A stretch of DNA of 64,000 nucleotides from Pseudolabrys sp. (GTDB lineage: Bacteria > Pseudomonadota > Alphaproteobacteria > Rhizobiales > Xanthobacteraceae), in contig JAFIGS010000017.1 of NCBI GenBank assembly GCA_017849615.1, positions 1 to 64,000 of the forward strand, given 5' to 3'. The notes under the pieces were generated by a model, which did no database searches, was not told the DNA's origin, and saw only the letters and a list, made by a program, of their open reading frames with translations. A program made the translations under genes and the position numbers. Shown here piece by piece: positions 1 through 64,000 of the stretch; position 1 is the first letter of the stretch, and every line of letters begins with the position of its first letter.

Positions 1-34
1 ATCATGGGAGCGATTGAAAAACGGCGATCCATCT
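1..34 (+). repeat. dispersed 34-bp element, copy 1
   Basis: The element starts ATCATGGGAGC and contains AAACGGCG. By my alignment it matches the copy at 36169-36202 at 28 of 34 positions and the copy at 55032-55065 at 23 of 34. Read in frame from its ATG it gives MGAIEKRRSI, close to MGATGKRRFI and MKAIEKRRFI in the other copies. All three lie in non-coding junctions. It may be cut by the window edge. Confidence 0.5.
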
Positions 35-623
35 ATTTTGCTGCTTTTCCGTTATTCTTCATCGTCTTAAGCCATATTTCGGGACTTTCGCCAAGGTGTC
101 GATGTCGGCTCATTTCCGGCCGTTTGGCTCATTTTCGCGCCGAACTACGAAATTCAGATACGACTTGCCCAAAATGTCGCCCCCCAAAAAGCTTCAAGTC
201 GTACCGCATTTCCGGTCAACGTAGCGCTTGGACAGGCCGTGAAGACCGACCTGCCGAGAGCAACGCCAAACTGCGGCAAAGCGAAACTGACGCAGCGCTC
301 CGCGCTGAGAGGGATGCGCTGGACCGGATGGTGCGGAAGCTATCCAAAGCCGGGACGGAGCAGCGCCGGCAGAAAGGCGAACTCCAGAGGACCGGAAGCG
401 CCGGGCCTATTCGGTTGTCGCTGCAGGACGCGATGACGGATAGTGCCCAATCGATGAACTGATCCGCATCGCACCGGGGCCCACTCCGTCTAAGTCAGAT
501 CATGATCCGCCGGCGGCTCAGTGTTCAACCCATGCTTCCGGACTGCGCCAGGGCTTAAATAGCCTTTGCCTGCGTGCCACTAACAACGAGGCGGATGGCT
601 AGCGTTCGATGGAGAACTAGTGC
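1..623. other. gene-poor region at the window start
   Basis: I see no supportable gene here. The longest forward reading frame (4-462) has no recognisable domain, no good ribosome site and a composition typical of chance frames in GC-rich DNA. The stretch opens with one copy of a 34-bp element that recurs at 36169 and 55032 (listed separately). The rest looks like decayed junction sequence next to the catabolic block that starts at 672. Confidence 0.5.
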
Positions 624-646
624 AATAATGGATTTTTGTATCCATT
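621..646 (+). promoter_or_regulatory. extended -10 promoter overlapped by a GntR-type operator (site 1)
   Basis: Bases 627-646 form a perfect inverted repeat, AATGGAT and ATCCATT with a 6-base spacer. On the other strand the spacer reads ACAAAA, matching ACAAAG and ACAAAC in the sites at 5175 and 16625. Directly upstream lies TGCAATAAT, an extended -10 hexamer one mismatch from consensus, so the operator overlaps the promoter and a bound regulator should repress. The ATG of the amidohydrolase gene is at 672. That the bound protein is the GntR regulator at 5286 is inferred. Confidence 0.6.
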
Positions 647-671
647 TCGCGAAAGCGGAGATAAGAAGCAC

Positions 672-2003
672 ATGTTCGACCTTGTGGTAACTAACGGCAT
701 GGTGGTGAGCGGCGTCAGCGTGGATCCTTGCCACGTCGCAGTGCAGAACGGACAGGTGGCCGCGCTGCTCGATCCTTCGTCTAGGCCTGAGGCGTTGACG
801 ATCATCGACGCCAGCGGACTTCTCGTCCTGCCCGGGCTCGTCGATGCCCATGTGCATTTCCGCGACCCCGGTCTGACGCACAAGGAAGATTTTGCCAGCG
901 GCAGCCGTGCCGCAGCTCTGGGGGGCGTCACGACCGTGATGGTGCAACCGACAGACAACCCGGTGACCACGACCGTCGAGCATTTCATCTCGAAGAAGGA
1001 ATCCGCCGGAGGACGCTGCGCCGTCGATTTTGCACTTCAAGCCGCGCTGGGACCGGACTTGAGCCACGTCACGGCGCTCGCCGACGCCGGCGCGGCATCC
1101 TTCGAGATTTTCCTCGGCCTGCTGCCCGATCCGGTCTGCATCCCCGGCAATGAGGCCTTGGCTGCGGCGATGATGGCGGTCCGTGACGTCGACGGCCTCG
1201 TCGGCGCAACGCCTTACGATGACGCCCTGGCCGCCGCCGCCGCGCGCGCGGCCGCCAAGCTGTCGGAAGATTGGGCTCGCTTCACCGCGAGCCTGCCTCC
1301 AGCCGTGGAGGCCGCCGGCATCGCCCGCGCCGTGCTCTGTCATCGGCTGGTGGGCGGCCGCATGCACATCAGGCAGGTCAGCACGGAACTGGGGCTGGCG
1401 GCACTGACGATGGCGGACGACGAGGTTACCGCCGAAGTAACGCCACACAATATTTCGCTTACCGAAGACACGCTGCTGCAACTGGGTGCCGTTGCCAAAG
1501 TCGTTCCGCCACTACGGCAAGTCACCGATGTCGCCGCCATGCAGGAGGCCTTGCGGGATGGTACGGTCGATATCGTTGCCACCGACCATGCGCCTCATAC
1601 ACGCGAAGAAAAATCCGCAGGCAAGAACGACCTCGGCAAGGCCCCCGGCGGGTTTCCCGGCGTTCAAACCATGTTGCCGGTTTTGCTCAAGCTCGTCGGC
1701 GACGGCGTGATCGGTTACCCGGATATCGTCCGCGTGGCCTGCGAGGCACCTGCCAGTATCTTTCGTCTCTCGGACCGGAAAGGTTCGGTTCGGCCCGGCG
1801 CCGATGCTGATCTGGTCCTAATCGATCCGGTAACGCCGATGACGATCCGCAACGAGGATCAGGCCAGCAAGGCGGGGCAGACGCCGTTCAACGGCATGAC
1901 CGCACCGGCGAGCCCGGTTCTGACGATGCTCCGCGGCGAAGTCATCGCCGAACGCGGTAAAATCGTGGGGAATCCTCGCGGGCGCTTTTTGGCGCCCGCC
2001 TGA
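672..2003 (+). CDS. dihydroorotase/allantoinase-like cyclic amidohydrolase with an altered metal site
   Basis: A 443-residue protein of the cyclic amidohydrolase (hydantoinase, allantoinase, dihydroorotase) family. It has the N-terminal HVHFRDPG motif (His60, His62), a GG.TT strand turn and ATDHAPHT with Asp305. The position of the carbamylated lysine is glutamate (SFEIFL, Glu145), the next histidine (HAEN in the family) is Thr180, and the HVS-type histidine is Gln235, so only HxH and the Asp remain of the first-shell ligands. The normal reaction is reversible opening of a cyclic ureide; here a mononuclear or non-catalytic site is possible. The ATG at 672 was preferred to an upstream in-frame codon because family homology starts there. 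It is transcribed alone behind operator site 1 and ends 8 bp from the convergent hydrolase gene. Confidence 0.8.
   Translation: MFDLVVTNGMVVSGVSVDPCHVAVQNGQVAALLDPSSRPEALTIIDASGLLVLPGLVDAHVHFRDPGLTHKEDFASGSRAAALGGVTTVMVQPTDNPVTTTVEHFISKKESAGGRCAVDFALQAALGPDLSHVTALADAGAASFEIFLGLLPDPVCIPGNEALAAAMMAVRDVDGLVGATPYDDALAAAAARAAAKLSEDWARFTASLPPAVEAAGIARAVLCHRLVGGRMHIRQVSTELGLAALTMADDEVTAEVTPHNISLTEDTLLQLGAVAKVVPPLRQVTDVAAMQEALRDGTVDIVATDHAPHTREEKSAGKNDLGKAPGGFPGVQTMLPVLLKLVGDGVIGYPDIVRVACEAPASIFRLSDRKGSVRPGADADLVLIDPVTPMTIRNEDQASKAGQTPFNGMTAPASPVLTMLRGEVIAERGKIVGNPRGRFLAPA
1978..1999. terminator. possible hairpin at convergent gene ends
   Basis: GCGGGCGC and GCGCCCGC form perfect 8-bp arms around a TTTTTG loop, overlapping the last codons of the amidohydrolase gene, with the convergent hydrolase ending at 2012. 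There is no T-tract after it on either strand, so a terminator role is only suggested by its position. Confidence 0.3.
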
Positions 2004-2011
2004 GCGTAAAG

Positions 2012-3223
2012 TCAGGCGCCGCACGCCAGAATCTCGGCGGCGCGCGCCATGACCACGCATCCGGCGACGATATCTTCGTCCTTGGTGTTCTCGGCAATGT
2101 CGTGACTGCGGCCGCCGATGCTCGGAATGAAGATCATGCCGGTTGGAATCTTCCGCGCCAGGAACATCGCATCGTGGCCGGCGCCGCTGACCATTCGCTC
2201 ATGACCATAGCCGACGTCCTGAGCAGCCTTCTCGAAGGTTTCGACGATACCGACGTCCATCGGCGTTGGCGTAATGCGCGTCGTGACATCAAGTGACATC
2301 CTGCTACCTGCCTTGTTGAGCGCAGCAATCTGCTCGCTCACGGCCACCTCGATACGGTCAAGCACGGTTTCGTCCGAATCGCGGAATTCGAGGCTAAGAC
2401 CCGCGCCGGACGGCACGACGTTGGCAGCCCCCGGCGTCGCCTCGATGCGACCGATATTCCAGACAGTTTCACCAGAGGATAGCTTCGGAAACACATCCAC
2501 CACGAAACTGCCGAACCGTAAAAGGGGCGTCAGTGCATCCTCGCGCATGTTCATCGGCGTCGTCCCGGCGTGATCGGCGCGGCCCTCACTGGTCACGGTC
2601 ATGCGGCGGATACCGGCCATGCTTGTGATCACCGCGACCTTATTGCCGGAGCTTTCCAGACGCGGCCCTTGCTCGATGTGGCCCTCGAGGAAGGCAATCT
2701 GTCGCTTGGGGTCCAGCTTGCGAGGCACCCCCGACAAGCGTGCGCGCGCGATGGCATCCGTGAGCTTACGCCCGTCGGTGGCGTGTGCCGCATCTAGGGC
2801 AGCGTCATCGATCGTCCCGATCATGAAACGGCTGCCGAGACACGGCAGATAAGTGCCTTCCTCGTCTTGAAAATTGATGGCATCGACGCCGAACGGCAGG
2901 TAGCCCGCCTCCTGCGCGGCGCGCGCGACCTCAAGACCGTAAATGACGCCGAGCGCACCGTCGAGCCAGCCGCCTTGCGGCACCGTATCCGAGTGCGAAC
3001 CGATAAGGACGGCCTTGTTGACGCCGGGCGCGATGCCATAGACTGTACCGAAGCGGTCCATCGATGCCTCGAGGCCAGCTTCTCGATAGCGTTCTGCGAT
3101 CCATTTGCGCGCCGCGATATCCTCATCGGAAAACGCGATGCGATCGACGCCAGTCTTGTATTGCCCGAATTTCGCCAGCGTCCGCAGATCTGCCAGCAAG
3201 CGTTCCGGTTTGATTGCAATCAT
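2012..3223 (-). CDS. Zn-dependent amidase, N-carbamoyl-L-amino-acid hydrolase/allantoate amidohydrolase family
   Basis: A 403-residue M20/HyuC-type amidohydrolase. Metal-site motifs are intact: GSHSDTVPQGG (His77, Asp79), LDGALG (Asp88), FQDEEGTYLPC (Asp120, Glu121, Glu122), LEGHIEQGP (His182), SGAGHDAMF and GGRSHDIAE (His near 374). The family removes the carbamoyl group from N-carbamoyl amino acids or ureido acids, giving the acid, CO2 and ammonia in the cytoplasm. It is the last gene of a minus-strand operon and overlaps the upstream aminotransferase by ATGA. A carbamoylase beside a cyclic amidohydrolase and an aminotransferase fits opening, decarbamoylation and deamination of a cyclic ureide. 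The exact substrate cannot be told from sequence. Confidence 0.88.
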   Translation of the reverse strand: MIAIKPERLLADLRTLAKFGQYKTGVDRIAFSDEDIAARKWIAERYREAGLEASMDRFGTVYGIAPGVNKAVLIGSHSDTVPQGGWLDGALGVIYGLEVARAAQEAGYLPFGVDAINFQDEEGTYLPCLGSRFMIGTIDDAALDAAHATDGRKLTDAIARARLSGVPRKLDPKRQIAFLEGHIEQGPRLESSGNKVAVITSMAGIRRMTVTSEGRADHAGTTPMNMREDALTPLLRFGSFVVDVFPKLSSGETVWNIGRIEATPGAANVVPSGAGLSLEFRDSDETVLDRIEVAVSEQIAALNKAGSRMSLDVTTRITPTPMDVGIVETFEKAAQDVGYGHERMVSGAGHDAMFLARKIPTGMIFIPSIGGRSHDIAENTKDEDIVAGCVVMARAAEILACGA

Positions 3224-4404
3224 GCGCGCGCGACCTTCTTCATTGTAGTCCGGTTCTCGAGGAAGTGCCGCAGGCGGCGCACGCCTTCCACGAGCCTCTG
3301 ATCCTCAATCGTATAGGCGATACGGACGTAACGGTCCGTGCCCGGCCCGAAAGTGCTGCCCGGCACCACCGCGACCGAAGCATCCACGAGCGCCGCCTTC
3401 GCAACTTCGAACGAGGTCATTCCCGCGGCGGATACATCCACCAGAGCATAAAACGCGCCGGCCGGAATGATCGGCAGATAGGACGTGCCCGCCAAAGCCC
3501 CTACGACAAGATCGCGGCGACGATGGAAGGTTGCGCGGAAGTCAGCCACGATCTGCTGATCGCCGAGCAAGGCGCCCTCGCCGGCCATTTGAGATGGCGT
3601 GGAGGCGCAGCTCGTCGTCGGCTCCTGCAGGCTCGCCGCGACGGCGGCTAGCGCGGGCGGACAGACAAGCCATCCGAGCCGCCAACCGGTCATCGCATAG
3701 CTTTTCGAGAAGCCGGAGACGATAAACACATTGTCATCGGCGCCGAATTCCGCCGCGGAGACATGTTCGCCGTCGAACACGATATCCTCATAAATCTCGT
3801 CGCTGACAAGATAAAGGCCGTGTTCGCGAACGAGTTCGACGATCCCCTGCATGAGGGCGCGAGGAAAAACTGCGCCGGTCGGATTGCCAGGCGTATTGAT
3901 CAGAATGGCCTTGGTCTTCGGCGTAATGAGCGACCGCAGTTCTGCGAGGTCAGGCAGAAAGCCGCGGCTTTCCGGCATGGCGTAACGAATGGGCGTGGCG
4001 CCGGCGAGATGGCAGATCGCTTCGTAGTTTGGCCAGCCCGGATCAGGGATGAGCACCTCGTCCCCGGCATCGAGCACCGCGAACATCGAGGAGAATAATC
4101 CGCCGATGGCGCCGGTCGTAATGACGATGCGATCGGCGGCAATGCCCTGCTTCAAACGGGAGGAACAGCGTTTAGCGACCAGCTCGCGCAGCGTCTTCAA
4201 CCCTGCATTCGGCGCGTATTTTGTCGCTCCGGCGCGCACGGCCCCGAAGGCACGTTCGATGATCGGCACGGGCGTCGCCGCATCAGGCTCGCCGACCTCC
4301 AGATGAATCACGTCCGGCATGGTTGCCGCAAGTGACATGATCTCGCGGATCGCCGAACGCGGCATGGACCCGGCGCGGCGTGACGGCTCACGGAGATTCG
4401 CCAT
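3220..4404 (-). CDS. class I/II PLP-dependent aminotransferase
   Basis: A 394-residue fold-type I aminotransferase of the aspartate/alanine aminotransferase group. Visible are the substrate-loop glycines (LEVGEP), the TPGNPTG motif (Asn174), SDEIYE (Asp202, Tyr205) and the Schiff-base lysine in GFSKSYAMTGWRLGW (Lys234). It would move an amino group from an amino acid to a 2-oxo acid in the cytoplasm. It lies 12 bp after the Asp/Glu-racemase-superfamily gene and overlaps the carbamoylase gene by 4 bp. It probably deaminates the amino acid released by that enzyme. Confidence 0.9.
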   Translation of the reverse strand: MANLREPSRRAGSMPRSAIREIMSLAATMPDVIHLEVGEPDAATPVPIIERAFGAVRAGATKYAPNAGLKTLRELVAKRCSSRLKQGIAADRIVITTGAIGGLFSSMFAVLDAGDEVLIPDPGWPNYEAICHLAGATPIRYAMPESRGFLPDLAELRSLITPKTKAILINTPGNPTGAVFPRALMQGIVELVREHGLYLVSDEIYEDIVFDGEHVSAAEFGADDNVFIVSGFSKSYAMTGWRLGWLVCPPALAAVAASLQEPTTSCASTPSQMAGEGALLGDQQIVADFRATFHRRRDLVVGALAGTSYLPIIPAGAFYALVDVSAAGMTSFEVAKAALVDASVAVVPGSTFGPGTDRYVRIAYTIEDQRLVEGVRRLRHFLENRTTMKKVARA

Positions 4405-4416
4405 TTCAGTCTTCCA

Positions 4417-5148
4417 TCAAACGGTGAACAGTCTGCCCAGTGAGGCAATGCGATCCTTCAAACCAAGTGTGCGCATCGCGCTCCACAGCAGCGCCTGATT
4501 GGAGGTGATAACCGGAAGTCCGGTTGCGCGCTCGATTTCTTCGATAACTCCGAACGTCGGCAGGTCGGTGGCAAGAAGCACAATCGCTTCCGAATTCTTG
4601 ATATTGAGCTTTTCGACGAACGGCATGAGCCGCGCCCGATCGACCGTCGGCACCGCGGCCGTGGCAACGATATCGAGCGTCGCGTCATCAACGACAGTGT
4701 AGTTGCGCTGTTCGAAGAAAGGGCGAGCGACGGCATGGATGGCGGCTGGATACGGCGTGCCCAGTGCAAATCGGCGAATGCCGAGAGCGTTCATCGCATC
4801 GCGCAGCGACGTCCAGGCCGAGATCGCGGCAACGCCGGTGTCGTTGCCGATCTTGGCGGTCGCCGCCTCGTTCCAGCCCTGCTCCATGATGAAGGTCGTC
4901 ACCATGTCACAATAGGCGACAACGTTCACGCCCGTGGCGGCGATGGTTTCGACCGCCTTGCCGACCTGCGCCTCCATCCGATGCACCAGCGCCGGGGTGA
5001 GGTCGCCCTTGACCAGTAGGCGGGTCGCATACAGCGCCAAATCGGCCGGCATAACCGACCAGAACTCCGGTTCGATGACCGAATTATTGGCTGGCACCAG
5101 AAGGCCAATTCGGCCCCGGCGCCCGTAGACCGGCGCGGCGTTTGTCAT
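4417..5148 (-). CDS. Asp/Glu racemase superfamily protein, maleate isomerase/arylmalonate decarboxylase-like
   Basis: A 243-residue two-lobed protein close to maleate cis-trans isomerase and arylmalonate decarboxylase. The family signature LPVITSNQALLWSAMR lies near residues 211-226. The first catalytic cysteine is present (VVAYC, Cys80), but the second, normally in a C-T-N-L-R-T motif, is Ala193 (LLATDLPTF). Two-cysteine racemisation or isomerisation is therefore unlikely; arylmalonate decarboxylase also uses one cysteine but keeps the other one. It is the first gene of the operon running to 2012, divergent from the GntR gene with operator site 2 between them. The product could be an isomerase variant or a decarboxylase. 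Confidence 0.8.
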   Translation of the reverse strand: MTNAAPVYGRRGRIGLLVPANNSVIEPEFWSVMPADLALYATRLLVKGDLTPALVHRMEAQVGKAVETIAATGVNVVAYCDMVTTFIMEQGWNEAATAKIGNDTGVAAISAWTSLRDAMNALGIRRFALGTPYPAAIHAVARPFFEQRNYTVVDDATLDIVATAAVPTVDRARLMPFVEKLNIKNSEAIVLLATDLPTFGVIEEIERATGLPVITSNQALLWSAMRTLGLKDRIASLGRLFTV

Positions 5149-5174
5149 GGGGAGACTTTGTCAAAAACAACAGG

Positions 5175-5194
5175 ATTGGATACAAAGATACAAT
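5175..5194. promoter_or_regulatory. GntR-type operator (site 2) in the divergent promoter
   Basis: ATTGGAT and ATACAAT around the spacer ACAAAG form an inverted repeat with one mismatch. It is the same 20-bp site as at 627 and 16625, including the spacer. The right arm contains TACAAT, a near-consensus -10 hexamer for the GntR gene. It lies between the starts of the racemase-superfamily gene (5148) and GntR (5286), so autoregulation and control of the divergent operon are likely. Confidence 0.6.
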
Positions 5195-5285
5195 TTTGTG
5201 CCGACGCGGGTCAAGAGCCGTGCTGTGCGTCAAAGTTGACAAGTCCGCAATCCCCGCCCTAATCGACCCCCGGAGGCGAACAATC

Positions 5286-6026
5286 GTGTTGACCCCACCA
5301 CCGTCCGCGCAACAGCTGGCGTACATCCATCTTCAGGACCGAATTGTCTCAGGCGCACTGCCCGGCGGCACCCGGCTCAAGCCGGAGCCGATCGCGCAGC
5401 AGCTCGGCATCAGCCGCATGCCGGTCCGCGAAGCCATTCGGCAGCTCAATGCCGAAGGGTACGTCACGATCATGCCGAACCGCGGTGCCGTCGTGACAAA
5501 CCGCACGCCAGAAGATGTTATTGAGCTGTTCGAAATGCGCGCCGTGCTTGAGGGGCTCGCGGCGCGCATTGCGGCCAAGGTCGCCACCGCAGATGAACTT
5601 GACGATCTTGAGTCGTTCAACACCGGCCTACTCCGTCTGGGCCAGGACCATGTCGCCTGGGTCGAACGTCACGACCAGTTCCATGACCAGCTCTGTCTAT
5701 TAAGCCGGCGCGCGCGTCTCTGCGACGAAGCCCGCCGCCTGCGGTTCGCGGTGCGCCCGTATCTTCGACTTTACACGCGATCCCATGCTGAGTTCGAACT
5801 GAAAGGCCATGAGCACGAACGCCTTATCGAGGAGATTCGCAGTGGGAACGGCAAGCGCGCCGAAGCGGTGACGCGCGCTCATGTGATGGCAAACGCGCAC
5901 AGCATTGCCGAATGTCTGCGCGTGGCCCTCGCAGAAGCGCTCAGCGCCCCCGTCGCGAAGCCGACGCCCGAACGTGCTGTCGAGAAGACGGCGGCGACAC
6001 GCAAAAGGAAGTCGGCCGCCGCCTGA
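5286..6026 (+). CDS. GntR family transcriptional regulator (FadR/FCD subfamily)
   Basis: A 246-residue regulator. The N-terminal winged helix-turn-helix contains PIAQQLGISRMPVREAIRQL, followed by an FCD ligand domain with the usual metal-type residues (HDQFHDQ, SHAEFELKGHEHERL, RAHVMANAHS). The GTG at 5286 was chosen because GGAGG lies 9 bases upstream; an earlier in-frame codon at 5142 would overlap the operator and add 48 residues with no homology. It faces the 4417-5148 gene across operator site 2 and ends 4 bp from the convergent dehydrogenase gene. It probably represses the whole 0.6-17 kb block and is released by a pathway acid. Confidence 0.88.
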   Translation: MLTPPPSAQQLAYIHLQDRIVSGALPGGTRLKPEPIAQQLGISRMPVREAIRQLNAEGYVTIMPNRGAVVTNRTPEDVIELFEMRAVLEGLAARIAAKVATADELDDLESFNTGLLRLGQDHVAWVERHDQFHDQLCLLSRRARLCDEARRLRFAVRPYLRLYTRSHAEFELKGHEHERLIEEIRSGNGKRAEAVTRAHVMANAHSIAECLRVALAEALSAPVAKPTPERAVEKTAATRKRKSAAA

Positions 6027-6030
6027 CCTC

Positions 6031-7038
6031 TCAATCGTGGTCGCCGCCAATATCGACCATGACGCCGATGTTGCGATCGCGTGCCCGCTTCTCGATGTGC
6101 TGCGCCGTGACCAGATCCTGGATCGGCACGCCGATCGACTTATAGAATGTGATTTCGTTGGCTGATTTGCGGCCCTCGGCGCGGCCGCCGACCAAATCTG
6201 CGATCTCCGGCACTTTCTCCAGATCGATGATTCCCTCCTTCGCCGCTATGACGAAGTCCCCCGCATGCGCAAGACAATCGCTGCGACTATCGATCACGCC
6301 GCAGGTGATGCGTCGCATCACCTCGCTATCCACTTCACGCGACGTTGGCTCATACGCGCCACAGGAGGCTACGAACGTACCAGGCTTGAGCCATCGCCCC
6401 TGGACCACGGGATCCTCGGATGTTGTCGCCGCGACAACGACGTCGGCGGCGCCAACGGCTTCGGCCGCAGATTCGACATAGCGCATGTCGGCCGGGATAC
6501 GCCCGCCAATGCGCCGCAGCCGATCGATCATGACCTCCGCGCGCGAGCGCGTCCGGCTAGATACTAGCACTGTCGTGAGATCGAGCGCCGTCGCCAGCGC
6601 CTCTACCTGGTTGGTAGCAACCCTTCCACCACCGATAATCGTCATTACCTTGCTGTCCTTGCGCGCCAGATAGCGTGCCGCCAGAGCGGTGCCAGCGCCG
6701 GTGCGCAAGTCCGTCAGATAGCCCGCTTCCATGACAGTGTGCGGCGCGCCTGTCTCGCCGTTGAACAGGGCTACCAAAGCCGACATACGGGGCACGCCGC
6801 GCTTGGTGTTGTCGTAGAAGTCCGACACAACCTTGATGCCGTACCCCCCGCCGTTCTTGAGGAAACAAGGATTGAAGATGGCGACGCCAGGCGGCTCGTC
6901 GGACGTGGCAAAACTGCGGAGCCCATCGACGGAACGTCCGCTGGCGAGAAGCGTGAAAGCCTCGCCCTGTATGTCGATGGCGTCAGCCATGTCCAGCACG
7001 GAACGGCAGTCCGCTTCGGTGAGAATTCTCAGTTTCAT
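6031..7038 (-). CDS. ornithine cyclodeaminase/mu-crystallin family NAD(P)-dependent enzyme
   Basis: A 335-residue protein with the family signature GIKVVSDFYDN, TVMEAGYLTDLRTGAGTALAARYLAR and a Rossmann IIGGGRVATNQVEAL. Members include ornithine cyclodeaminase, alanine dehydrogenase, ketimine reductases and lysine cyclodeaminase, all acting on amino or imino acids in the cytoplasm. It is the last gene of the long minus-strand operon and overlaps the molybdenum hydroxylase gene by ATGA. Reduction of a cyclic imine or oxidative deamination would fit downstream of heterocycle opening. The substrate is not predictable. Confidence 0.87.
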   Translation of the reverse strand: MKLRILTEADCRSVLDMADAIDIQGEAFTLLASGRSVDGLRSFATSDEPPGVAIFNPCFLKNGGGYGIKVVSDFYDNTKRGVPRMSALVALFNGETGAPHTVMEAGYLTDLRTGAGTALAARYLARKDSKVMTIIGGGRVATNQVEALATALDLTTVLVSSRTRSRAEVMIDRLRRIGGRIPADMRYVESAAEAVGAADVVVAATTSEDPVVQGRWLKPGTFVASCGAYEPTSREVDSEVMRRITCGVIDSRSDCLAHAGDFVIAAKEGIIDLEKVPEIADLVGGRAEGRKSANEITFYKSIGVPIQDLVTAQHIEKRARDRNIGVMVDIGGDHD

Positions 7039-9422
7039 TTGTAGTTTCCTGGCGCTTGTTGGTCTTCACGTGTGACTTGATCGATGGCGGCCAAGACGCG
7101 CTCAGGCGTGATCGGCAATGTATTGACGCTAGCGCCGATCAGGGCCAGCGCATCGTTGACCGCATTGAGAACCGCGGCGGCCGCACCGGCGGTGCCAGCC
7201 TCGCCAGCACCCTTGGCGCCAATCGTCGTGCCCGGATCGGCATTGGCGACGTGTACGACTTCAATGTCTGGAATCTCGGTGGCAAGCGGCACCAGATAGT
7301 CCATCAGCGTGCCGGTCCCGAGTACCGCATCCTCGCCGTAGCGAATTTCCTCAAACAGCGCGGCTCCCAAACCCTGCACGACGCCGCCGCGGATCTGCTC
7401 GTTGAGCAGCATCGGATTGATAACCGTGCCCGAGTCGTGAGCGACACGATGGCGCAGCAGACGGACGTCGCCGAGGCCCGGATCGATCGACACCACGGAC
7501 AATTGCACGCCGTTGGTGGTCAGAAACGACTGGTTCTGCGGCACGAAGCTGCGCAGCATCGACATTTCCGGCTGCGTGCCCGGCGGTAACAGATGCTGCC
7601 GGTAATGGCCGATGGTCGCAACGTCCTTCAACGGGACGAGTTCGGCGCCGGTCGACGCGTCGCGGATGACCCGGCCGGCGACGGTCATCTGCTCCGGCTT
7701 GCGCTGCAGGATCAAGCCGGCAAGGCGCAGGATTTCATCGCGCATGGCGCGGCCAGCGCGGACGGCGGCTTCGACACCGGCGGACGCACCGCGCGACGCC
7801 CATGCGCCGCCGCCAGACGGGCACGCCATGCTGTCGCCACTGATAACTTCGACATCGTCGAAGAAGACGCCGATGGCGTCCGCCACCGCCTGACCAATCG
7901 CCGTGTCGGTGCCCTGCCCCTGATCGGTCGCACTGGCATGGCAGCGGATCTGTCCGCTCGGCTCGAAGCGTACGAGACAGGACTCCTGCGCCGTGACCGG
8001 CGCGCCGCTCTCCCCGTAGTAAGGCGCACCGGTGCCGGCCAGCTCCACGAAATTGGCGATGCCCAGCCCGAGGAGAATGCCGCGCTCGCGCGCCTCGGCC
8101 TGCTCCTTGCGGAAGGCGGCAACGTCGAAGCCCTCGAGGACGCGATCGAGCGTCGCCTCGACGGACAAGCCGTTGAGCACAAAACCGCTGTGCGACGTAT
8201 GCGGACCGGAGCCGTCGCGCACCTGGTTGAGGCGCCGCATCGCGATGGCGTCGAGCCCGAGCGCCCGAGCGCCTTGATCGAGCAGGGACTCGCCGACGGC
8301 GCAGGCGATCGGATGACCGACCGCGCGATAATGCCCGACGGGCGGCTTGTTCTGGTAGACCATCCGGACGCGGGCTTGATAGGCTGCAATGTCGTATGGC
8401 GCGCCGGTCAGCGCCGCGACATGGCTCGCCTCGCCGATGCTAGAGCGCGGATATTGCGAATAGGCGCCGACCGCGAACAGATCGTCGATCATGAGTCCGC
8501 GAATACGGCCGTCAGGGTCGAAGGCCATGCGCGCCTCCACAACATGCTCGCGCGCGTGATTGTCGCTGGCGAAGGACTCGACGCGATCGGCGATGAACGA
8601 CGCCGGCCGGCGGGTCATCTTGGCGATGATGCAGGTGGCCAGTTCATCGCCATAGAGCTGCTGCTTGAGGCCGAAGGCGCCGCCGACATCGGGGCAAACA
8701 ACCCGGACCCGGTGCTCCTGCAGCCCCATCAGATCGGCGAAAACGGCCTGCTGCTGCGCCGGACACTGGTGGGACTCGTGAACGACGAGGCTCTCGTCCG
8801 AGGGATCATAGGCCGCGAGGATGGAGCGCGGCTCCAGGCTGACGCCGGTATGCCGGCCGAAGCGGAAGGTGTCTTGGACCACGACCGCGGCCCCCGCGAA
8901 AGCTGCGTCGATGTCGCCGCTCGCCGTAACCCCGTCGTAGCCGATATTGTCCCCGAGCTTGTCATGCAGCACAACGACGCCGGCGACTGCCTTCTCTGGC
9001 GTACCAAGACCCTCCAGCGGCTCCCAATCGATCTCGATGAGGTCGAGAGCATCTTCGGCAATCGCGCGGGTTTCCGCTGCGATAGCGACAACCGGCTCAC
9101 CCTGCCAGCAGGCGCGCCCCACGGCCACCGGAAGCTGATCCGGCGCCTTCATGCCTTTAAACAGGCGGTGGATACCGGCGAAAGGCTTACAGTGTTGCGC
9201 GATGTCGGCACCGGTGGCGACAAGCACCACGCCGTTCAGGGAACGGGCGGCGTCTGCCGAAATAGAATTGATGATCGCATGAGGATACGGACTCCGCAGG
9301 AATGCGACATGAACGGTGCGGCGCGCGGTGATATCGCCGGTGTAACGACCGCGTCCGCTAATGAGACGCTTGGCGCGGGGCCGCGGGATCGAGCGGCCGA
9401 TGGCTGGTACAACCTCCGTCAC
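7035..9422 (-). CDS. molybdenum hydroxylase large subunit (xanthine dehydrogenase/CoxL family)
   Basis: A 795-residue molybdopterin-cytosine-dinucleotide-type subunit. It starts at GTG 9422, which overlaps the stop of the 2Fe-2S gene (GTGA); upstream in-frame sequence is unrelated. Motifs include the substrate-channel entry domain (SGRGRYTGDI), VVCPDVGGAFGLKQ, GHYRAVGHPIACAVGE, the DQGQGTDT cofactor loop, ASRGAS, and the catalytic glutamate in GAKGAGEAGT (about Glu741). The enzyme hydroxylates a carbon next to a ring nitrogen or an aldehyde using water. The CoxL-type VAYRCSFR loop of CO dehydrogenase is absent. It is coupled to the S and M subunits upstream and to the cyclodeaminase-like gene downstream. 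Confidence 0.92.
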   Translation of the reverse strand: MTEVVPAIGRSIPRPRAKRLISGRGRYTGDITARRTVHVAFLRSPYPHAIINSISADAARSLNGVVLVATGADIAQHCKPFAGIHRLFKGMKAPDQLPVAVGRACWQGEPVVAIAAETRAIAEDALDLIEIDWEPLEGLGTPEKAVAGVVVLHDKLGDNIGYDGVTASGDIDAAFAGAAVVVQDTFRFGRHTGVSLEPRSILAAYDPSDESLVVHESHQCPAQQQAVFADLMGLQEHRVRVVCPDVGGAFGLKQQLYGDELATCIIAKMTRRPASFIADRVESFASDNHAREHVVEARMAFDPDGRIRGLMIDDLFAVGAYSQYPRSSIGEASHVAALTGAPYDIAAYQARVRMVYQNKPPVGHYRAVGHPIACAVGESLLDQGARALGLDAIAMRRLNQVRDGSGPHTSHSGFVLNGLSVEATLDRVLEGFDVAAFRKEQAEARERGILLGLGIANFVELAGTGAPYYGESGAPVTAQESCLVRFEPSGQIRCHASATDQGQGTDTAIGQAVADAIGVFFDDVEVISGDSMACPSGGGAWASRGASAGVEAAVRAGRAMRDEILRLAGLILQRKPEQMTVAGRVIRDASTGAELVPLKDVATIGHYRQHLLPPGTQPEMSMLRSFVPQNQSFLTTNGVQLSVVSIDPGLGDVRLLRHRVAHDSGTVINPMLLNEQIRGGVVQGLGAALFEEIRYGEDAVLGTGTLMDYLVPLATEIPDIEVVHVANADPGTTIGAKGAGEAGTAGAAAAVLNAVNDALALIGASVNTLPITPERVLAAIDQVTREDQQAPGNYK

Positions 9423-9916
9423 GGCTTCTGCTCCGTTCCGTGAGCCGCAGCCATCACGGCATCGACGATTGCATGATAGCCGGTGCAGCGGCAGTAGTTC
9501 GCTGATATCGCCTCCCGCACTTCCTCGCGCGTCGGCTCCGGCACGCTGCGCAGGAGATCGGCCGCGGTGACGAGCATGCCCGGCGTGCAGAATCCGCATT
9601 GCAGCGCATTGCGCGCCAGAAACGTCTGCTGCAGTACCGCGATCTCGCCGCTGTCGGAAAGGCCCTCCACGGTATCGACAACGGCGCCATCGGCCTGGAC
9701 GGCCAGCATCAGGCAGGAACGCACGATGTCCCCATCGACAAGGACCGTACAGGCGCCGCAAACGCCGTGCTCACATCCGACATGCGTGCCGGTCAGTCCA
9801 AGTTCGTCGCGGAGGAAATCGGCGAGATGCTGACGCGGCGAAACGCTGCGTGTCTCCGCCGCGCCGTTCACCGTCAGGCGGACGACGACTTCAGGTTCGT
9901 CAGGAGAAACGGTCAT
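9419..9916 (-). CDS. molybdenum hydroxylase 2Fe-2S subunit (CoxS family)
   Basis: A 165-residue protein with both expected clusters: plant-type ferredoxin cysteines Cys48, Cys53, Cys56 and Cys68 (GCEHGVCGACTV), and the helical cluster Cys107, Cys110, Cys142 and Cys144 (QCGFCTPG, YCRCTGYH). It passes electrons from the Mo site to FAD. ATGA overlap with the FAD subunit and GTGA overlap with the large subunit show translational coupling. The 15-20 residue N-terminal extension is slightly longer than usual. Confidence 0.95.
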   Translation of the reverse strand: MTVSPDEPEVVVRLTVNGAAETRSVSPRQHLADFLRDELGLTGTHVGCEHGVCGACTVLVDGDIVRSCLMLAVQADGAVVDTVEGLSDSGEIAVLQQTFLARNALQCGFCTPGMLVTAADLLRSVPEPTREEVREAISANYCRCTGYHAIVDAVMAAAHGTEQKP

Positions 9917-10749
9917 GGCTTGAGCCTCGCGAAGGCGCGCTGAGCCAATGTCATCACGATCGGCAGCTTGAAGGCCGCAGCTTCGTCATCGGCAAAATAG
10001 ACGTTCAACTCGTCTTTCAGGGCGGCCTTGGGCGCGGCGGCGAACCCCTCCCCGCCAAATGCAGCCTCCAGCGCCGCCGAGCGCCAGGGCGTCGGCCCGA
10101 TGCCGAAGATCACCGCCCGGTTTTCCGGCATACCATCATGCGCCGGCGCGAGAATGATGCCGGCCTGTGCGAAATCGCCCTTGCGGCGCGCAAATTCGAT
10201 GAATGCATGCGGAAGGGCAGTTGGCCGCTTCGGAATACGAACGGCCACCAGAATTTCGTGTTCCTCAAGCGCCGTCGACATCAGACCATCGAAGAAATCG
10301 TCAGTCGCGATTTCGCGTTCTCTCGAGGTAGATTGGGCCACGATGCGAGCACCGAGCGCGAGACATGTCGCCGGTGTTTCCGCAGACGGATCGGCAAGCG
10401 CGAGGCTGCCGCCGATGGTGCCGCGGTTGCGGATGGCGTGATGCGCGACATGGCCGATCGCCTCGGCCAGCAGCGGCATCTGCGCCGCGATCAACGGCGA
10501 GCGCAGGATGTCATTGTAACGCGTCAGCGCGCCAATGGTCAGCGTGTCTCCGGCGTCTCGGATACCTTTGAGATCGTCGATCCGATTGATGTCGATGACC
10601 CGCTCGGGGCGAGCCATCCGCATCGCCATAAGCGGCATCAGACTCTGCCCGCCGGCCAGGATGCGAGCGGCGCCCTGATACTCGCTCAGAAGAGCGAGCG
10701 CCTCGGGAAGCGTGCCTGGCCTATGGTAACTGAACGACGTCGGCTTCAT
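9913..10749 (-). CDS. molybdenum hydroxylase FAD subunit (CoxM family)
   Basis: A 278-residue FAD-binding protein with the two flavin loops ILAGGQSLMPLM and NRGTIGGSLA, and a C-terminal CO-dehydrogenase flavoprotein domain. It receives electrons from the 2Fe-2S subunit and passes them to a soluble or quinone acceptor. Gene order M-S-L matches CO-dehydrogenase-like enzymes. It lies 8 bp after the amidohydrolase gene and overlaps the S gene by 4 bp, so the hydroxylase and amidohydrolase are made together. Confidence 0.94.
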   Translation of the reverse strand: MKPTSFSYHRPGTLPEALALLSEYQGAARILAGGQSLMPLMAMRMARPERVIDINRIDDLKGIRDAGDTLTIGALTRYNDILRSPLIAAQMPLLAEAIGHVAHHAIRNRGTIGGSLALADPSAETPATCLALGARIVAQSTSREREIATDDFFDGLMSTALEEHEILVAVRIPKRPTALPHAFIEFARRKGDFAQAGIILAPAHDGMPENRAVIFGIGPTPWRSAALEAAFGGEGFAAAPKAALKDELNVYFADDEAAAFKLPIVMTLAQRAFARLKP

Positions 10750-10757
10750 GACTGCCG

Positions 10758-12305
10758 TCAGCGCCCCACGTAGCGGTGGGTACCGACATCCTCGGCCCAG
10801 GTCTTGCGATGCGCCTGGAGAAGATAAGGCAACAGGTCCTTCAGACGCGCTTGTACGCCCTCGAGGTCCTTCATCAGCCCCTTCGATAGCTCGGCCGCTT
10901 CGGCATAAAGCGCGGCTTCGTCGATCGATACGATTTTGCGGTTGTCGACCACGACCCGGCCGTCAACCACCACAGTCTCGACGCTGCGCCCCGCTTCCGT
11001 GAAAACGAGCTGACGAACCGCGCTGTTGAGCGGCACGAAGGAAGGATCATTGAGATCGACGATGCTGAAATCGGCGGCGAAGTCAACCTTGATCTCGCCC
11101 AGCATATCGCCCATCTGCGCGCCGCGCGCTCCGGCTTTGGTAGCTGCCGCCATGGCGTCGGCCGCCGTCGGCGGGCCGGGCTCAGGGTCGGTCACCGCCG
11201 CCAGCGAGGCGAACATCTTCATCGACTGGAACATGTTCTGGCAGTCGCTGCAGCTGCAGTTGTCGCAGCCGAGACCGACATGCACGCCGGCGTCCATGTA
11301 TTCGCGGATCGGCGCAATGCCGCTGCGGGTCTTGAGGTTGCCGACCGGATTGAGCACTACGTTGGCACCCCTGTCCGCGATCATCTTGATCTCATCCGGC
11401 ACCATCCAAACGCTGTGCGCCATGCTCATGCGCTCATTGAGCAGCCCGCAACGCTCGAGGTAACGGACCAGCGAGCCTTGATCCTGGGTATGGGTCTGGC
11501 GCGCGATCAGCGTCATCGCCTTGGATTCGTAAACGTGGGTATAGACCGGCAGGTTCTCCGCCTTGGAGAAGTCGGCCAGTTCACGCAGCAGCGACTCGCT
11601 ACAACGCTCGGGACTCGACGGCCCGAGACCCCAGCTGATGCGGCGATGCTTGCCCTTGTACCGGTCGTACAGCCCGCGCACCGTATCGGTCAGGCTCTTG
11701 CTACCCTTGAACGGTTCTACGGCGCCGGACAGACCTCTGCGCATCGCCTCCGGCACCACCTCCTCCCAGAACGGGATCGACTTCGCGCCGGGAATGTCGG
11801 CGATCTGCAGGGCGAAAACGCACCGAATGCCGACATCGTCGTAAGCCTGCAGGACCGTATCGACGTGCTCCTCGTCATAGGGAAACACGGTGGCAAGATC
11901 CTGCACCGTGGTGATGCCGGACCGGAGGCACTCGACGGCGCCCAGCAGTGTGCGGGCGCGCATCTCCCCCTTGCTGCGCTTGGGGAATGCCGGTGGCAGC
12001 GCGCTCATCACCCACAATTCGAGAGGGATGGTTTCGAAGCACCCCTTCAGCAGCACGTCGTGCGAGTGATAATGCGCGTTGACAAACCCGGGTATGATCA
12101 GCTTGCCCTTGGCGTCGATCGTGCGCGAGACCTGCCTGCCCTTCAATTCAGGCACCGCCTCACCGCGTTTGATCGCCTCGCCAATTCCTGACCGGACGGC
12201 CGCAAACTTGCCGTCGATGCAGAGAATATCGGCAATCGCCGGGTGATGCACATCGCCATCGTGGTCGTAGACCTGACCACCGGCAATAAGAAGGGTCTCG
12301 GACAC
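10758..12305 (-). CDS. TrzA/AtzA-type amidohydrolase (deaminase family)
   Basis: A 515-residue cytoplasmic amidohydrolase. It starts at GTG 12305, with GGAGG six bases upstream. The metal site is complete: NAHYHSH (His78, His80), VYTHVYE (His257), MAHSVW (His297) and GCDNCSC (Asp348). The family hydrolyses C-N bonds of ring substituents (guanine, melamine, S-adenosylhomocysteine, 8-oxopurines). The catalytic Asp sits in an unusual cysteine cluster, Cys347, Cys350, Cys352 and Cys355, where relatives usually have small residues and Asn. It lies between an M24 hydrolase gene and the hydroxylase genes, so removal of an amino group from a heterocycle before or after hydroxylation is plausible. Confidence 0.88.
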   Translation of the reverse strand: MSETLLIAGGQVYDHDGDVHHPAIADILCIDGKFAAVRSGIGEAIKRGEAVPELKGRQVSRTIDAKGKLIIPGFVNAHYHSHDVLLKGCFETIPLELWVMSALPPAFPKRSKGEMRARTLLGAVECLRSGITTVQDLATVFPYDEEHVDTVLQAYDDVGIRCVFALQIADIPGAKSIPFWEEVVPEAMRRGLSGAVEPFKGSKSLTDTVRGLYDRYKGKHRRISWGLGPSSPERCSESLLRELADFSKAENLPVYTHVYESKAMTLIARQTHTQDQGSLVRYLERCGLLNERMSMAHSVWMVPDEIKMIADRGANVVLNPVGNLKTRSGIAPIREYMDAGVHVGLGCDNCSCSDCQNMFQSMKMFASLAAVTDPEPGPPTAADAMAAATKAGARGAQMGDMLGEIKVDFAADFSIVDLNDPSFVPLNSAVRQLVFTEAGRSVETVVVDGRVVVDNRKIVSIDEAALYAEAAELSKGLMKDLEGVQARLKDLLPYLLQAHRKTWAEDVGTHRYVGR

Positions 12306-12331
12306 GTATCGCCTCCGCTTTATCTTGAGCC

Positions 12332-13510
12332 CTACGGCTTCACTTCGAAAAGCTTCTGTTCGACGTTCGTCAGGATCTCGTAGCCCGTCTCCGTGACAAG
12401 CACCGTCTCGCTGAGCCCGACGCCGTACTGAGCATACTCGAACACCGCGGGCAGGAAGTGAAAGACCATGCCGGGCTGCAACGGCCGCTTCTCGCCGCCG
12501 CGCAGCATCATGGTGCGCGCTTCGCTCCAATCCGGCGGGAGCGCAATGCCGATGGAGTAACCCGCCTTGTGGCGGAACTTGTCGCCGTAACCGCCGTCCT
12601 CGATCACCTTGCGCGCCGCTTGGTCGACCAGCTCGGCCGGGTTGCCCGGCTTCATCTCCTTGAGGCCCGCCTCGATCGAGCGGCGGCACAGGTCCGTGAG
12701 ATCTTGGAACAGCTTCGGCGCCGCACCGACATAGCCAATGCGCAAGGTCGCCGCGTGGTAGCGCTTGATTGAAGCGCCGACCTCGAAATAGACGGCGTCG
12801 CCGGTCTTCACCGGATATCCTTCAGCCATTGCATGCGCCATGGTGTGACGGACTCCGGCATTGATGAGCGGCGGAAGGCCCGGATACTCCGAGTGCATCT
12901 TGAACAGGCCCTGATAGGCGGCGGCCATCAGGTCGTCTTCGGTGATGCCGTTGCGCAGCGCGTCGATGGCCGAACGCATGCCTTCGGACGCCGCGTTGCC
13001 TGCTTGACGGCTGAACTCCTGCTCCGCCGGCGATTTGATGAGACGCAGGTTCTCGACGATCATCGAACCGTCGACAAATTTCGCCTGCGGCAGGCGCGCC
13101 TGCATCTTCTCGTAGTCGTCGATGGTCAGATACCAGGCCGACTTGTCGATGCCGATGCGCGCTTTCGCCCAGCCGCGCTCGTTGATCACCCGGATGGTCG
13201 CGTCGTTGTAGTTCTCGGTGTCCGGATAAAGTTCGCGATCCGGAATCCAAGACGTTCCCTGAAGCGTCGTTTTCTCGATCAGTCGCGTAAAGTGGACGGG
13301 CTCGCCCTCGACCGGCACGAAAAGCGCCATGAACGAGTAGTAGCCGACCGTCCGGAAACCAGAGAGGTAATAGATGTTCTCAAGGTGATTGACCATGAGC
13401 ACGTCGATCCCGCGCTTGGCCATCTCGGCCTGCACCCCCTTCACGCGACGACGATATTCGTCCACCGTGAAGTGCAATCCCATATTCTCCTTGGAAATTT
13501 CAGCCGGCAT
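12332..13510 (-). CDS. M24 family hydrolase, creatinase/ectoine-hydrolase-like (pita-bread fold)
   Basis: A 392-residue protein with the creatinase N-terminal domain (VDEYRRRVKGVQAEM) and a C-terminal pita-bread domain. The dinuclear metal ligands of true prolidases are mostly replaced: the two aspartates read as FEVGASIKRYHAATLR, the HGxG histidine is lost in AGYSIGIALPPDW, and GMVFHFLP lacks the Glu. That pattern matches the metal-independent creatinase and DoeA group, which cleave amidine or amide C-N bonds. The ATG at 13510 follows an AAGGAGAAG ribosome site. It is the fourth gene of the TRAP-led operon, and probably acts on an imported amide. Confidence 0.83.
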   Translation of the reverse strand: MPAEISKENMGLHFTVDEYRRRVKGVQAEMAKRGIDVLMVNHLENIYYLSGFRTVGYYSFMALFVPVEGEPVHFTRLIEKTTLQGTSWIPDRELYPDTENYNDATIRVINERGWAKARIGIDKSAWYLTIDDYEKMQARLPQAKFVDGSMIVENLRLIKSPAEQEFSRQAGNAASEGMRSAIDALRNGITEDDLMAAAYQGLFKMHSEYPGLPPLINAGVRHTMAHAMAEGYPVKTGDAVYFEVGASIKRYHAATLRIGYVGAAPKLFQDLTDLCRRSIEAGLKEMKPGNPAELVDQAARKVIEDGGYGDKFRHKAGYSIGIALPPDWSEARTMMLRGGEKRPLQPGMVFHFLPAVFEYAQYGVGLSETVLVTETGYEILTNVEQKLFEVKP

Positions 13511-13524
13511 TCTTCTTCTCCTTC

Positions 13525-14808
13525 TTAGTATCCAAAGTATCGCGGCAGCGCGAGCGGAAGCGCCGGTACGTAAGTGATGAGGAACAGCACGCCGATCAGT
13601 ACCAACAGCATCGGCCAGATGGCGACGATTAGCCGATCCAGTTTGACTTTCCCGATCTCGGACGCGAGGTAGAGCGCGACGCCAACGGGCGGCGTGGCCA
13701 TGCCGATCACCAGGTTGATGCACATGATGACGCCGAACAGCATCGGATCGATGCCGGCGGTCGTCACGACCGGCAGCAGCACCGGGGTCAGGATGATGAT
13801 CGCGGCCGTGGTATCCATCAGGGCGCCCACGACCAGCAGCAGCAGATTGACCAGCAGAAGCAGCAGATACGGGTTGCTCGTCAGATGGATCAGGCTGGCA
13901 ATGAGTTGCTGCGGCACGGCCTCTGACGCCAGCAGATCGGAAAAGATTCGAGCGGCGCCGACGATCAACATGATGAAGCTGGTGACAATGCCGGTGTTCA
14001 GCAGGCTCTCATAAAGATCCTTCAGCTTGAGCTTACGGAACATCAGGATGCCGGCCAGCAACGCGTAAAAAACGGCGACCGCCGCCGATTCGGTCGGCGT
14101 CATCACGCCGGCGAAGATGCCGCCAAGGATGATAAAGGGCATGAGCAGCGCAAGGACGGCGTCCTTGCCGCGGGCCAGAACCTCGCACACCGAGAATTTA
14201 TGAGCCGCCTGTTCGCCGCGGAGCCGCGCACGCAGATAGACATAAGCCATCAGCGAGGTCGCGATGAGAATGCCCGGCACCACGCCGGCTAAAAACAGGC
14301 CGCCGATCGAGGTGCCCGCGGCGACTGCATAGATTACCATCGTGATGCTGGGCGGGATGATCGGTCCGATCAGCGAGGCCGCACACGTCAGCGCCGTCGC
14401 ATAGTCGCGCGGATAACCGCGCCGCTCCATCGCCGGCACCATGATCCGGCCGATAGCGGCAACCTGTGCCAAAGCCGAGCCCGTATCCATGGCGAGCATG
14501 GTATTCGACACCACGGTGGCGTGGCCGAGACCGCCGCGGATATGGCTGACCAGCGAGTTGGCGAAGGCGATGAGACGCTCGGCGATGCCGCCGCGATTCA
14601 TGAGTTCGCCAGCCAGAATGAAGAACGGGATCGCGAGCAATGGAAACGAGTCCATGCCGTTGATCATGCTGCTCGGAATGATTATCCACGGCGCGGATGC
14701 GCCGATGACTACAGTTCCAAGCACCGCCGCCAGGCCGATCGCGAACACGACCGGAACGCCGAGCAGCATGAGCACGAGCATTCCGCCGAAAAGCGTAAGA
14801 GCAAGCAT
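13525..14808 (-). CDS. TRAP transporter large permease (DctM family)
   Basis: A 427-residue, very hydrophobic protein with about a dozen membrane segments. Typical sequences include DSFPLLAIPFFILAGELMNRGGIAERL, of which only the core is shown, and GVMTPTESAAVAV. With DctQ and DctP it forms a Na+-driven importer in the inner membrane. It lies 9 bp after the small permease gene and 14 bp before the M24 gene, so uptake and hydrolysis are co-expressed. Confidence 0.95.
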   Translation of the reverse strand: MLALTLFGGMLVLMLLGVPVVFAIGLAAVLGTVVIGASAPWIIIPSSMINGMDSFPLLAIPFFILAGELMNRGGIAERLIAFANSLVSHIRGGLGHATVVSNTMLAMDTGSALAQVAAIGRIMVPAMERRGYPRDYATALTCAASLIGPIIPPSITMVIYAVAAGTSIGGLFLAGVVPGILIATSLMAYVYLRARLRGEQAAHKFSVCEVLARGKDAVLALLMPFIILGGIFAGVMTPTESAAVAVFYALLAGILMFRKLKLKDLYESLLNTGIVTSFIMLIVGAARIFSDLLASEAVPQQLIASLIHLTSNPYLLLLLVNLLLLVVGALMDTTAAIIILTPVLLPVVTTAGIDPMLFGVIMCINLVIGMATPPVGVALYLASEIGKVKLDRLIVAIWPMLLVLIGVLFLITYVPALPLALPRYFGY

Positions 14809-14817
14809 GGCTGCGCC

Positions 14818-15309
14818 TCAGACCTGGAGTTCGCTGTCGTGCGATATGGCGATCGGGCCGCGAACCATGACGACCAGAACGTGATAGATCATCAGCGCGG
14901 CGCCGACGGGTACGGCGGCGTAGGGAAGCTGCATCGACACCCCAAGCGCCACGGTGCTTTGGAACGACACACGCTGGAAAAGGATGAAGCCGTAATAGAC
15001 ACAGATCGCCAGGAAGAAGAGCACACCGGCCTGCCCCACCAGGACGATCGCGGCGCGATGTCTGGGCTTGAGGAAGTCGATGAGAAATTCTGCCGCGATG
15101 TGCGCGCCTTTGCGGACGGCCAGACCACCGCCAAGCCAAGACATCCAGAGCAGCGTGAAGCGTGCGGCTTCCTCGATCCACGGCAAGGCATCATTCATGA
15201 TGTAGCGGGTGAACACGCCGGTCAGCACGACGACGCACATCAGCGCGGTCAGGCCTGCGACGATCCAGCTGGTGATGGCAACAATTCCGCTATCCAGGGC
15301 GCGAAGCAT
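14818..15309 (-). CDS. TRAP transporter small permease (DctQ family)
   Basis: A 163-residue protein with four predicted membrane helices and the usual ITSWIVAGLTALMC first helix, RYIMNDALPWIEEAAR loop and WMSWLGGGLAVRKGAH. The ATG at 15309 is chosen because DctQ homology begins there; a longer frame reaches 15381 with no supporting motif. The ribosome site is weak, which may keep this subunit low. It sits between the DctP and DctM genes. Confidence 0.9.
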   Translation of the reverse strand: MLRALDSGIVAITSWIVAGLTALMCVVVLTGVFTRYIMNDALPWIEEAARFTLLWMSWLGGGLAVRKGAHIAAEFLIDFLKPRHRAAIVLVGQAGVLFFLAICVYYGFILFQRVSFQSTVALGVSMQLPYAAVPVGAALMIYHVLVVMVRGPIAISHDSELQV

Positions 15310-15390
15310 CGGAAAATCCCGAATGTGAATGCAGATTGGAGGTAAGGACCGGAGAGGATTCTCGCCCCTCCGGCCTCGCATCGTTCCCGA

Positions 15391-16419
15391 TTAGTATGAA
15401 CGCAGGGACTTTTCGGCGTCGGCGACCGCCTTGAGGGCACTGTCGATCCACTCATCGCCGACTTCCCTGCGCACCAGCGCCAGAGCCGGAGGCTGACCGG
15501 CCTTGCGGAACAGGTCGAATTCGGCCGGCGTTGGCTCGTAGATTTGGATGCCCGCATCCTTCAGCTTCTTGAGCGAGGCGCGCTCGAGAAGGAACGCCTG
15601 CGAACGGCCGATGGTGGTTGCAAGGCCGGCGCTTTCAATTACGACGCCGCGAAGATCGGCCGGCAGCGCCTGGAAGAAGCCCTCATTGATCATCGCGGTA
15701 TGCACGCTGTAGAGGTGCTTGTTCAGCGTGAGATACTTCTGCTGTTCGAAGAACTTCATGCTGTAGAACAGTCCCGGCGGGTTCTCCATCCCATCGACGA
15801 CCTTCTGCTGAAGCGCCGTGTAGACTTCGGTCCAAGACACCGGCGTCGGGCTAGCGCCGAGCGCCTTCACCATCGCCATGTGGATGGCGTTCTCGCCCGT
15901 ACGGATCTTCAGGCCGACGAGATCGGTGGGCGTCTTGATCGGTTTCTTAGAGTTGAACAGGCTGCGGAAGCCGCTTTCAATATGCCCTATTATCCGCACT
16001 CCTGTTTGTTTCAGGAATGCCTCGTTATACTTCTTGCCCCAAGGACCATCCAGCGTGGCCCAAGCCACTTCCGACGACGAGAACAGGAACGGTGTGCCAA
16101 GCACAAGCGCGGGCTTGAAGAAGAACGGCTGGGTGATTTCGCTTACCAGCAGCATCTGGTTGATGCCATTCTGCACGCGCTCGAGCTGCTGACGCTCGTT
16201 GCCGCCGGCGTTATTGCCGAGAATGCGCACTTCAATCTTGCCGGCGGAGCGCGCTTCAACGCTCTCCTTGAAGACGAGTGCCCAGGCGTGCTGACCCGAA
16301 TCGAGCGCTTCCGGCATGCCGTGGCTCAGGCGGATGACGTGCTCGGCTGCGGCCGCCGGCTGGACGAACACGGCGGCGGCAACGGCGCCGGCCGCCAGGA
16401 CATTCTTCATGAACGACAT
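15391..16419 (-). CDS. TRAP transporter substrate-binding protein (DctP family)
   Basis: A 342-residue periplasmic protein with a Sec signal (MSFMKNVLAAGAVAAA, cleavage near VQPAAAA-E). DctP core motifs follow: IRLSHG, IEVRILGNNAGGNERQQLERVQ, GLKIRTGENAIHMAMVKALGASPTPVSWTEVY in part, and LQQKVVDGMENPP. The conserved arginine in KIRTGENAI normally binds the ligand carboxylate, so the substrate is an organic acid. It is the first gene of the nine-gene operon, behind operator site 3. Confidence 0.95.
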   Translation of the reverse strand: MSFMKNVLAAGAVAAAVFVQPAAAAEHVIRLSHGMPEALDSGQHAWALVFKESVEARSAGKIEVRILGNNAGGNERQQLERVQNGINQMLLVSEITQPFFFKPALVLGTPFLFSSSEVAWATLDGPWGKKYNEAFLKQTGVRIIGHIESGFRSLFNSKKPIKTPTDLVGLKIRTGENAIHMAMVKALGASPTPVSWTEVYTALQQKVVDGMENPPGLFYSMKFFEQQKYLTLNKHLYSVHTAMINEGFFQALPADLRGVVIESAGLATTIGRSQAFLLERASLKKLKDAGIQIYEPTPAEFDLFRKAGQPPALALVRREVGDEWIDSALKAVADAEKSLRSY

Positions 16420-16805
16420 GGACTTGATCCTTCGCTCTGATGGGGGGGATGGGTGCAGGGCTTTGGCGTGAAAGACCGAAAGAAGCCGTCAAGTCTGGTG
16501 TTCTCTAATGCCGCACCATGGGCATGACATCCTGCTCGAAAGCCGGCGAGAGGCGGAAAGCCGCCAGGCGCCTGGAATTTCACGGTGCAGACTGCAGGGT
16601 TCACTTGACCGTTGACCGCGCTAAAGTGGATACAAACATCCAATTAACGGCTCTAGTAATGCACACGATCAATCGGGAGGCAACACGTCGACGGCGCTAA
16701 AATTTGTTCACCGCAGCAAACCGAAGTTTCGAACCGCACAAACCGCTCACGCTTTAAGCGGTTGTCTAAAACTGAACTACACGCGCAACGCAGAAGGAAA
16801 TTTCA
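16420..16805. promoter_or_regulatory. divergent control region between dctP and ridA
   Basis: No gene is seen in these 386 bp; a short forward frame at 16518-16700 has no homology. The region holds two overlapping TTGACC -35-like boxes (16605 and 16612) followed by GATACA within operator site 3 (16625-16644), so a promoter toward ridA would be blocked by a bound regulator. Confidence 0.5.
16625..16644. promoter_or_regulatory. GntR-type operator (site 3)
   Basis: AGTGGAT and ATCCAAT around the spacer ACAAAC give an inverted repeat with one mismatch. It is the third copy of the 20-bp site at 627 and 5175. It lies between the divergent dctP and ridA genes, placing both under the proposed GntR regulator. 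Confidence 0.6.
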
Positions 16806-17201
16806 ATGACCCTCAAAAACCACGATCCTGCCGGCATTCACGCCCCACTCGGCTCCTATACACATGCGGTCGAAATTGGAGGCGGAATGCGCCTGCTTAG
16901 CGTGTCTGGCCAGGTCGGCCTTCGCCCTGACGGCTCGCTGGCCGAAGGCATCGAAGGTCAGCTGCGACAAACGTGGGCGAATATTGCTGCCATTTTGAGC
17001 GCGGCTGACATGACGCTGCGCGACATCGTCAAGATCACCACGATTGTCGTACGCACTGAGGACTTGAAGGTTCACGGCAGGATCCGCGCCGAGGTGCTCG
17101 GCGAGCACCGCGCCGCGGCAACAGGCTTTTGCGTCACGCAACTTGCGACGCCCGACATGCTTTGTGAAATCGAAGTGACGGCGGCCGGGCCGCGTCGCTG
17201 A
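16806..17201 (+). CDS. RidA family enamine/imine deaminase
   Basis: A 131-residue RidA/YjgF/UK114 protein. It has the family core (RLLSVSGQVGLRPDGSL), the DIVKITTIVV strand and a C-terminal CEIEVTAAG with its conserved Glu; the substrate arginine is probably in GEHRAAATGF. RidA proteins hydrolyse reactive enamines and imines made by PLP enzymes or by amidases. The ATG at 16806 follows GAAGGA by seven bases. It is divergent from the TRAP operon and would mop up intermediates of the same pathway. Confidence 0.87.
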   Translation: MTLKNHDPAGIHAPLGSYTHAVEIGGGMRLLSVSGQVGLRPDGSLAEGIEGQLRQTWANIAAILSAADMTLRDIVKITTIVVRTEDLKVHGRIRAEVLGEHRAAATGFCVTQLATPDMLCEIEVTAAGPRR

Positions 17202-17232
17202 CCGGGGTTCGCCTCACGCACCGGCGCGGCGT

Positions 17233-18384
17233 TCAGTCGCACAAGTGAGACATGACCGCGCGATACGATTTGAACATGCGGACGACATCGGCGACCGGCA
17301 CCTGTTCTTCGTCGGTATGGAATTGATCCGGGCTGCCCGGCCCCCATTTCACGGCTTCGATACCGTTGACCACGAGATAACCGGCGTCGAGCGACGACGG
17401 CGAGTAGAAGGTCTCGACTTTCGCCAGGCCTTCATGCGCCAGAGCCGCTTCAATAGCGCTGACCAGCGAGCCCTTCGGATCGACTTCGCTGCCGTACATG
17501 AACGGACCGCGCTCGACCGAGCAGACCAGCGGCGCCTCGAGTCTGAAGCTTTCGCGCAGGCCCCTCAGCACCGCTTCCGGATCTTCGCCAGGCATCAGAC
17601 GGCGGTCGAACACCATCCAGCCGTCAGACTGCACCGTATGCGTGGCGTAAGGTCCGGTCTTGATCGAAGTGCAGGTCAGCGTCGCCGGGCCAAGCTTCTC
17701 ATGCGACGGCAGCTTGGCATTGATGGCCTCGGCGCGACCAAGGATCTCGCGAATGCCTTTGGTGACATCGACGCCGGCCCACGGCGTGCTCGAATGGCTC
17801 GCCTTGCCCTGGATATGAACCATGACGTCAAGGCGGCCTCGATTGCCAAGCGCGATGCGCGTATTGGTGCCAACGCCGAGAATGGCGAGCCTTGGTTGAC
17901 GCGACAGATTCTTCATAGCCACGGCAATGGCGTCGTGACGGCCGGTTTCGCCGGCGGTTAGCAGCGCCCAGGCAACGCGCTTCTTCAGTTTGCTGTTGGT
18001 CGCGATGTCGACGAAGGCCGCCAAAGAGGCTGACAGTGCCGATTTCTGCTCGCTGACCCCGCGACCGCGCACCGCCGGGCCGCTCGGTGTCTCGACCATC
18101 TCGCCTTTGAACGGATCGGTCATGCGGTTGCCTGGATGCGTCATCGCATAGGCCAGCATCAGGATCGGCATCTCCGTGTCCGGGCCCGCCTCGCAAATCA
18201 GGTTCCCGTATTCATCAATCTTCGACGACAGCCCTGCGGCGTCGAGCACAGGCTTGGCGCACTCGGCCACGAAGGACAGCACCGCCGGATCCTGCTCCAT
18301 CTTTTCGGTCTGCTCGCTGGCGTGGCGCACGACACGCTGCGTCAGTGCGACGATGTCGTCGTCGGAGAACGTCTTGTGAGCCAT
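17233..18384 (-). CDS. M20 family peptidase/deacylase homologue with an eroded metal site
   Basis: A 383-residue M20-fold protein with a central dimerisation domain (VHIQGKASHSSTPWAGVDVTKG). In the catalytic domain the HxD motif is replaced (MLAYAMTHPG), GRGxxDxK reads GRGVSEQK, the DEE motif reads AGETG, and the next ligand Glu is Val (LGVGTNT); only the late His (FHTDEEQ) is retained. It may belong to a conserved subfamily rather than being a decaying gene, since the frame is intact and the replacements look patterned. It is the last gene of the SsuA-led operon, 4 bp after the acyl-CoA ligase gene. A metal-free hydrolase or binding role is possible. Confidence 0.75.
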   Translation of the reverse strand: MAHKTFSDDDIVALTQRVVRHASEQTEKMEQDPAVLSFVAECAKPVLDAAGLSSKIDEYGNLICEAGPDTEMPILMLAYAMTHPGNRMTDPFKGEMVETPSGPAVRGRGVSEQKSALSASLAAFVDIATNSKLKKRVAWALLTAGETGRHDAIAVAMKNLSRQPRLAILGVGTNTRIALGNRGRLDVMVHIQGKASHSSTPWAGVDVTKGIREILGRAEAINAKLPSHEKLGPATLTCTSIKTGPYATHTVQSDGWMVFDRRLMPGEDPEAVLRGLRESFRLEAPLVCSVERGPFMYGSEVDPKGSLVSAIEAALAHEGLAKVETFYSPSSLDAGYLVVNGIEAVKWGPGSPDQFHTDEEQVPVADVVRMFKSYRAVMSHLCD

Positions 18385-18388
18385 AACC

Positions 18389-20017
18389 TTATCCCTTACG
18401 GCTTGGGCTTTTGAGTGTGCCGAATGTCTTTGACAGGAGTGCCTGCGCCGCCTTGCGGTCCGGCTTGCCGGCGCTGGTACGCGGAATCTCCTTCACGACG
18501 AGCACGGCGCGCGGAATGGCAAAGGCCGGGCCGTTGGAGGCGCAGAAATCCTGGATCGCCTTCGGCTCAACGTGGCTGCCGGGCCGCGGCAGCACCATTG
18601 CGGTCGGCGCGAAACTTTTGGTCTCATGCGGCAGCGGCACGACGATGGCGTCGCTGATGTCCGGCAGCTTGAGAATGAGGTTCTCGACTTCCTTCGGATA
18701 GATGTTTTCGCCGCCGCAGCTGAACATGTCGTCGGCACGGCCGATGAAGTAGAAGAAGCCCTGCTCGTCCTTGCGGAACTTGTCGCCGGTGCGCAGCCAG
18801 CCGTCATATATGCGCGCCGCCGTGATCTCGGGCAGACCGGCATAGGCCTTGAGTACATAAGGCGCGCGCAGATGCAGCTCGCCCGCCATCGCGTTTTCGT
18901 TGCCGGCATCGTCGACCAGCTTGGCCTCGTATTCCGGCGCGATAACACCGACGCTGCCAAGCGGCGTCGGCACGCCGGTGAGCGGGCGCGTCGGCCCGCC
19001 AACCTCGGTCATGCCGTAGCTTTCCTTGACGCCGACATGCGGAAAGGCCCTGGCCAGCCGCGCCGACAGTTCGGCTGGCACGGAGGACGAACCCATCGAC
19101 AACAAATGCAGCGCCGAGAAGTCGAGCGAGCGGATCAGATCTTCCTCGCGCAGGATATCGGCATACATCGCCGGCACGCCCCCGCTCGATGTCACGCGAT
19201 ACTTCGACATCGTTTCGAGGAACTGCCGCGGCTCGAAGCCCGGCAGGATGACGACCGAGCAGCCGCCGCGCAGCATCGGCTTAATGACGCCACGCATGGC
19301 GTTCTTGTGAAACATCGGTGCCGCGACGATGCCGCGTTCGTCGACCGACGGCGGATAGTACATTTGACTGTGCTCGATGCCCCACAGCATGCCGCCATGG
19401 GTCAGCACGATGCCCTTCGGCATACCTGTCGAACCCGCCGTGTAAGGTTGGAAGGCCTGATCGTCGAAGCCCACAGTCTCGACCGTATCATCCGGCGACA
19501 CCCCGTCCAGCACAGCGGGCCACGAATGCCAACTCTCCGGCCCGCTGCCGCTTCGTGACAGCCGCCAGCGCAGCCCTGGCACCGAGGCGAGTAGCGCCAG
19601 AGGCGGCGCGTCCTCAAGGTCCGCCAGAAGGCCCTCGGAGCCGGAGTCGGTGACGATATGGCGTAGCGCATCGTTAGAAAGATGCGAGTTGATGAACACC
19701 GGAATGGCACCGATACGCATCAACGCCAGGAAGCCGATCAGGAACAGGCGGCAGTTCGGCAGCGCCAGCGCGAAACGCGCGCCTCGCTTGACGCCGAGGG
19801 CCCGGAAGGCGCCGACGCACAGTCGTATCTCGCGTTCGAGATCGCCATAAGTCAACGTTTTCGGGTCACGCTCGGTCAGGTCGATCAGCGCGATGGCAGT
19901 GTCGGGCACCGTCCGCGTCGCCTCGATGAAATTGCCGAGATTGAGTGTGGGATGCAGTTCGGCGACCTTCTTCAAGGCTGGCCGTTCAATGGCACCTGCC
20001 GCGCTCTCGTGCATCAC
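18389..20017 (-). CDS. AMP-dependent acyl-CoA synthetase/ligase
   Basis: A 542-residue ANL-superfamily enzyme. Motifs: YTAGSTGMPKGIVLTH (A3 P-loop), YGMTEVG (A5), GWLRTGDKFRKDEQGFFYF (A7), GRADDMFSCGGENIYPKEVE (A8) and PRTSAGKPDRKA with the A10 lysine. It would activate a carboxylic acid to acyl-AMP and then the CoA thioester. Residue choices resemble cyclohexanecarboxylate, crotonobetaine and long-chain ligases but do not fix the acid. Its ATG overlaps the stop of the dehydrogenase gene. Confidence 0.9.
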   Translation of the reverse strand: MMHESAAGAIERPALKKVAELHPTLNLGNFIEATRTVPDTAIALIDLTERDPKTLTYGDLEREIRLCVGAFRALGVKRGARFALALPNCRLFLIGFLALMRIGAIPVFINSHLSNDALRHIVTDSGSEGLLADLEDAPPLALLASVPGLRWRLSRSGSGPESWHSWPAVLDGVSPDDTVETVGFDDQAFQPYTAGSTGMPKGIVLTHGGMLWGIEHSQMYYPPSVDERGIVAAPMFHKNAMRGVIKPMLRGGCSVVILPGFEPRQFLETMSKYRVTSSGGVPAMYADILREEDLIRSLDFSALHLLSMGSSSVPAELSARLARAFPHVGVKESYGMTEVGGPTRPLTGVPTPLGSVGVIAPEYEAKLVDDAGNENAMAGELHLRAPYVLKAYAGLPEITAARIYDGWLRTGDKFRKDEQGFFYFIGRADDMFSCGGENIYPKEVENLILKLPDISDAIVVPLPHETKSFAPTAMVLPRPGSHVEPKAIQDFCASNGPAFAIPRAVLVVKEIPRTSAGKPDRKAAQALLSKTFGTLKSPSRKG

Positions 20018-21009
20018 GGCCTTCCCGCCTCACTGTCGAAATTCAAAATCACCTTGCCAGTCACGGCGCGCTCCTCGAGAAGACGATGCGCGGTCGCGGC
20101 CTCCTGGGGCGGCAGCACCTTGTCCACGAGCGGGCGGACGCCGCCGCTGCCGACCAGACGGATCGCCTCTTCGACGTCGTCCTGCGTGTAGCCGTTCGAG
20201 CCGAGGATCTGCAACTCGCGGGTCCAGATGTAGCGGATGTCCGTTTTCGGGTCGAAACCGGCCGTGGCGCCGCAGGTGACGAGGCGCGCGCGCTTGGCCA
20301 TCGCGCGCAGCGACGGAACCCAAGTCTCACCGCCGGTGTAGTTGAATACGACGGAAACGCCCTTCTTGCCGCTCAGCTTCCACGCGGCGGCGCTGAAATC
20401 CTCCTTCAGCATGTCGATGACGTGATCGGCTCCGATCTTCTTCAGCGGCTCCACTTTCTCCGCACCGCGGGTCACAGCAATAACGGTGGCGCCGGCATGT
20501 TTGCCGAGTTGGATCGCCGCCGTGCCGACGCCGCCGCTGGCACCGATGATCAGCATCGTGTCCCCCTTGATCACCTGGCCGATTCGGAACATGCGAAGGG
20601 CGGTGGCGAAGTTGATCGGCACAGCAGCCGCGGTGATGTAGTCCATACTGTCCGGGAGGCGCACGAGACGGATCGACGGAATGCGCACGAGTTCGGCCAT
20701 GCCGCCCTGCACTTCCTCACCGACCATTCCGTCCGGCGTCATCGGATTGACAGCGACGCGATCGCCGACCTTCCAACCTTCTACCTCGGCGCCGAGCTTG
20801 ATGATGTCGCCGGAGATATCGCCGCCGGAGATGAACGGCATCGGCACCGGGAAGCCCGGCATGCCGCGCCGCACGAATACGTCGAGGTGGTTGAGGCCGA
20901 CAGCTTTGACCTTGATCAGGACATCGCCCGGGCGCACCTCCGGATCGGGCCATTCCCGATAGGCGAGATTTTCGGTCGATCCCTGCTTTTCAATGACGAC
21001 GGCTTTCAC
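20014..21009 (-). CDS. zinc-type/quinone-oxidoreductase-like MDR dehydrogenase
   Basis: A 331-residue medium-chain dehydrogenase/reductase. GTG 21009 is chosen because GGGAG lies six bases upstream and homology starts there. It has the GroES-like fold (LIKVKAVGLNHLDVFVRRG), a Rossmann motif (IIGASGGVGTAAIQLGKHAGA) and the C-terminal GKVILNF end. The catalytic-zinc Cys at the alcohol-dehydrogenase position is Asn (GLNHLD), as in NADPH:quinone or enoyl reductases. It follows the ABC permease gene by 53 bp and overlaps the ligase gene by 4 bp. Confidence 0.88.
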   Translation of the reverse strand: MKAVVIEKQGSTENLAYREWPDPEVRPGDVLIKVKAVGLNHLDVFVRRGMPGFPVPMPFISGGDISGDIIKLGAEVEGWKVGDRVAVNPMTPDGMVGEEVQGGMAELVRIPSIRLVRLPDSMDYITAAAVPINFATALRMFRIGQVIKGDTMLIIGASGGVGTAAIQLGKHAGATVIAVTRGAEKVEPLKKIGADHVIDMLKEDFSAAAWKLSGKKGVSVVFNYTGGETWVPSLRAMAKRARLVTCGATAGFDPKTDIRYIWTRELQILGSNGYTQDDVEEAIRLVGSGGVRPLVDKVLPPQEAATAHRLLEERAVTGKVILNFDSEAGRP

Positions 21010-21062
21010 AGTTGCTCCCGGGCTTACACTTCTTCGAATTGATGGCGATTGATGACCACGAC

Positions 21063-21839
21063 TCACCCTTCACGGCGCCACGAGAAGGCGCGCTCCAGCA
21101 CGCCGACCGCGGCATAAAGCAGCATGCCAAGGATCACAGTCATACCGACGCCGACGAACATAAGGTCGGTGCGCATGCTGGTGCCGGCGTAAAGGATCAG
21201 ATAGCCAAGGCCTTTCGAGGCGCCGACCCATTCGGCGACAATGGCGCCGATGACCGCCGACGACATCGAGATCTTGAGGCCGGCGAAGAAGAATGGAATC
21301 GCGCTCGGAAACTGCACCTTCTGGAACAGAACGAATTTAGAAGGCGTCACCAGCCGGACGAGATCGACAGCTGCGGGATCGGCCGAGCGCAGGCCCTGCA
21401 CCACATTCACGGCCGTCGGAAAGAAGCACAGCAGCGCCGTGACCAGTATCTTCGGCATCACACCGGTGCCGAACCAGATCACCAGCAGCGGCGCTACCGC
21501 CAGCTTTGGAATGGTCTGCGATGCCAATAGAAACGGATAGATCAGCCGCTCCGCCATGTGCCAGCGTACGATCGCATAGGCCAGCGCCACCGCTGCAATG
21601 TTACCGACAAGAAAGCCGAGCAGGATTTCGTATAGCGTGGTCCAGGTGTGGCCCCACAATGCCGGGCCGAGATTGACGCCGGCCTGAAAGATACGCGACG
21701 GGCTTGGCAGGATGAAGACACTGACCTCGAACGTCCGGGTATAGACCTCCCATAGCGCGACGAAAACCAGCAGGGCCGCAACCGGTGGCGCATAATAGCC
21801 GACGTTGCGCCAAAACCTCATGGAGCCGTAGGTTTTCAT
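21063..21839 (-). CDS. ABC transporter permease (SsuC/TauC family)
   Basis: A 258-residue permease with about six membrane helices and a BPD-transport EAA-type loop around SADPAAVDLVRLVTPSKFVLF in part, followed by VGASKGLGYLI. Together with the ATPase and binding protein upstream it forms a complete importer of the nitrate/sulfonate/taurine type. It lies 12 bp after the ATPase gene. The cargo is likely a small aromatic or amine acid handled by the downstream ligase; this is inferred. Confidence 0.93.
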   Translation of the reverse strand: MKTYGSMRFWRNVGYYAPPVAALLVFVALWEVYTRTFEVSVFILPSPSRIFQAGVNLGPALWGHTWTTLYEILLGFLVGNIAAVALAYAIVRWHMAERLIYPFLLASQTIPKLAVAPLLVIWFGTGVMPKILVTALLCFFPTAVNVVQGLRSADPAAVDLVRLVTPSKFVLFQKVQFPSAIPFFFAGLKISMSSAVIGAIVAEWVGASKGLGYLILYAGTSMRTDLMFVGVGMTVILGMLLYAAVGVLERAFSWRREG

Positions 21840-21851
21840 TATCGGCTCTCC

Positions 21852-22670
21852 TTAGTGATAGCCGATATCGGCTTCGAGTTCGGTGAGCAGCACTTTGCAA
21901 TGCTGCAGGAACTCCGGCGACAGCCGCTGGTCCTTATCGCGCGGCCGGCCAAGATCGATCGGCCGGATCATGCGCACGCAGCCGGGGCGCGAGGTCATCA
22001 CGACAACGATGTCGGACAGAAACACCGCCTCCTGAACGCTGTGCGTAACGAACAGGACTGTCTTCTGGTCGCGCCTCCAAATGTCGAGCAGGTCGAAGGC
22101 CATGCGGTCGCGCGTCAGCGCATCCAGCGCGCCGAACGGCTCGTCCATCAGAAGGACGCTCGGCCCGAAGGCCAGCGCGCGCGCGATCGAGGCGCGCTGC
22201 TGCATGCCCCCCGACAGTTGATGCGGCATATGGCGCTCGAAGCCTCTGAGGCCCACCAGATCGATGTATCGCTTGGCGACCTCCTGGCGTTTGGCTTTCG
22301 GCAGATGCCGCAGTTCCTGGAGGAACGACACATTGTCCATGACATTGCGCCATGGCAGCAGCACCGGCTGCTGAAACACGACGCCGAGCAAGCCATTCTC
22401 TCGCGCATTGAGCGGATCAACGCTGCCGACTGTCACGGAACCAGCGTTCGGCTGGATGAAACCCGCCACAAGGCGCAGCAGCGTTGATTTGCCGCAGCCC
22501 GAGGGGCCGAGGATCGAGACGAACTGACCGGCCGGCACATCGAAAGAGATGTCCTTCAGCGCTTGAACTTGATTCGCGGTACCCGCCCCGTAGGTCAGGC
22601 TAACGCCAGAAAAACTGATTGCATCACCGGTCCTCATCGCCGGCGCGGCCGTGTTGGCAGCCAAGGACAT
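21852..22670 (-). CDS. ABC transporter ATP-binding protein (SsuB/TauB family)
   Basis: A 272-residue ATPase with Walker A GPSGCGKST, Q-loop VVFQQPVLLPW, signature LSGGMQQRASIARAL, Walker B LLMDEPFGALDALTRD and the H-loop VTHSVQEAVFLSD. The ATG at 22670 follows GAGAG by five bases and was preferred to an upstream in-frame codon at 22730. It energises import with the permease encoded just downstream. Confidence 0.95.
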   Translation of the reverse strand: MSLAANTAAPAMRTGDAISFSGVSLTYGAGTANQVQALKDISFDVPAGQFVSILGPSGCGKSTLLRLVAGFIQPNAGSVTVGSVDPLNARENGLLGVVFQQPVLLPWRNVMDNVSFLQELRHLPKAKRQEVAKRYIDLVGLRGFERHMPHQLSGGMQQRASIARALAFGPSVLLMDEPFGALDALTRDRMAFDLLDIWRRDQKTVLFVTHSVQEAVFLSDIVVVMTSRPGCVRMIRPIDLGRPRDKDQRLSPEFLQHCKVLLTELEADIGYH

Positions 22671-22740
22671 GACAGCTCTCTCATCATTCACAGAAAGGCG
22701 GGCCGCCGCAGCGTCGTGCGGCAGCGGCACCCACCGATGC

Positions 22741-23736
22741 TCAGGCCGGCTTGGCCATGATAGACGCAGGATCGAACGCCGTATCGATCAGGCCCGCCGA
22801 CGAGAAGGTCGCATAGGTCGAAGCCCACCCTTCGGCCGTTTGTGAGCCGAAAGCTACGTCACCTTTGAGCGCCTTGGTCCGCGGCGTGATCTCGGCCCAC
22901 TTGGCGATTTCCTTTTTGACTTCGGTCTCCGCCACCGACTCCTTTAGGATGGCGATAGCCTCCGGAACGTTGGCCATGGTGAACTCCCAAGCCTTCAGCG
23001 TCGCGCGCGTGAACGCATGGACCAGCGCCGGATCCTTCTTGGCCAGACTGTCATTCGCAAACAACGTTTGACCGTACGAGCGAACGCCGTACTCGCCGAG
23101 GTCGAGCGTGTTGAGCTTGACGCCATCTTCGCGCAACGCCACGATTTCGTTGGTCGCCAGCGTGATCGTGGCGTCGATCGTGCCGGCGATCAAGACTGGC
23201 GACGAAGCGGTGGCCCCAAGATCGCTGAACTGGATCTTCGATTCGTCGAGTTTGGTTTCCTTGACGAACGCCTTCCAGAAGGCGAACACCGTGCTGCGCG
23301 ACGACATACCAACCTTCTTGCCGAGCAGATCTTCCGGCTTGGTGATGTTTTTGGCCGTCAGCGAGGCAAGAACGTTCGGGCTCTGCTGCAGCAGGACCGC
23401 GGTTGACACCACCGGCACGCCACGACCGCGGCCGACGAGCACCGCATCGGCTACGGCGACGCCGAACATATCGTTGCCGGCGCCGACCAGCTTCACCGTA
23501 TCGTTGGAGCCGGTGCCCGGCGCGATGGCGACGTCGAAGCCTGCCTCCTTATAGAAGCCCTTCTTGACACCAACGTAGTATGGCGCGTGCTCGGCATTCG
23601 CCACGTAATTGAGGCGGAACGACACCGGCCTAAGCGATTGCGCGTGCACGAACGGGGCGCCGACCGACACACCGAGCGCGGCAAGGCCGGTTCCCGCGAG
23701 AAAATGACGACGAGAGAGATCGGGTATGAGCGACAT
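22741..23736 (-). CDS. ABC transporter substrate-binding protein (SsuA/NMT1 family), Tat-exported
   Basis: A 331-residue periplasmic binding protein. The N-terminus has a twin-arginine signal (SRRHFLAGTGLAALG, cleavage near VHAQS). The mature part shows the NMT1/SsuA pattern NAEHAPYYVGVKKGFYKEAGFDVAIAPG in part and SKSR-like SSRSTVFAFWKAF. It is the first gene of the operon ending at 17233 and is divergent from the LysR gene, which probably controls it. Confidence 0.93.
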   Translation of the reverse strand: MSLIPDLSRRHFLAGTGLAALGVSVGAPFVHAQSLRPVSFRLNYVANAEHAPYYVGVKKGFYKEAGFDVAIAPGTGSNDTVKLVGAGNDMFGVAVADAVLVGRGRGVPVVSTAVLLQQSPNVLASLTAKNITKPEDLLGKKVGMSSRSTVFAFWKAFVKETKLDESKIQFSDLGATASSPVLIAGTIDATITLATNEIVALREDGVKLNTLDLGEYGVRSYGQTLFANDSLAKKDPALVHAFTRATLKAWEFTMANVPEAIAILKESVAETEVKKEIAKWAEITPRTKALKGDVAFGSQTAEGWASTYATFSSAGLIDTAFDPASIMAKPA

Positions 23737-23961
23737 GACGTTCCTCTACGATCGGTTCTGGAAGCCTTCGATCAGGATAGTTGTCATCGCACTTTCATGA
23801 CCAATCAGAATTCAAAATAGAGTTGTATTCATTTTGGTGATTGGACGAAGACCAGTATCGTGCCTTTCAATAGGGCGATCTGGACAAGGTTGCGCCTAAG
23901 TTTTTGGCTTGCAATTTTTCGGCACGCACACAGCATCGCCTTTTCTCTCCGGGCAACAACG
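23737..23961. promoter_or_regulatory. LysR-controlled divergent promoter region
   Basis: This AT-rich gap separates the binding-protein and LysR genes. Around 23813-23836 there is AAAAT and ATTTT as an inverted pair about 12 bases apart, in the form of a LysR-type T-N11-A site. Placement supports regulation of both directions; the exact site is tentative. Confidence 0.35.
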
Positions 23962-24870
23962 ATGAATCTACGTCACTTCAATTTAAACCTTCTGGTAGTG
24001 TTCGAGGCGATGATGAGCGAACGCAGCACCACAAAAACCGGGCAGATCCTCGGACTCAGCCAATCCGCGGTCAGCAACTCGCTGACGCAGTTGCGTCATG
24101 TGTTCGACGATCCGCTGTTCGTGCGTCATCGCAACGAAATGGTCCCCACGGCGCGCGCGCTGGAACTTGCGACCCCAATCAGCCACGCGTTGCAGGAAGT
24201 CCGGTCCATCGCGAAAGCGCCCGACACCTTCGAACCGGAAACGTCGAACAGGATGTTCCGCATCGGCATGAATGACTACAGCGCCTTCGTGCTGCTCGGC
24301 GACATTGCGAACCGAGTGCGCGTGCAGTCCTCGGGTATCCAGATCAGCGTGCGCAATATCAACCAGAGTGACATACGTGCGGTGCTCGACAATGACGAGG
24401 TCGATATCTGCATCGCCTATATCGACAAGGTCGATCCGCGCCACGAGGCTTTGGTGCTTTTCGAGGACGAGTGGGTCTGTGCCCGCCGATCGGTTGGCCG
24501 TTCGCCGCTGACGCTCGATGCCTATCTGGCCGCCAACCACGTCGTGGTAGGCAATGCGATGGCGAATCATATCGACCGTCAGCTCAAGACGCTCGGGGCC
24601 TCGCGCACCAATCGCATCAGCATTCCGTTCTGCCTCGCCGCACCGGTATTAGTCGAAAAGTCAGATTTGCTGCTAACCCTGCCGAGCCGGCTCGCCCGCG
24701 AATTCAGCCGAGGACGCAACATCGACATCCTCAAACTGCCCTTCCTGACGCCGAACTTCCCAGTGTCGATGGTTTGGCACTCTCGTTTCGCGCACGATTC
24801 CGGCCTGCGTTGGATGCGCGACCTGATCGCATCGACGACGGTCGCCGAACCCATCCAATACGTGGCCTAA
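23962..24870 (+). CDS. LysR family transcriptional regulator (NodD-like group)
   Basis: A 302-residue LysR protein. The ATG at 23962 starts the typical MNLRHFNLNLLVVFEAMM, followed by the helix-turn-helix QSAVSNSLTQLRHVFDDPLFVR and a two-lobed effector domain. Length and N-terminus match the NodD/SyrM-like branch. Thirty-four extra residues could be read upstream but they lack homology. It faces the SsuA-led operon and lies 15 bp before a thioesterase gene, likely its co-transcribed partner. Confidence 0.9.
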   Translation: MNLRHFNLNLLVVFEAMMSERSTTKTGQILGLSQSAVSNSLTQLRHVFDDPLFVRHRNEMVPTARALELATPISHALQEVRSIAKAPDTFEPETSNRMFRIGMNDYSAFVLLGDIANRVRVQSSGIQISVRNINQSDIRAVLDNDEVDICIAYIDKVDPRHEALVLFEDEWVCARRSVGRSPLTLDAYLAANHVVVGNAMANHIDRQLKTLGASRTNRISIPFCLAAPVLVEKSDLLLTLPSRLAREFSRGRNIDILKLPFLTPNFPVSMVWHSRFAHDSGLRWMRDLIASTTVAEPIQYVA

Positions 24871-24885
24871 GACCGGACTGCTCCC

Positions 24886-25290
24886 GTGACGCTCGACGAC
24901 ATGAACGCCTTTATGGCGCTATCACCGCTCCATCAATGGCTTGATTGCCGCATTGTCGCCTATGATGCGGAAACGACCACACTCACGGTGCACCTACCTG
25001 GACGCCCTGAGTTGCGCCGCAGCGAAGGCGAGCCAGTCGCACACGGCGGCATCATTGCCGCGCTGGTCGATCTTGCGGCTCATGCCGCGCTGTACGCCCG
25101 GACGGGGCACGGCATCCCGACCATAGACCTGCGCGTCGACTATTTGCGGACGGCGTCGATGCCGCTGACCGCTCGCGCAACGGCGCGGCGGAACGGCAGA
25201 ACGATCGGTGTCTGTGACGTCGAGATCGTCGATCGAGACGAAAGGCTGTCAGCTATCGGCCGTGCTGTTTTCCTGACTCGAGCTCCGTGA
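24886..25290 (+). CDS. PaaI-type hotdog-fold acyl-CoA thioesterase
   Basis: A 134-residue hotdog protein with the PaaI signature AHGGIIAALVDLAAHAAL and a DLRVDYLRTA strand. It probably hydrolyses a short or aromatic acyl-CoA made by the ligase of the neighbouring operon, relieving CoA trapping. The GTG at 24886 is the likely start; an in-frame ATG at 24901 is an alternative. It is 15 bp after the LysR gene. Confidence 0.85.
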   Translation: MTLDDMNAFMALSPLHQWLDCRIVAYDAETTTLTVHLPGRPELRRSEGEPVAHGGIIAALVDLAAHAALYARTGHGIPTIDLRVDYLRTASMPLTARATARRNGRTIGVCDVEIVDRDERLSAIGRAVFLTRAP

Positions 25291-25450
25291 ATTCACATCC
25301 TCATCTGCGGAATGGACACGCGCATACCGAAAGGGTAGCGCCAACGCTCTGACTGCTGCGAAGGCGCTGAAATTAGCCCTAATGATACACGACGTCATTT
25401 ATATAATCTCGTCGTCCATCCCCACCGACCCGAAGTGCCACGGCACGATC

Positions 25451-25726
25451 GGCAATGGCGCCGTATCGCATCCGGCCGGCGATGCCGTCGTGAAGACGGC
25501 ACAGGAATCACTGATGGCCGTGAAGGGCTGGGAGCCCGAGATGCATTGACCGCCGATGTTTCACGTCGATTGGACCGATGCCCGAGTGTCCTTGCGCCAA
25601 CTGTCGGCTCTGGAGCCCGGAACTGTGATGTGCGGTCATCGCCGGCCGCTGCGGGCGCATCACATGCATCTCGCGCTGCATGGCCTCGTCAATGAGTTCG
25701 GCACCATCGACGTTGAGGCCCCGTGA
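25451..25726 (+). pseudogene. C-terminal remnant of an MBL-fold hydrolase gene
   Basis: The frame reads AGDAVVKTAQESL, then EMH-stop-PPM, then DWTDARVSLRQLSALEP and a TGH-like MCGH, ending at TGA 25724. This matches the usual end of glyoxalase-II-like MBL hydrolases, in which the stop (TGA at 25547) would be Gly (GGA), so one base change may explain it. No N-terminal HxHxDH part is visible upstream. The gene is truncated and carries an in-frame stop. Confidence 0.6.
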
Positions 25727-26120
25727 ATGATGGCGAACTCGTTTCCCCGAATCGGGCGATGGTATCGCTCTCGCTCACACCAAGACGGACAGGCGAAGCG
25801 CGACCTGGGCACCGGAGTTCTAGATTGTCCTGATAACCTACAGTATCGGCGGCCGCGGCAAGCTCACCGTCTGACGGCGCAGGCAAATAGGGGTTAGCCT
25901 CGGGATCATCGTCGGCGCGAGACGGTCGTCGCTGCCTGAGCCGGCGTCTCAGCGGCGAGGCTAAGCCGCCCGTCGTACTGGTCAAGTACAACACCGCGCG
26001 CGCTGCGGGGCAACGTCCGGAGAACGCGGCGACGCTCGTGCAAGTTATCGCGAACTACCCCACCTTACCGTCGGCGTTCTACCGCGTAGGCTCACAGCGC
26101 CCCTCGCGACACGCCAACTT
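25727..26120. other. decayed non-coding stretch
   Basis: No intact gene is seen. Short reading frames on both strands lack recognisable motifs or ribosome sites. With the MBL remnant just upstream, this looks like a zone of gene decay between the thioesterase and the operon that ends at 26121. Confidence 0.45.
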
Positions 26121-27269
26121 TCAGTTGCCTGGTGGCGGCAGATAGCAGGGTCCCGCAACACCGTCCAACCCTTCAAGCTCGCCTTCATCGACCTCAAGGC
26201 CGAGACCGAAACCCGCCGGCGGTCGCATGCTGGAACCGATAAGATCAATGGGATTTCTGGCGAGTCGATCACGGAATGGGTTGACAGGCGCCAGATCCGC
26301 TTCGTGAACAAGGCCATTCGGGATTGCGGCCAGAAGATGAAGGTTCGCCGCCGCACTGAGCACGCTTTGACTCGTATGCGGAGCCACCATTACGTGATAA
26401 GCAGCGGCCATATCGGCAATTTTCTTGACTTCGGTGATGCCGCCAGCCTTCGTGCAGTCTGCCTGCACGATATCGATCACCCTTTCGCGCAACAGTTCCC
26501 GGAAAGCCTGTTTGGTGAAATGGTTCTCACCAGCCGCGAGGGGGGTCGGGGTATAGCGGCGCAACGCCTTGTACCCTTCGATATTGTCCGGAGTAAAAGG
26601 CTCTTCCAACCACCACACGTTATACTTTTCGCAATATCGCGCGACGGCTTGAACATCAAGGATTGAATAGCGCGTCGCGGCATCCACGGCGATCTTCAAC
26701 CCATCGCCGAACACCCTGCGAATATGCCCAACGCGCTCGGCATCGACCCGCGCCTCTTGTCCAACACGCAGCTTGATCCCCTTATAGCCTCGATCAACAT
26801 ACTGCTGCACTTCCCGCTCCAGGGACTCGAGCGGCTGGAAGCCTAGCGAAAGGCCGCCGGCATAGGCTTCGGTCGCCTTCAGCTTCCCGCCCAACAGCGC
26901 ACACACCGGCTGCTTCAACAATTTCCCGGCGAGGTCGAAAAGCGCAATGTCGATACCGCTGGCGGCCACGACGGCGGCTGTACCCGTTCCGTGCGTCTGA
27001 ATCTGAGACCGATAAATCCTGTCATACACCCCTTCGCGGTCCAGACATTCCATCCCGACCAGCAACGGAGCATGACTATGGTTCACGATCTCCGCGATCG
27101 CGGTCGGCGCCATAGCGTGATGCGCTTCGCCATAACCTACCGTTCCATCTTCGGCGACCACCTTCACGAGAACCATATCTCGCTTGACGTTCTTGCCGAC
27201 GCCAAAGCTGAGGGCCGTCTTATCGAAGACGTAAGAAAACGCGCGCGCCGTAACGTTAACAATCCGCAT
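26121..27269 (-). CDS. mandelate racemase/muconate-lactonizing-type enolase superfamily enzyme
   Basis: A 382-residue enolase-superfamily protein of the mandelate racemase subgroup. The acid/base motif is KLR (Lys166, Arg168), metal ligands are Asp196 (VDAATR), Glu222 (LEEPF) and Glu248 (AGENH), and the His-Asp dyad is His298 (APHTS) with Asp271 (QADCTKAGG). Such enzymes abstract a proton alpha to a carboxylate, leading to racemisation or acid-sugar dehydration. It is the last gene of the operon with HyuA, HyuB and a TRAP importer, so the transported acid or the hydantoinase product is its likely substrate. Confidence 0.88.
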   Translation of the reverse strand: MRIVNVTARAFSYVFDKTALSFGVGKNVKRDMVLVKVVAEDGTVGYGEAHHAMAPTAIAEIVNHSHAPLLVGMECLDREGVYDRIYRSQIQTHGTGTAAVVAASGIDIALFDLAGKLLKQPVCALLGGKLKATEAYAGGLSLGFQPLESLEREVQQYVDRGYKGIKLRVGQEARVDAERVGHIRRVFGDGLKIAVDAATRYSILDVQAVARYCEKYNVWWLEEPFTPDNIEGYKALRRYTPTPLAAGENHFTKQAFRELLRERVIDIVQADCTKAGGITEVKKIADMAAAYHVMVAPHTSQSVLSAAANLHLLAAIPNGLVHEADLAPVNPFRDRLARNPIDLIGSSMRPPAGFGLGLEVDEGELEGLDGVAGPCYLPPPGN

Positions 27270-27281
27270 AGCCGTACTTCC

Positions 27282-28562
27282 TTAGCGATATACGATGTCG
27301 CGCAGCAGCAGCGACACCGCGGGAACGTAACTGATGATCATCAGGCAGATCAGCACGGTCAGCACGAATGGGACCAGGAACCGGGTGATCTGCAGTACGG
27401 ACACGTTCGCGACCTGGCACGCCGCAAAGAGGTTGACGCCGAAAGGCGGCGTCACCATCCCGAGCGCCAGGTTCACGATGACGACAATACCAAAGTGAAT
27501 TGGGTCGATACCGAAGCTCACGGCCACTGGCGTCAACAAGGGGCCAAGGACCAGAATCGCTGCCCCGGTCTCAATGAACATGCCAACGATGAAGAGCGCG
27601 ACGTTGACGCTGAGAAGATAGCTGGCCGGGCTGTCGAACGAACTGTTCAGCCACGCGCCCAGCTGCGCCGGAAGACCCGCGCGGTTAATCAAATAACTCA
27701 GGAATGCAGCGCTCGCGACGAGGAGCATGATGGCTGCTGCTGAAATGGCAGAGCGCCGGAGGCCGGCATAGATCTCCCGTAGACCCATTTCGCGATAAAC
27801 CAACGTGCCGACCAAAAGCGCATAGACAACGGCAACCGCCGACGCCTCGGTAGGCGTGAACGCACCGCTGTAAATTCCGCCAAGAATGATGACCGGAAGG
27901 CCGAGCGCCGCCCCCGCGCGACGGGTCGCCTCGCCTACCCTCAGCCGGTCATGCCCGTCGTTTTGGCCATAACCCTTGCGTTTGCAGATAAACCAGGTGA
28001 CCAGCATCAATGCGAAACCGATCAAAAGCCCCGGTCCGACGCCGGCAATGAAAAGCTCACCAATCGACAGCTCCGCCGAAACGCCGAGCAAGATCATCGG
28101 AATTGACGGAGGGATAATTACGCCCAACTCGGCGGTTACCGCCATCAGGGCTGCAGCGAAAGGTGCTGGATACCCGTGGCGCACCATTGCGGGAATGAGA
28201 ATGGAGCCGATTGCAAAGACAGTGGCGATGCTCGAGCCCGACACAGCCGCAAAGATCATGGAGGTCAAGACGCAGGTCAGCGCGAGCCCGCCGGTAAACC
28301 CTCCGACGATCGATTTGGCGAGGTCGACCAGGCGACCGGAGATCCCGCCCGCCTCCATCAGGTTGCCCGCCAGAATGAAGAACGGAATTGCCGCGAGAGG
28401 ATACTTGTCCAGCCCGATGAATATCTGCTGCGGCACGACGAGCAACGACATTCTCGGATCGCTGGCGACAAACGCCGCACCGGTCAGGCCAAGCGAAACC
28501 GCAACCGGAACCGATATCACCAGAAGGGCAAGCATCGTTCCGATCAGAATAGACGGAGGCAT
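27282..28562 (-). CDS. TRAP transporter large permease (DctM family)
   Basis: A 426-residue membrane protein with about twelve helices. Typical features are LDKYPLAAIPFFILAGNLMEAGG in part, SGSSIATVFAIGSILIP in part, and AFTPTEASAVAVVYALL. It forms the Na+-coupled channel unit with the adjacent DctQ. The start ATG lies 3 bp after the DctQ stop and its stop is 12 bp before the enolase-superfamily gene. Confidence 0.95.
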   Translation of the reverse strand: MPPSILIGTMLALLVISVPVAVSLGLTGAAFVASDPRMSLLVVPQQIFIGLDKYPLAAIPFFILAGNLMEAGGISGRLVDLAKSIVGGFTGGLALTCVLTSMIFAAVSGSSIATVFAIGSILIPAMVRHGYPAPFAAALMAVTAELGVIIPPSIPMILLGVSAELSIGELFIAGVGPGLLIGFALMLVTWFICKRKGYGQNDGHDRLRVGEATRRAGAALGLPVIILGGIYSGAFTPTEASAVAVVYALLVGTLVYREMGLREIYAGLRRSAISAAAIMLLVASAAFLSYLINRAGLPAQLGAWLNSSFDSPASYLLSVNVALFIVGMFIETGAAILVLGPLLTPVAVSFGIDPIHFGIVVIVNLALGMVTPPFGVNLFAACQVANVSVLQITRFLVPFVLTVLICLMIISYVPAVSLLLRDIVYR

Positions 28563-28565
28563 GGT

Positions 28566-29072
28566 TCAATCCGTCGCGCCGGTTGACTTTTGATTGGGGC
28601 ACTCGTTCCAGACGCGAACAAGCGCAAGGACCGCGAGCAACACCGCCAATGCACCGCCAACAGGCAGTGCGCCGTATGACCACGCTATCGAGATTTCAAG
28701 TCCAGCAAGGTTCTGGAAGCGGACACGTTCGGTTATCTGGTACCCGGTCCAGGCGAGCAGCAGGAAGAAGGAAGCGCTGAAGGTCAACCCTAACAGTTGA
28801 AGACACTTTCCAAGGCGCCCTCCACCGACGGATCGCAGCGCATCGAAGGCGACCAGCCCCCCTGCTCTCACGGCAAGCGCCGCGCCGAGGCAAACCATCC
28901 ACACAAGAAGAACGCGCGTCAGTGCTTCCGTCCACGAGGCCGGTTGATGGAGCACAAAGCGCGTCAACACCTGGTAGGCCCCGAGACCGGCCGCGGCGGC
29001 AAGCAGCGCCGCGACCAGACCCTCGATGACCCACGCAATGCATCGATCTGCGATGAGCAGACGCTTCAACAT
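28566..29072 (-). CDS. TRAP transporter small permease (DctQ family)
   Basis: A 168-residue protein with four membrane helices, the loop RFVLHQPASWTEALTR and WMVCLGAALAVRAGG. It pairs with the DctM protein encoded 3 bp downstream. The first residues (MLKRLLIADRCIAWV) place the N-terminus in the cytoplasm. It lies 5 bp after the DctP gene. Confidence 0.92.
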   Translation of the reverse strand: MLKRLLIADRCIAWVIEGLVAALLAAAAGLGAYQVLTRFVLHQPASWTEALTRVLLVWMVCLGAALAVRAGGLVAFDALRSVGGGRLGKCLQLLGLTFSASFFLLLAWTGYQITERVRFQNLAGLEISIAWSYGALPVGGALAVLLAVLALVRVWNECPNQKSTGATD

Positions 29073-29077
29073 TCAAT

Positions 29078-30055
29078 TTACTTTGTGTTGCGGATCGATT
29101 CGATCAGATCTTTGCCGAAACGCTTTTCGAATTCCGTTTTCGCAGGTGCCAGCGCCTTAACGAAGGCATCGATATTCGAAACCTTGACGACTTCCATGCC
29201 CTCTGAACCGAGCGTCTTTACCGTCTCGTCTTCCAAGCCGCGCACGCGTTTGCGCAACGCCTCACCGGCCACACGCGCTGCATCGCCGACAATTTTGCGG
29301 TCCGCTTCGCTGAGCTTGGCCCAGATGACCGGGGACGCGAGGATCGGCGTCACGATAAAGCGATGGCCAGTGAGAGAGAGATACTTGGCAGCCTGGAAGA
29401 AGCGACCCGACTGAACGGTCGTCGACGGGTTATCCATGCCATCCACAACGCCCTGCTGAAGCGCACCGAACAGTTCCGGAAACGCCATCGGGGTCGGAAG
29501 CGCACCCAAGGTACGAAACGTGATCAGATGAACCTCATTCTCCTGCGTGCGGATCTTCATGCCCTTGAGATCTTCGGGCTTTGAAACTCCGTGCTTATTG
29601 GTCACGAGATGCACCGGGCCGAGATAGCCGAAGCCCAGGCTGACTAAGTTGCGCTCGTTAATCTTCTGCCGCAGCCTGTCGCCCACCTGCCCATCGAGCA
29701 CCGCGTTCGCGTGGTCGAACCCTCGAATGAGGAACGGCACTTCGAATATTCCCGCCTCTTTGACGAAATTTGTCAGCGGTGCGGGAGACGTAAAGTTCAG
29801 ATCAAGCGTTCCGATTTGCAGGCTTTCCAGCATTTCGCGTTCACCGCCGAGCTGGCTCGCCGGAAACACTTCGATCGCGAGGCGACCGCCGCTCCTCTCT
29901 TTTACTTCGTCGGCGAAGATCTTGGCGGCATAACCGTAGGGCGAAGTCGCCGCCGTCGCGAAACCAAGCTTAAGGGTCGTCGTCTGAGCAACAGCGCCGA
30001 CCGCACTCAGGGCCAACGCAAAGCCGGTCGCTACCAACCCTTTAGAAACACTCAT
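29078..30055 (-). CDS. TRAP transporter substrate-binding protein (DctP family)
   Basis: A 325-residue periplasmic protein with a Sec signal (MSVSKGLVATGFALALSA, cleavage near AVAQ-T). Core motifs are LGFATAATSPYG, IEVFPASQLGGEREMLES, DLKGMKIRTQENE with the carboxylate-binding Arg, and LQQGVVDGMDNP. The ATG at 30055 has GGAGAG five bases upstream; the GTG directly before it is too close to that site. It belongs to the HyuAB operon, so its ligand is probably an acid or ureide processed by HyuAB. Confidence 0.94.
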   Translation of the reverse strand: MSVSKGLVATGFALALSAVGAVAQTTTLKLGFATAATSPYGYAAKIFADEVKERSGGRLAIEVFPASQLGGEREMLESLQIGTLDLNFTSPAPLTNFVKEAGIFEVPFLIRGFDHANAVLDGQVGDRLRQKINERNLVSLGFGYLGPVHLVTNKHGVSKPEDLKGMKIRTQENEVHLITFRTLGALPTPMAFPELFGALQQGVVDGMDNPSTTVQSGRFFQAAKYLSLTGHRFIVTPILASPVIWAKLSEADRKIVGDAARVAGEALRKRVRGLEDETVKTLGSEGMEVVKVSNIDAFVKALAPAKTEFEKRFGKDLIESIRNTK

Positions 30056-30118
30056 CACCGCTCTCCTATTGCTAACTTCCCGACCGCACTCCGCTGCCGG
30101 GTGCTTCTAATCACGATC

Positions 30119-31780
30119 TTACTGTCGATCTTTCAAATTTGCGTAGACAGCCCCGTAGTCGCGCGAGGCAGCCTCACGAGTGACAAAGCCGAGTTCGATA
30201 TCAGCTGCGAGCGCCGCAGCATCGCGTTCTGCGGGATTGCCGAAGCCACCGCCTCCCGGCAGTTCCAGATGAACGCGTTCTCCGGCCTGCAGCACACTTC
30301 TGCCCTTCGGCATGAGGTGACGGCCGCTTTCGCCGACAACCTGGCCACCCGCGCCGTTTCGCCCGGCTTCGGTGCCTCTGGGGGCGTCATTGATGCGATC
30401 GTACATGGCCGAGAGCGTTACGGATCCGGCGGCAGTCACTTCGAATTGGATGGTTTGACCAAGGCCACCCCGATAGCGGCCCGCCCCTCCGGAATCCGGT
30501 CGCAATTCCCGCTTGCGGAACAGCACCGGCGATACGGATTCAATAATCTCAGTGGATACGTTCTGGATGCCGCTCGGGAAAGACGTCGTCGAAAGCCCGT
30601 CTTTGTTGTGCCGCGCGCCCATCCCGCCGACGGAGAAGAACGCAAATGAAAACGGCTCACCGGTCCCGCGCTTGCCGCTAACCTGAGTCACCCACAATCC
30701 CGCCGCGCTATCTGCCGGCACGCATCCCGGCAGCGCCTTCGCAAGGGCGGGGTAAATCACGCTCGGTAGGTAGTGGCCGAGAATGTGGCGCGCCGCAGTC
30801 GGCGCGGGTCGAGCCGGATTGAGAAGAGACCCCAAGGGCGCTTGGACGTGAATGGGTACGAAGCTTCCGTGATTGTTGGGGACGTCGGGCCCCACCACGC
30901 ACTTCACCGCATAGGTCGCGTAAGCGGTAGTGTAGGCAAGCGGAACGTTGATACCGCGCTCGACGGAAGGGTCGGTACCATCGAAGTCAATCAACAGCTC
31001 ATCGTCCTTTCGGGAGACGCAGACAGCGAGCGTGAGAGGTTTCTCCATGCCATCGTTGACCGCGACATTCCTGAACTCCCCGCTGGGAAAGTCCCGTATC
31101 GCCTTTCGCATCGCCGTTTCGGAACGGGAAATGATTTCATCGGACAGGCCTTCGATATGTGAAAGCTGGAATTCCTGAAGCAGACCGAGAAGGCGCGTAG
31201 CGCCCACCTCTCCTGCCGCGACCTGCGCCTCAAGGTCGCCGATCACCTCGTGAGGCGTCCGCACGTTCCCGGCAATGAAGTTGTAAACGTCGCTATTCGG
31301 CTCTCCACCGACGCGGAACTTGCAGAACGGGACGAGCAGCCCTTCCTCGAACATTTCGCGGCCATCGGCTGTCAAGCCGATCCCGCCGATGTCCACCATG
31401 TGACAACAGCTGGCAAACAGCGCGACGACCTTGTCGCCACGGAAAACCGGCGTCACGAGCGACATATCGTTCAGCTGACCCGCCAGCTTGTAGGGGTCAT
31501 TGGACAGCAACGCGTCGCCGGGTTTCAGTGTCTCCAGCGGAAAAGCTTCCAGGAAGTGGCGCATCCCGAGCGCCATCGTGTTGATATGGCCTGGCGTTCC
31601 GGTTCTGGCTTGCGCGACCATCCTTCCACTTGCGTCGAAAATGGCCGCAGAGAGATCGCCGGCTTCCCGCACAATCGTAGAAAAGGCCGTCCGCATCAGA
31701 ACCTGGGCCTGCTCCTCGGCGATCGCCAGTAGCCGGTTCCAGAGAATCTCCAGTTCGTAGGAGGAAAACTCACGTTTCAT
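30119..31780 (-). CDS. hyuB: hydantoinase B/oxoprolinase family protein (HyuB, N-methylhydantoinase beta)
   Basis: A 553-residue HyuB-type subunit. It has the N-terminal ILWNRLLAIAEEQAQVLMRTAFS, SGRMVAQARTGTPGHINTM and SNDPYKLAGQLNDMSLVTP, parts of the family metal and active-site region. Paired with HyuA it forms an ATP-dependent hydantoinase, oxoprolinase or acetone-carboxylase-like complex in the cytoplasm. It begins 2 bp after the HyuA stop. Which cyclic amide it opens is not decidable from sequence. Confidence 0.9.
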   Translation of the reverse strand: MKREFSSYELEILWNRLLAIAEEQAQVLMRTAFSTIVREAGDLSAAIFDASGRMVAQARTGTPGHINTMALGMRHFLEAFPLETLKPGDALLSNDPYKLAGQLNDMSLVTPVFRGDKVVALFASCCHMVDIGGIGLTADGREMFEEGLLVPFCKFRVGGEPNSDVYNFIAGNVRTPHEVIGDLEAQVAAGEVGATRLLGLLQEFQLSHIEGLSDEIISRSETAMRKAIRDFPSGEFRNVAVNDGMEKPLTLAVCVSRKDDELLIDFDGTDPSVERGINVPLAYTTAYATYAVKCVVGPDVPNNHGSFVPIHVQAPLGSLLNPARPAPTAARHILGHYLPSVIYPALAKALPGCVPADSAAGLWVTQVSGKRGTGEPFSFAFFSVGGMGARHNKDGLSTTSFPSGIQNVSTEIIESVSPVLFRKRELRPDSGGAGRYRGGLGQTIQFEVTAAGSVTLSAMYDRINDAPRGTEAGRNGAGGQVVGESGRHLMPKGRSVLQAGERVHLELPGGGGFGNPAERDAAALAADIELGFVTREAASRDYGAVYANLKDRQ

Positions 31781-31782
31781 GC

Positions 31783-33867
31783 TCAGTCCTCGATCATATC
31801 GACGACAATCAAACCGTCGGCCCGGAGTGACACTGCTGAGTTAGGGCCCACAGTGAGGCTTGCGCCACCGAGCTCAACGACTGCAGGACCCGGGACGCTT
31901 GTGGCGATCTGGAGTTCATTGGCCACGACAATTGATGCGTCGGCGAAGCCGGTCGCCTCGAACCAGACTTTGCGCGTGCGCGGCGCCGAAGGGTTGGCCG
32001 TCGCACCGCGCGCGCTGGCAATCGTCGGTACCGGGCCGCGAACCCGTACGCGCCATGTCACCAACTCTACCGCGGCGTTTGGTCCGGCAACCGCGTTCAG
32101 CAGCCGATAGTGCTCGGCGAATGATTGCTCCATCGCGTCGACATCGCGATTGCGAACTTGCGCGGGGGTAACGGGAACTGTGATCTCATGCCCCTGCCCC
32201 CGATAGCGCATATCCGCGGAGATCTCGATCGTCGTATCCGCCGTGGCAACGCCGGCCCATTCCACTAGGCGCCTGCCTTCGGCGCTGAGCTCTGCGATTA
32301 CCTGGTCGGCTGCTCGCCAGTCCGCGTCGCGGAGCAGCACAGGGAAGCTTCTCGCCGTGTCAAAGGAAATTGGTGCACAAAGCAGGCCGAAAGCCGATCC
32401 AACCGAGGCATGAATTGGCGCGATGATACGCTTGCATCCCAGAATGCGCGCGACCCCATAGGCGTGAACCGGCCCGGCACCGCCGAACGCCACCATTGTA
32501 TAGGTCGAAGGAGTCTTGCCGTGCTCCAGCAAGTGCACGCGCGCTGCCGCGGCCATGCTCTCGTTGACGACCCGGTGAATGCCGTTCGCGGCTTCCTCGA
32601 TCGAAATACCGAGCGGCTTTGCGACATGCTCCGCGATGGCGGCGCGTGCCCTCTCTCGATCGAGCTTCATGCGGCCGCCGAGGAATGTGTCGGCGCCGAT
32701 ATAGCCGAGCACAAGGTCGGCATCTGTCACGGTGGGACGAGTGCCGCCCAAGCCGTAACATGCCGGCCCGGGCTCCGATTCCGCGCTCTCCGGACCGACT
32801 TTCAGTAGTCCGAGCGCATCCACGTGAGCGATCGATCCGCCGCCCGCGCCGATTTCGATGAGATCTACGGTCGGAGCCTGCACGGGCAAACCGCTGCCGT
32901 GCTTGAAGCGATAGACGTGAGCCACCTCGAGCTTCTTGGCGATCAGGGGGTGACCGGCATCGATGATGACCGCCTTCGCGGTCGTCCCGCCCATATCAAA
33001 GAAGAAGACCCGATCTTCATTCGATAGCCGGGCGACGTTCGCCGCTCCGATCGCGCCTGCGGCGGGGCCGGATTCGAGAAGTTTCACCGGGTATCGCTCA
33101 GCCGCTTCCGGAGCCGCCGTACCGCCGTTCGACTGCATGATCAGAAGAGGCGCTTTGATGCCCAATCGAGAGAGCCGGCTGCCGAACGCCCTGAGATAAG
33201 GGCCGACTTCGGGCGCTACAAATGCGTTGATGGCGGTCGTCGACGCTCTTTCATACTCACGGATTTCCGGAGCGACATCGCTCGAAAGCGACACGTGAAC
33301 GTCCTTCGCCAGTTCGCGAATAATTTCCCCGATGCGACGCTCATGCGCGGGGTTTCGAAAACTATGCAGCAGGCAGACCGCGATTGCGGTCACCCCCGCG
33401 TCCAATAGCCCTTTCACCTCGCCACGCGTCTGCTCTTCGTCAAGTGGGCGATCGACCGATCCGTCCGCAAGAATGCGTTCGGCGATCGGGCGGCGGAGAT
33501 TGCGCGGGACAAGGGGAAGCGGCTTTTCGATACCGAGATCGTAAAGATCGAAACGGTGCTCCGTGCCGATTTCAATGGAGTCGCGAAAACCTTCCGTCGT
33601 CAACAATGCGGTGGGAGCGCCACGCCGCATGATCACGGCGTTCGTTACCAGCGTCGTTCCGTGAACGACCCGCTCCACTCTTTCCGCCACAAGGTCTCCC
33701 GCCGCAATCATTTCGGCGAGACCGCGTTCGATCGCTACGGTCGGATCGGTGTGATCAGTGAGGACCTTGCGCGTCGCAGCAGTACCTTGCGCAGGATCGA
33801 AGACGAACAAATCGGTAAAGGTCCCGCCGATATCGATCCCGATCCAGAGTTCGGACGAAACCTTCAT
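31783..33867 (-). CDS. hyuA: hydantoinase A/oxoprolinase family protein (HyuA, N-methylhydantoinase alpha)
   Basis: A 694-residue ASKHA-fold ATP-dependent subunit. Phosphate-binding motifs are GIDIGGTFTDLFV at the N-terminus and FDMGGTTAKAV in the middle, with VVHGTTLVTNAV and EIGAGGGSIAHVD between and after. It activates the cyclic amide carbonyl by phosphorylation for ring opening by HyuB. It overlaps the RidA gene by 4 bp and is followed by hyuB, so the two subunits are made in fixed ratio. Confidence 0.92.
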   Translation of the reverse strand: MKVSSELWIGIDIGGTFTDLFVFDPAQGTAATRKVLTDHTDPTVAIERGLAEMIAAGDLVAERVERVVHGTTLVTNAVIMRRGAPTALLTTEGFRDSIEIGTEHRFDLYDLGIEKPLPLVPRNLRRPIAERILADGSVDRPLDEEQTRGEVKGLLDAGVTAIAVCLLHSFRNPAHERRIGEIIRELAKDVHVSLSSDVAPEIREYERASTTAINAFVAPEVGPYLRAFGSRLSRLGIKAPLLIMQSNGGTAAPEAAERYPVKLLESGPAAGAIGAANVARLSNEDRVFFFDMGGTTAKAVIIDAGHPLIAKKLEVAHVYRFKHGSGLPVQAPTVDLIEIGAGGGSIAHVDALGLLKVGPESAESEPGPACYGLGGTRPTVTDADLVLGYIGADTFLGGRMKLDRERARAAIAEHVAKPLGISIEEAANGIHRVVNESMAAAARVHLLEHGKTPSTYTMVAFGGAGPVHAYGVARILGCKRIIAPIHASVGSAFGLLCAPISFDTARSFPVLLRDADWRAADQVIAELSAEGRRLVEWAGVATADTTIEISADMRYRGQGHEITVPVTPAQVRNRDVDAMEQSFAEHYRLLNAVAGPNAAVELVTWRVRVRGPVPTIASARGATANPSAPRTRKVWFEATGFADASIVVANELQIATSVPGPAVVELGGASLTVGPNSAVSLRADGLIVVDMIED

Positions 33868-34265
33868 GATATCTCCGCGGCAGTTAGATCGACCGCGATA
33901 ACGTCGATTTCAACGTCGATGCCTCGCAAACCGGCGCAAACCAGCGTCCGCGCGGGCCACGGCTCGGGCATAATCTCTCGATAGATTTTGTTGAACTCTT
34001 CGATATGGTTCAGGTCCTGAAGATAAATCGTCGCCTTGGCGATATCCTGCAAACCCAGGCCGGCGGCACCAAGGACAGTCGCGATATTCTGAAGCGTTTG
34101 CCTCGTTTGATCGGCAAACGAGCCCCCGATCGGCGCATTCGTGACAGGCGATAACGGTCCCTGACCCGAGACGAATACCATCGGCCCGCAGCGCATGGCT
34201 TGGGGGAACGGCCCCCTGCCCTTGGGCGCATCGTCGGCGGTTATCGTTTTCTTCTCGAAGTTCAT
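33864..34265 (-). CDS. RidA family enamine/imine deaminase
   Basis: A 133-residue RidA protein. The ATG at 34265 overlaps the GntR stop (ATGA) and starts the homologous region; an upstream frame is not supported. Motifs are CGPMVFVSGQGPLSP, DIAKATIYLQDLNH and WPARTLVCAGLRGIDVEIDVIAV in part, with the substrate Arg in PARTLV and the conserved Glu in DVEID. It probably removes imine intermediates produced around hydantoin-type metabolism. Confidence 0.9.
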   Translation of the reverse strand: MNFEKKTITADDAPKGRGPFPQAMRCGPMVFVSGQGPLSPVTNAPIGGSFADQTRQTLQNIATVLGAAGLGLQDIAKATIYLQDLNHIEEFNKIYREIMPEPWPARTLVCAGLRGIDVEIDVIAVDLTAAEIS

Positions 34266-34927
34266 GCTGCGCTCACCTTCGATCCGCCGCTGAGCGTCTG
34301 AAATCGTTTCGCGATATTGCCAATGTGCACGCTCATTGCCTTGGCGGCGGCCTGCTCGTCTCTCCGCTCCAGCGCTTCGAGAACGAGCTTCATTTCGGCC
34401 AACGATTCGACCACACGTCCGGGAAGAATCGCGTTCGACACGCGGACCCACTGAATCTGATCGCGCAGATTCCGGATCATCTCCAGGATCTTGCGATTGC
34501 TGGCGGCGCGATGAATTGCCGAATGGAACAGATCGTCAAACTTTAGAAACTTTTCGAAATGACCTTCGACGCCGGATTCCGCCAAATTGTCGAAAGCCGC
34601 GCGTAGCAATTGCAGGGTCGCATCATCGATCTTCTTTGCGGCCCGTCGCGCCGCATGAACTTCCAGCACCTCACGCAGCTCGGTCATTTCGGCGACTTCT
34701 TCCGCCGTCGGCGAACTGACAAATGTGCCGCTTTGAGGCTGGACATTGATCCATCCCTCACCTTCCAGACGCGTCAATGCGGTCCGGATTGGCGAACGCC
34801 CCAGACCAAGCTCTGCCGACAACATCGCCTCCGAAAGGCGCTGCCCGGGCTTGTACGTGAGGCTAAGGATCGCACCTTTAATGCGCGCGTACGCCAGATC
34901 AGCAGGAGAAAAGGCCTGTACTTCCAA
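34262..34927 (-). CDS. GntR family transcriptional regulator (FadR/FCD subfamily)
   Basis: A 221-residue GntR protein with helix-turn-helix AELGLGRSPIRTALTRLEGEGW and an FCD domain (DDLFHSAIHRAASN, His near the end in MSVHIGNIAKRF). The only plausible start is TTG 34927, with AAGGGA about nine bases upstream; the rare codon probably keeps synthesis low. It leads the operon with ridA, hyuA, hyuB, TRAP and enolase-superfamily genes and faces a dehydrogenase gene across a repeat-containing promoter, so it is a local autoregulated repressor. Confidence 0.87.
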   Translation of the reverse strand: MEVQAFSPADLAYARIKGAILSLTYKPGQRLSEAMLSAELGLGRSPIRTALTRLEGEGWINVQPQSGTFVSSPTAEEVAEMTELREVLEVHAARRAAKKIDDATLQLLRAAFDNLAESGVEGHFEKFLKFDDLFHSAIHRAASNRKILEMIRNLRDQIQWVRVSNAILPGRVVESLAEMKLVLEALERRDEQAAAKAMSVHIGNIAKRFQTLSGGSKVSAA

Positions 34928-34964
34928 CGGTATATGTCCCTTGCAATCGGATTCTCACTGCCAT

Positions 34965-34990
34965 ACTAGTCTGGTAGTTGACTAGTTGAC
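34965..34990. promoter_or_regulatory. repeat-type operator in the gntR/dehydrogenase divergent promoter
   Basis: TAGTTGAC occurs twice in tandem (34975-34982 and 34983-34990), and CTAGT (34966-34970) with ACTAG (34981-34985) forms an inverted repeat ten bases apart. The spacing and position between two divergent genes fit a GntR dimer site. It differs from the 20-bp operator of the 0.6-17 kb block, so the two regulators should not cross-talk. Confidence 0.5.
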
Positions 34991-35026
34991 AAGCCTTTCG
35001 CGCCGTCAATCACCAAGGAGCTTTCA

Positions 35027-35971
35027 TTGCCTCGTCCGATCGTTCTCATGACCCAACCGATCGCCAAAAGCGCCATCGAGCGGATTCAGTCCTTCGCTGA
35101 CGTCCGAATCGCCAGTGACTGTTCCGAAAAGACTCTTCAGCTTCAAATCCGCGACGCCGATGTCCTGGTCGTGAGGGACCCGATCCCGACTTCGGTGATA
35201 GCGGCCGGCGAACGCCTGCGGCTGGTGGCGCGCCACGGTGTGGGCCTCGATTTCATCCCGATAGAAGAATGCCGTCGGCGCGGCATCCCCATCACCATCA
35301 CCCCCGGCGCCAATACGAATGCGGTCGTTGAATGGGTGCTCGGATGCATGATTGCCCTCTCCCATCGGATGGGCACGGCCACACGCTTCACAAAGCAGGG
35401 CGAGTGGAAAAAGCGTGAAGGCCTTGAAGGCTTCGAGCTATCCGGAAAAACTCTAGGCATTATTGGGTTCGGTCGTATCGGCTCAGCCCTGTCGTCGCTC
35501 GCTTCTTCCGCCTTCAAAATGGAAACGCTGGCGTTCGATCCGGCCGAAAGCAATCAGCGTATCTCGATGCATGGCGCACGAAAGGCAGACCTCGACGAAC
35601 TCCTTGGCACTTCTCATTTCGTGTCACTTCATCTCCCCGCGACAGATGCGACGAGGCACATTGTTAATGCCGACACCTTCGCCAAGATGAGGCGTGGGTC
35701 AATTCTTATAAATGGCGCCCGCGGAGCGCTCGTCGACACGAACGCGCTTTTGACCGTGCTTACAAAGGGCTACCTAGGGGGGGCGGCCATGGATGGCGTC
35801 GACCTTGAGCCGCCGCCAACGGACCATCCTCTATTACTTCGTGACGATGTTATTCTGACGCCGCACAGCGCTGCGCTTACGCAGGAAGCCCTCTATAACA
35901 TGGGACAGATGGTTGCGGACGAAGTGGAGCGCGCGCTTCACGGAACGGCTCCACTGAATAAGGTCGATTGA
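35027..35971 (+). CDS. D-isomer specific 2-hydroxyacid dehydrogenase
   Basis: A 314-residue NAD-dependent enzyme of the SerA/GhrB family. The Rossmann motif is IIGFGRIGSALS, and the catalytic triad is Arg in INGARGALVDTNAL, Glu in DLEPPPTDHP and His in LTPHSAALT. It interconverts a 2-hydroxy acid and a 2-oxo acid. The start is TTG 35027, with AAGGAG six bases upstream. It is divergent from the GntR-HyuAB operon and may reduce the oxo acid made from its product. Confidence 0.9.
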   Translation: MPRPIVLMTQPIAKSAIERIQSFADVRIASDCSEKTLQLQIRDADVLVVRDPIPTSVIAAGERLRLVARHGVGLDFIPIEECRRRGIPITITPGANTNAVVEWVLGCMIALSHRMGTATRFTKQGEWKKREGLEGFELSGKTLGIIGFGRIGSALSSLASSAFKMETLAFDPAESNQRISMHGARKADLDELLGTSHFVSLHLPATDATRHIVNADTFAKMRRGSILINGARGALVDTNALLTVLTKGYLGGAAMDGVDLEPPPTDHPLLLRDDVILTPHSAALTQEALYNMGQMVADEVERALHGTAPLNKVD

Positions 35972-36347
35972 ACTGACTTCCTATTGCTAGCGCGCCGAAT
36001 GAACGGTTCGCGAGCAACAATACTAGCGCACCCCTACCGCCATCGTCAAAACCTGGCCGCATGGCCAACGGCAACTTCAACACGGACTCTTCTGCGAAAT
36101 AGGACACCGCTTGAAAGCGCGGTAACTTACTGCTTTCTATCGGCCATTCATTACGCCCGCCACTCTCCATCATGGGAGCCACCGGAAAACGGCGGTTCAT
36201 CTGCAATTCGGGGTTTGTCACTCGTATGGAGTATAGTTTTGTGAGGCCGATCACGACGGCGGCTCTATTCGATTGCGCGTCGTTTTGCTAGGCTTGAGAC
36301 CATCCCGGTTTTGGCTGCACCATCCTGCCCTCCGCGCGAATGACATC
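35972..36347. other. junction region without a gene
   Basis: No supported gene. A short reverse frame overlapping the dehydrogenase end has no homology. The stretch contains copy 2 of the 34-bp element (36169-36202). It separates the HyuAB block from the racemase-like gene and is somewhat AT-richer than its neighbours. Confidence 0.45.
36169..36202 (+). repeat. dispersed 34-bp element, copy 2
   Basis: It begins ATCATGGGAGCC and ends GGCGGTTCATCT, matching copy 1 at 28 of 34 positions by hand alignment. In frame it reads MGATGKRRFI. CTCC precedes it, as also before copy 3, so the repeated unit may begin a few bases earlier. Confidence 0.55.
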
Positions 36348-37004
36348 ATGTCCGACGAGCTGCTAGTGATCAACCCCAACTCCTCCTCTGCGGTGACAGC
36401 AGCGATCGATCGGGCCGTGACGCCGCTGCGCGAAGGAACGAGCACCGCGATCAAGGTCATCGGCATCGCCGAGGGACCGCCCGGCATCGAGAACCAGGCC
36501 CACGTCGAGCAGGTGGTGCCGCTGGTGCTCGACGCGGTCCGCAAAAATCCTCAGGCCGCCGGTTATGTCATCAGTTGCTTCAGCGACCCCGGCCTATATG
36601 CCGCGCGCGAAGCGACCAGCAAGCCGGTATTCGGCATCGCCGAATGCGGCATCCTGACCGCGCTGACGCTCGGCGCGCGCTTCGGATTGATTTCCATTCT
36701 GCCGAAAGTGATCCAGCGGCACATCCGCTTTGTCGGCGCGATGGGCGCCGGTCAGCGTTTTGCGGGAGACCGCGCCATCGGCCGCGGCGTGACGCAGCTG
36801 TCCGACGAGGACGCGACGTTCACCCGCATGCGCGATGTCGGCATCGAATTGCGCGATCGCGACGGCGCAGATGTGGTCGTGATGGCCTGCGCCGGCATGG
36901 CACAGTATCGTGAGCGCCTGAGCGGAGCGCTCGGCATTCCTGTCGTGGAGCCGAGCCAAGCCGCCGTTTCGATGGCGCTCGGCCGCCTCCGCCTCGGCTG
37001 GTAG
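36348..37004 (+). CDS. Asp/Glu/hydantoin racemase family protein
   Basis: A 218-residue protein of the hydantoin racemase (HyuE) type. It starts MSDELLVINPNSSSAVT, and both catalytic cysteines are present, Cys77 (VISCFSDPG) and Cys181 (VMACAGMA). It would racemise a 5-substituted hydantoin or amino acid so that a stereospecific hydrolase can use both forms. The ATG at 36348 is chosen from homology; 25 extra codons upstream lack it. It is monocistronic, convergent with the binding-protein gene, and separated from it by strong hairpins. Confidence 0.85.
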   Translation: MSDELLVINPNSSSAVTAAIDRAVTPLREGTSTAIKVIGIAEGPPGIENQAHVEQVVPLVLDAVRKNPQAAGYVISCFSDPGLYAAREATSKPVFGIAECGILTALTLGARFGLISILPKVIQRHIRFVGAMGAGQRFAGDRAIGRGVTQLSDEDATFTRMRDVGIELRDRDGADVVVMACAGMAQYRERLSGALGIPVVEPSQAAVSMALGRLRLGW

Positions 37005-37008
37005 GAAA

Positions 37009-37052
37009 CGGCCCGGGTCAATGCCCCGGGCCGCAGTGGTCTTGGCAAGACC
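37009..37052. terminator. tandem hairpins between convergent genes
   Basis: CGGCCCGGG and CCCGGGCCG form a perfect 9-bp stem (37009-37033, seven-base loop). It is followed at once by GGTCTTG-G-CAAGACC (37038-37052). Lying between two convergent gene ends, they probably act as a bidirectional terminator or 3-prime-end protector. There is no long T-tract. Confidence 0.55.
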
Positions 37053-37068
37053 GTCTTGTCAGATCGCC

Positions 37069-38106
37069 TCAGGACTTCGCTTTCGGTAGGAAGTCGGCCG
37101 TGAACAGTTCGGCCATGGTCATTTTCTTTTCCACGCCACCGAAATACTTGCTGACAACGGCGATAGTCGCTTCCCAATCTGCTGGCGTCGTGTGGCCGAA
37201 GCCGAGCTTCTCCGACCGCGCGGTCGAGGTGAAGGGCCTCATCCCGCGGCATTCGCGCAGCAGCGTTTCCACGTTATTGGCCGTCGGGCGCGCCTCGGCC
37301 ATCGCCGCCGCGGCGTTTTCGGCATCGGTCATGCCTTCGTCGTAAGAGCGGATGGTCGCTGCCATGAAGCGCTTCAGCATCTCGGCCTGGCTCGCTACCG
37401 TATCCTTGCGAACCGTGAAGCCGTTGCCGAGGACGTTGACGCCGTGATCGGCCATGAGGATAGGCTTTTCCATCGGGCTTTGCAGCGCCAGGCGCGAGGC
37501 GTCGGTAAACACCCAGGCCGTGCTGAAGTCGACCTGCTTCGACATGAACAGCTGCAGGGTGACCGCCGGGTCGACCTGAACCTGCTTCACCTTGTTGATG
37601 TCGACTCCCGACGAGGCACAGAACGCCTGAAAGAGCCTGAACACGCCGCTCTTCGGCGGGATGCTCATGGTTTTGCCTTCCATGTCCTTCGGCGCTTTGA
37701 TGCCGGAGCCGGCGTGCGAAATGATCGCGTCGGGCAGCTTCTGGATCATGCCGCCGATGCCGATGATCGGCATGCCTGCGGCAACCGACTGGACGACGGT
37801 CGCATAGTTGGCGATAGCGATCATGTCGTTGCCGGACGACAGCGACTGCAGCGCCATCGTGGTACCCTTGCCGTCGTTAATCTGAAGATCGATCCCGGCT
37901 TCCTTGTAGAAGCCCTTCTTCACGCCGTAGAACAGCGGCGCGTGGTAGCCCTGCGGCAGGAAGTCGAGACGCAGGGTCACCCCCTGCGCGCTCTGGGCGA
38001 TCGCCGGAGTCGTGAGAGTGCCGCCAAATGCCATTCCAGCCGCCGCGCCGCCCGCCACGCCGAGAAAACGGCGACGGTTCATCTTGGAAAATGTCAGCTT
38101 TTTCAC
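37069..38106 (-). CDS. ABC transporter substrate-binding protein (SsuA/NMT1 family), Tat-exported, orphan
   Basis: A 345-residue periplasmic protein with a twin-arginine signal (MNRRRFLGVAGGAAAG). The start is GTG 38106, with GGAGG seven bases upstream. Mature motifs are GYHAPLFYGVKKGFYKEAGIDLQ in part and SSGNDMIAIANYATVV. It ends the Rieske/Mo-hydroxylase operon with no ATPase or permease beside it, whereas the forward operon at 50604-52339 has both and lacks a binding protein; they probably work together. TGTATACC lies in the 110-bp gap upstream. Confidence 0.92.
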   Translation of the reverse strand: MKKLTFSKMNRRRFLGVAGGAAAGMAFGGTLTTPAIAQSAQGVTLRLDFLPQGYHAPLFYGVKKGFYKEAGIDLQINDGKGTTMALQSLSSGNDMIAIANYATVVQSVAAGMPIIGIGGMIQKLPDAIISHAGSGIKAPKDMEGKTMSIPPKSGVFRLFQAFCASSGVDINKVKQVQVDPAVTLQLFMSKQVDFSTAWVFTDASRLALQSPMEKPILMADHGVNVLGNGFTVRKDTVASQAEMLKRFMAATIRSYDEGMTDAENAAAAMAEARPTANNVETLLRECRGMRPFTSTARSEKLGFGHTTPADWEATIAVVSKYFGGVEKKMTMAELFTADFLPKAKS

Positions 38107-38118
38107 GGTTATACCTCC

Positions 38119-38126
38119 GGTATACA
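38119..38126 (-). promoter_or_regulatory. TGTATACC site upstream of the orphan binding protein
   Basis: TGTATACC on the minus strand, close to sites at 46580 and 48279. It overlaps the start of the leader and lies 13 bp before the GTG start. It is possibly bound by the GntR regulator at 46792; by itself this is weak evidence. Confidence 0.3.
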
Positions 38127-38216
38127 GTCTGTGTACGAACGATATTTGATACCATCGCCGCATTATCGACAAGCCCGAATACACGCCAGATTCCCAGCAA
38201 ACTGCTGCCAAAAACG

Positions 38217-41200
38217 TCACGCGGCGGGACTTTTGGATCTCTCCTCGCTGCTTCCCGCCAAGATTTCGATCGCATGTTGGGCCAGGCCCTCGGCGGCATC
38301 GAGCTTCCATCCGTTCTTCGACAGAGGATGGGCCGCCACGTTCAGCTCTTCTCCCAGAACAGACTGCAATTCCTGCGCCGTCGCTCCGGGCCGACGCGCC
38401 AGCCACTGCTCGGTTCGACGCGCCCGCCATGGCACCGGCGCCAGCGCGCCGAAAACGAGACGCGGATCCGCCAGCGCGCGGTCCGGCCCGGCAAACGCCG
38501 TCATCGCCACCGACACCACGGCAAAGTCGCCTTCCCACAGGTTGAGCTTCTGGAACGTGCCGCGACGCTGCATTGCCGATGCGGGAAGCCTGATGCGGAC
38601 AACGGTTTCGGAAGCCTGCAAGCGCGCCTCGCCGGGACCGGAATAAAGATCCGTGATCGGGATCGTCCGCGCACTGTCGCGTCCGGCGATATCGACCTCG
38701 GCGTCGACCGCCGCGAAGGCCGTGGCGAGATCTGACGGCGTCACCGCCTGGCAGCGATGGCCGTCGATCGCCGCGTGGTAGAAGCGGTGGTCGCCGAGCA
38801 CGGCGTAACACGGCCGTGCCGGGCCGGAGCGTTTGTAGCAATCGAAATCGTTGCGATAGAACCAGCAGCGTTTCTCTTGCAGCAGATTACCGGCGACCGT
38901 GGCCATGGTTCGCACTTGCGCATTGGCGATGCTGGCGATAGCTTCTTCGATGACGGCGCAGCGGCCTTTCAGCGCCGCGGCTAGTTCCGCCAGCGTCACG
39001 GCTGCCCCGACCGACACTGAACCGTCGGCGGCAAATTCGATGCCGCCCATGTCGGTGACGTCGAGAGTCGAGACCAGGCTCGTGGGCGCCGCGATCCTGT
39101 CTTCCATGCGCGGCAACAGATCAGTGCCGCCGCCGATGGCGGTCGCGCCCGAGGCGAGCGCGGCTACCGCATCGACAACGCGCGGCGCATCGATCAGCGC
39201 CGGTGACGCCGCAGCGGCGGCGCGCTTGGCCACCGGCCCGTAGCGATGCAGCAAGGCGAACAGCCCGCGCGGGTAACACCAGCGCACGAACGCGGTCCAC
39301 CATTGTGACGGCCGCCGCCACAGATGATGACGACGCACGCGACCGTCGCGCGCTGCCAGCGCGTTCATGATCTTGTCCGGCGTCAACGGCAGATCGGCGA
39401 TGCGGATGCCGAGCGCGTCATACAGCGCATTGGCGATGGCCGGCGCCGGCGGCGTAATACACAACTCGCCGACGCCCTTGGCGCCATGCGGCCCCTTCGG
39501 ATCGCCGCCTTCGACAATGACCGTCCGCACCTCGGGTAAGTCGGCCGCACGCGGCATGGCATAGTTGATGAAGCTCGCGGTCACGAGCCGGCCCTGCTCG
39601 TGGATCATTTCCTCGCCGAGCGCCGATCCCATGCCCATCACGGCGCCGCCGACAATCTGGCCTTCAACAAGACGCGGATTGATCGCCGTGCCGACATCGT
39701 GCGCAGCGACGTAATCGAGAACGCGTAATTTGCCGGTGCGCGGATCGACCTCGATCTCCGCGGCATGGGCGGCAAAGCTATAGGTGCCCGACGCGTTGCC
39801 ATAGAATTTCGCGTCGACGCGATGAACCGCGTCTTCGACGAAGGAAATCTCGGTAGTGAGCACACCTTCTTTTGTCTCCGGGGCGCCGGCGACGAGTTCG
39901 CCAATGGCGATCGAACGGCCATCGCAGACGGCTTTTCCGGCTTCGAGGTGAATGGCGCCATTGCCGAGATGCCGCGCCGCCAATGTCCTGAGGCGATCGG
40001 CAGCCGCCCGCCCCGCCCGGCGCGCGGCGTTGCCGCTGTAATAGGTGCCGCGCGAACTCCAGGCGCCGAGATCGAACGGCGTCCTGTCGCTCTCGATGGT
40101 CAGCACCTCGACCTCCTCGGCGGCAAGGCCGAGCTCTTCGGCAACGATCTGCGCAAGAATGGTCTTCTGCCCGGTGCCGGTATCGGCACCGCCGAAACGC
40201 ACCAGCACACGGCCGTCAATGAAAATATCTATGGCGCTGTCGGCGCGGTTGCTGCCATCCGGCCCGAAGGAGCCGCTCGAATGCAGGCCGCAGGCGACGC
40301 CGACGCCGCGGTTCGGGCGGCGGTCCGCTTTCTTGGCGTCCCAGCCGATCGCATCGCGGACGGCATCGAGACACTCCGTCAGCCGAACCGATTGGAATTG
40401 CGACCCCGTCGGCGACGTCGTGAACGGCTGGTTCGCATTCTGCCGGCGCAGATCGATCGGATCGATATTGAGCTTTTCCGCGAGATCGTCGATGAGGCAT
40501 TCGAGCGCGTACATGGTCTGCGTCGAGCCATACCCGCGAAACTGACCGCCCGGCTGCTTGCAGGTGTCGATCAGTTGGGCGTCGATATCGATCCCCTCGA
40601 ACCGGTACATCGTGCCGAGGCCCTTGAGCCCGGCGGCCGTGACGCTATAGCCCGAATGCACGAAAGCGCCGTTGTCGACGGCGATGGTGCCTTCGACACC
40701 ATGCATACGGCCTTGGTCGTCGGCATGCAGCGACAAAGTGGAGCGAAAGCCGTGCCGCGTTTTCGTGGTGGCGAACTCCTCGCGCCGCGTCAGCGAGACG
40801 AGCACCGGCGCCTTCGCGGCCCTCGCCAGGACGGCGGCCAGGAACTCCTGTTCCGAAATGCGCGACTTCGATCCGAACGAGCCGCCAACGCCCGCCTCGT
40901 GGCAAATGATCGCGTCCTTCTCGATATTGAGCATCTCGGCGAGTTCATCGACCATCAATTGCGGCGCCGATGTTCCGGTCCAGACGTGAAGCTCCGTGCC
41001 GTCTTTATCCCACCGGGCGAGTGTGTTATTAGATTCCATGCAGATATGGGTCTGCTGCGGATACCAGTACGTGCCCGTCACATTGACTGGGCCGGCCGCA
41101 CGCGTGGCGGCGACATCACCCCACAAGCGCTTGTACACGCGCGCGACATTGGCGAGCTTAATCGGCCGCTGGTGCATACGCGGCGCGCCGGCCGCCGTCG

Positions 41201-41597
41201 CATCGTCGATCGTGAAGGGCGCGGGCAGGATTTCGTAAGCGACATCGATGGCCGCGAGCGCGGCATCGGCCTGTTCGACGGTTTCCGCGGCTACCGCCGC
41301 CACTTCCTGCCCGACGAAGCGGACGAATTCCCGCGCGATGGGTTCGCGATCCTGCGAGCCTTCATTGGGATAGTAGACGCCGGCCGGAAAGTCCGCGCCC
41401 GTCACGACAGCGCGAACGCCCGGCATCGCCGCGGCGCGCGACACGTCGATCGAGACGATGCGCGCATGCGGATGCGGCGAACGCAGCGCCCGGCCGTGCA
41501 GCAGGCCGTCCGGCTTGAGATCGCTGGAGTAGGCGAAGGTTCCGGACGTAATGGCTTGCCAGCCGATCGGTCGAACGCTGCGCCCCACCTGTTTCAT
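38217..41597 (-). CDS. fused molybdenum hydroxylase: Mo-binding large subunit plus FAD subunit
   Basis: An 1126-residue natural fusion. Residues 1 to about 750 are a xanthine-dehydrogenase-type Mo subunit (GVGGSFGSKS, GGQFRGYGSTQ, ADTGTGQKT, AWSSRGTYYS, catalytic Glu711 in KGVGELC). After a basic linker rich in Trp and Arg, about 800-1115 is an FAD subunit (IGGGTDLLPRM, TVAGNLLQEKR). Cys911, Cys920, Cys930 and Cys949 match the extra 4Fe-4S loop of 4-hydroxybenzoyl-CoA reductase beta and PaoB-type subunits. It overlaps the 2Fe-2S gene by ATGA. It should hydroxylate or dehydroxylate an aromatic or N-heterocyclic compound. The separate-subunit enzyme at 7035-10749 is a different lineage. Confidence 0.9.
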   Translation of the reverse strand: MKQVGRSVRPIGWQAITSGTFAYSSDLKPDGLLHGRALRSPHPHARIVSIDVSRAAAMPGVRAVVTGADFPAGVYYPNEGSQDREPIAREFVRFVGQEVAAVAAETVEQADAALAAIDVAYEILPAPFTIDDATAAGAPRMHQRPIKLANVARVYKRLWGDVAATRAAGPVNVTGTYWYPQQTHICMESNNTLARWDKDGTELHVWTGTSAPQLMVDELAEMLNIEKDAIICHEAGVGGSFGSKSRISEQEFLAAVLARAAKAPVLVSLTRREEFATTKTRHGFRSTLSLHADDQGRMHGVEGTIAVDNGAFVHSGYSVTAAGLKGLGTMYRFEGIDIDAQLIDTCKQPGGQFRGYGSTQTMYALECLIDDLAEKLNIDPIDLRRQNANQPFTTSPTGSQFQSVRLTECLDAVRDAIGWDAKKADRRPNRGVGVACGLHSSGSFGPDGSNRADSAIDIFIDGRVLVRFGGADTGTGQKTILAQIVAEELGLAAEEVEVLTIESDRTPFDLGAWSSRGTYYSGNAARRAGRAAADRLRTLAARHLGNGAIHLEAGKAVCDGRSIAIGELVAGAPETKEGVLTTEISFVEDAVHRVDAKFYGNASGTYSFAAHAAEIEVDPRTGKLRVLDYVAAHDVGTAINPRLVEGQIVGGAVMGMGSALGEEMIHEQGRLVTASFINYAMPRAADLPEVRTVIVEGGDPKGPHGAKGVGELCITPPAPAIANALYDALGIRIADLPLTPDKIMNALAARDGRVRRHHLWRRPSQWWTAFVRWCYPRGLFALLHRYGPVAKRAAAAASPALIDAPRVVDAVAALASGATAIGGGTDLLPRMEDRIAAPTSLVSTLDVTDMGGIEFAADGSVSVGAAVTLAELAAALKGRCAVIEEAIASIANAQVRTMATVAGNLLQEKRCWFYRNDFDCYKRSGPARPCYAVLGDHRFYHAAIDGHRCQAVTPSDLATAFAAVDAEVDIAGRDSARTIPITDLYSGPGEARLQASETVVRIRLPASAMQRRGTFQKLNLWEGDFAVVSVAMTAFAGPDRALADPRLVFGALAPVPWRARRTEQWLARRPGATAQELQSVLGEELNVAAHPLSKNGWKLDAAEGLAQHAIEILAGSSEERSKSPAA

Positions 41598-42049
41598 GGC
41601 GCGGCTGCCAGCACGGCGTCGACAATGCCGTTATAGCCGGTGCAGCGGCAGACATTGCCCGACATTTCATAGCGGATCTTCTGCCGCGCCTCGTCGCGGT
41701 CGGCCGGCAGCCCGTCGCGCAGCAGCGCCACCGCGCGCATGATCTGCCCGGATGTGCAGTAACCGCACTGGAAGCCGCCGTGCTCGGCGAAAGCCTCGCG
41801 CAGCGCCGCCCATTCCGGACCGAGGCCTTCGACGGTCAGCACCTCGTCGCGCACGCGGCCCGCCAGAGTCAGGCAGGACAACACCGGTCTGCCGCCGATC
41901 AGCACCGTGCAGGCGCCGCATTCGCCGCGCCCGCATGCCTTCTTGGCGCCGGTGAGATTGAGATGATCCCGCAACACATCGAGCAGCGAGGTCAGCGCCG
42001 GGGCGCCGACGTCATGCTCTTGCGCGTTGACGCGGATCCGCAGCGTCAT
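41594..42049 (-). CDS. molybdenum hydroxylase 2Fe-2S subunit
   Basis: A 151-residue protein with both 2Fe-2S motifs: ACGRGECGACTVLIGG and SCL, then FQCGYCTSGQ and VCRCTGYN. It is the electron-transfer partner of the fused Mo/FAD protein encoded directly downstream (4-bp overlap) and overlaps the amidohydrolase gene upstream by 4 bp. Confidence 0.95.
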   Translation of the reverse strand: MTLRIRVNAQEHDVGAPALTSLLDVLRDHLNLTGAKKACGRGECGACTVLIGGRPVLSCLTLAGRVRDEVLTVEGLGPEWAALREAFAEHGGFQCGYCTSGQIMRAVALLRDGLPADRDEARQKIRYEMSGNVCRCTGYNGIVDAVLAAAP

Positions 42050-44055
42050 GCCCGATCCGTATCGGTCGGGATCAGCTCACGGGGCCACAGCAGGATGGTC
42101 GTTTCCGACATGCCGGACAGTTTGCCGTCATCGTCCAGACGATAGCTCTGGCTAGCGCGCTGGCCGAGGCGGCTCACATCGGCTTTCCATTCGCTTTTGT
42201 CACCCGACGCCAGCGCGATCTCCGATGCGCCGAATTGGTGAATGACGTCGAGCGTGTGCACCGTCGAAGCGCCGTGCTTCTGGATGAGGCGCGGCACAAA
42301 GCTAAGCGCCGTCTCCTCGCTCGGCGGGCGCGCGGCGCCTTCAAGGCTCTGCTGCGTGGTCGTGCCGTCCATCGCCACCGACTTGAACTGGTAGCCACTC
42401 GCGTCCGACCAAGCGACCTCGCCGCTTTCCGTGCCGGCGAAGGTCTCGACCTCGTAGGAGGCGTTGCGGATATTCAGGTCGGCGTCGAGCTTGAGACGAA
42501 TGTGCTTGCGCTCGGGATGGCGGCGCGGATTGGCGCCGGAATGCTTTTCCTCGACTAGCCAGCCGCCATCCGGCAGCACGGTGTGGCGATAGGACACGCG
42601 GCCGAACTCGGCGCCACAAATAGTTTCCCGCCAGGTGCCTTCCTCGACCACCTTGCCCTGCCCTTCGGCCGGCGCCAGTTTCGTCGAGGCCACCGGCGGC
42701 GCGCCGCTGACGAGCGCCTCACGCTGCTTGAGCAGATCGTCGAGCGTGGCGCGGTCGAGATAGTAGCCGGCGACAAAGGTCGCATCGACGCTGCGCACCG
42801 CCTTGATGTTGTCGAGCGGGTTGTCGCGCAGCAGCACCATGTTGGCCTTCTTGCCGATGGCGAGCGTGCCCCACTCGGCTTCCTCGCCCATATAGCGGGC
42901 GGCCTCGCTGGTCGTTGAGCGCAGCGCGTCGAAATTGCTCATGCCGGCGCTGGCGAAGTTCTCGATCTCCGACAGCAGCGTGTCGCCCTGGACGTTGTAC
43001 GGGTTGAGACCGTCGGTGCAGGTCAGTTGCGGCGCGCCTTCCTCATGGAAGATGCCGACGCAGCGGTGGAAATTCTCGACGCGAACGCGCGCCAGCGCGC
43101 GCCATTCCTCCGGACCGACCTTGCCGCGCACGCCCCAGCGGATGATGGTGGTCTCCCAATCGTTGATCGAGGACTGCGGCACATAGCGCAGGCTCGGATG
43201 CGCCAGCGAAATCTCTGCCGGCTGACTGGCGCGCTGGTGGAAGATGATGGTCGGCAAATTCCAGGCCTGATGCTTCGCGAGGAAGCCACCGAGCTTGCGG
43301 ATCTTGTCGAAGTCGAGCTTGGTGCCCGGATAGGGATCGAACCGGTCCCAGTAGGTCTGGTTGCTAAACTCGTCGAGCATGTGATCGCGTGCGATCAGAT
43401 GGGTCTGCTGGAAGCCGCTCATGCCGCGCGCCACCGCCTCTTCCCACGACAGCGCATTCGGGCAGTTGCCGGCCATGCGCACGCCGAGATCGGCGGCGGC
43501 CTTGCCCAGCGCCGCGAGGCAATCCGGCGTCAGCAGCGAGAACGGCATCAACTGGCGATAGCCGCTCTTGATGAAGCGTTCGGCCAGCGCCTTGGCGTCT
43601 TCCGGACGCGTCAGCGCAACGCCGTGCGGCATGTCGGTGCGGCCATGCGGGCCGATGCCGTCGATGCCGTGCGACACCACGATCATGTAAGGGCTCGGAA
43701 ACTCGCCGGCATTGGCCGCGCGCTGCATGCCAACCTGGAAGGTGTTGCCGCTGGTGCGGGCCGCCGTGATGCCGTGCGCCAGATAGAGCGGCGCTTCCGA
43801 CGGATCGCGGTAGTGCGTGTACATGTCGGAGAAGCCGGGCATCAGATACTTGCCCTTGCCGCTGACGATCTTGGCGCCCTGCGGCGCCGGCGTGTCCTGC
43901 GACGGGCCCATGCGGGTGATCCTGCCGTCCTCGATGACGACCGTCTGGTATTCCAGAACGCGCTTGCTGTCCATCGGGATGACGGTGACGTTCTCGACCG
44001 CCAGAACGCCCTTCAGACGCGAAGGAAATTTGTACGGCAGAAATTCGCTTTGCAC
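42046..44055 (-). CDS. amidohydrolase-fold protein with substituted metal ligands and an extra C-terminal domain
   Basis: A 669-residue protein starting at GTG 44055 (AGGGGAG upstream). Residues 15-440 follow the imidazolonepropionase/prolidase-like amidohydrolase layout (MPGFSDMYTHYRDP, AHGITAARTSGN, CTDGLNP). The HxH first His is Tyr79 (His81 kept), the later His is Asn197 (AGNCPN), and Asp348 is kept. Residues about 470-669 are a beta-rich domain I do not recognise. It lies between the reductase and the 2Fe-2S subunit of a Mo hydroxylase and is fully coupled to them. It may be a hydrolase with a rebuilt site or a binding or assembly protein. Confidence 0.7.
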   Translation of the reverse strand: MQSEFLPYKFPSRLKGVLAVENVTVIPMDSKRVLEYQTVVIEDGRITRMGPSQDTPAPQGAKIVSGKGKYLMPGFSDMYTHYRDPSEAPLYLAHGITAARTSGNTFQVGMQRAANAGEFPSPYMIVVSHGIDGIGPHGRTDMPHGVALTRPEDAKALAERFIKSGYRQLMPFSLLTPDCLAALGKAAADLGVRMAGNCPNALSWEEAVARGMSGFQQTHLIARDHMLDEFSNQTYWDRFDPYPGTKLDFDKIRKLGGFLAKHQAWNLPTIIFHQRASQPAEISLAHPSLRYVPQSSINDWETTIIRWGVRGKVGPEEWRALARVRVENFHRCVGIFHEEGAPQLTCTDGLNPYNVQGDTLLSEIENFASAGMSNFDALRSTTSEAARYMGEEAEWGTLAIGKKANMVLLRDNPLDNIKAVRSVDATFVAGYYLDRATLDDLLKQREALVSGAPPVASTKLAPAEGQGKVVEEGTWRETICGAEFGRVSYRHTVLPDGGWLVEEKHSGANPRRHPERKHIRLKLDADLNIRNASYEVETFAGTESGEVAWSDASGYQFKSVAMDGTTTQQSLEGAARPPSEETALSFVPRLIQKHGASTVHTLDVIHQFGASEIALASGDKSEWKADVSRLGQRASQSYRLDDDGKLSGMSETTILLWPRELIPTDTDRA

Positions 44056-44072
44056 CTTGGACTCCCCTTCAA

Positions 44073-45032
44073 TTAGATATCGAGCACCAGCTTTTCGGTT
44101 TTCGCGCCTGAGCAGCACACCATGATGGCTTTGTTCGACGCCTTCTCGCGCGCTGACAGCACATTGTCGCGGTGATCCGGAATGCCCTCGAGCACCCGCG
44201 TTTCGCAGGTGCCGCACACGCCCTCGGTGCACGCGTAGTTCACCCGCACGCCGTTCTCGAGCAGTGTCTTGAGGATCGATTTGTCAGGCGGAATGAGCAA
44301 TGTTTTGTTCGAACGCTTCAGGACCACGGTGAAGCCGCCGCGCGCCGCTTCCTGCGCAGGTGCGAAGTATTCGGTGTGGATCGTATCTTCGGCGCGGCCC
44401 TTGGCGGCCTGCTCGAAGGCCTGCAGCATGCCGACCGGCCCGCAGCAATAGATGTGGGCACCGGCGTCCGCCGCGCCGAGAATGGCGGCGAGATCGAGCT
44501 TGGTATTGCCGGGCTCGTGATCGAAGGTGATGTGGATGCGGCCCGGCCGGGCGCGCTCTAATTCCGCAAACACGTCGAGGAATGCCGCCGTTTTCCGCGT
44601 CCGCGCCGCGTAATGCAGCGACCAGGCGCGGCCGAGCGATTCCAGCCGCCGCATCATGCCGAGCAGCGGCGTGATGCCGATGCCGCCGCCGATGAAGATG
44701 CTGGCGGGCGCGGATTCGGCGAGTTCAAACGTGTTGCTCGGCGGACGAATCGTCAACATCTGCCCGACACGCACGGTGTCGTGCATGAACTTCGAGCCGC
44801 CGCGGCTGTTGGCGTCGCGGCCGACCGCGATGACGTAGCGGTGCCGTTCACCCTGCAGGTTGGTCAATGAATAGCTGCGTTCCATGTCCGGACCGACATG
44901 CACGTCGAGATGCGCGCCGGCCGTAAACGGGGGCAGCTCGCCCCCGTCCGGTGCCCGCAGATCGAACGAAAGAATCCCGTCCGCTTCATAGGTAATCGCG
45001 TGAACGCGCAGTTCGAACGTTGTCTCGGCCAT
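44073..45032 (-). CDS. oxygenase reductase, phthalate dioxygenase reductase/VanB family
   Basis: A 319-residue flavoprotein. The N-terminal flavin domain has MERSYSLTN, the NAD domain has FIGGGIGITPLLGMM, and the C-terminal plant-type 2Fe-2S ferredoxin has Cys268, Cys273, Cys276 and Cys306 or 307 (YACTEGVCGTCETR, VCCSG). It passes electrons from NAD(P)H to the Rieske oxygenase encoded 48 bp upstream. The ATG at 45032 is the first good start, though its ribosome site is weak. Confidence 0.93.
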   Translation of the reverse strand: MAETTFELRVHAITYEADGILSFDLRAPDGGELPPFTAGAHLDVHVGPDMERSYSLTNLQGERHRYVIAVGRDANSRGGSKFMHDTVRVGQMLTIRPPSNTFELAESAPASIFIGGGIGITPLLGMMRRLESLGRAWSLHYAARTRKTAAFLDVFAELERARPGRIHITFDHEPGNTKLDLAAILGAADAGAHIYCCGPVGMLQAFEQAAKGRAEDTIHTEYFAPAQEAARGGFTVVLKRSNKTLLIPPDKSILKTLLENGVRVNYACTEGVCGTCETRVLEGIPDHRDNVLSAREKASNKAIMVCCSGAKTEKLVLDI

Positions 45033-45048
45033 TAGCAAAAGCCCGGCG

Positions 45049-45075
45049 CCGGTCCGCCCTTGCCGGACGGACCGG
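45049..45075 (-). terminator. intercistronic hairpin between oxygenase and reductase genes
   Basis: CCGGTCCG (45049-45056) pairs with CGGACCGG (45068-45075). The stem fills most of the 48-bp gap between the Rieske and reductase genes and has no T-tract, so partial attenuation or mRNA-end protection that sets the oxygenase to reductase ratio is more likely than full termination. Confidence 0.4.
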
Positions 45076-45080
45076 ATCGC

Positions 45081-46412
45081 TTATTCGGCTGCATCGCGAC
45101 GGAAGGAGTTCGGACCGAAGCGTTCGGTCATCACCTTCTCGTAGACGTCGAGCCAGTCGGTGCCGCGCTCGACGACGATGTCGCCGCCGGCGGTGCCGTT
45201 GCACAGCTCAGGCTTATCCACCATCTCGGGCAGTTCGCCCTTGTCGCGGAACAGCTGCGCGGCATCGAGAAGGCGGCGGCGCGTCAGCATGACCATGCGG
45301 TCGCTGGAGCCGAGATGCTCCATGGTGCGATCGACGATCGGTTCCATGCTTTCCTGGATCGCCTGATCCTGCAGCGGAATGCCCCTGATGCCGGTGTAGC
45401 TGCCGCGCTTCATCCATTCGAGATCGCGGTGATAGTCGTTCGACAGGTTCGACTTTGCGCGCCAGCGGCCCTGCCAGTCGCTCGTGGTCGGCAGATAGTC
45501 GACCGGACGGGCGAGACCTTCGACGGGCCTGCCGTCCTTGTACTTGAGGCCATCCTTGCCGGCCGGCGTGCCGCGCAGACGGTCGATGTTAAAGATCATC
45601 GTGTTGTAGTCGTCGATCGGGACCCAGCCGTTGAGCGTGACGCCCTTGTCGAGCGAGGCGCCGCCCGGATAGTTCACCCAGAACGGGAAGATGAAGCAGG
45701 CGAAGCGGTGATGATCCTCACCCTCCCCGGCTTCCCGCGAGGCCGAATACATCGTGCCGAACGCGGTTTCGGTAACGTTGATCTGCGGCGCCTTGTTGAT
45801 GACGGTGTAGCGGCTCGGATTGCTTTCATCGAGCGCTTCGCCGTCGATGCCGCCCATGTGCAGGAAGCCGAGATGCGAGGTGTCGACGTCGCCTTCGAGC
45901 GCCTGCATCCAGTTGCAGTCGCGCTGCGTCAGGGCGACCGTGCTGTCCGGATAGTCGCCGATCAGCGCTTCAAGGTTGGGCATCGGCGGCGGCACATCGC
46001 GCTTGCCCATATAGACGAAGATCAGCCCGGCCTGCTCCTGCACCTTGTAGGCGTAGGATTTCACGCCGGCCGGATACTTGTTCTTATCCGGCAGGTTCGG
46101 CTGATCGAGGCAGTTGCCTTCGACGTCGAACTTCCAGCCGTGATAGCCGCAGCGAATGCCGCCCTCCTCGTTGCGACCGAAGAACAGCGAGGCGCAGCGA
46201 TGCGGGCAGCGGTGATCCATGATGCCGACGCGGCCGTTGCTGTCGCGGAAGGCGATCAGCTTTTCGCCGAACAGCATGAGGCGCGTCGGCGGCGCGTCGC
46301 GCTCCAGTTCGGACGACAGCAATGCGGGCGTCCAGAACTCCCTCATGAAGTCGCCCATCACCGTGCCTTTGCCGACACGACAGAGCATTTCGTTTTCTTC
46401 GTGCGTGATCAT
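45081..46412 (-). CDS. Rieske non-heme iron oxygenase (phthalate 4,5-dioxygenase family)
   Basis: A 443-residue oxygenase. The Rieske cluster is CPHRCASL and RCGYHGWKF (Cys69, His71, Cys88, His91). The mononuclear iron site lies in EGDVDTSHLGFLH (Asp177 bridge, His180, His185). The length and this motif place it with single-component-type alpha oxygenases (phthalate dioxygenase, vanillate demethylase, aryl O- or N-demethylases). It acts with the reductase next door. It is the first gene of the operon running to 37069, behind a control region with two GTATACC sites. Confidence 0.93.
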   Translation of the reverse strand: MITHEENEMLCRVGKGTVMGDFMREFWTPALLSSELERDAPPTRLMLFGEKLIAFRDSNGRVGIMDHRCPHRCASLFFGRNEEGGIRCGYHGWKFDVEGNCLDQPNLPDKNKYPAGVKSYAYKVQEQAGLIFVYMGKRDVPPPMPNLEALIGDYPDSTVALTQRDCNWMQALEGDVDTSHLGFLHMGGIDGEALDESNPSRYTVINKAPQINVTETAFGTMYSASREAGEGEDHHRFACFIFPFWVNYPGGASLDKGVTLNGWVPIDDYNTMIFNIDRLRGTPAGKDGLKYKDGRPVEGLARPVDYLPTTSDWQGRWRAKSNLSNDYHRDLEWMKRGSYTGIRGIPLQDQAIQESMEPIVDRTMEHLGSSDRMVMLTRRRLLDAAQLFRDKGELPEMVDKPELCNGTAGGDIVVERGTDWLDVYEKVMTERFGPNSFRRDAAE

Positions 46413-46791
46413 TCCAAGCTCTCCCTTGCTCGAGACGTCCGTTTCAACCCACCGGATCGGTGGTAGGCTGTGTCGCCATTCGCCAGAGACCGGCGTCGGG
46501 GCCGTCAGGTGCGCTGCCGCGCCAATCAGAAGCAGTCTGCAATCCTTGGGCCACTTAAGTATTCCACTGGAATTCTACTTGTATACCGACATACTATCGC
46601 CTTGGTGTTGTTTCTGGTCAAGCTAAAGAGTGCGCCTGTGCCCCTCTGCTAGCCAAGCGCATTTTTTGGGCAATATCGGATAATATTGCGATAGAATTGC
46701 TTTGAGCAACGACAAATCCGGTACGTTGCGGGTATACCGAGCCGCGTTTTTGTGCATAGAAAGAGCCGCGCCCACCCTTTAGGAGAAGTCG
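46413..46791. promoter_or_regulatory. divergent control region between the Rieske operon and gntR
   Basis: No gene is seen. The central part is AT-rich (46560-46720). TGTATACC is at 46580-46587 and the perfect palindrome GGTATACC at 46731-46738. Two palindromic sites flanking an AT-rich promoter between a GntR gene and its probable target fit FCD-type regulation. The distance from the palindrome at 46731 to the GntR ATG is 53 bp. Confidence 0.5.
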
Positions 46792-47514
46792 ATGTCTAAC
46801 GGGGCTTTGAACATGCCGCTCGCCGATGAGACGCCCATCGACGGCGCAGGCCGCAGCCTGAGCGAAACCGCCTACGAAAAGGTGCTCGACATGCTGCTGT
46901 CGGGCCAACTGGTCGCCGGCTCGGTGCTACAGGAACGGCGCCTGGCCGAAGCCCTCAACATTTCGCGCACGCCGCTGCGCGAGGCGCTCAGCCATCTCGA
47001 AGCCGAAGGCTTGGTGACACGTGACGTGGGCCGCCTGATGACGGTGCGCCGTATCAGCGTACAGGGCTACATCGAGATCCTGCAGGTGCGGAAACTGCTC
47101 GAAGCCGAGGCAGCCGGTCTCGCCGCCGGCCGAATCGACAAGAACACCGCCGAGCGCATCCGCAGCGAAATCTGGAAGCTGATGGAGATCGAGGAGCCAA
47201 CCCCGACCCAGCACTGGGCCGTGGACGATCTTATCCACAGCACGATCGCCAATGCGTCGGAGAATGTGCTGTTGGCGGAGATGATCCGCGATCTGCGCCG
47301 CCGCACCCACATCTTCAATACACGGCGCATTCCCAGCCGCCTCAAGCCCGGCAGCCTCGAGCATCTCGCGCTGATCGACGCCGTGGTGATCGGCGACGCC
47401 GCCAAGGCGCGCGAGTTGATGGCGGATCATATCAACAACGTGCGCCTGGCGATCGTCGATCAGCTGATGAACCGCGGCTCGCCCAGCCCGGCGCCGAAGA
47501 ACGGCGAAAGATAA
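46792..47514 (+). CDS. GntR family transcriptional regulator (FadR/FCD subfamily)
   Basis: A 240-residue regulator with helix-turn-helix RRLAEALNISRTPLREALSHLEAEGL and an FCD domain with AVDDLIHSTIANA, SLEHLALIDAV and MADHINNVRLAI supplying Asp and His ligands. AGGAGAAG lies a few bases before the ATG. It faces the Rieske operon and converges with the NIPSNAP gene across a 12-bp hairpin. Probable targets are the operons starting at 46412, 48151 and 48360. Confidence 0.9.
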   Translation: MSNGALNMPLADETPIDGAGRSLSETAYEKVLDMLLSGQLVAGSVLQERRLAEALNISRTPLREALSHLEAEGLVTRDVGRLMTVRRISVQGYIEILQVRKLLEAEAAGLAAGRIDKNTAERIRSEIWKLMEIEEPTPTQHWAVDDLIHSTIANASENVLLAEMIRDLRRRTHIFNTRRIPSRLKPGSLEHLALIDAVVIGDAAKARELMADHINNVRLAIVDQLMNRGSPSPAPKNGER

Positions 47515-47529
47515 GCTCTTTCGCCGTTC
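47499..47529. terminator. 12-bp stem terminator between gntR and the NIPSNAP gene
   Basis: GAACGGCGAAAG and CTTTCGCCGTTC pair perfectly around a seven-base loop containing the GntR stop codon. The two genes converge with a 22-bp gap, so this serves both strands. CTTT on one side gives a short pyrimidine run. It is the most convincing terminator in the window. Confidence 0.6.
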
Positions 47530-47536
47530 CGCCGGT

Positions 47537-48151
47537 TCACGCCAGCGGCGAGAACTTGGTCGCGATAAAAAGTTCCGACTGCAGCGATGTCAGGTATTCG
47601 CCGCCCGCCGGCGGCCAGATCTTTTCCGCGCTCGCGGTTGTGCGCGCCTTGGCGCGATCGTCCAGCGACTTGTACGGCCAGATGTGCAACAGCCGAGTCG
47701 CGCCCGGCTCGATCGAGCTCATCACCATCAGCAGCGGCGACAGCTTGGTGCGCGCCGGCACCGCCTTGCTCCAGCCGTCGATCGTCGCCGGCATGCCGCC
47801 CGCGCCGACGCCGTAGGTGCGCATTTCGTAGAACGGACCGTGCGCGCCGGGCCGAATGTCGCCCTGCATGAACGGCAGCGCGCGATAGGCGCATCGGTCA
47901 TAGGCGCCAAGATATTCGTTGATACCGAAGGGGTTGCTGCTGCCGCTGATCGCGCCGCGATCTTCCGCCAGCGTCTTTTCGTCGGCATAGGCGCTCAGGA
48001 TCGCGATGCGGTTGAGAACACCGAACTCGCACATGAAGCAGCCCAGCAGTTTTCCGGTTTTCACCGAGGCCGGCACGGCTTCGGGAAGCTTGGGCAGTAC
48101 GGCGCCAAGCGTGTTGGGGCGAAGTCCAAGAATGGTCAGGTCGTAAATCAT
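47537..48151 (-). CDS. NIPSNAP family protein
   Basis: A 204-residue dimeric alpha/beta-barrel-type protein with the NIPSNAP pattern FYEMRTYGVGAGGMPATIDGW in part and LLHIWPYKSLDDRAKAR. The N-terminal half (MIYDLTILGLRP) is a second, more diverged repeat, so the chain holds two barrel repeats. NIPSNAP proteins in catabolic clusters are of unclear function, possibly isomerase or monooxygenase-like. The ATG at 48151 is chosen because homology begins there. It is divergent from the SDR operon across a TGTATACC site. Confidence 0.85.
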   Translation of the reverse strand: MIYDLTILGLRPNTLGAVLPKLPEAVPASVKTGKLLGCFMCEFGVLNRIAILSAYADEKTLAEDRGAISGSSNPFGINEYLGAYDRCAYRALPFMQGDIRPGAHGPFYEMRTYGVGAGGMPATIDGWSKAVPARTKLSPLLMVMSSIEPGATRLLHIWPYKSLDDRAKARTTASAEKIWPPAGGEYLTSLQSELFIATKFSPLA

Positions 48152-48278
48152 TGCACGCTGCCGATTGTTGAGAGGTCCGGTTCTTGCTTCACGCGGGGAT
48201 GCGCGAAGCCGCGGCGCCGGGCGATGGCTTGCTCGGGGAATGCCCTTGACAAGTGACGCCCGTATCCGCTGTGCTGTC

Positions 48279-48286
48279 TGTATACC
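48279..48286 (+). promoter_or_regulatory. TGTATACC site in the NIPSNAP/SDR divergent promoter
   Basis: TGTATACC lies midway in the 208-bp gap between divergent starts, with TTGACA at 48246. It is the same word as at 46580 and on the minus strand at 38119. It is suggested to be a GntR half-site cluster; unproven. Confidence 0.35.
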
Positions 48287-48359
48287 ACGGGTCCACCACC
48301 ACCGAAAGCGTGATTTGGAATGCCCCTCCGCCGCCAGCTTACCGAAATGAGCTCCTAAG

Positions 48360-49145
48360 ATGGATTTGGGTCTCAGCGGTCGACGAGCTTTGGTATTGGC
48401 CTCGAGCCAAGGCCTGGGCGCCGCGATTGCGCTGCGGCTCGCCAGCGAAGGCGCGCAGGTTGTCATCACCGGACGCTCCGAAGAACGGCTGACCACAACC
48501 GCCAGCACCATCGCCGCCGCAACCGGCACCGCGCCGGCGATGATCGTCGCCGATCTCGGCGCGCCCGGTGCCGCCGCCCGCATCGTTGACGCCGCCCTGT
48601 CCACGGGCCCAATCGATGTTCTGGTCAATAATACGGGCGGCCCTCCCCCAGGACCTGCTGCGACGGTGACCGAAGACGTCTGGCTTCGCGAATTCAATCA
48701 GATGGTGGCGCCGGTCTTCGAGATCACGCGCCGGGTGCTCCCCGGCATGCGCGAGCGCAAGTGGGGCCGCGTGCTGACCGTGACCTCGACCGGCGTCGTG
48801 CAGCCGATCCCGAATTTGCCGATCTCCAACGCGCTGCGCGCGTCGGTCGTCGGCTGGTCCAAGTCTCTGTCATCCGAAGTCGCCGCCGAAGGCATCACGG
48901 TGAACATCGTGGCGCCCGGCCGCATCGCCACGAGCCGCGTCGAGCAGATCGATGCGGCCAACGCCGCCAAGTCTGGCAAGAGCATCGATACGGTGCGCGC
49001 CGAGTCGGCCGCCACCATTCCGACGGGACGCTACGGCAAGGCCCATGAATTCGCGGCCGTCGTTGCGTTTCTGGCGAGTGTGCCGGCCAGTTATGTGACG
49101 GGAACGATCATGCGTGTAGACGGAGGACTCATCCGCTCGATCTAA
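48360..49145 (+). CDS. SDR family oxidoreductase lacking the usual Tyr/Lys pair
   Basis: A 261-residue short-chain dehydrogenase-like protein. The N-terminal loop is ASSQGLGAAIA rather than TGxxxGIG, and the NNTGG motif and C-terminal GTIMRVDGG are present. At the YxxxK position it has SNALR (Ser156, Arg160), 13 residues after Ser143, so catalytic Tyr and Lys are replaced. SDRs of this SNxxR type are common in catabolic clusters and are of uncertain activity. It opens the forward operon 42 bp before a cyclic amidohydrolase gene. Confidence 0.87.
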   Translation: MDLGLSGRRALVLASSQGLGAAIALRLASEGAQVVITGRSEERLTTTASTIAAATGTAPAMIVADLGAPGAAARIVDAALSTGPIDVLVNNTGGPPPGPAATVTEDVWLREFNQMVAPVFEITRRVLPGMRERKWGRVLTVTSTGVVQPIPNLPISNALRASVVGWSKSLSSEVAAEGITVNIVAPGRIATSRVEQIDAANAAKSGKSIDTVRAESAATIPTGRYGKAHEFAAVVAFLASVPASYVTGTIMRVDGGLIRSI

Positions 49146-49187
49146 AGCGTACACTGATCCGACCCGTTATTCTCTGGAGGCTTCGCT

Positions 49188-50552
49188 GTGCCCACGTTCG
49201 ACCTTCTTATTCGCGGCAATATCGTCACGCCCACCGGCATCCTTGCGGATGGCTGGGTCGCGGTCTCCGGCGAACGCATCGCCGCCGTCGGCAGCGGCAG
49301 CGAACCTGCGGCAACGCGTCGGCACGATGCCGGCGCGGCCTATGTGCTGCCGGGCCTGATCGACGGTCAAACGCACGCCGGCAGCCAGTTCGGCTTTCCG
49401 GGCCTTGAGCCGACGACACGATCGGCGGTCGCCGGCGGCATCACGACGATCGTCGACATGCCTTATGACGAGCCGCGGCCGGTCGATTGCGCCGAGGTGC
49501 TGGACGAGAAGATCGCCGCTATCGCCAAGCACTCTTATTGCGACGTCGCGCTTTACGCGACGGTGTCAAGCGTGCCGAAGGTGAATGAGATTCACAAACT
49601 GGTGGACGGCGGCGCCGTCGCGTTCAAGATATCGTCGTTCGAGAATCACCCGGTGCGCTTCCCGCGCATCACCAACGAACACACTCTGACGCTGCTCGAG
49701 ACATTGGCCGACACCGACCTGCCCGTCGGCCTGCACAACGAGGATCAGGATATCGTCAAAGCGGTCAGTGCGCGCTTCCTGGCCGAAGGCCGCACCGCGC
49801 CTAAGGATCACGATCCGAGCCGCCCCGAAGTCGCCGAGCTGGTCGCGACCGCCAATTTCCTTGAGCTCGGCGCCGCCACCGGCGCGCATGTGCACATCGT
49901 GCACATTTCGACGCCGCGCGGCTTTGAACTCGTGCGCCGCTATCGTGACGAAGGCGTGCGCGCCACCGCCGAGATGTGCGTCCACTATCTGCATTTCGAC
50001 GCCGCCGAGGATATCGAACGTCTGGGCGCGCTGATGAAGGTTAATCCGCCGATCCGCAGCAATGCGCGCGACGCGTTGTGGGACGAACTATTCGCCGGCA
50101 ATGTCGACTTCGTGTCGTCCGATCACAGCGCCTGGCCGTTGGCGCGCAAGCAGGCCGACTCGATCTTCAAGGTCGCCGCAGGTATTCCCGGGCTCGAAAC
50201 GTTGGCCCCGGTTTTCTATTCGGACCTTGCCGAGCGCGTCGAGGACCCGGCGCTGATGACGGCGCTCTATCTCGCCGAGAAACCGGCGCGTTTCTTCGGG
50301 TTGTGGCCGCGCAAGGGCGCGCTGGTACCCGGTGCCGACGCCGACATCACGATCCTTGACCCAACGTCCTACACCTACTCTGCTTCCGCGACCAACAACG
50401 GCCTCAACTGGAGCCCGTTCGACAGCGAACGTCTGGCCGCGCGGCCGGCTGCGACTTTTGTTCGCGGCGCACTCGCCTGGGATGGAACAAGTATCGTCGG
50501 CAAGGCCGGACACGGCCGCTATGTCAGGCGCGCGGCTCAATCATTGGCATGA
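49188..50552 (+). CDS. cyclic amidohydrolase, dihydropyrimidinase/allantoinase family
   Basis: A 454-residue amidohydrolase starting at GTG 49188, with GGAGG seven bases upstream. Ligands are largely present: Lys147 for carbamylation (VAFKISSF), His183 (LHNED), His239 (HIVHIS) and Asp312 (SSDHSAW). The first His of HxH is Gln61 (DGQTHAGS). It probably hydrolyses a cyclic amide or ureide such as a hydantoin, dihydropyrimidine or allantoin, perhaps with an altered alpha-metal site. It is encoded between an SDR and an ABC importer. Confidence 0.85.
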   Translation: MPTFDLLIRGNIVTPTGILADGWVAVSGERIAAVGSGSEPAATRRHDAGAAYVLPGLIDGQTHAGSQFGFPGLEPTTRSAVAGGITTIVDMPYDEPRPVDCAEVLDEKIAAIAKHSYCDVALYATVSSVPKVNEIHKLVDGGAVAFKISSFENHPVRFPRITNEHTLTLLETLADTDLPVGLHNEDQDIVKAVSARFLAEGRTAPKDHDPSRPEVAELVATANFLELGAATGAHVHIVHISTPRGFELVRRYRDEGVRATAEMCVHYLHFDAAEDIERLGALMKVNPPIRSNARDALWDELFAGNVDFVSSDHSAWPLARKQADSIFKVAAGIPGLETLAPVFYSDLAERVEDPALMTALYLAEKPARFFGLWPRKGALVPGADADITILDPTSYTYSASATNNGLNWSPFDSERLAARPAATFVRGALAWDGTSIVGKAGHGRYVRRAAQSLA

Positions 50553-50603
50553 ACTTTTCGTTGCTTTCCTGAACCTAGACCACGAACACCGAAGAGGTTT
50601 CGC

Positions 50604-51536
50604 ATGTCCAGCCTGAGAATAACCGAAGATGCAGCGCCGAGTCAGTCGACGCTGCGAGGCTGGTTCAAGCGTTCGTCGAACCCGGCATGCGGCGCGGTGC
50701 TGAATCGCGCCGGCGCGGTAAGCCAGAGCGACTACGTTTCGATTCACAAGGACTACATCTCCATTCGCGGCACGTCGAAGAGCTTCGTCGGCCGGAATGC
50801 CGTCGTGCACGCGCTGTCTGAAGTCGATCTGGATATTGCCGATGGCGAATTCGTTTCGGTCATTGGACCGAGTGGCTGTGGCAAGAGCACGTTGTTGATG
50901 CTGTTGGCCGGCCTCGAGCCGGCGAGCAGCGGCACGATGCGCGTCGGCAACAAGAACGTAGACGGCCCGACGCCGGATCTCGGCATCGTCTTCCAGCAGG
51001 ATGTGCTGCTCGAATGGCGTACAGCCTTGCAGAACGTTCTGCTACAGGCCGAGATCCGCGGCCAGGACAAGACCGCCGCTACGGCACGCGCCAAAGAGTT
51101 GCTGGCGATGGTCGGACTGCAGAACTTTCTCGACGCCTATCCTTATGAACTGTCGGGCGGCATGCGCCAGCGCGTCTCCATCTGCCGCGCCCTGCTGCAC
51201 GCCCCGCCGCTCCTCCTCATGGACGAACCGTTCGGCGCACTCGACGCGCTGACGCGCGATCAGCTGCAGATCGACCTCTTGCGCCTGTGGTCAAAACAGA
51301 AGATGACCGTCATGTTCATTACGCACTCGATTTCGGAAGCGGTCTTCCTGAGCGACCGTATTGTTGTCATGTCGTCGCGTCCCGGCAGGATCGAGGAGAT
51401 CATCAAAATCGACCTGCCGCGTCCACGCCGCCTGTCGATGCGCGAAACGCCCGAATTCCTCGCCTACATGCAGAAGGTAACCGCCGTCTTCAAGACGCTG
51501 GGTGTGCTGCGCGACGAAGAAGGAGACGACGAATGA
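50604..51536 (+). CDS. ABC transporter ATP-binding protein (SsuB/TauB family)
   Basis: A 310-residue ATPase with Walker A GPSGCGKST (88-96), Q-loop VFQQDVLLEW, signature LSGGMRQRVSICRAL, Walker B LLMDEPFGALDALTRD and H-loop THSISEAVFLSD. About 50 N-terminal residues before the core are extra for the family and have no known motif. AGAGG six bases before the ATG supports the long start. The stop overlaps the permease ATG. No binding-protein gene is adjacent. Confidence 0.93.
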   Translation: MSSLRITEDAAPSQSTLRGWFKRSSNPACGAVLNRAGAVSQSDYVSIHKDYISIRGTSKSFVGRNAVVHALSEVDLDIADGEFVSVIGPSGCGKSTLLMLLAGLEPASSGTMRVGNKNVDGPTPDLGIVFQQDVLLEWRTALQNVLLQAEIRGQDKTAATARAKELLAMVGLQNFLDAYPYELSGGMRQRVSICRALLHAPPLLLMDEPFGALDALTRDQLQIDLLRLWSKQKMTVMFITHSISEAVFLSDRIVVMSSRPGRIEEIIKIDLPRPRRLSMRETPEFLAYMQKVTAVFKTLGVLRDEEGDDE

Positions 51537-52339
51537 CCGATATCGCCGCCCCGGCCGTCATGCCGTCTCGCCCTGCCTGGCAGATCAAGGTGCCTTACGC
51601 GCTGCTGTCGCTGCTGATGTTACTGCTCATCTGGCAGTTCGGCACCATGATCTTCAAGACCCCGCCTTATCTGCTGCCCTCGCCGGTCGACATCGGCTTC
51701 AAGATCGTCAAGGACTGGAAGCTGCTGCTGCTGCACAGCGGGGTCACCACTTTCGAGATCGTCACTGGCTTTATCATCAGCGTGTTGATCGGCCTGCCGC
51801 TCGCCATTCTGGTGACTTACTCGCCGATGTTCGACAAGGCGATCTATCCGCTGATCGTCGGCTCGCAAACCATTCCCAAGGTGGCACTGGCGCCCCTGAT
51901 GCTGGCCTGGCTCGGCTTCGGCTACGCGCCGAAGATTCTGATCACCGCGCTGGTCGCCTTTTTCCCGATCGTCATCAACTCAGTCGTTGGCCTGCGCAGC
52001 GCGCCGCCGCAGATGCTGCATCTGGCGCGCTCGATGGGGGCCTCGTCGTGGCAGATATTCTTCCGCTTCCGCCTGCCGCAGGCGCTACCGAACATTTTCG
52101 CCGGCATGAAGCTGGCCGTCGTACTCGCCGTCATTGGCGCCATCGTCGCTGAGTTCGTTGGCGCCGATGCCGGCCTCGGCTACGTCATCATCACCGCGGG
52201 ATCGAGCTTCGATATCCCGCGTCAGTTCGCGGCCATCGTTGTTCTGTCCGTCATTGGCATGGCGTTTTTCTGGCTCGCGTCGTGGATCGAACGGATCAGC
52301 CTGCCCTGGCACGTTTCGATCCGGCAGACGCATCACTGA
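51533..52339 (+). CDS. ABC transporter permease (SsuC/TauC family)
   Basis: A 268-residue permease with six predicted membrane helices, the cytoplasmic coupling loop around APPQMLHLARSMGASSWQIF in part, and VGADAGLGYVI. The ATG at 51533 overlaps the ATPase stop (ATGA). It forms an importer with that ATPase; the likely binding protein is the orphan encoded at 37069-38106. Confidence 0.93.
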   Translation: MTDIAAPAVMPSRPAWQIKVPYALLSLLMLLLIWQFGTMIFKTPPYLLPSPVDIGFKIVKDWKLLLLHSGVTTFEIVTGFIISVLIGLPLAILVTYSPMFDKAIYPLIVGSQTIPKVALAPLMLAWLGFGYAPKILITALVAFFPIVINSVVGLRSAPPQMLHLARSMGASSWQIFFRFRLPQALPNIFAGMKLAVVLAVIGAIVAEFVGADAGLGYVIITAGSSFDIPRQFAAIVVLSVIGMAFFWLASWIERISLPWHVSIRQTHH

Positions 52340-52359
52340 TCGGCCAGCCGGGACCCGCG

Positions 52360-53043
52360 ATGCCGAGCGTTTTGATTTCAGGGGCGAACCGCGGCCTCGG
52401 CTTCGAGTTCGCGCGCCAGTATGCCGCCGACGGCTGGACCGTACACGCCACGGCGCGCAATCCCGGCGCCGCGAACGAGCTCGCCGCGCTGGGCGGTGAC
52501 GTCCACATCCACCAGCTCGACGTCACGCAGCAGGCGTCCATCGATGCGCTTGCCGCGGGCCTCAAGGGCTGGTCGATCGATGTGCTGATCGCCAATTCCG
52601 GCATCATCAAGGCTTTCGACACGCCAATCGACGTGGCGAGCCATCGCGACTTCATGGAGGTGATGGCGACCAACACGCTCGGCCCGCTGGCGCTGGCCTC
52701 GGCGCTGCTGCCGAACATCATGCTCGGCGAACGCAAGCTCGCCACTGCGCTGTCGAGTCTCATGAGTTCGATCACACGCAACGACTGGGGCACGCAACAC
52801 GTTTATCGCGCGTCGAAAACCGCGCTGAACGCGGTGTGGACGTCCTTGGCGCGCGAGTGGAGGCCGCGGGGCATTGCCTGCGTGCTGATCCGCCCCGGCT
52901 ATGTCCGCACCGGCATGACCGGCGGCAAGGGCGATCTTGATCCGCCGGAAAGCATCATGGGTTTGCGCCAGGTGATCGCCGGGCTGTCGCTGAAGGATGC
53001 AGGCCGACTGATCGGATATGACGGCAAGGATCTGCCGTGGTGA
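52360..53043 (+). CDS. SDR family oxidoreductase
   Basis: A 227-residue short-chain dehydrogenase with GANRGLG (8-14), the IANSG strand, and the active-site pair YRASK (Tyr149, Lys153). The ATG at 52360 is used because the Rossmann motif begins at once; an upstream codon lacks homology. It is paralogous to the next gene (for example RQYAADGW and ALNxxWxSxxxEWRPxGI shared). It probably reduces or oxidises an intermediate of the same pathway. Confidence 0.88.
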   Translation: MPSVLISGANRGLGFEFARQYAADGWTVHATARNPGAANELAALGGDVHIHQLDVTQQASIDALAAGLKGWSIDVLIANSGIIKAFDTPIDVASHRDFMEVMATNTLGPLALASALLPNIMLGERKLATALSSLMSSITRNDWGTQHVYRASKTALNAVWTSLAREWRPRGIACVLIRPGYVRTGMTGGKGDLDPPESIMGLRQVIAGLSLKDAGRLIGYDGKDLPW

Positions 53044-53050
53044 GGCGCGC

Positions 53051-53704
53051 ATGAGATGCATTCTCATCACAGACGCGGACACCGGGCTCGGTGCCGGACT
53101 GGTTCGTCAATATGCCGCCGACGGCTGGCGAGTCATCGCCGCCTGCTCGGGCCGCGGTGCCAATATGCGAAGGCCGAACATCGAGGTCGTCGCCTACGAT
53201 GCAACGGCGGAAGACTCCGCCCCACGACTCGCCGCGCAAATCGGCGACAGGCCTCTCGATGTCATCATCGACTGTGCCGCTGTGACGGCCGGCAACGATG
53301 GTCATGTCGCCGACATCATTCGCCACGATTGGATGGCAACGATGACGGTCGCGGCCTTCGCGCCCGCCAAGCTCGCATTGGCGCTTCGCGACAATCTTCA
53401 GCGCGGCGCCTCGCCGAAGCTGGTCGCTATTTCCAGCTTCGCGGCATCCATCGGCGCCTGCACCGCCGGCCACTCCTACAGCTTTCGTGCTGCCAAGGCC
53501 GCGCTGAACTCGATTTGGCGCAGTTTCTCGATCGAATGGCGGCCGCTCGGGATCGGTTGCCTGCTGCTGGCCCCGGATACCGGTGCCGATACGGACCGAA
53601 GCCCTGCCGAGATCGCGGCCGCACTCAAAAGGACGATCAATGGCGCCGACGTCGACAGCAGCGGAGCGTTTCTCGACGCTCGCGGCACGCACATCCTATG
53701 GTAG
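53051..53704 (+). CDS. SDR paralogue with substituted catalytic tyrosine
   Basis: A 217-residue protein 7 bp after its paralogue, starting at ATG 53051. The cofactor motif is DADTGLG (first Gly lost) and the YxxxK site reads FRAAK (Phe145, Lys149). Conservation of RQYAADGW and EWRPLGIG shows common origin with the 52360 gene. Tyr loss suggests changed or no redox function, perhaps a heterodimer partner. It ends the tight part of the forward operon. Confidence 0.82.
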   Translation: MRCILITDADTGLGAGLVRQYAADGWRVIAACSGRGANMRRPNIEVVAYDATAEDSAPRLAAQIGDRPLDVIIDCAAVTAGNDGHVADIIRHDWMATMTVAAFAPAKLALALRDNLQRGASPKLVAISSFAASIGACTAGHSYSFRAAKAALNSIWRSFSIEWRPLGIGCLLLAPDTGADTDRSPAEIAAALKRTINGADVDSSGAFLDARGTHILW

Positions 53705-53820
53705 CTAATGATAAACAATCTCCTTTTGGTGGGCACAATTAGCTCATTGCAGGGACTAGCTTATCGGGATATATCATTGGTCTACCACTGGTACACACTG
53801 AAAGATCGGGGAAATTGGCA

Positions 53821-54825
53821 ATGACCACACGTCTCACGGAGACCGCATCCGGCGTCTACGTCATCGCAGCGACCCCGTTCACCGACACCGGCGCCATCGA
53901 CCTCCCAAGCATCGACCGGCTGGTCGATTTCTACTTAGGCTGCGACGTCGCCGGCATGACCATCCTCGGCATGATGGGGGAGGCGTCCAAGCTGTCCTCC
54001 GAAGAGAGCGACGCCGTCATGCGCCGTTTCCTCGGCCGTATCAAAGGCCGCATTCCGGTCGTCGTCGGGGTCAGCAATCCGGGCACCAATCCGCTGGTCT
54101 CGCATGGCCGCGCCGCGATGGATGTCGGCGCCGCCGGCGTCATGATCGCGCCGCTCGCGTCGCACCAGACCGAAGAACAGCTGATCAACTATTTCACACG
54201 CACCTGCGAGGCGCTCGGCCCCGATGTGCCGGTGGTCTATCAGGACTATCCGCTCGTGACGACGGCCTATGTGTCGGTCGACACCATCGAGAAGCTGGTC
54301 GACACGCTGCCGCAGATCGTCATGCTCAAGCACGAGGACTCGGGCGCGCACAACAAGCTGACGCGCCTGCGTGATGGCTCGAACGCCAAGGTGCATCGCC
54401 GCATCAGCATCCTGGTCGGCAATGGCGGCCTCTATTTGCCGCAGGAACTGGCGCGCGGCGCCGACGGCGCGATGACCGGCTTTGCCTATCCGGAAATGCT
54501 GGTCGAAGTTTGCAAGCTCTATGCAGCAGGAAAAATGGACGAAGGAGAAGACCTGTTTGATATCTACCTGCCCCTCCTCCGCCACGAGGCTCAACTCAAT
54601 GTTGGAATTGCGCTTCGAAAGGAATTGCTGCGCCGCCGCGGCGCCATTGCCAGCGCCTATGTGCGCGCGCCTGGACCCACGCTGACACGTGCCGATCACG
54701 TTGAGATCGACGGTCTCGTGGCGCGTCTCGAAAAGCGGATTTTGAATATCAACGCGCTCGGACAATATGCCCCACGCCCAATAGATGGCGGGAGCGGTAT
54801 GCGCCTCTCGGCACCGTCAGTCTAA
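53821..54825 (+). CDS. dihydrodipicolinate synthase (DHDPS)/N-acetylneuraminate lyase family protein
   Basis: A 334-residue (beta/alpha)8 class I aldolase-family protein. The Schiff-base lysine is Lys170 (IVMLKHED), the catalytic tyrosine is Tyr140 (VVYQDYP), and GMMGEASKLS stands for the usual GTTGE loop. It probably splits or dehydrates a 2-oxo acid. The C-terminus (about 290-334) is longer than in housekeeping DapA. It lies 116 bp after the SDR with a TGGTCTACCA element in the gap, so it may have its own promoter. Confidence 0.86.
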   Translation: MTTRLTETASGVYVIAATPFTDTGAIDLPSIDRLVDFYLGCDVAGMTILGMMGEASKLSSEESDAVMRRFLGRIKGRIPVVVGVSNPGTNPLVSHGRAAMDVGAAGVMIAPLASHQTEEQLINYFTRTCEALGPDVPVVYQDYPLVTTAYVSVDTIEKLVDTLPQIVMLKHEDSGAHNKLTRLRDGSNAKVHRRISILVGNGGLYLPQELARGADGAMTGFAYPEMLVEVCKLYAAGKMDEGEDLFDIYLPLLRHEAQLNVGIALRKELLRRRGAIASAYVRAPGPTLTRADHVEIDGLVARLEKRILNINALGQYAPRPIDGGSGMRLSAPSV

Positions 54826-55179
54826 TGCAGGCCGTTGATGGAATGATTTGGCGATCTCGGATTGGCACGCAAACGGCGTTGCATCGAATTCCATAGGTAG
54901 GCAGTCGACCGCTTCCATCGGTGCGCCAGCCAATCGCCGCTTTTCGCGAACCGCCTAATCCGACCAATCGCGGCGAAGGCGCAGACGGCCGATGGCCCGC
55001 CTTGTTGAAACTATTCGGCCTCCTCCCCTCCATCATGAAGGCAATCGAGAAGCGGCGGTTCATTGGGGCAGCTTTGGCGTAGCTTAACGCGCGCGTATAG
55101 GACTTCAAAGACCGCTTCGTGGTAGCCGTCGGCGCGGAAATTCTCTGATGACGAACGGGAGAGCCAAGTCCCCGCTCGA
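54826..55179. other. junction region without a gene
   Basis: No gene is supported. The stretch holds copy 3 of the 34-bp element at 55032-55065 and, next to it, the remains of a flavin-reductase-like gene. It marks the border between the forward operon and the ThDP/aminotransferase block. Confidence 0.45.
55032..55065 (+). repeat. dispersed 34-bp element, copy 3
   Basis: It begins ATCATGAAGGC and contains GCGGCGGTTCATT. It agrees with copy 1 at 23 of 34 positions, and its differences are mostly at third codon positions (MKAIEKRRFIGAALA then a stop). This copy is followed by a stop after 15 codons. The codon-like pattern hints at an ancestral coding start. Confidence 0.45.
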
Positions 55180-55626
55180 TCACGGACGGTATTGACCGCG
55201 AAAGAAGATCAGCGGATCGCCGTCACCCTTCGCCGCCGGTTCGACCACGCGCCCGATGGCGATCGTGGTCGTGCCGCGGCGAATGATCTCTTCCAGAACG
55301 CAGTCAAAGGCGCCAAGCGCATCATTGAGAACCGGCGCGCCAGCCGGCAGAAAATTGATCGCGAAGGCGCGGCTTTCCAGCACCGCAGTCAACGCCGACG
55401 TGTTGTCGTCGATCGATACGAGCATCGTCGGTGGATCGGCGCAAACATGCGCCGCCGACAGGCCGAGAAAGTACGAGCGATACGCGAGGTTGTCGTTTGC
55501 CAGCGCGCGCCGGCGTCCCGATAAGGTCACACGCCGCTCCGATAGCCGGTGGGAATGTCGTCGCGGCATCCCGCGCGCGCGGCTGATTGAGCAGGACGAA
55601 GTCACGGCCGAGAGCGTCCACATCAC
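55180..55626 (-). pseudogene. flavin-reductase-like remnant
   Basis: The minus-strand frame has LSAAHVCADPPTMLVSIDDN, then AFAINFLPAG, then directly APVLNDALGAFDCVLEEI and TIAIGRVVEPA, ending FFRGQYRP. These are the flavin reductase (HpaC/RutF-like) strands in order, but the middle of about 40 residues is missing and the N-terminal part is out of register. It is probably an inactive relic of an oxygenase reductase. Its remaining start codons lack ribosome sites. Confidence 0.55.
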
Positions 55627-55795
55627 GCAGCCATTCGGGGGCGTCCAGATCGGGCGATCGAGAACTGGCTCTCATTAGGGCTTATTGCCGCTGGTTTCCA
55701 GTGCGGTGAGTTTTCGAATACTTCGGCCCCGCCTTAGAGAGGACGTTCGCCAATTGGCGCGATCGGTCTGCGATCCGCCCTCTCCTTCGTCCGTG

Positions 55796-57346
55796 TCAGA
55801 GGACGGCCTCAATGAGAAACGGACCATTCACGCTCAAGCCATGGCTCAGGGCGCGCGCGAAGTCCTCGCAGCTTTCGGCGCGCAGCGCATCGACGCCCAT
55901 GCCCTTCGCCAGCGCGCACCAGTCGAGCGCCGGATCGTCGATGTCGAGCATACGCTGCGCGTTGCGGCCGAAGTCGTTGACGCCGACATTGCGCATCTCG
56001 CCCTTGAGGATCGAATAGCCGCGGTTCGAGGCGACGATGGTCAGAACGTTGGCGCGCTCGCGCGCCTGCGTCCACAGGCCCTGTATCGTGTACATGCCGC
56101 TGCCGTCCGCCTGCAGCGACACCACCTTGCGATCCGGACAGGCCACCGCCGCGCCGGCGGCCAGCGGAATGCCGATGCCGATCGAGCCGCCGGTCAGCGG
56201 CAGATGATCGTGCGGCGCCATGGTTGCCGCCAGCGAGCCGAGCTTGCCGATCGAGGTCAGGATCTCTTCGACGAGGATGGCGCCTTCCGGCAGCGCCCGC
56301 GCCACCATCACCGACATGGCGTCCGGCGTGAGTTTGCCCGACGGCAACGGCAGGTCGCGCGCCGTGAAACCGTGAATGCCGGCGGGCTTCGTCGATCCGG
56401 CGCCGATTTCGCCCGCCAGCGCATCGAGCACCGCGAAGAGATCGTGCTCGGCCCCCGCGAGTTCGATCACCTCGCAGCCTTCCGGCAACAGGTTGCCCGG
56501 CTTGCCCGGATAAGCAAAGAAGCCGACCGGGGTGCGCCCGCCGATGAGGATCACCGTCGAGAACGACTTGAACGCGGCAACCGCGAGATCGATCGGATAC
56601 GGCACCGTATGCGGCATGACGCGACCGGCACCGCGCTCCCACCGCGCCGCGCGCTGCATGAACAGGCTCGCGCCGGTCGCGGCGCTGATGCGGCCAGCGA
56701 GATCGAGCGCGTCGGCGCGCGCAGCGCGGCCGCCGAGAATGATCGCGGTGTTGCTCTTGGCTTTGAGCGCGCGCGCCGCGGCCTTCAGCGCGTCGTGCGA
56801 GAATTCCGGCCGCGGCGGCAACGTCACGGCGCTTGGCGTCTGCGCCGTCGCCTCGCTCCAGGCGGCATCGGCGTGCAGAATGAGCGTGGCCACGCCAGGC
56901 GTGCGCACCGCCGCGACATAAGCGGCTTCCGCCTTGCTACGCACGTCGTCGGCGCGCGCCGCGCGACCAACCCATTGCGACATCGGCCGCGCTAGGCTGT
57001 CGATGTCGCTTGTCAGCGGCGCATCGTATTTCAGGTGATAGGTGGCGTGATCGCCGACGACGTTGACGATCGGCGTGCGGGCGCGGCGCGCGTTGTGCAG
57101 ATTGGCAAGGCCGTTGGCGAGGCCGGGACCGAGATGCAGCAACGTCGCCGCCGGCTTGTCCGCCATGCGCGCATAGCCATCGGCCGCGGCGGTGACGACG
57201 CCTTCGAACAGGCCGAGCACGCAGCGCATCTGCGGCTTGCGGTCGAGCGCGGCGACGAAATGCATTTCCGACGTGCCGGGATTGGCGAAGCAAACGTTCA
57301 CATCGTTCGCCAGCAGCACATCGCAGAGAAGATCGGCGCCGTTCAT
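55796..57346 (-). CDS. thiamine-diphosphate-dependent enzyme (acetolactate synthase/benzoylformate decarboxylase family)
   Basis: A 516-residue ThDP enzyme. The PYR domain holds the cofactor-activating Glu48 (GLFEGVVTAAADGYAR), the middle domain follows, and the PP domain has QADGSGMYTIQGLWT and ASNRGYSIL (a GDG to ADG variant). Such enzymes decarboxylate or condense 2-oxo acids. It lies 48 bp after the aminotransferase gene and probably handles the oxo acid that enzyme releases. N- and C-termini look complete. Confidence 0.9.
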   Translation of the reverse strand: MNGADLLCDVLLANDVNVCFANPGTSEMHFVAALDRKPQMRCVLGLFEGVVTAAADGYARMADKPAATLLHLGPGLANGLANLHNARRARTPIVNVVGDHATYHLKYDAPLTSDIDSLARPMSQWVGRAARADDVRSKAEAAYVAAVRTPGVATLILHADAAWSEATAQTPSAVTLPPRPEFSHDALKAAARALKAKSNTAIILGGRAARADALDLAGRISAATGASLFMQRAARWERGAGRVMPHTVPYPIDLAVAAFKSFSTVILIGGRTPVGFFAYPGKPGNLLPEGCEVIELAGAEHDLFAVLDALAGEIGAGSTKPAGIHGFTARDLPLPSGKLTPDAMSVMVARALPEGAILVEEILTSIGKLGSLAATMAPHDHLPLTGGSIGIGIPLAAGAAVACPDRKVVSLQADGSGMYTIQGLWTQARERANVLTIVASNRGYSILKGEMRNVGVNDFGRNAQRMLDIDDPALDWCALAKGMGVDALRAESCEDFARALSHGLSVNGPFLIEAVL

Positions 57347-57394
57347 TCCACACCCAGGAGATACCGATAATGACCGGCGCAGCCTGCCGCAGCG

Positions 57395-58684
57395 TTATGG
57401 CTGCGACAAGGCGGCTTCGATCGACGCTTCCAGAATATCGAGCGCCTCGGTGAGCGTGTCGTCCTCGATAGTCAGGGGCGGCAGCAGGCGCACGACATTG
57501 GCGCGCGTGCCGCAAGGCAGCACGATCAGACCGCGCTTCTCGGCTTCAGCAACGATTGCGTTGGTCAGTTGCGGCGCCGCCGCCTTTCTGGCGCGGCTCT
57601 CGACCAGTTCGAACGCCGCCATAGCGCCGAGGCCGCGCACATCGCCGATGCGCTCGTTGCCCTGCCGCCCCGCCAGCATGCGTAGGCGCGCGATGATGCG
57701 GTCGCCGATGACGGTGGCGCGGGCGCAGAGATCCTCTTGTTCCATCACGTCGAGTACGGCATTGGCCGCGGCGACGGCGAGCGGATTGCCGGCGAAGGTG
57801 CCGCCGAGACCGCCGGCATGCGCGGCATTGACGATCTCGGCGCGGCCGGTGATCGCGGACAAGGGGAAGCCGCCGGCAAGGCCCTTCGCCATGGTGACGA
57901 TGTCGGGCTTCACGCCGAAATGCTCGAGCGCGAGCATGCGCCCGGTGCGCGCCATGCCGGTCTGGATTTCGTCGACGATCAACAGGATGCCGTGACGATC
58001 GGCGATCTCGCGCAGCCTCACGAGGAAATCGCGCGGCACCACGTTGAAGCCGCCCTCGCCCTGCACGGGCTCTATGAGGAAAGCCGCAATGCGTTCGGGG
58101 TCGATATCGGACGCGAATAGCCGCTCCAGGCTGGCGATCGCGTCCTCGGCGCTCGGACCGGTATACGCGTTCGGAAACGCGGCGTGAAAGATGTCGGACG
58201 GAAACGGACCAAAGCCCTTCTTGTAAGGTTGCACCTTCCCGGTCAGCGCCATGCCGAGCAAAGTGCGGCCGTGAAACGCGCCGGAGAAGGCGATCACACC
58301 CGGCCGTCCCGTCGCGGCGCGCGCCATCTTCACGGCGTTCTCGACGGCTTCGGCGCCGGTTGTGGAGAGCATGGTGCGGTTCTCCACGCCGGTCGGCACC
58401 AGCGCGTTGAGGCGTTCGGCAAGCCGGATGTAGGCTTCAAATGGCGCGACGTTGAAGCAGGTATGGGTAAAACACTCGGCCTGCGCCGCGACCGCCTGCA
58501 TGACCTTGGGATGGCGATGGCCGGTATTGTTGACGGCGATGCCGGCGGCGAAGTCGATGTAGCGTTTGCCGTCGACGTCCCAGAGTTCGGCGTTCTTGGC
58601 GGTTTGCGCAAAGATGGTCCGGGTCGCGATGCCGCCCGCGACCGCCGCTTTCTGCCGCTGAAGTAAATCTGCCGATGCCGTCAT
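57395..58684 (-). CDS. class III aminotransferase (4-aminobutyrate/ornithine aminotransferase-like)
   Basis: A 429-residue PLP enzyme. It has GDxxx-type DVDGKRYIDFAAGIAVNNTGHRHP in part, STTGAEAVENAVK, IVDEIQTGMARTGR with Asp238, and the PLP lysine in TMAKGLAGG (Lys267). It transfers an omega-amino group from a 4-amino acid, diamine or beta-amino acid to 2-oxoglutarate or pyruvate. The ATG at 58684 is preferred to an upstream codon. It is followed by the ThDP gene and preceded by an XRE-cupin regulator of the PuuR type, which often controls amine catabolism. Confidence 0.92.
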   Translation of the reverse strand: MTASADLLQRQKAAVAGGIATRTIFAQTAKNAELWDVDGKRYIDFAAGIAVNNTGHRHPKVMQAVAAQAECFTHTCFNVAPFEAYIRLAERLNALVPTGVENRTMLSTTGAEAVENAVKMARAATGRPGVIAFSGAFHGRTLLGMALTGKVQPYKKGFGPFPSDIFHAAFPNAYTGPSAEDAIASLERLFASDIDPERIAAFLIEPVQGEGGFNVVPRDFLVRLREIADRHGILLIVDEIQTGMARTGRMLALEHFGVKPDIVTMAKGLAGGFPLSAITGRAEIVNAAHAGGLGGTFAGNPLAVAAANAVLDVMEQEDLCARATVIGDRIIARLRMLAGRQGNERIGDVRGLGAMAAFELVESRARKAAAPQLTNAIVAEAEKRGLIVLPCGTRANVVRLLPPLTIEDDTLTEALDILEASIEAALSQP

Positions 58685-58770
58685 GGGGACCGCCTTTCCC
58701 TGTGAGAGACAGCCGCAGATAGCACCGCTCAATATTTTGAGCAACAGTTGGTCAGAATATTGGCCAAGTC

Positions 58771-59355
58771 CTACAGGTATGGCGGTGTACAGGCGGAAAT
58801 CACTACCGTGCGGTCATTGGATATGTTGCGAAAGCGGTGCGGGATTCGGCTGTCGAAGAGGTACGCCTCCCCGGCTTTGAGCACCTGGACCTCGTCGCCG
58901 ACCGTCACCTCGAGTTCGCCCTCGATGACATAACCGCCTTCGCTCGACGCGTGCTGCAGCCGGGTTTCGCCGGTGTCGGCCAAGGGCTCGTAAACCTCGT
59001 GCAGGATCTGGAGGTTGATCGCGCGGGCGTCGCCGACCTGGCGGAACGTCATGCGGCCGGAGCCGTCGCCGATCGCGCTCGCCGCCACCTTCGAAGTCAG
59101 GTCGACCAGCTCATTCGCCTTGAAAAACGGGCCCGGCGGCAACTGCCGCTCCGGCTCGAAGAAGTCGGCCATGCTGACGCCGAGCCCGCCCAAAATCTTG
59201 CGCAAGGTCGCGACCGAGGGACTGACCTTGTTCTTCTCGACGTTGGAGATTTGCGCGTGGGGCACGCCGGCGCGCTCGGCAAGTTGCCGCTGCGACAGCG
59301 CCGAGGCCGAGCGCATCGCCTTCAGCCGCGCACCGATATCGAAGTCCGCTTCCAC
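58771..59355 (-). CDS. XRE-family regulator with a cupin domain (PuuR-like)
   Basis: A 194-residue protein: an N-terminal helix-turn-helix (IGARLKAMRSASALSQRQLAE in part, VPHAQISNVEKNKVSPSVATL in part) and a C-terminal cupin with SSEGGYVIEGELEVTV, AGEAYLFDS and IPHRFRN. GTG 59355 is used because PuuR-type proteins begin near here; a GTG at 59397 would add 14 residues. The cupin may bind the amine or acid that the downstream aminotransferase uses. It is 86 bp upstream of that gene and divergent from iclR. Confidence 0.87.
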   Translation of the reverse strand: MEADFDIGARLKAMRSASALSQRQLAERAGVPHAQISNVEKNKVSPSVATLRKILGGLGVSMADFFEPERQLPPGPFFKANELVDLTSKVAASAIGDGSGRMTFRQVGDARAINLQILHEVYEPLADTGETRLQHASSEGGYVIEGELEVTVGDEVQVLKAGEAYLFDSRIPHRFRNISNDRTVVISACTPPYL

Positions 59356-59560
59356 CTTGTCCCCGTCCTCATTGCCACAGCTCGGCGCGCGACCCACGGC
59401 GGCGCGACAGCGTGTGCGGCCGAGCTTCGTACATTCACGCCAAAGAGTAACGGCGTTTCGCCAGCGCCCCCAGTGGCCTAGCCGAGGCTGTCCCCTTTGT
59501 AAAAAATATTGAGCACGACCCGTTGACTCAGATCAAGGTTTTACCAATGCTGTATCTGAG

Positions 59561-60316
59561 ATGGATATTATATATTCATATCGAATACCTGATGAAGGCG
59601 GCGTCCGTCCGCTCTCCACCGCGCTGAAGACCATCGCGGTGATGGAGATGCTGGCGAAGAGCCCGCGCGGCATGCGGCTACAGGAGATCGCGACCTCGCT
59701 GGGCCTGTCGCGCCCAACCGCCTATCAGCGCCTGCTGACGCTGAGTGAAGCCGGCCTGATCGAGCAGGACGACCAGTCGCGCTACCGGCTGTCGATGCAT
59801 CTGTGCCGCTTCGCCGCGGCGGCGCTGGAGCAGGCCGATCTCGGCACCCGCGTGCTGCCGATCCTCCAGGACCTCGTGCATCAGGTGAAGGAAACCGCCT
59901 CGCTTGCCGTGCTCGACCGCGGCCTGCCCTGCATCGTGTCGCGCGTCGAATCCGACAGTGTCCTGCGCGCCGAGCAGAAGATCGGCACCATCATGTCACT
60001 CGAAGGTTCGGCCTCCGGTCGCATTCTCACGACATTCGCCGACGCCGCCACCTTGCGGCGCTTGACGGAGAGCGGCGAACAACTTGCTGCCGACGGCATC
60101 ATCGCCGAGGCGCGGCTTAACGGTTACGCGCTGTCGAGCGGCTACACCCAGGCGGGCGTTCGCGCCATCGCCGCCCCGGTGTTCGATCTGCACGGACGCT
60201 GCGCCGCCACCATCTCGCTGGTGATGCCGGAGACGCGCTTCAGGCTCGAGCAGTTCAAGGAGCCGCTGCTGCGCGCCGCTGCGGAAATCACCAAGCTGCA
60301 GCAAGGGTTACGTTGA
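59561..60316 (+). CDS. IclR family transcriptional regulator
   Basis: A 251-residue IclR protein with the winged helix (EIATSLGLSRPTAYQRLLTLSEAGLIEQ in part) and an IclR effector domain (ASGRILTTFAD, GYTQAGVRAIAAPVFD). It is unusually AT-rich over its first 30 codons, with GATATTATATATTCATATC forming an approximate dyad within the coding start, possibly an autoregulatory site. It is 2 bp upstream of the first unknown gene, so it heads their operon. Confidence 0.88.
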   Translation: MDIIYSYRIPDEGGVRPLSTALKTIAVMEMLAKSPRGMRLQEIATSLGLSRPTAYQRLLTLSEAGLIEQDDQSRYRLSMHLCRFAAAALEQADLGTRVLPILQDLVHQVKETASLAVLDRGLPCIVSRVESDSVLRAEQKIGTIMSLEGSASGRILTTFADAATLRRLTESGEQLAADGIIAEARLNGYALSSGYTQAGVRAIAAPVFDLHGRCAATISLVMPETRFRLEQFKEPLLRAAAEITKLQQGLR

Positions 60317-60318
60317 GA

Positions 60319-62037
60319 ATGACGCCCACCCCCCACCTTAAGGCGTTGGATGATACGCCCCGCTCGCGCCCGGCCAGCGAACTGATGCGGCCCGAGCGGC
60401 TCGCCGCAATCCAGCCGAGCCGCGTGAGTGTAACTCGCGCGTTGATGAACCGCATGGTGCGAGAGCGCTGGGACATCCGCAAGGAACGCTTCGACGTCGA
60501 CGCCAATTCCAACGGCACGGTGATCTATTCGATCAAGACACCAGGCCAGGAATTCTCCTTCATCGCCTTCTCGTTCCCGCCGAGCCGGACCGCGCGCACC
60601 GGCCGCATCATCGGCCGCGCCTGGGACATGATGGGCACGCTGAACGAGGGTCCGGCGACCGAAGCTGATGTCGAACTGGCGCGGCGAGAATTGCCTAAGC
60701 TCTATCGCGGCCGTGCCACGCCCAAGGCGCTGGTCTGGGCCCGCGCCAACCGCTCGATGCGCATCTTCGACCAGACACTCGATGCTCTCGCCGCCGGGCA
60801 GCAGCCTTCGGTCGAGATGCTGGCGCAGGTCTGCTACCTGATGCGCAACACCGGCCTCGACGGCAACGGCACCTTCGGCACCCGCTCCTTCCCCTCGCTC
60901 GGCGCGCAACATGCGCTCGGCGGCGTGTTGCAGGCGCAGATGGTCGCCGCCTATCTGATGCGCGAGTATTCGTGCGATCTCGTCGAGCATCTCGCCAAAC
61001 TGAAGTCGGACAAGGCGGTGCCGCTCGATCCGGCGCTGCGCCGCTTTCTTGGCGTCGGCAACGGCTCGGCGCTCGGCCTCATCTTCTTTATTCATCGTCA
61101 TCCGCGCCTGATCGGAAGCTGGCTCGCGGCGCGGGAGGAAGCCATCGCCAAGGCGGCGGCGCTGCCTGTCGGCAGGGGCGACGCCCGCGTCGACACCTTG
61201 CTCGATCTTGTTTGCCGCGCCATAGGCTTTCGCCGCGAGGACCGGGTCGTCTATGAGGCGATCGCCAACAGCGCCGATATCGCCGACGATCTTGAAAAAG
61301 TCGCCGACGCCCTTACCGAACTGCGCGACACAGGCCTCATTGCCGGCCGGGCCGAGACCTATCCGCTCAACGCCATCGCACGCCAGCTTGAACCGTCAAT
61401 TCGTCCCGAGGCGCTGGAAACCTACAATTCGCTGCTGATCGAACTGGTGCCGGAAACCGCCGACGCACTGGCCGCGGCTGTGAGCGGCGCCGACGAAATG
61501 AATGTGGTGCCATCGCAATCCGTCAGCGCACTGATCGACATCGTCGAGACGCAATACAAATGGGCGCTCGACATCGATATGTCCGGCCCCGATGCCTACA
61601 AGTACATCTGGTACAAGTCGGAGACCGCGGAAGAGCCACGCCGCGGCGCCCGTGTCGAAGCACCGGAAGCCCTCGATCTCGGCTTCGACATTTGCGGCGG
61701 TGTCCAGGCCCTGCTCGCCGACCTGAAGGCCGAGCCCGACAGCGGCGTCTCCGTCGCCCGCTTCCTGATGCGCCGCCCGGCGCACCGCTATCTCGTCGCG
61801 CGTATTCAGACGCTGCGCATGCCCTATCACACGCCGATCGCCAACATTAACGCCGAAGACTTCACGCCGATCGATCTGGTCCGGTTGATGAATGCCGGCC
61901 TGCACGGCATCGACAAGACCCGCGACTTCCTGCGCCGCAACCTGCGCGGCGTGCTCTATCACGGCGCGCCGACGCCAGACGAGATCCGCGCCGGCAAGGA
62001 AGACGTCTGGGCCTATCCGCCGGAGCCCCGCCTATGA
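60319..62037 (+). CDS. unknown conserved-type protein, 572 aa
   Basis: I do not recognise this family. The protein is soluble, Arg-rich and without a signal peptide or membrane span. Features visible are a beta-like segment at about 60-95 (TVIYSIKTPGQEFSFIAFSF), helix-rich middle regions, NTGLDGNGTFGTRSF near 185, GNGSALGLIFFIHRHP near 250, and a C-terminal LRRNLRGVLYHGAPTPDEI. The ATG at 60319 is 2 bp after the IclR stop, and its stop overlaps the next gene (ATGA). Context is a shared operon with a second unknown protein, an M19 homologue and an ABC binding protein. An enzyme of amide or amine degradation is possible but not shown. Confidence 0.8.
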   Translation: MTPTPHLKALDDTPRSRPASELMRPERLAAIQPSRVSVTRALMNRMVRERWDIRKERFDVDANSNGTVIYSIKTPGQEFSFIAFSFPPSRTARTGRIIGRAWDMMGTLNEGPATEADVELARRELPKLYRGRATPKALVWARANRSMRIFDQTLDALAAGQQPSVEMLAQVCYLMRNTGLDGNGTFGTRSFPSLGAQHALGGVLQAQMVAAYLMREYSCDLVEHLAKLKSDKAVPLDPALRRFLGVGNGSALGLIFFIHRHPRLIGSWLAAREEAIAKAAALPVGRGDARVDTLLDLVCRAIGFRREDRVVYEAIANSADIADDLEKVADALTELRDTGLIAGRAETYPLNAIARQLEPSIRPEALETYNSLLIELVPETADALAAAVSGADEMNVVPSQSVSALIDIVETQYKWALDIDMSGPDAYKYIWYKSETAEEPRRGARVEAPEALDLGFDICGGVQALLADLKAEPDSGVSVARFLMRRPAHRYLVARIQTLRMPYHTPIANINAEDFTPIDLVRLMNAGLHGIDKTRDFLRRNLRGVLYHGAPTPDEIRAGKEDVWAYPPEPRL

Positions 62038-62771
62038 CGACCTGCGCGCCCACCGACGTCGCCTTACGCATCATGCCGCGCGAAATGCGCATGATGACCG
62101 AGCGCGTGTTCTCGCTGTCAGGCCAGCCCAAGGGCTTCTTCCTGATGGTGCAGGACGTCGTGATGTATTCGCAAAAACTCGGGCTTGGCGGCTTCGCTTT
62201 GCTCGAGCAGCGCTGGGAAAGCCTCAAGAGCGCCGATCCGTCGCTCGCCCGCATCGCGCGCGACCACGGCGACAGGCTCGTCCTCGACGGCGCCGGCCAG
62301 CACGCCTGGTTCGTTATCCCCGCGGTCATCGACCTGCTCGGCGAACTCGCCGCGCGGCACGGGCACGGCACAGTCACGGTAATCAATGCCGTCGACGCGG
62401 CGGAGCTGCGCGTCGCCGCCGACCTTGCCGCCCGCAGCGGCCTGAGCGTCACCGTTCAGGACGGCGACCAGCCCTCGCTCGCCGCGACGCCTGCCGTCAT
62501 GAACTGCGACCTCGGCCGCGACGAGCCGCTGCTGTGGGATCTCTTGCAGAACGGTGTGTCGATCGACGCCGACCTGTGGTGGCGCGTCTACGCCGTCGCG
62601 CAGAAGGCGCTGGCGCCCGACAGCGTCGTGTCGCGCCGCCATGCTGGCCCGGTCATTGTCAATGACGACGGCTCGATCATCGGCCGGAAGGACAGCGACG
62701 ACGAAACGGATTTGAGCTTCCTCATTACCCCTCTCGGTTCCGAGTCGAAGAAAGAAAGCGTCGGCCCATGA
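62034..62771 (+). CDS. unknown protein, 245 aa, C-terminus weakly DUF3726-like
   Basis: I do not recognise this protein with certainty. It begins MTTCAPTDVALRIMPREMRMM, has an N-terminal part with MVQDVVMYSQKLGLGGFALLEQRW, a central strand-helix region and a C-terminal WWRVYAVAQKALAPDSVVSR followed by an Asn/Asp-rich tail. The spacing of the Trp, Ala-Pro-Ser and Ser-Arg motif resembles the end of DUF3726 proteins, a weak hint from memory. It overlaps both neighbours by ATGA, so it is translationally coupled to the 572-aa protein and to the M19 homologue. It could be the small subunit of a two-part enzyme. Confidence 0.78.
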   Translation: MTTCAPTDVALRIMPREMRMMTERVFSLSGQPKGFFLMVQDVVMYSQKLGLGGFALLEQRWESLKSADPSLARIARDHGDRLVLDGAGQHAWFVIPAVIDLLGELAARHGHGTVTVINAVDAAELRVAADLAARSGLSVTVQDGDQPSLAATPAVMNCDLGRDEPLLWDLLQNGVSIDADLWWRVYAVAQKALAPDSVVSRRHAGPVIVNDDGSIIGRKDSDDETDLSFLITPLGSESKKESVGP

Positions 62772-63733
62772 TCATTGACGGTTTGCAGTGCGGACATTTC
62801 GACCGGCCGGCGTTCCAGGCCTTGCAAGCGGGCAATGTCGGCGGCGTGGTCGTCACCTGCGGCTTCTGGGAAGGCGCCGTCGAATCGCTCGACTCGCTCG
62901 GCCGCTGGCGCGACCTGGTGCGCGAGAACGCCGACGTCGCGGAAATCGCCCTGACCGCTGCCGACGTCAAGCGCATCGGCGAGTCCGGCAAGGTCGCCGT
63001 CATTCTTGGGTACCAGAACTCCAACCTGCTCGATGGCCGCATCCGTTTCGTCGAATTCTTCGCCGAGCTCGGCGTGCGCGTGATCCAGCTCACCTACAAC
63101 AACCAGAACGAACTCGGCGGCAGTTGTTACGAAGCCGAGGACTCGGGCCTCGCCCGCTACGGCAAGGAAGTCGTGCGTGAGATGAACAACGCCGGCATCC
63201 TGGTCGATTGCAGCCATGTCGGCGACCGCACCACCCTCGACGCCATTGAGGTCTCCTCCAAGCCGATCGCCGTCACCCACGCCAATGCGCGCGCCGTGTT
63301 CGACCACAGCCGCAACAAGTCGACCGACGTGCTCAAGGCGCTGCGCGAAACCAAAGGCGTTATAGGCTGCGCCACCTATCGCAACATCACCGGCGACTTC
63401 TACTGCAAGACCATCGAGAACTGGTGCACCATGGTCGCCAAGACCGTCGAGATCGCCGGCATCGACTCCGTCGCCATCGGCACCGACCGCAGCCACAACT
63501 TCACGCCGCCGGATTACGCCTGGATGCGCCAGGGCCGCTGGACGCGCGGCGTCGATTATGGCGCCGGCTCCGCCGCCCGCCCCGGCAAGCAACCGCCGCC
63601 GGAGTGGTTCCCCAATGTCGAGGACATGAAGATCATCCCCAACGGCCTCCGCAGCGTGGGATTCTCGGAAGAAGAGGTCGCAAAAATAACCCACGGCAAC
63701 TGGCTTCGCCTCTACGAAGCAACGTTCGCATAA
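62768..63733 (+). CDS. M19 renal-dipeptidase homologue with half the metal site missing
   Basis: A 321-residue protein. The M19 late motifs are present: VDCSHVG (His150), VTHANAR (His171) and AIGTDRSHN (Asp240). The first metal site is not: the DGHxD start reads DGLQCGHF (Leu6, Cys8) and the bridging Glu is Gln83 (LGYQNSN). An LQCGHFDR-type start suggests a stable subfamily distinct from dipeptidases. It has no signal peptide, so it is cytoplasmic. It follows the two unknown genes and precedes an ABC binding protein. A mononuclear metallohydrolase of an imported amide is a reasonable guess. Confidence 0.85.
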   Translation: MIIDGLQCGHFDRPAFQALQAGNVGGVVVTCGFWEGAVESLDSLGRWRDLVRENADVAEIALTAADVKRIGESGKVAVILGYQNSNLLDGRIRFVEFFAELGVRVIQLTYNNQNELGGSCYEAEDSGLARYGKEVVREMNNAGILVDCSHVGDRTTLDAIEVSSKPIAVTHANARAVFDHSRNKSTDVLKALRETKGVIGCATYRNITGDFYCKTIENWCTMVAKTVEIAGIDSVAIGTDRSHNFTPPDYAWMRQGRWTRGVDYGAGSAARPGKQPPPEWFPNVEDMKIIPNGLRSVGFSEEEVAKITHGNWLRLYEATFA

Positions 63734-63747
63734 CAGGAGGGCTCAGC

Positions 63748-64000
63748 ATGACGATATACCGTCCGGATACCCAAGGCCTGCTCGTTCCCAGCCGCCGCAG
63801 CTTCATCAAGGCCGGCGGCGCCGCGCTCGGCGCAGCAATCATGATGCCGCACATGGCGCGCGCGCAGAGCAAGGAACTTTACATCAACACCTGGGGCGGC
63901 CCCTGGGAGGCCGCTGCCAAGACGCATCTGTTCGATCCGTTCACGAAGGAAACGGGCATCACCGTTCGTACCGTTTCGCCGGTATCCTTTGCGAAACTCG
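63748..64000 (+). CDS. ABC transporter substrate-binding protein (PotD-like), partial
   Basis: The first 84 codons are inside the window and the gene runs past its end. AGGAGG lies seven bases before ATG 63748. A twin-arginine signal (SRRSFIKAGG, Arg16-Arg17) ends near ARAQ-SKE, followed by LYINTWGGPWEAAAK, the start of polyamine/spermidine-type (family 1) binding domains. It is 14 bp after the M19 gene, so the operon imports the substrate it degrades. The rest of the transporter is presumably downstream. Confidence 0.85.
   Translation, partial: MTIYRPDTQGLLVPSRRSFIKAGGAALGAAIMMPHMARAQSKELYINTWGGPWEAAAKTHLFDPFTKETGITVRTVSPVSFAKL

Follow-up and report, generated by a model that had tools for sequence, protein, structure and literature searches.

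The window, the 64,000-nucleotide stretch of DNA that was analysed, contains at 0.6–17.2 kb a block of catabolic genes and three 20-bp sites (Table 1). The sites sit where the sequence-only reading had placed them and, judged by gene order, head presumed transcription units totalling 15 genes, as that reading had proposed. Its "racemase" is the EutA-like protein. Operator 1 was located 25 bp ahead of the amidohydrolase ATG, and an alternative TTG start at 636 falls within the operator.

Table 1. Genes, operator sites and candidate promoters of the 0.6–17.2 kb block (positions in the window)
Feature	Position	Strand	Remarks
Operator 1	627..646	-	AATGGATACAAAAATCCATT; core TGGATACA on the minus strand at 637-644; third half-site ATCCA at 629-633
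Hydantoinase/dihydroorotase-like amidohydrolase	672..2003	+	Likely ATG start at 672
M20 carbamoylase/allantoate-amidohydrolase-like enzyme	2012..3223	-	TIGR01879 above its cut-off
PLP aminotransferase, class I/II	3220..4404	-	
EutA/arylmalonate decarboxylase/maleate isomerase family protein	4417..5148	-	First of three genes
Operator 2	5175..5194	+	ATTGGATACAAAGATACAAT; core TGGATACA at 5177-5184; third half-site ATACA at 5188-5192
Sigma-70-like promoter of EutA-like unit	5185..5214	-	TTGACC-18-TATCTT, consensus scan; -10 inside operator 2
Putative gntR promoter	5236..5264	+	TTGACA-17-CTAATC, by eye; not called by consensus scan
GntR-family regulator with FCD domain	5286..6026	+	
Ornithine cyclodeaminase/EutC-like protein	6031..7038	-	
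Molybdenum hydroxylase (xanthine dehydrogenase family), large subunit	7035..9419	-	Start approximate
Molybdenum hydroxylase, 2Fe-2S subunit	9419..9916	-	
Molybdenum hydroxylase, FAD subunit	9913..10749	-	
TRZ/ATZ-type amidohydrolase	10758..12305	-	
M24 hydrolase	12332..13510	-	Nearest solved relative by sequence is ectoine hydrolase DoeA
TRAP transporter large permease DctM	13525..14808	-	
TRAP transporter small permease DctQ	14818..15309	-	
TRAP substrate-binding protein DctP	15391..16419	-	First of nine genes
Putative ridA promoter	16605..16634	+	TTGACC-18-GATACA, by eye; -10 inside operator 3; not called by consensus scan
Operator 3	16625..16644	+	AGTGGATACAAACATCCAAT; core TGGATACA at 16627-16634; third half-site ATCCA at 16638-16642
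Putative dctP promoter	16654..16683	-	TTGCCT-18-TTACTA, by eye; not called by consensus scan
RidA-family protein	16806..17201	+	

The sites had been described as palindromes with seven-base arms (ATTGGAT/ATCCAAT) around an asymmetric spacer. Sites 2 and 3 each differ from these arms at one base, as stated, but site 1 differs at two (AATGGAT/ATCCATT), although its arms pair perfectly with each other. The spacer is where the description gives way, since the ACA in it resembles a second core half-site. The operator is better read as an 8-bp FadR/VanR-type core (TGGAT plus ACA) followed after exactly 3 nt by a third half-site than as a 7-6-7 palindrome, and in the window this third half-site, ATMCA, is present at all three sites.

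The pattern TGGATACA-N3-ATMCA was matched exactly at the three named sites and nowhere else in the 4.4-Mb genome. The same sites were the only exact matches in this genome to the near-identical TGGATACAAANATNCA; two mismatches added 2 further matches, the number also obtained with the reversed control. The surplus of unrelated genome-wide matches that had been named as an argument against a common operator was thus absent among exact matches. Loose scans of the window were only weakly significant: the quoted arms with ≤3 mismatches gave 4 matches (shuffle mean 1.46; 6 of 100 shuffles reached 4) and the core with ≤2 mismatches gave 3 (shuffle mean 0.64; 3 of 100 reached 3). These scans would leave some room for chance similarity of promoter DNA. 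The exactness of all three sites is, however, far beyond chance. Base composition predicts about 0.0009 exact cores for the window and 0.06 for the genome, against the 3 found, all in one block, and none of 20,001 base-shuffled versions of the three upstream regions contained the core. A chance origin was therefore rejected on the shuffles, the genome-wide scan and the base-composition expectation; it is also contradicted by exact matches and intergenic conservation in relatives, and its probability is close to nil.

The position of the third half-site was examined on non-overlapping pieces with TGGATACA alone as the query. In 459,835 bases, 33 cores were found, 9 of them in the window, G012 and G095, so that they do not count as independent; a perfect ATMCA stood at +3 in 19 and one with ≤1 mismatch in 26, and at the other right-hand offsets from 0 to 16 there was no perfect ATMCA beside any of the 33. 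The half-site lies 7.5–11.5 nt from the core centre, within the published 7–12 nt criterion (PMC4494728). A literal 20-bp palindrome, with one dimer on both outer arms across a 6-bp spacer, would account for the complementarity of the arms and for the recurrence of TGGAT-N6-ATMCA in many fetched relatives. It would leave the spacer free, whereas ACA accompanies the left arm in almost every listed site. In the loci of other homologues there are three places where the core turns into the palindrome TGGATCCA and the third half-site nonetheless keeps to +3, twice as a perfect match and once with one mismatch. In FadR-subfamily sites GT and AC are 2–3 nt apart (PMC4494728), a spacing that fits the 8-bp core and not the 10-nt gap between TGG and CCA. 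The right AC and the 2-nt spacing of the core agree with this rule; the left box has GG where GT is expected. The simple palindrome is therefore considered improbable, and the core with its added half-site was retained.

Among 199 genomes (this one and 198 relatives), exact TGGATACAAANATNCA occurred nine times, three times each in this genome (G000) and in G012 and once each in G095, G052 and G171. Eight of the nine, including the three sites of this genome, were on a contig with a homologue of the regulator, the exception being that in G171. The M24 enzyme (E≤1e-90) was found in 4 of the 199 genomes, the same four that have exact sites beside the regulator, and shares 76–93% identity in three relatives. 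Regulator homologues were present in seven genomes, three of which (G005, G016 and G064) lacked M24; G016 nevertheless has two 1-mismatch sites. A search of genome contigs by regulator alone returned no relatives, and alignment of M24 returned 4 loci. A scan of a set of seven genomes that includes G524 and G052 gave 18 exact matches to TGGATMCANNNATMCA, of which 2 were off the regulator's contig (G524 C6 and G052 C125); the one in G524 lies roughly 50 bp ahead of a second TRAP operon.

The operator had been expected upstream of orthologous units in relatives, and it is conserved there. G012 and G095 have the whole 15-gene block and equivalents of all three sites, and in the alignment of these two with the window the best-conserved 20-column window of each intergenic region fell on its operator (18/20, 17/20 and 20/20 columns at sites 1, 2 and 3, the last spanning the core). 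In two relatives whose blocks are rearranged, sites are likewise present at unit heads. In G052 they precede the M24 and EutA-like genes and occupy the M20b/AMP ligase and amidohydrolase/gntR gaps; in G524 they precede the EutA-like gene, lie in the AMP ligase/M20b and ridA/dctP gaps, and precede the NMT1-ABC genes, this last site (C12:18150) standing behind an ADH gene. The regulon thus looks wider in relatives, with M20b, acyl-CoA-ligase and NMT1-ABC genes headed by the operator, which is absent from the heads of the window's own copies of these genes in the 17–24 kb block. A betaproteobacterium has 13 of the 15 genes matched in place and keeps only one promoter-placed site at ≤2 mismatches, between a second TRZ amidohydrolase and gntR, with none at that threshold at its TRAP unit or amidohydrolase. 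Its whole genome gave 25 matches at ≤2 mismatches, against 3 for the reversed control, and two of those elsewhere had one mismatch, so this threshold is unspecific there.

The regulator matched PF00392 (55.1 bits) and PF07729 (65.2 bits), both above cut-off, the GntR domain match starting at residue 12. Membership of the VanR or FadR subgroup is told by the number of helices in the C-terminal domain. The proposal that one GntR regulator serves these sites is supported by the homologues of this FCD-type protein. The operator (≤2 mismatches, ≤350 bp upstream) was present in 13 of 20 homologues (37–100% identity), in 0 of 11 paralogues from the own genome with fetched flanks, and in 0 of 3000 random 410-bp pieces clean of loci fetched for the pattern. 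Two more homologues (G524, G016) have the site ahead of an M20b gene lying upstream of gntR. Five of the 20 had no good site upstream or before such a short unit: that of G423 has only a 3-mismatch site, that of G005 only a 2-mismatch site about 530 bp off, that of G1000 and the second copy in G052 no site within 350 bp, and that of G235 no upstream site, yet four 1-mismatch sites within 20 kb. The genome contains 16 further matches to the regulator at E≤0.001, and another regulator of the genome, for example one of the two other FCD regulators in the window at 34.3 and 46.8 kb, might own the sites, with gntR a mere neighbour. The absence of the site from the 11 paralogues argues against this, as do the homologues in G318, G064, G478 and G415, which have the site upstream without a recognisable pathway block in the fetched 15–20 kb. 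Assignment to another regulator is accordingly regarded as very unlikely.

The regulator, presumably as a dimer, would bind the core TGGATACA, in which the half-sites TGGAT and ATACA stand head to head and share the central AT, and with it the third half-site, ATMCA, which is set 3 nt off to one side, 8 bp from the second and oriented like it. Overlap of the operator with a -10-like hexamer had been claimed for two sites; for site 2 it was recovered by consensus scan, and for site 3 it is suggested by hexamers read by eye, the scan giving no promoter call at site 1 or site 3. At operator 2 the repressor would cover the -10 of the EutA-like unit, whose promoter spacing is the same in G012 and not in G095. 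At operator 3 it would cover the putative ridA -10 and sit just downstream of that of the TRAP unit, ending 9 nt beyond it, so that both divergent promoters could be closed by a single site; each of these promoter-like pairs keeps its spacing in all three genomes. Direct control of gntR by operator 2, also part of the original proposal, is doubtful because its promoter-like pair, conserved in spacing in the three genomes (with CAAATC as the -10 in G095), is clear of the operator and begins about 40 bp beyond it.

This distance from the conserved -35-like hexamer of gntR is one at which an activator could sit, and another FCD regulator, CitO, is reported to activate. Activation by the regulator, alone or together with repression, is nonetheless judged unlikely, since the overlap of operators 2 and 3 with -10-like hexamers and the placement of operator 3 after that of dctP are positions usual for repression.

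A switch of this kind, an FCD regulator with an additional half-site, is already known, and the layout of core and third half-site was described by Suvorova, Korostelev and Gelfand in 2015 (PMC4494728). Like their FadR-subfamily systems, the window has an FCD regulator, a core of two boxes separated by 2 nt, another half-site 7–12 nt from the centre and single sites in divergons. Their left box is TGT and that of the window TGG; their extra boxes are called weaker, whereas the third half-site here matches as well as the core halves and keeps a constant distance of +3 nt, in 8-bp phase. The nearest solved relative of the regulator by sequence is Atu1419 of Agrobacterium fabrum (PDB 6z74, 71.8 bits). 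In the available part of PMC7797058, Atu1419 is a repressor that binds ATGTATACAT and, like the window's regulator, has an SR-PVREA helix with a DNA-reading Arg and palindromes overlapping -10 boxes; its core and that of the window (TGTATACA and TGGATACA) are one base apart over 8 bp. It differs in being a tetramer able to loop DNA between two palindromes and in controlling hydroxycinnamate degradation, and that part of the paper makes no mention of a third half-site. The Escherichia coli repressor NanR, which acts on a (GGTATA)3 operator, is likewise of the GntR family and has several half-sites in close fixed phase, but it relies on direct repeats and an N-terminal extension of 32 residues (PMC8012715). 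A NanR-type repeat operator was rejected for the window, where the core half-sites are inverted and the GntR domain match begins near the N-terminus. No GntR operator was recognised by title among the literature matches listed for the motif letters.

Ectoine and hydroxyectoine utilisation clusters combine EutA, EutC and DoeA with a TRAP transporter and are regulated by a MocR-type protein. The window resembles them in having homologues of all three enzymes beside a TRAP transporter and differs in its FCD-type regulator and in the added molybdenum hydroxylase, two amidohydrolases and carbamoylase-like enzyme. An ectoine cluster was rejected, as the homologues score far below the curated cut-offs (EutA 83.7 of 318 bits, EutC 171.5 of 471.65, DoeA 228.5 of 613). 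Among the best 25 NCBIfam families per protein, no narrow pathway model reached its cut-off, and a literature search for the gene combination gave no paper with five of its six terms; three papers with four of six terms on the ectoine side deal, by title, with MocR regulators, with ectoine and with a Ruegeria genome. Of the single heterocycle pathway suggested earlier, co-regulation is well supported, and the chemistry, a pathway for one nitrogen heterocycle, is suggested by enzyme families that the label would fit.

Taken together, these data support, with a probability of roughly 0.85, the reading of the block as a local catabolic regulon governed by an FCD-type GntR repressor, which would bind the core and third half-site and be released by a ligand. 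A pathway substrate or intermediate would bind the FCD domain, the DNA would be freed, and transporter and enzymes would be induced together. A more tentative extension, to which we give considerably less weight, is that the block is a mobile module of Alpha- and Betaproteobacteria in which the ectoine-hydrolase-like M24 enzyme, molybdenum hydroxylase, two amidohydrolases and carbamoylase break down a nitrogen heterocycle that bacteria are not yet known to feed on, the 8-bp-phased half-sites giving the FCD repressor a graded, cooperative operator. Suvorova et al. had pointed out additional half-sites and left them to experimental work; the operator is one instance of them, seen in several species. 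Operator, regulator and 15 genes can now be defined as a portable regulon from sequence, and the ligand that takes the repressor off its operator can be expected to be the substrate or an early pathway intermediate, which offers a route to the substrate.

The three 20-mers that the sequence-only reading had taken as one palindromic operator were found at the positions it gave, and all shared TGGATACAAANATMCA when oriented on one strand. Loose scans of the window were of weak significance only; the finding is strong because the presumed spacer is shared and the matches are exact. The organism's own genome (4,396,131 bases, 35 contigs) held three exact copies of TGGATACAAANATNCA, identical to the three window sites, and two at two mismatches, versus two for the reversed control. 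The genome scan thus gave no excess of exact sites unrelated to the block, the 15 genes at 0.6-17.2 kb. The broader TGGATMCANNNATMCA was exact at the same three sites and no others, with three one-mismatch copies on other contigs, versus one for the control; about 0.06 exact TGGATACANNNATMCA cores were expected in this genome.

Sites, genes and loci
Feature	Position	Content
Operator 1	627..646 (-)	heads an amidohydrolase gene
Operator 2	5175..5194 (+)	one side: EutA-like, aminotransferase, M20 carbamoylase-like; other side: gntR
Regulator (gntR)	5286..6026 (+)	FCD-type GntR protein
Operator 3	16625..16644 (+)	one side: TRAP DctP, DctQ, DctM, M24 hydrolase, TRZ/ATZ amidohydrolase, three molybdenum-hydroxylase subunits, EutC-like; other side: ridA
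Neighbouring run	17233-24870	M20b, AMP ligase, ADH, NMT1-type ABC genes
LysR gene	23860-24870	divergent, adjoins the run
Second catabolic region	26121-47514
Hydantoinase A/B	30119-33867
Two other FCD-GntR genes	34262-34927, 46792-47514
Asp/Glu racemase	36273-37004
Single frame	38217-41597	molybdenum-binding and FAD domains
Betaproteobacterial block	L076 4366-20454, L088 2069-3400	most of the block; proteins 49-82% identical
Remote G524 site	L124 5439-5454	exact; contig without the regulator

The architecture of the operator was examined by an offset test on 23 non-overlapping pieces (459,835 bases), in which TGGATACA was found 33 times, versus 2 for the reversed 8-mer. Exactly 3 nt on, ATMCA was perfect for 19 of the 33 cores and within one mismatch for 26; among right-hand offsets of 0 to 16, this was the only one to give a perfect copy. 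The cores are not all independent, since 9 of the 33, and 8 of the 19 perfect ones, belong to the window, G012 or G095. On the left, TGKAT was perfect at 3 nt in four cores, within one mismatch in nine, and perfect at 11 nt in one. The palindromic core TGGATCCA occurred at three places, with the third half-site perfect in two and one mismatch away in the other. By these offset counts and places, therefore, the 8-bp core tends to be surrounded by half-sites that recur with an 8-bp phase, and each of the three window sites consists of the core plus one half-site. Suvorova et al. (PMC4494728) report extra boxes that lie at a distance of 7-12 nt from the centre. The nearest solved relative of the regulator by sequence is Atu1419 (6z74), described as binding ATGTATACAT (PMC7797058), and NanR is described as binding a multi-repeat operator cooperatively (PMC8012715).

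Relatives, many of them MAGs or drafts, were surveyed in 199 genomes (own plus 198), by tests on sequence alone and with larger groups sampled in the genome searches. The regulator was matched at E<=1e-30 in seven: own, G012, G095, G052, G005, G016 and G064. A search with the M24 enzyme returned Rhizobium sp. Q54 (L073, G012), Bradyrhizobiaceae FeB_22 (L074, G095), Xanthobacteraceae RYN_493 (L075, G052) and the betaproteobacterium FW602_bin.15 (L076; M24 protein 82% identical). At E<=1e-90 the M24 enzyme was present in 4 of the 199 genomes (own, G012, G052, G095), the same four that carried exact TGGATACAAANATNCA on the regulator's contig; the single remaining exact match lay in G171, a 1.3-Mb genome without a regulator match. 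Both G012 (80%) and G095 (70%) retained the entire block in unchanged order and all three sites upstream of the orthologous units, one G095 site differing from TGGATMCANNNATMCA at one base. The best-conserved 20 columns of the three intergenic regions fell on the operator (20/20, 17/20 and 18/20, versus 23, 35 and 21% overall).

The operator and the regulator occur together. The stretch from 350 bp upstream to 60 bp downstream of where the match begins was scanned for all 20 regulator homologues found: eight at E<=1e-30, a further 5 + 2 + 4 at E<=1e-38, and that of L076. A site with at most two mismatches preceded 13, lying at -51 to -122 in 12 and at -222 in G551; one more had three mismatches and six had four to five. 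In two of those six, G524 and G016, a site stood before the M20b gene that precedes gntR. Among 3000 random pieces, none reached two mismatches and 60 reached three; none of the 11 own-genome paralogues scanned (of 16) reached three. SRMPVR was invariant in the 12 of the 20 homologues that were aligned.

Rearranged relatives were scored at two mismatches or fewer. G052 had two sites before M24, two before the EutA-like gene, and one each at M20b/AMP ligase and amidohydrolase/gntR. In G524, sites lay before the EutA-like gene, in the AMP ligase/M20b gap (M20b then gntR), before NMT1-ABC genes and in the ridA/dctP gap, with ADH behind ridA; one chance-like match fell within the ligase gene. The exact site that G524 carries on a different contig lies some 50 bp upstream of a second TRAP operon and may mark a remote regulon member. 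G095 had a two-mismatch site in its M20b/AMP ligase gap. The window's own neighbouring run carried no such operator in the window scan; its homologues (35-58% identical) stood behind the operator in G052, G524 and G016 (M20b), and weakly so in G095. The second catabolic region had no match to the core at two mismatches or fewer.

Of the block's 15 genes, 13 were matched in place in the betaproteobacterium, the exceptions being the 2Fe-2S and FAD subunits, where an unmatched frame stands; horizontal transfer of the block is possible. Only one site there is promoter-placed, in the second TRZ amidohydrolase/gntR gap (<=2 mismatches), which speaks against strict conservation of the sites. This genome contained TGGATACANNNATCCA at two mismatches or fewer 25 times, versus 3 for the control.

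The suggested overlap of the operator with a -10 hexamer at two sites was borne out by consensus scan at operator 2 (TTGACC-18-TATCTT; kept in G012, not in G095). At operator 3 the ridA-directed TTGACC-18-GATACA, whose -10 the operator overlaps, was recognized by eye only, with no call by the scan, as was the dctP-directed TTGCCT-18-TTACTA, the operator ending 9 nt downstream of the latter's -10; both pairs keep their spacing in three genomes. The simplest model is that the regulator would repress the structural genes. The proposed control of both sides of operator 2 is supported in part: the putative -10 overlap is on the EutA-like side, a promoter-like TTGACA-17-CTAATC for gntR (CAAATC in G095; by eye) lies about 40 bp beyond the operator, and autoregulation is uncertain.

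By gene order, 15 genes were counted in site-headed units, in agreement with the earlier estimate of about 15. The supposed racemase belongs to the arylmalonate decarboxylase/maleate isomerase family (PF17645; PDB matches to both enzymes). Among the best 25 families listed per protein, only broad models passed NCBIfam cut-offs: TIGR01879 (M20), TIGR00857 (amidohydrolase) and TRAP subfamilies.

The longest frame of the hydantoinase-like amidohydrolase (672-2003) begins at a TTG within the operator (extra stretch 636-671); translation more probably begins at the ATG at 672. The protein retains HVH and DH motifs. Aligned with L-hydantoinase 1gkr, it has Glu in place of a Lys, which we take to be the carboxylated one; the His of VHAEN and that of LHVSN are also missing. 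This Glu is shared by 6/6 aligned homologues. It seems likely that its metal centre is altered.

From family knowledge, a coherent order of steps can be proposed, in which TRAP import would be followed by molybdenum-enzyme hydroxylation, hydrolysis by the amidohydrolases and the ectoine-hydrolase-like enzyme, and then carbamoyl removal, transamination and imine clean-up.
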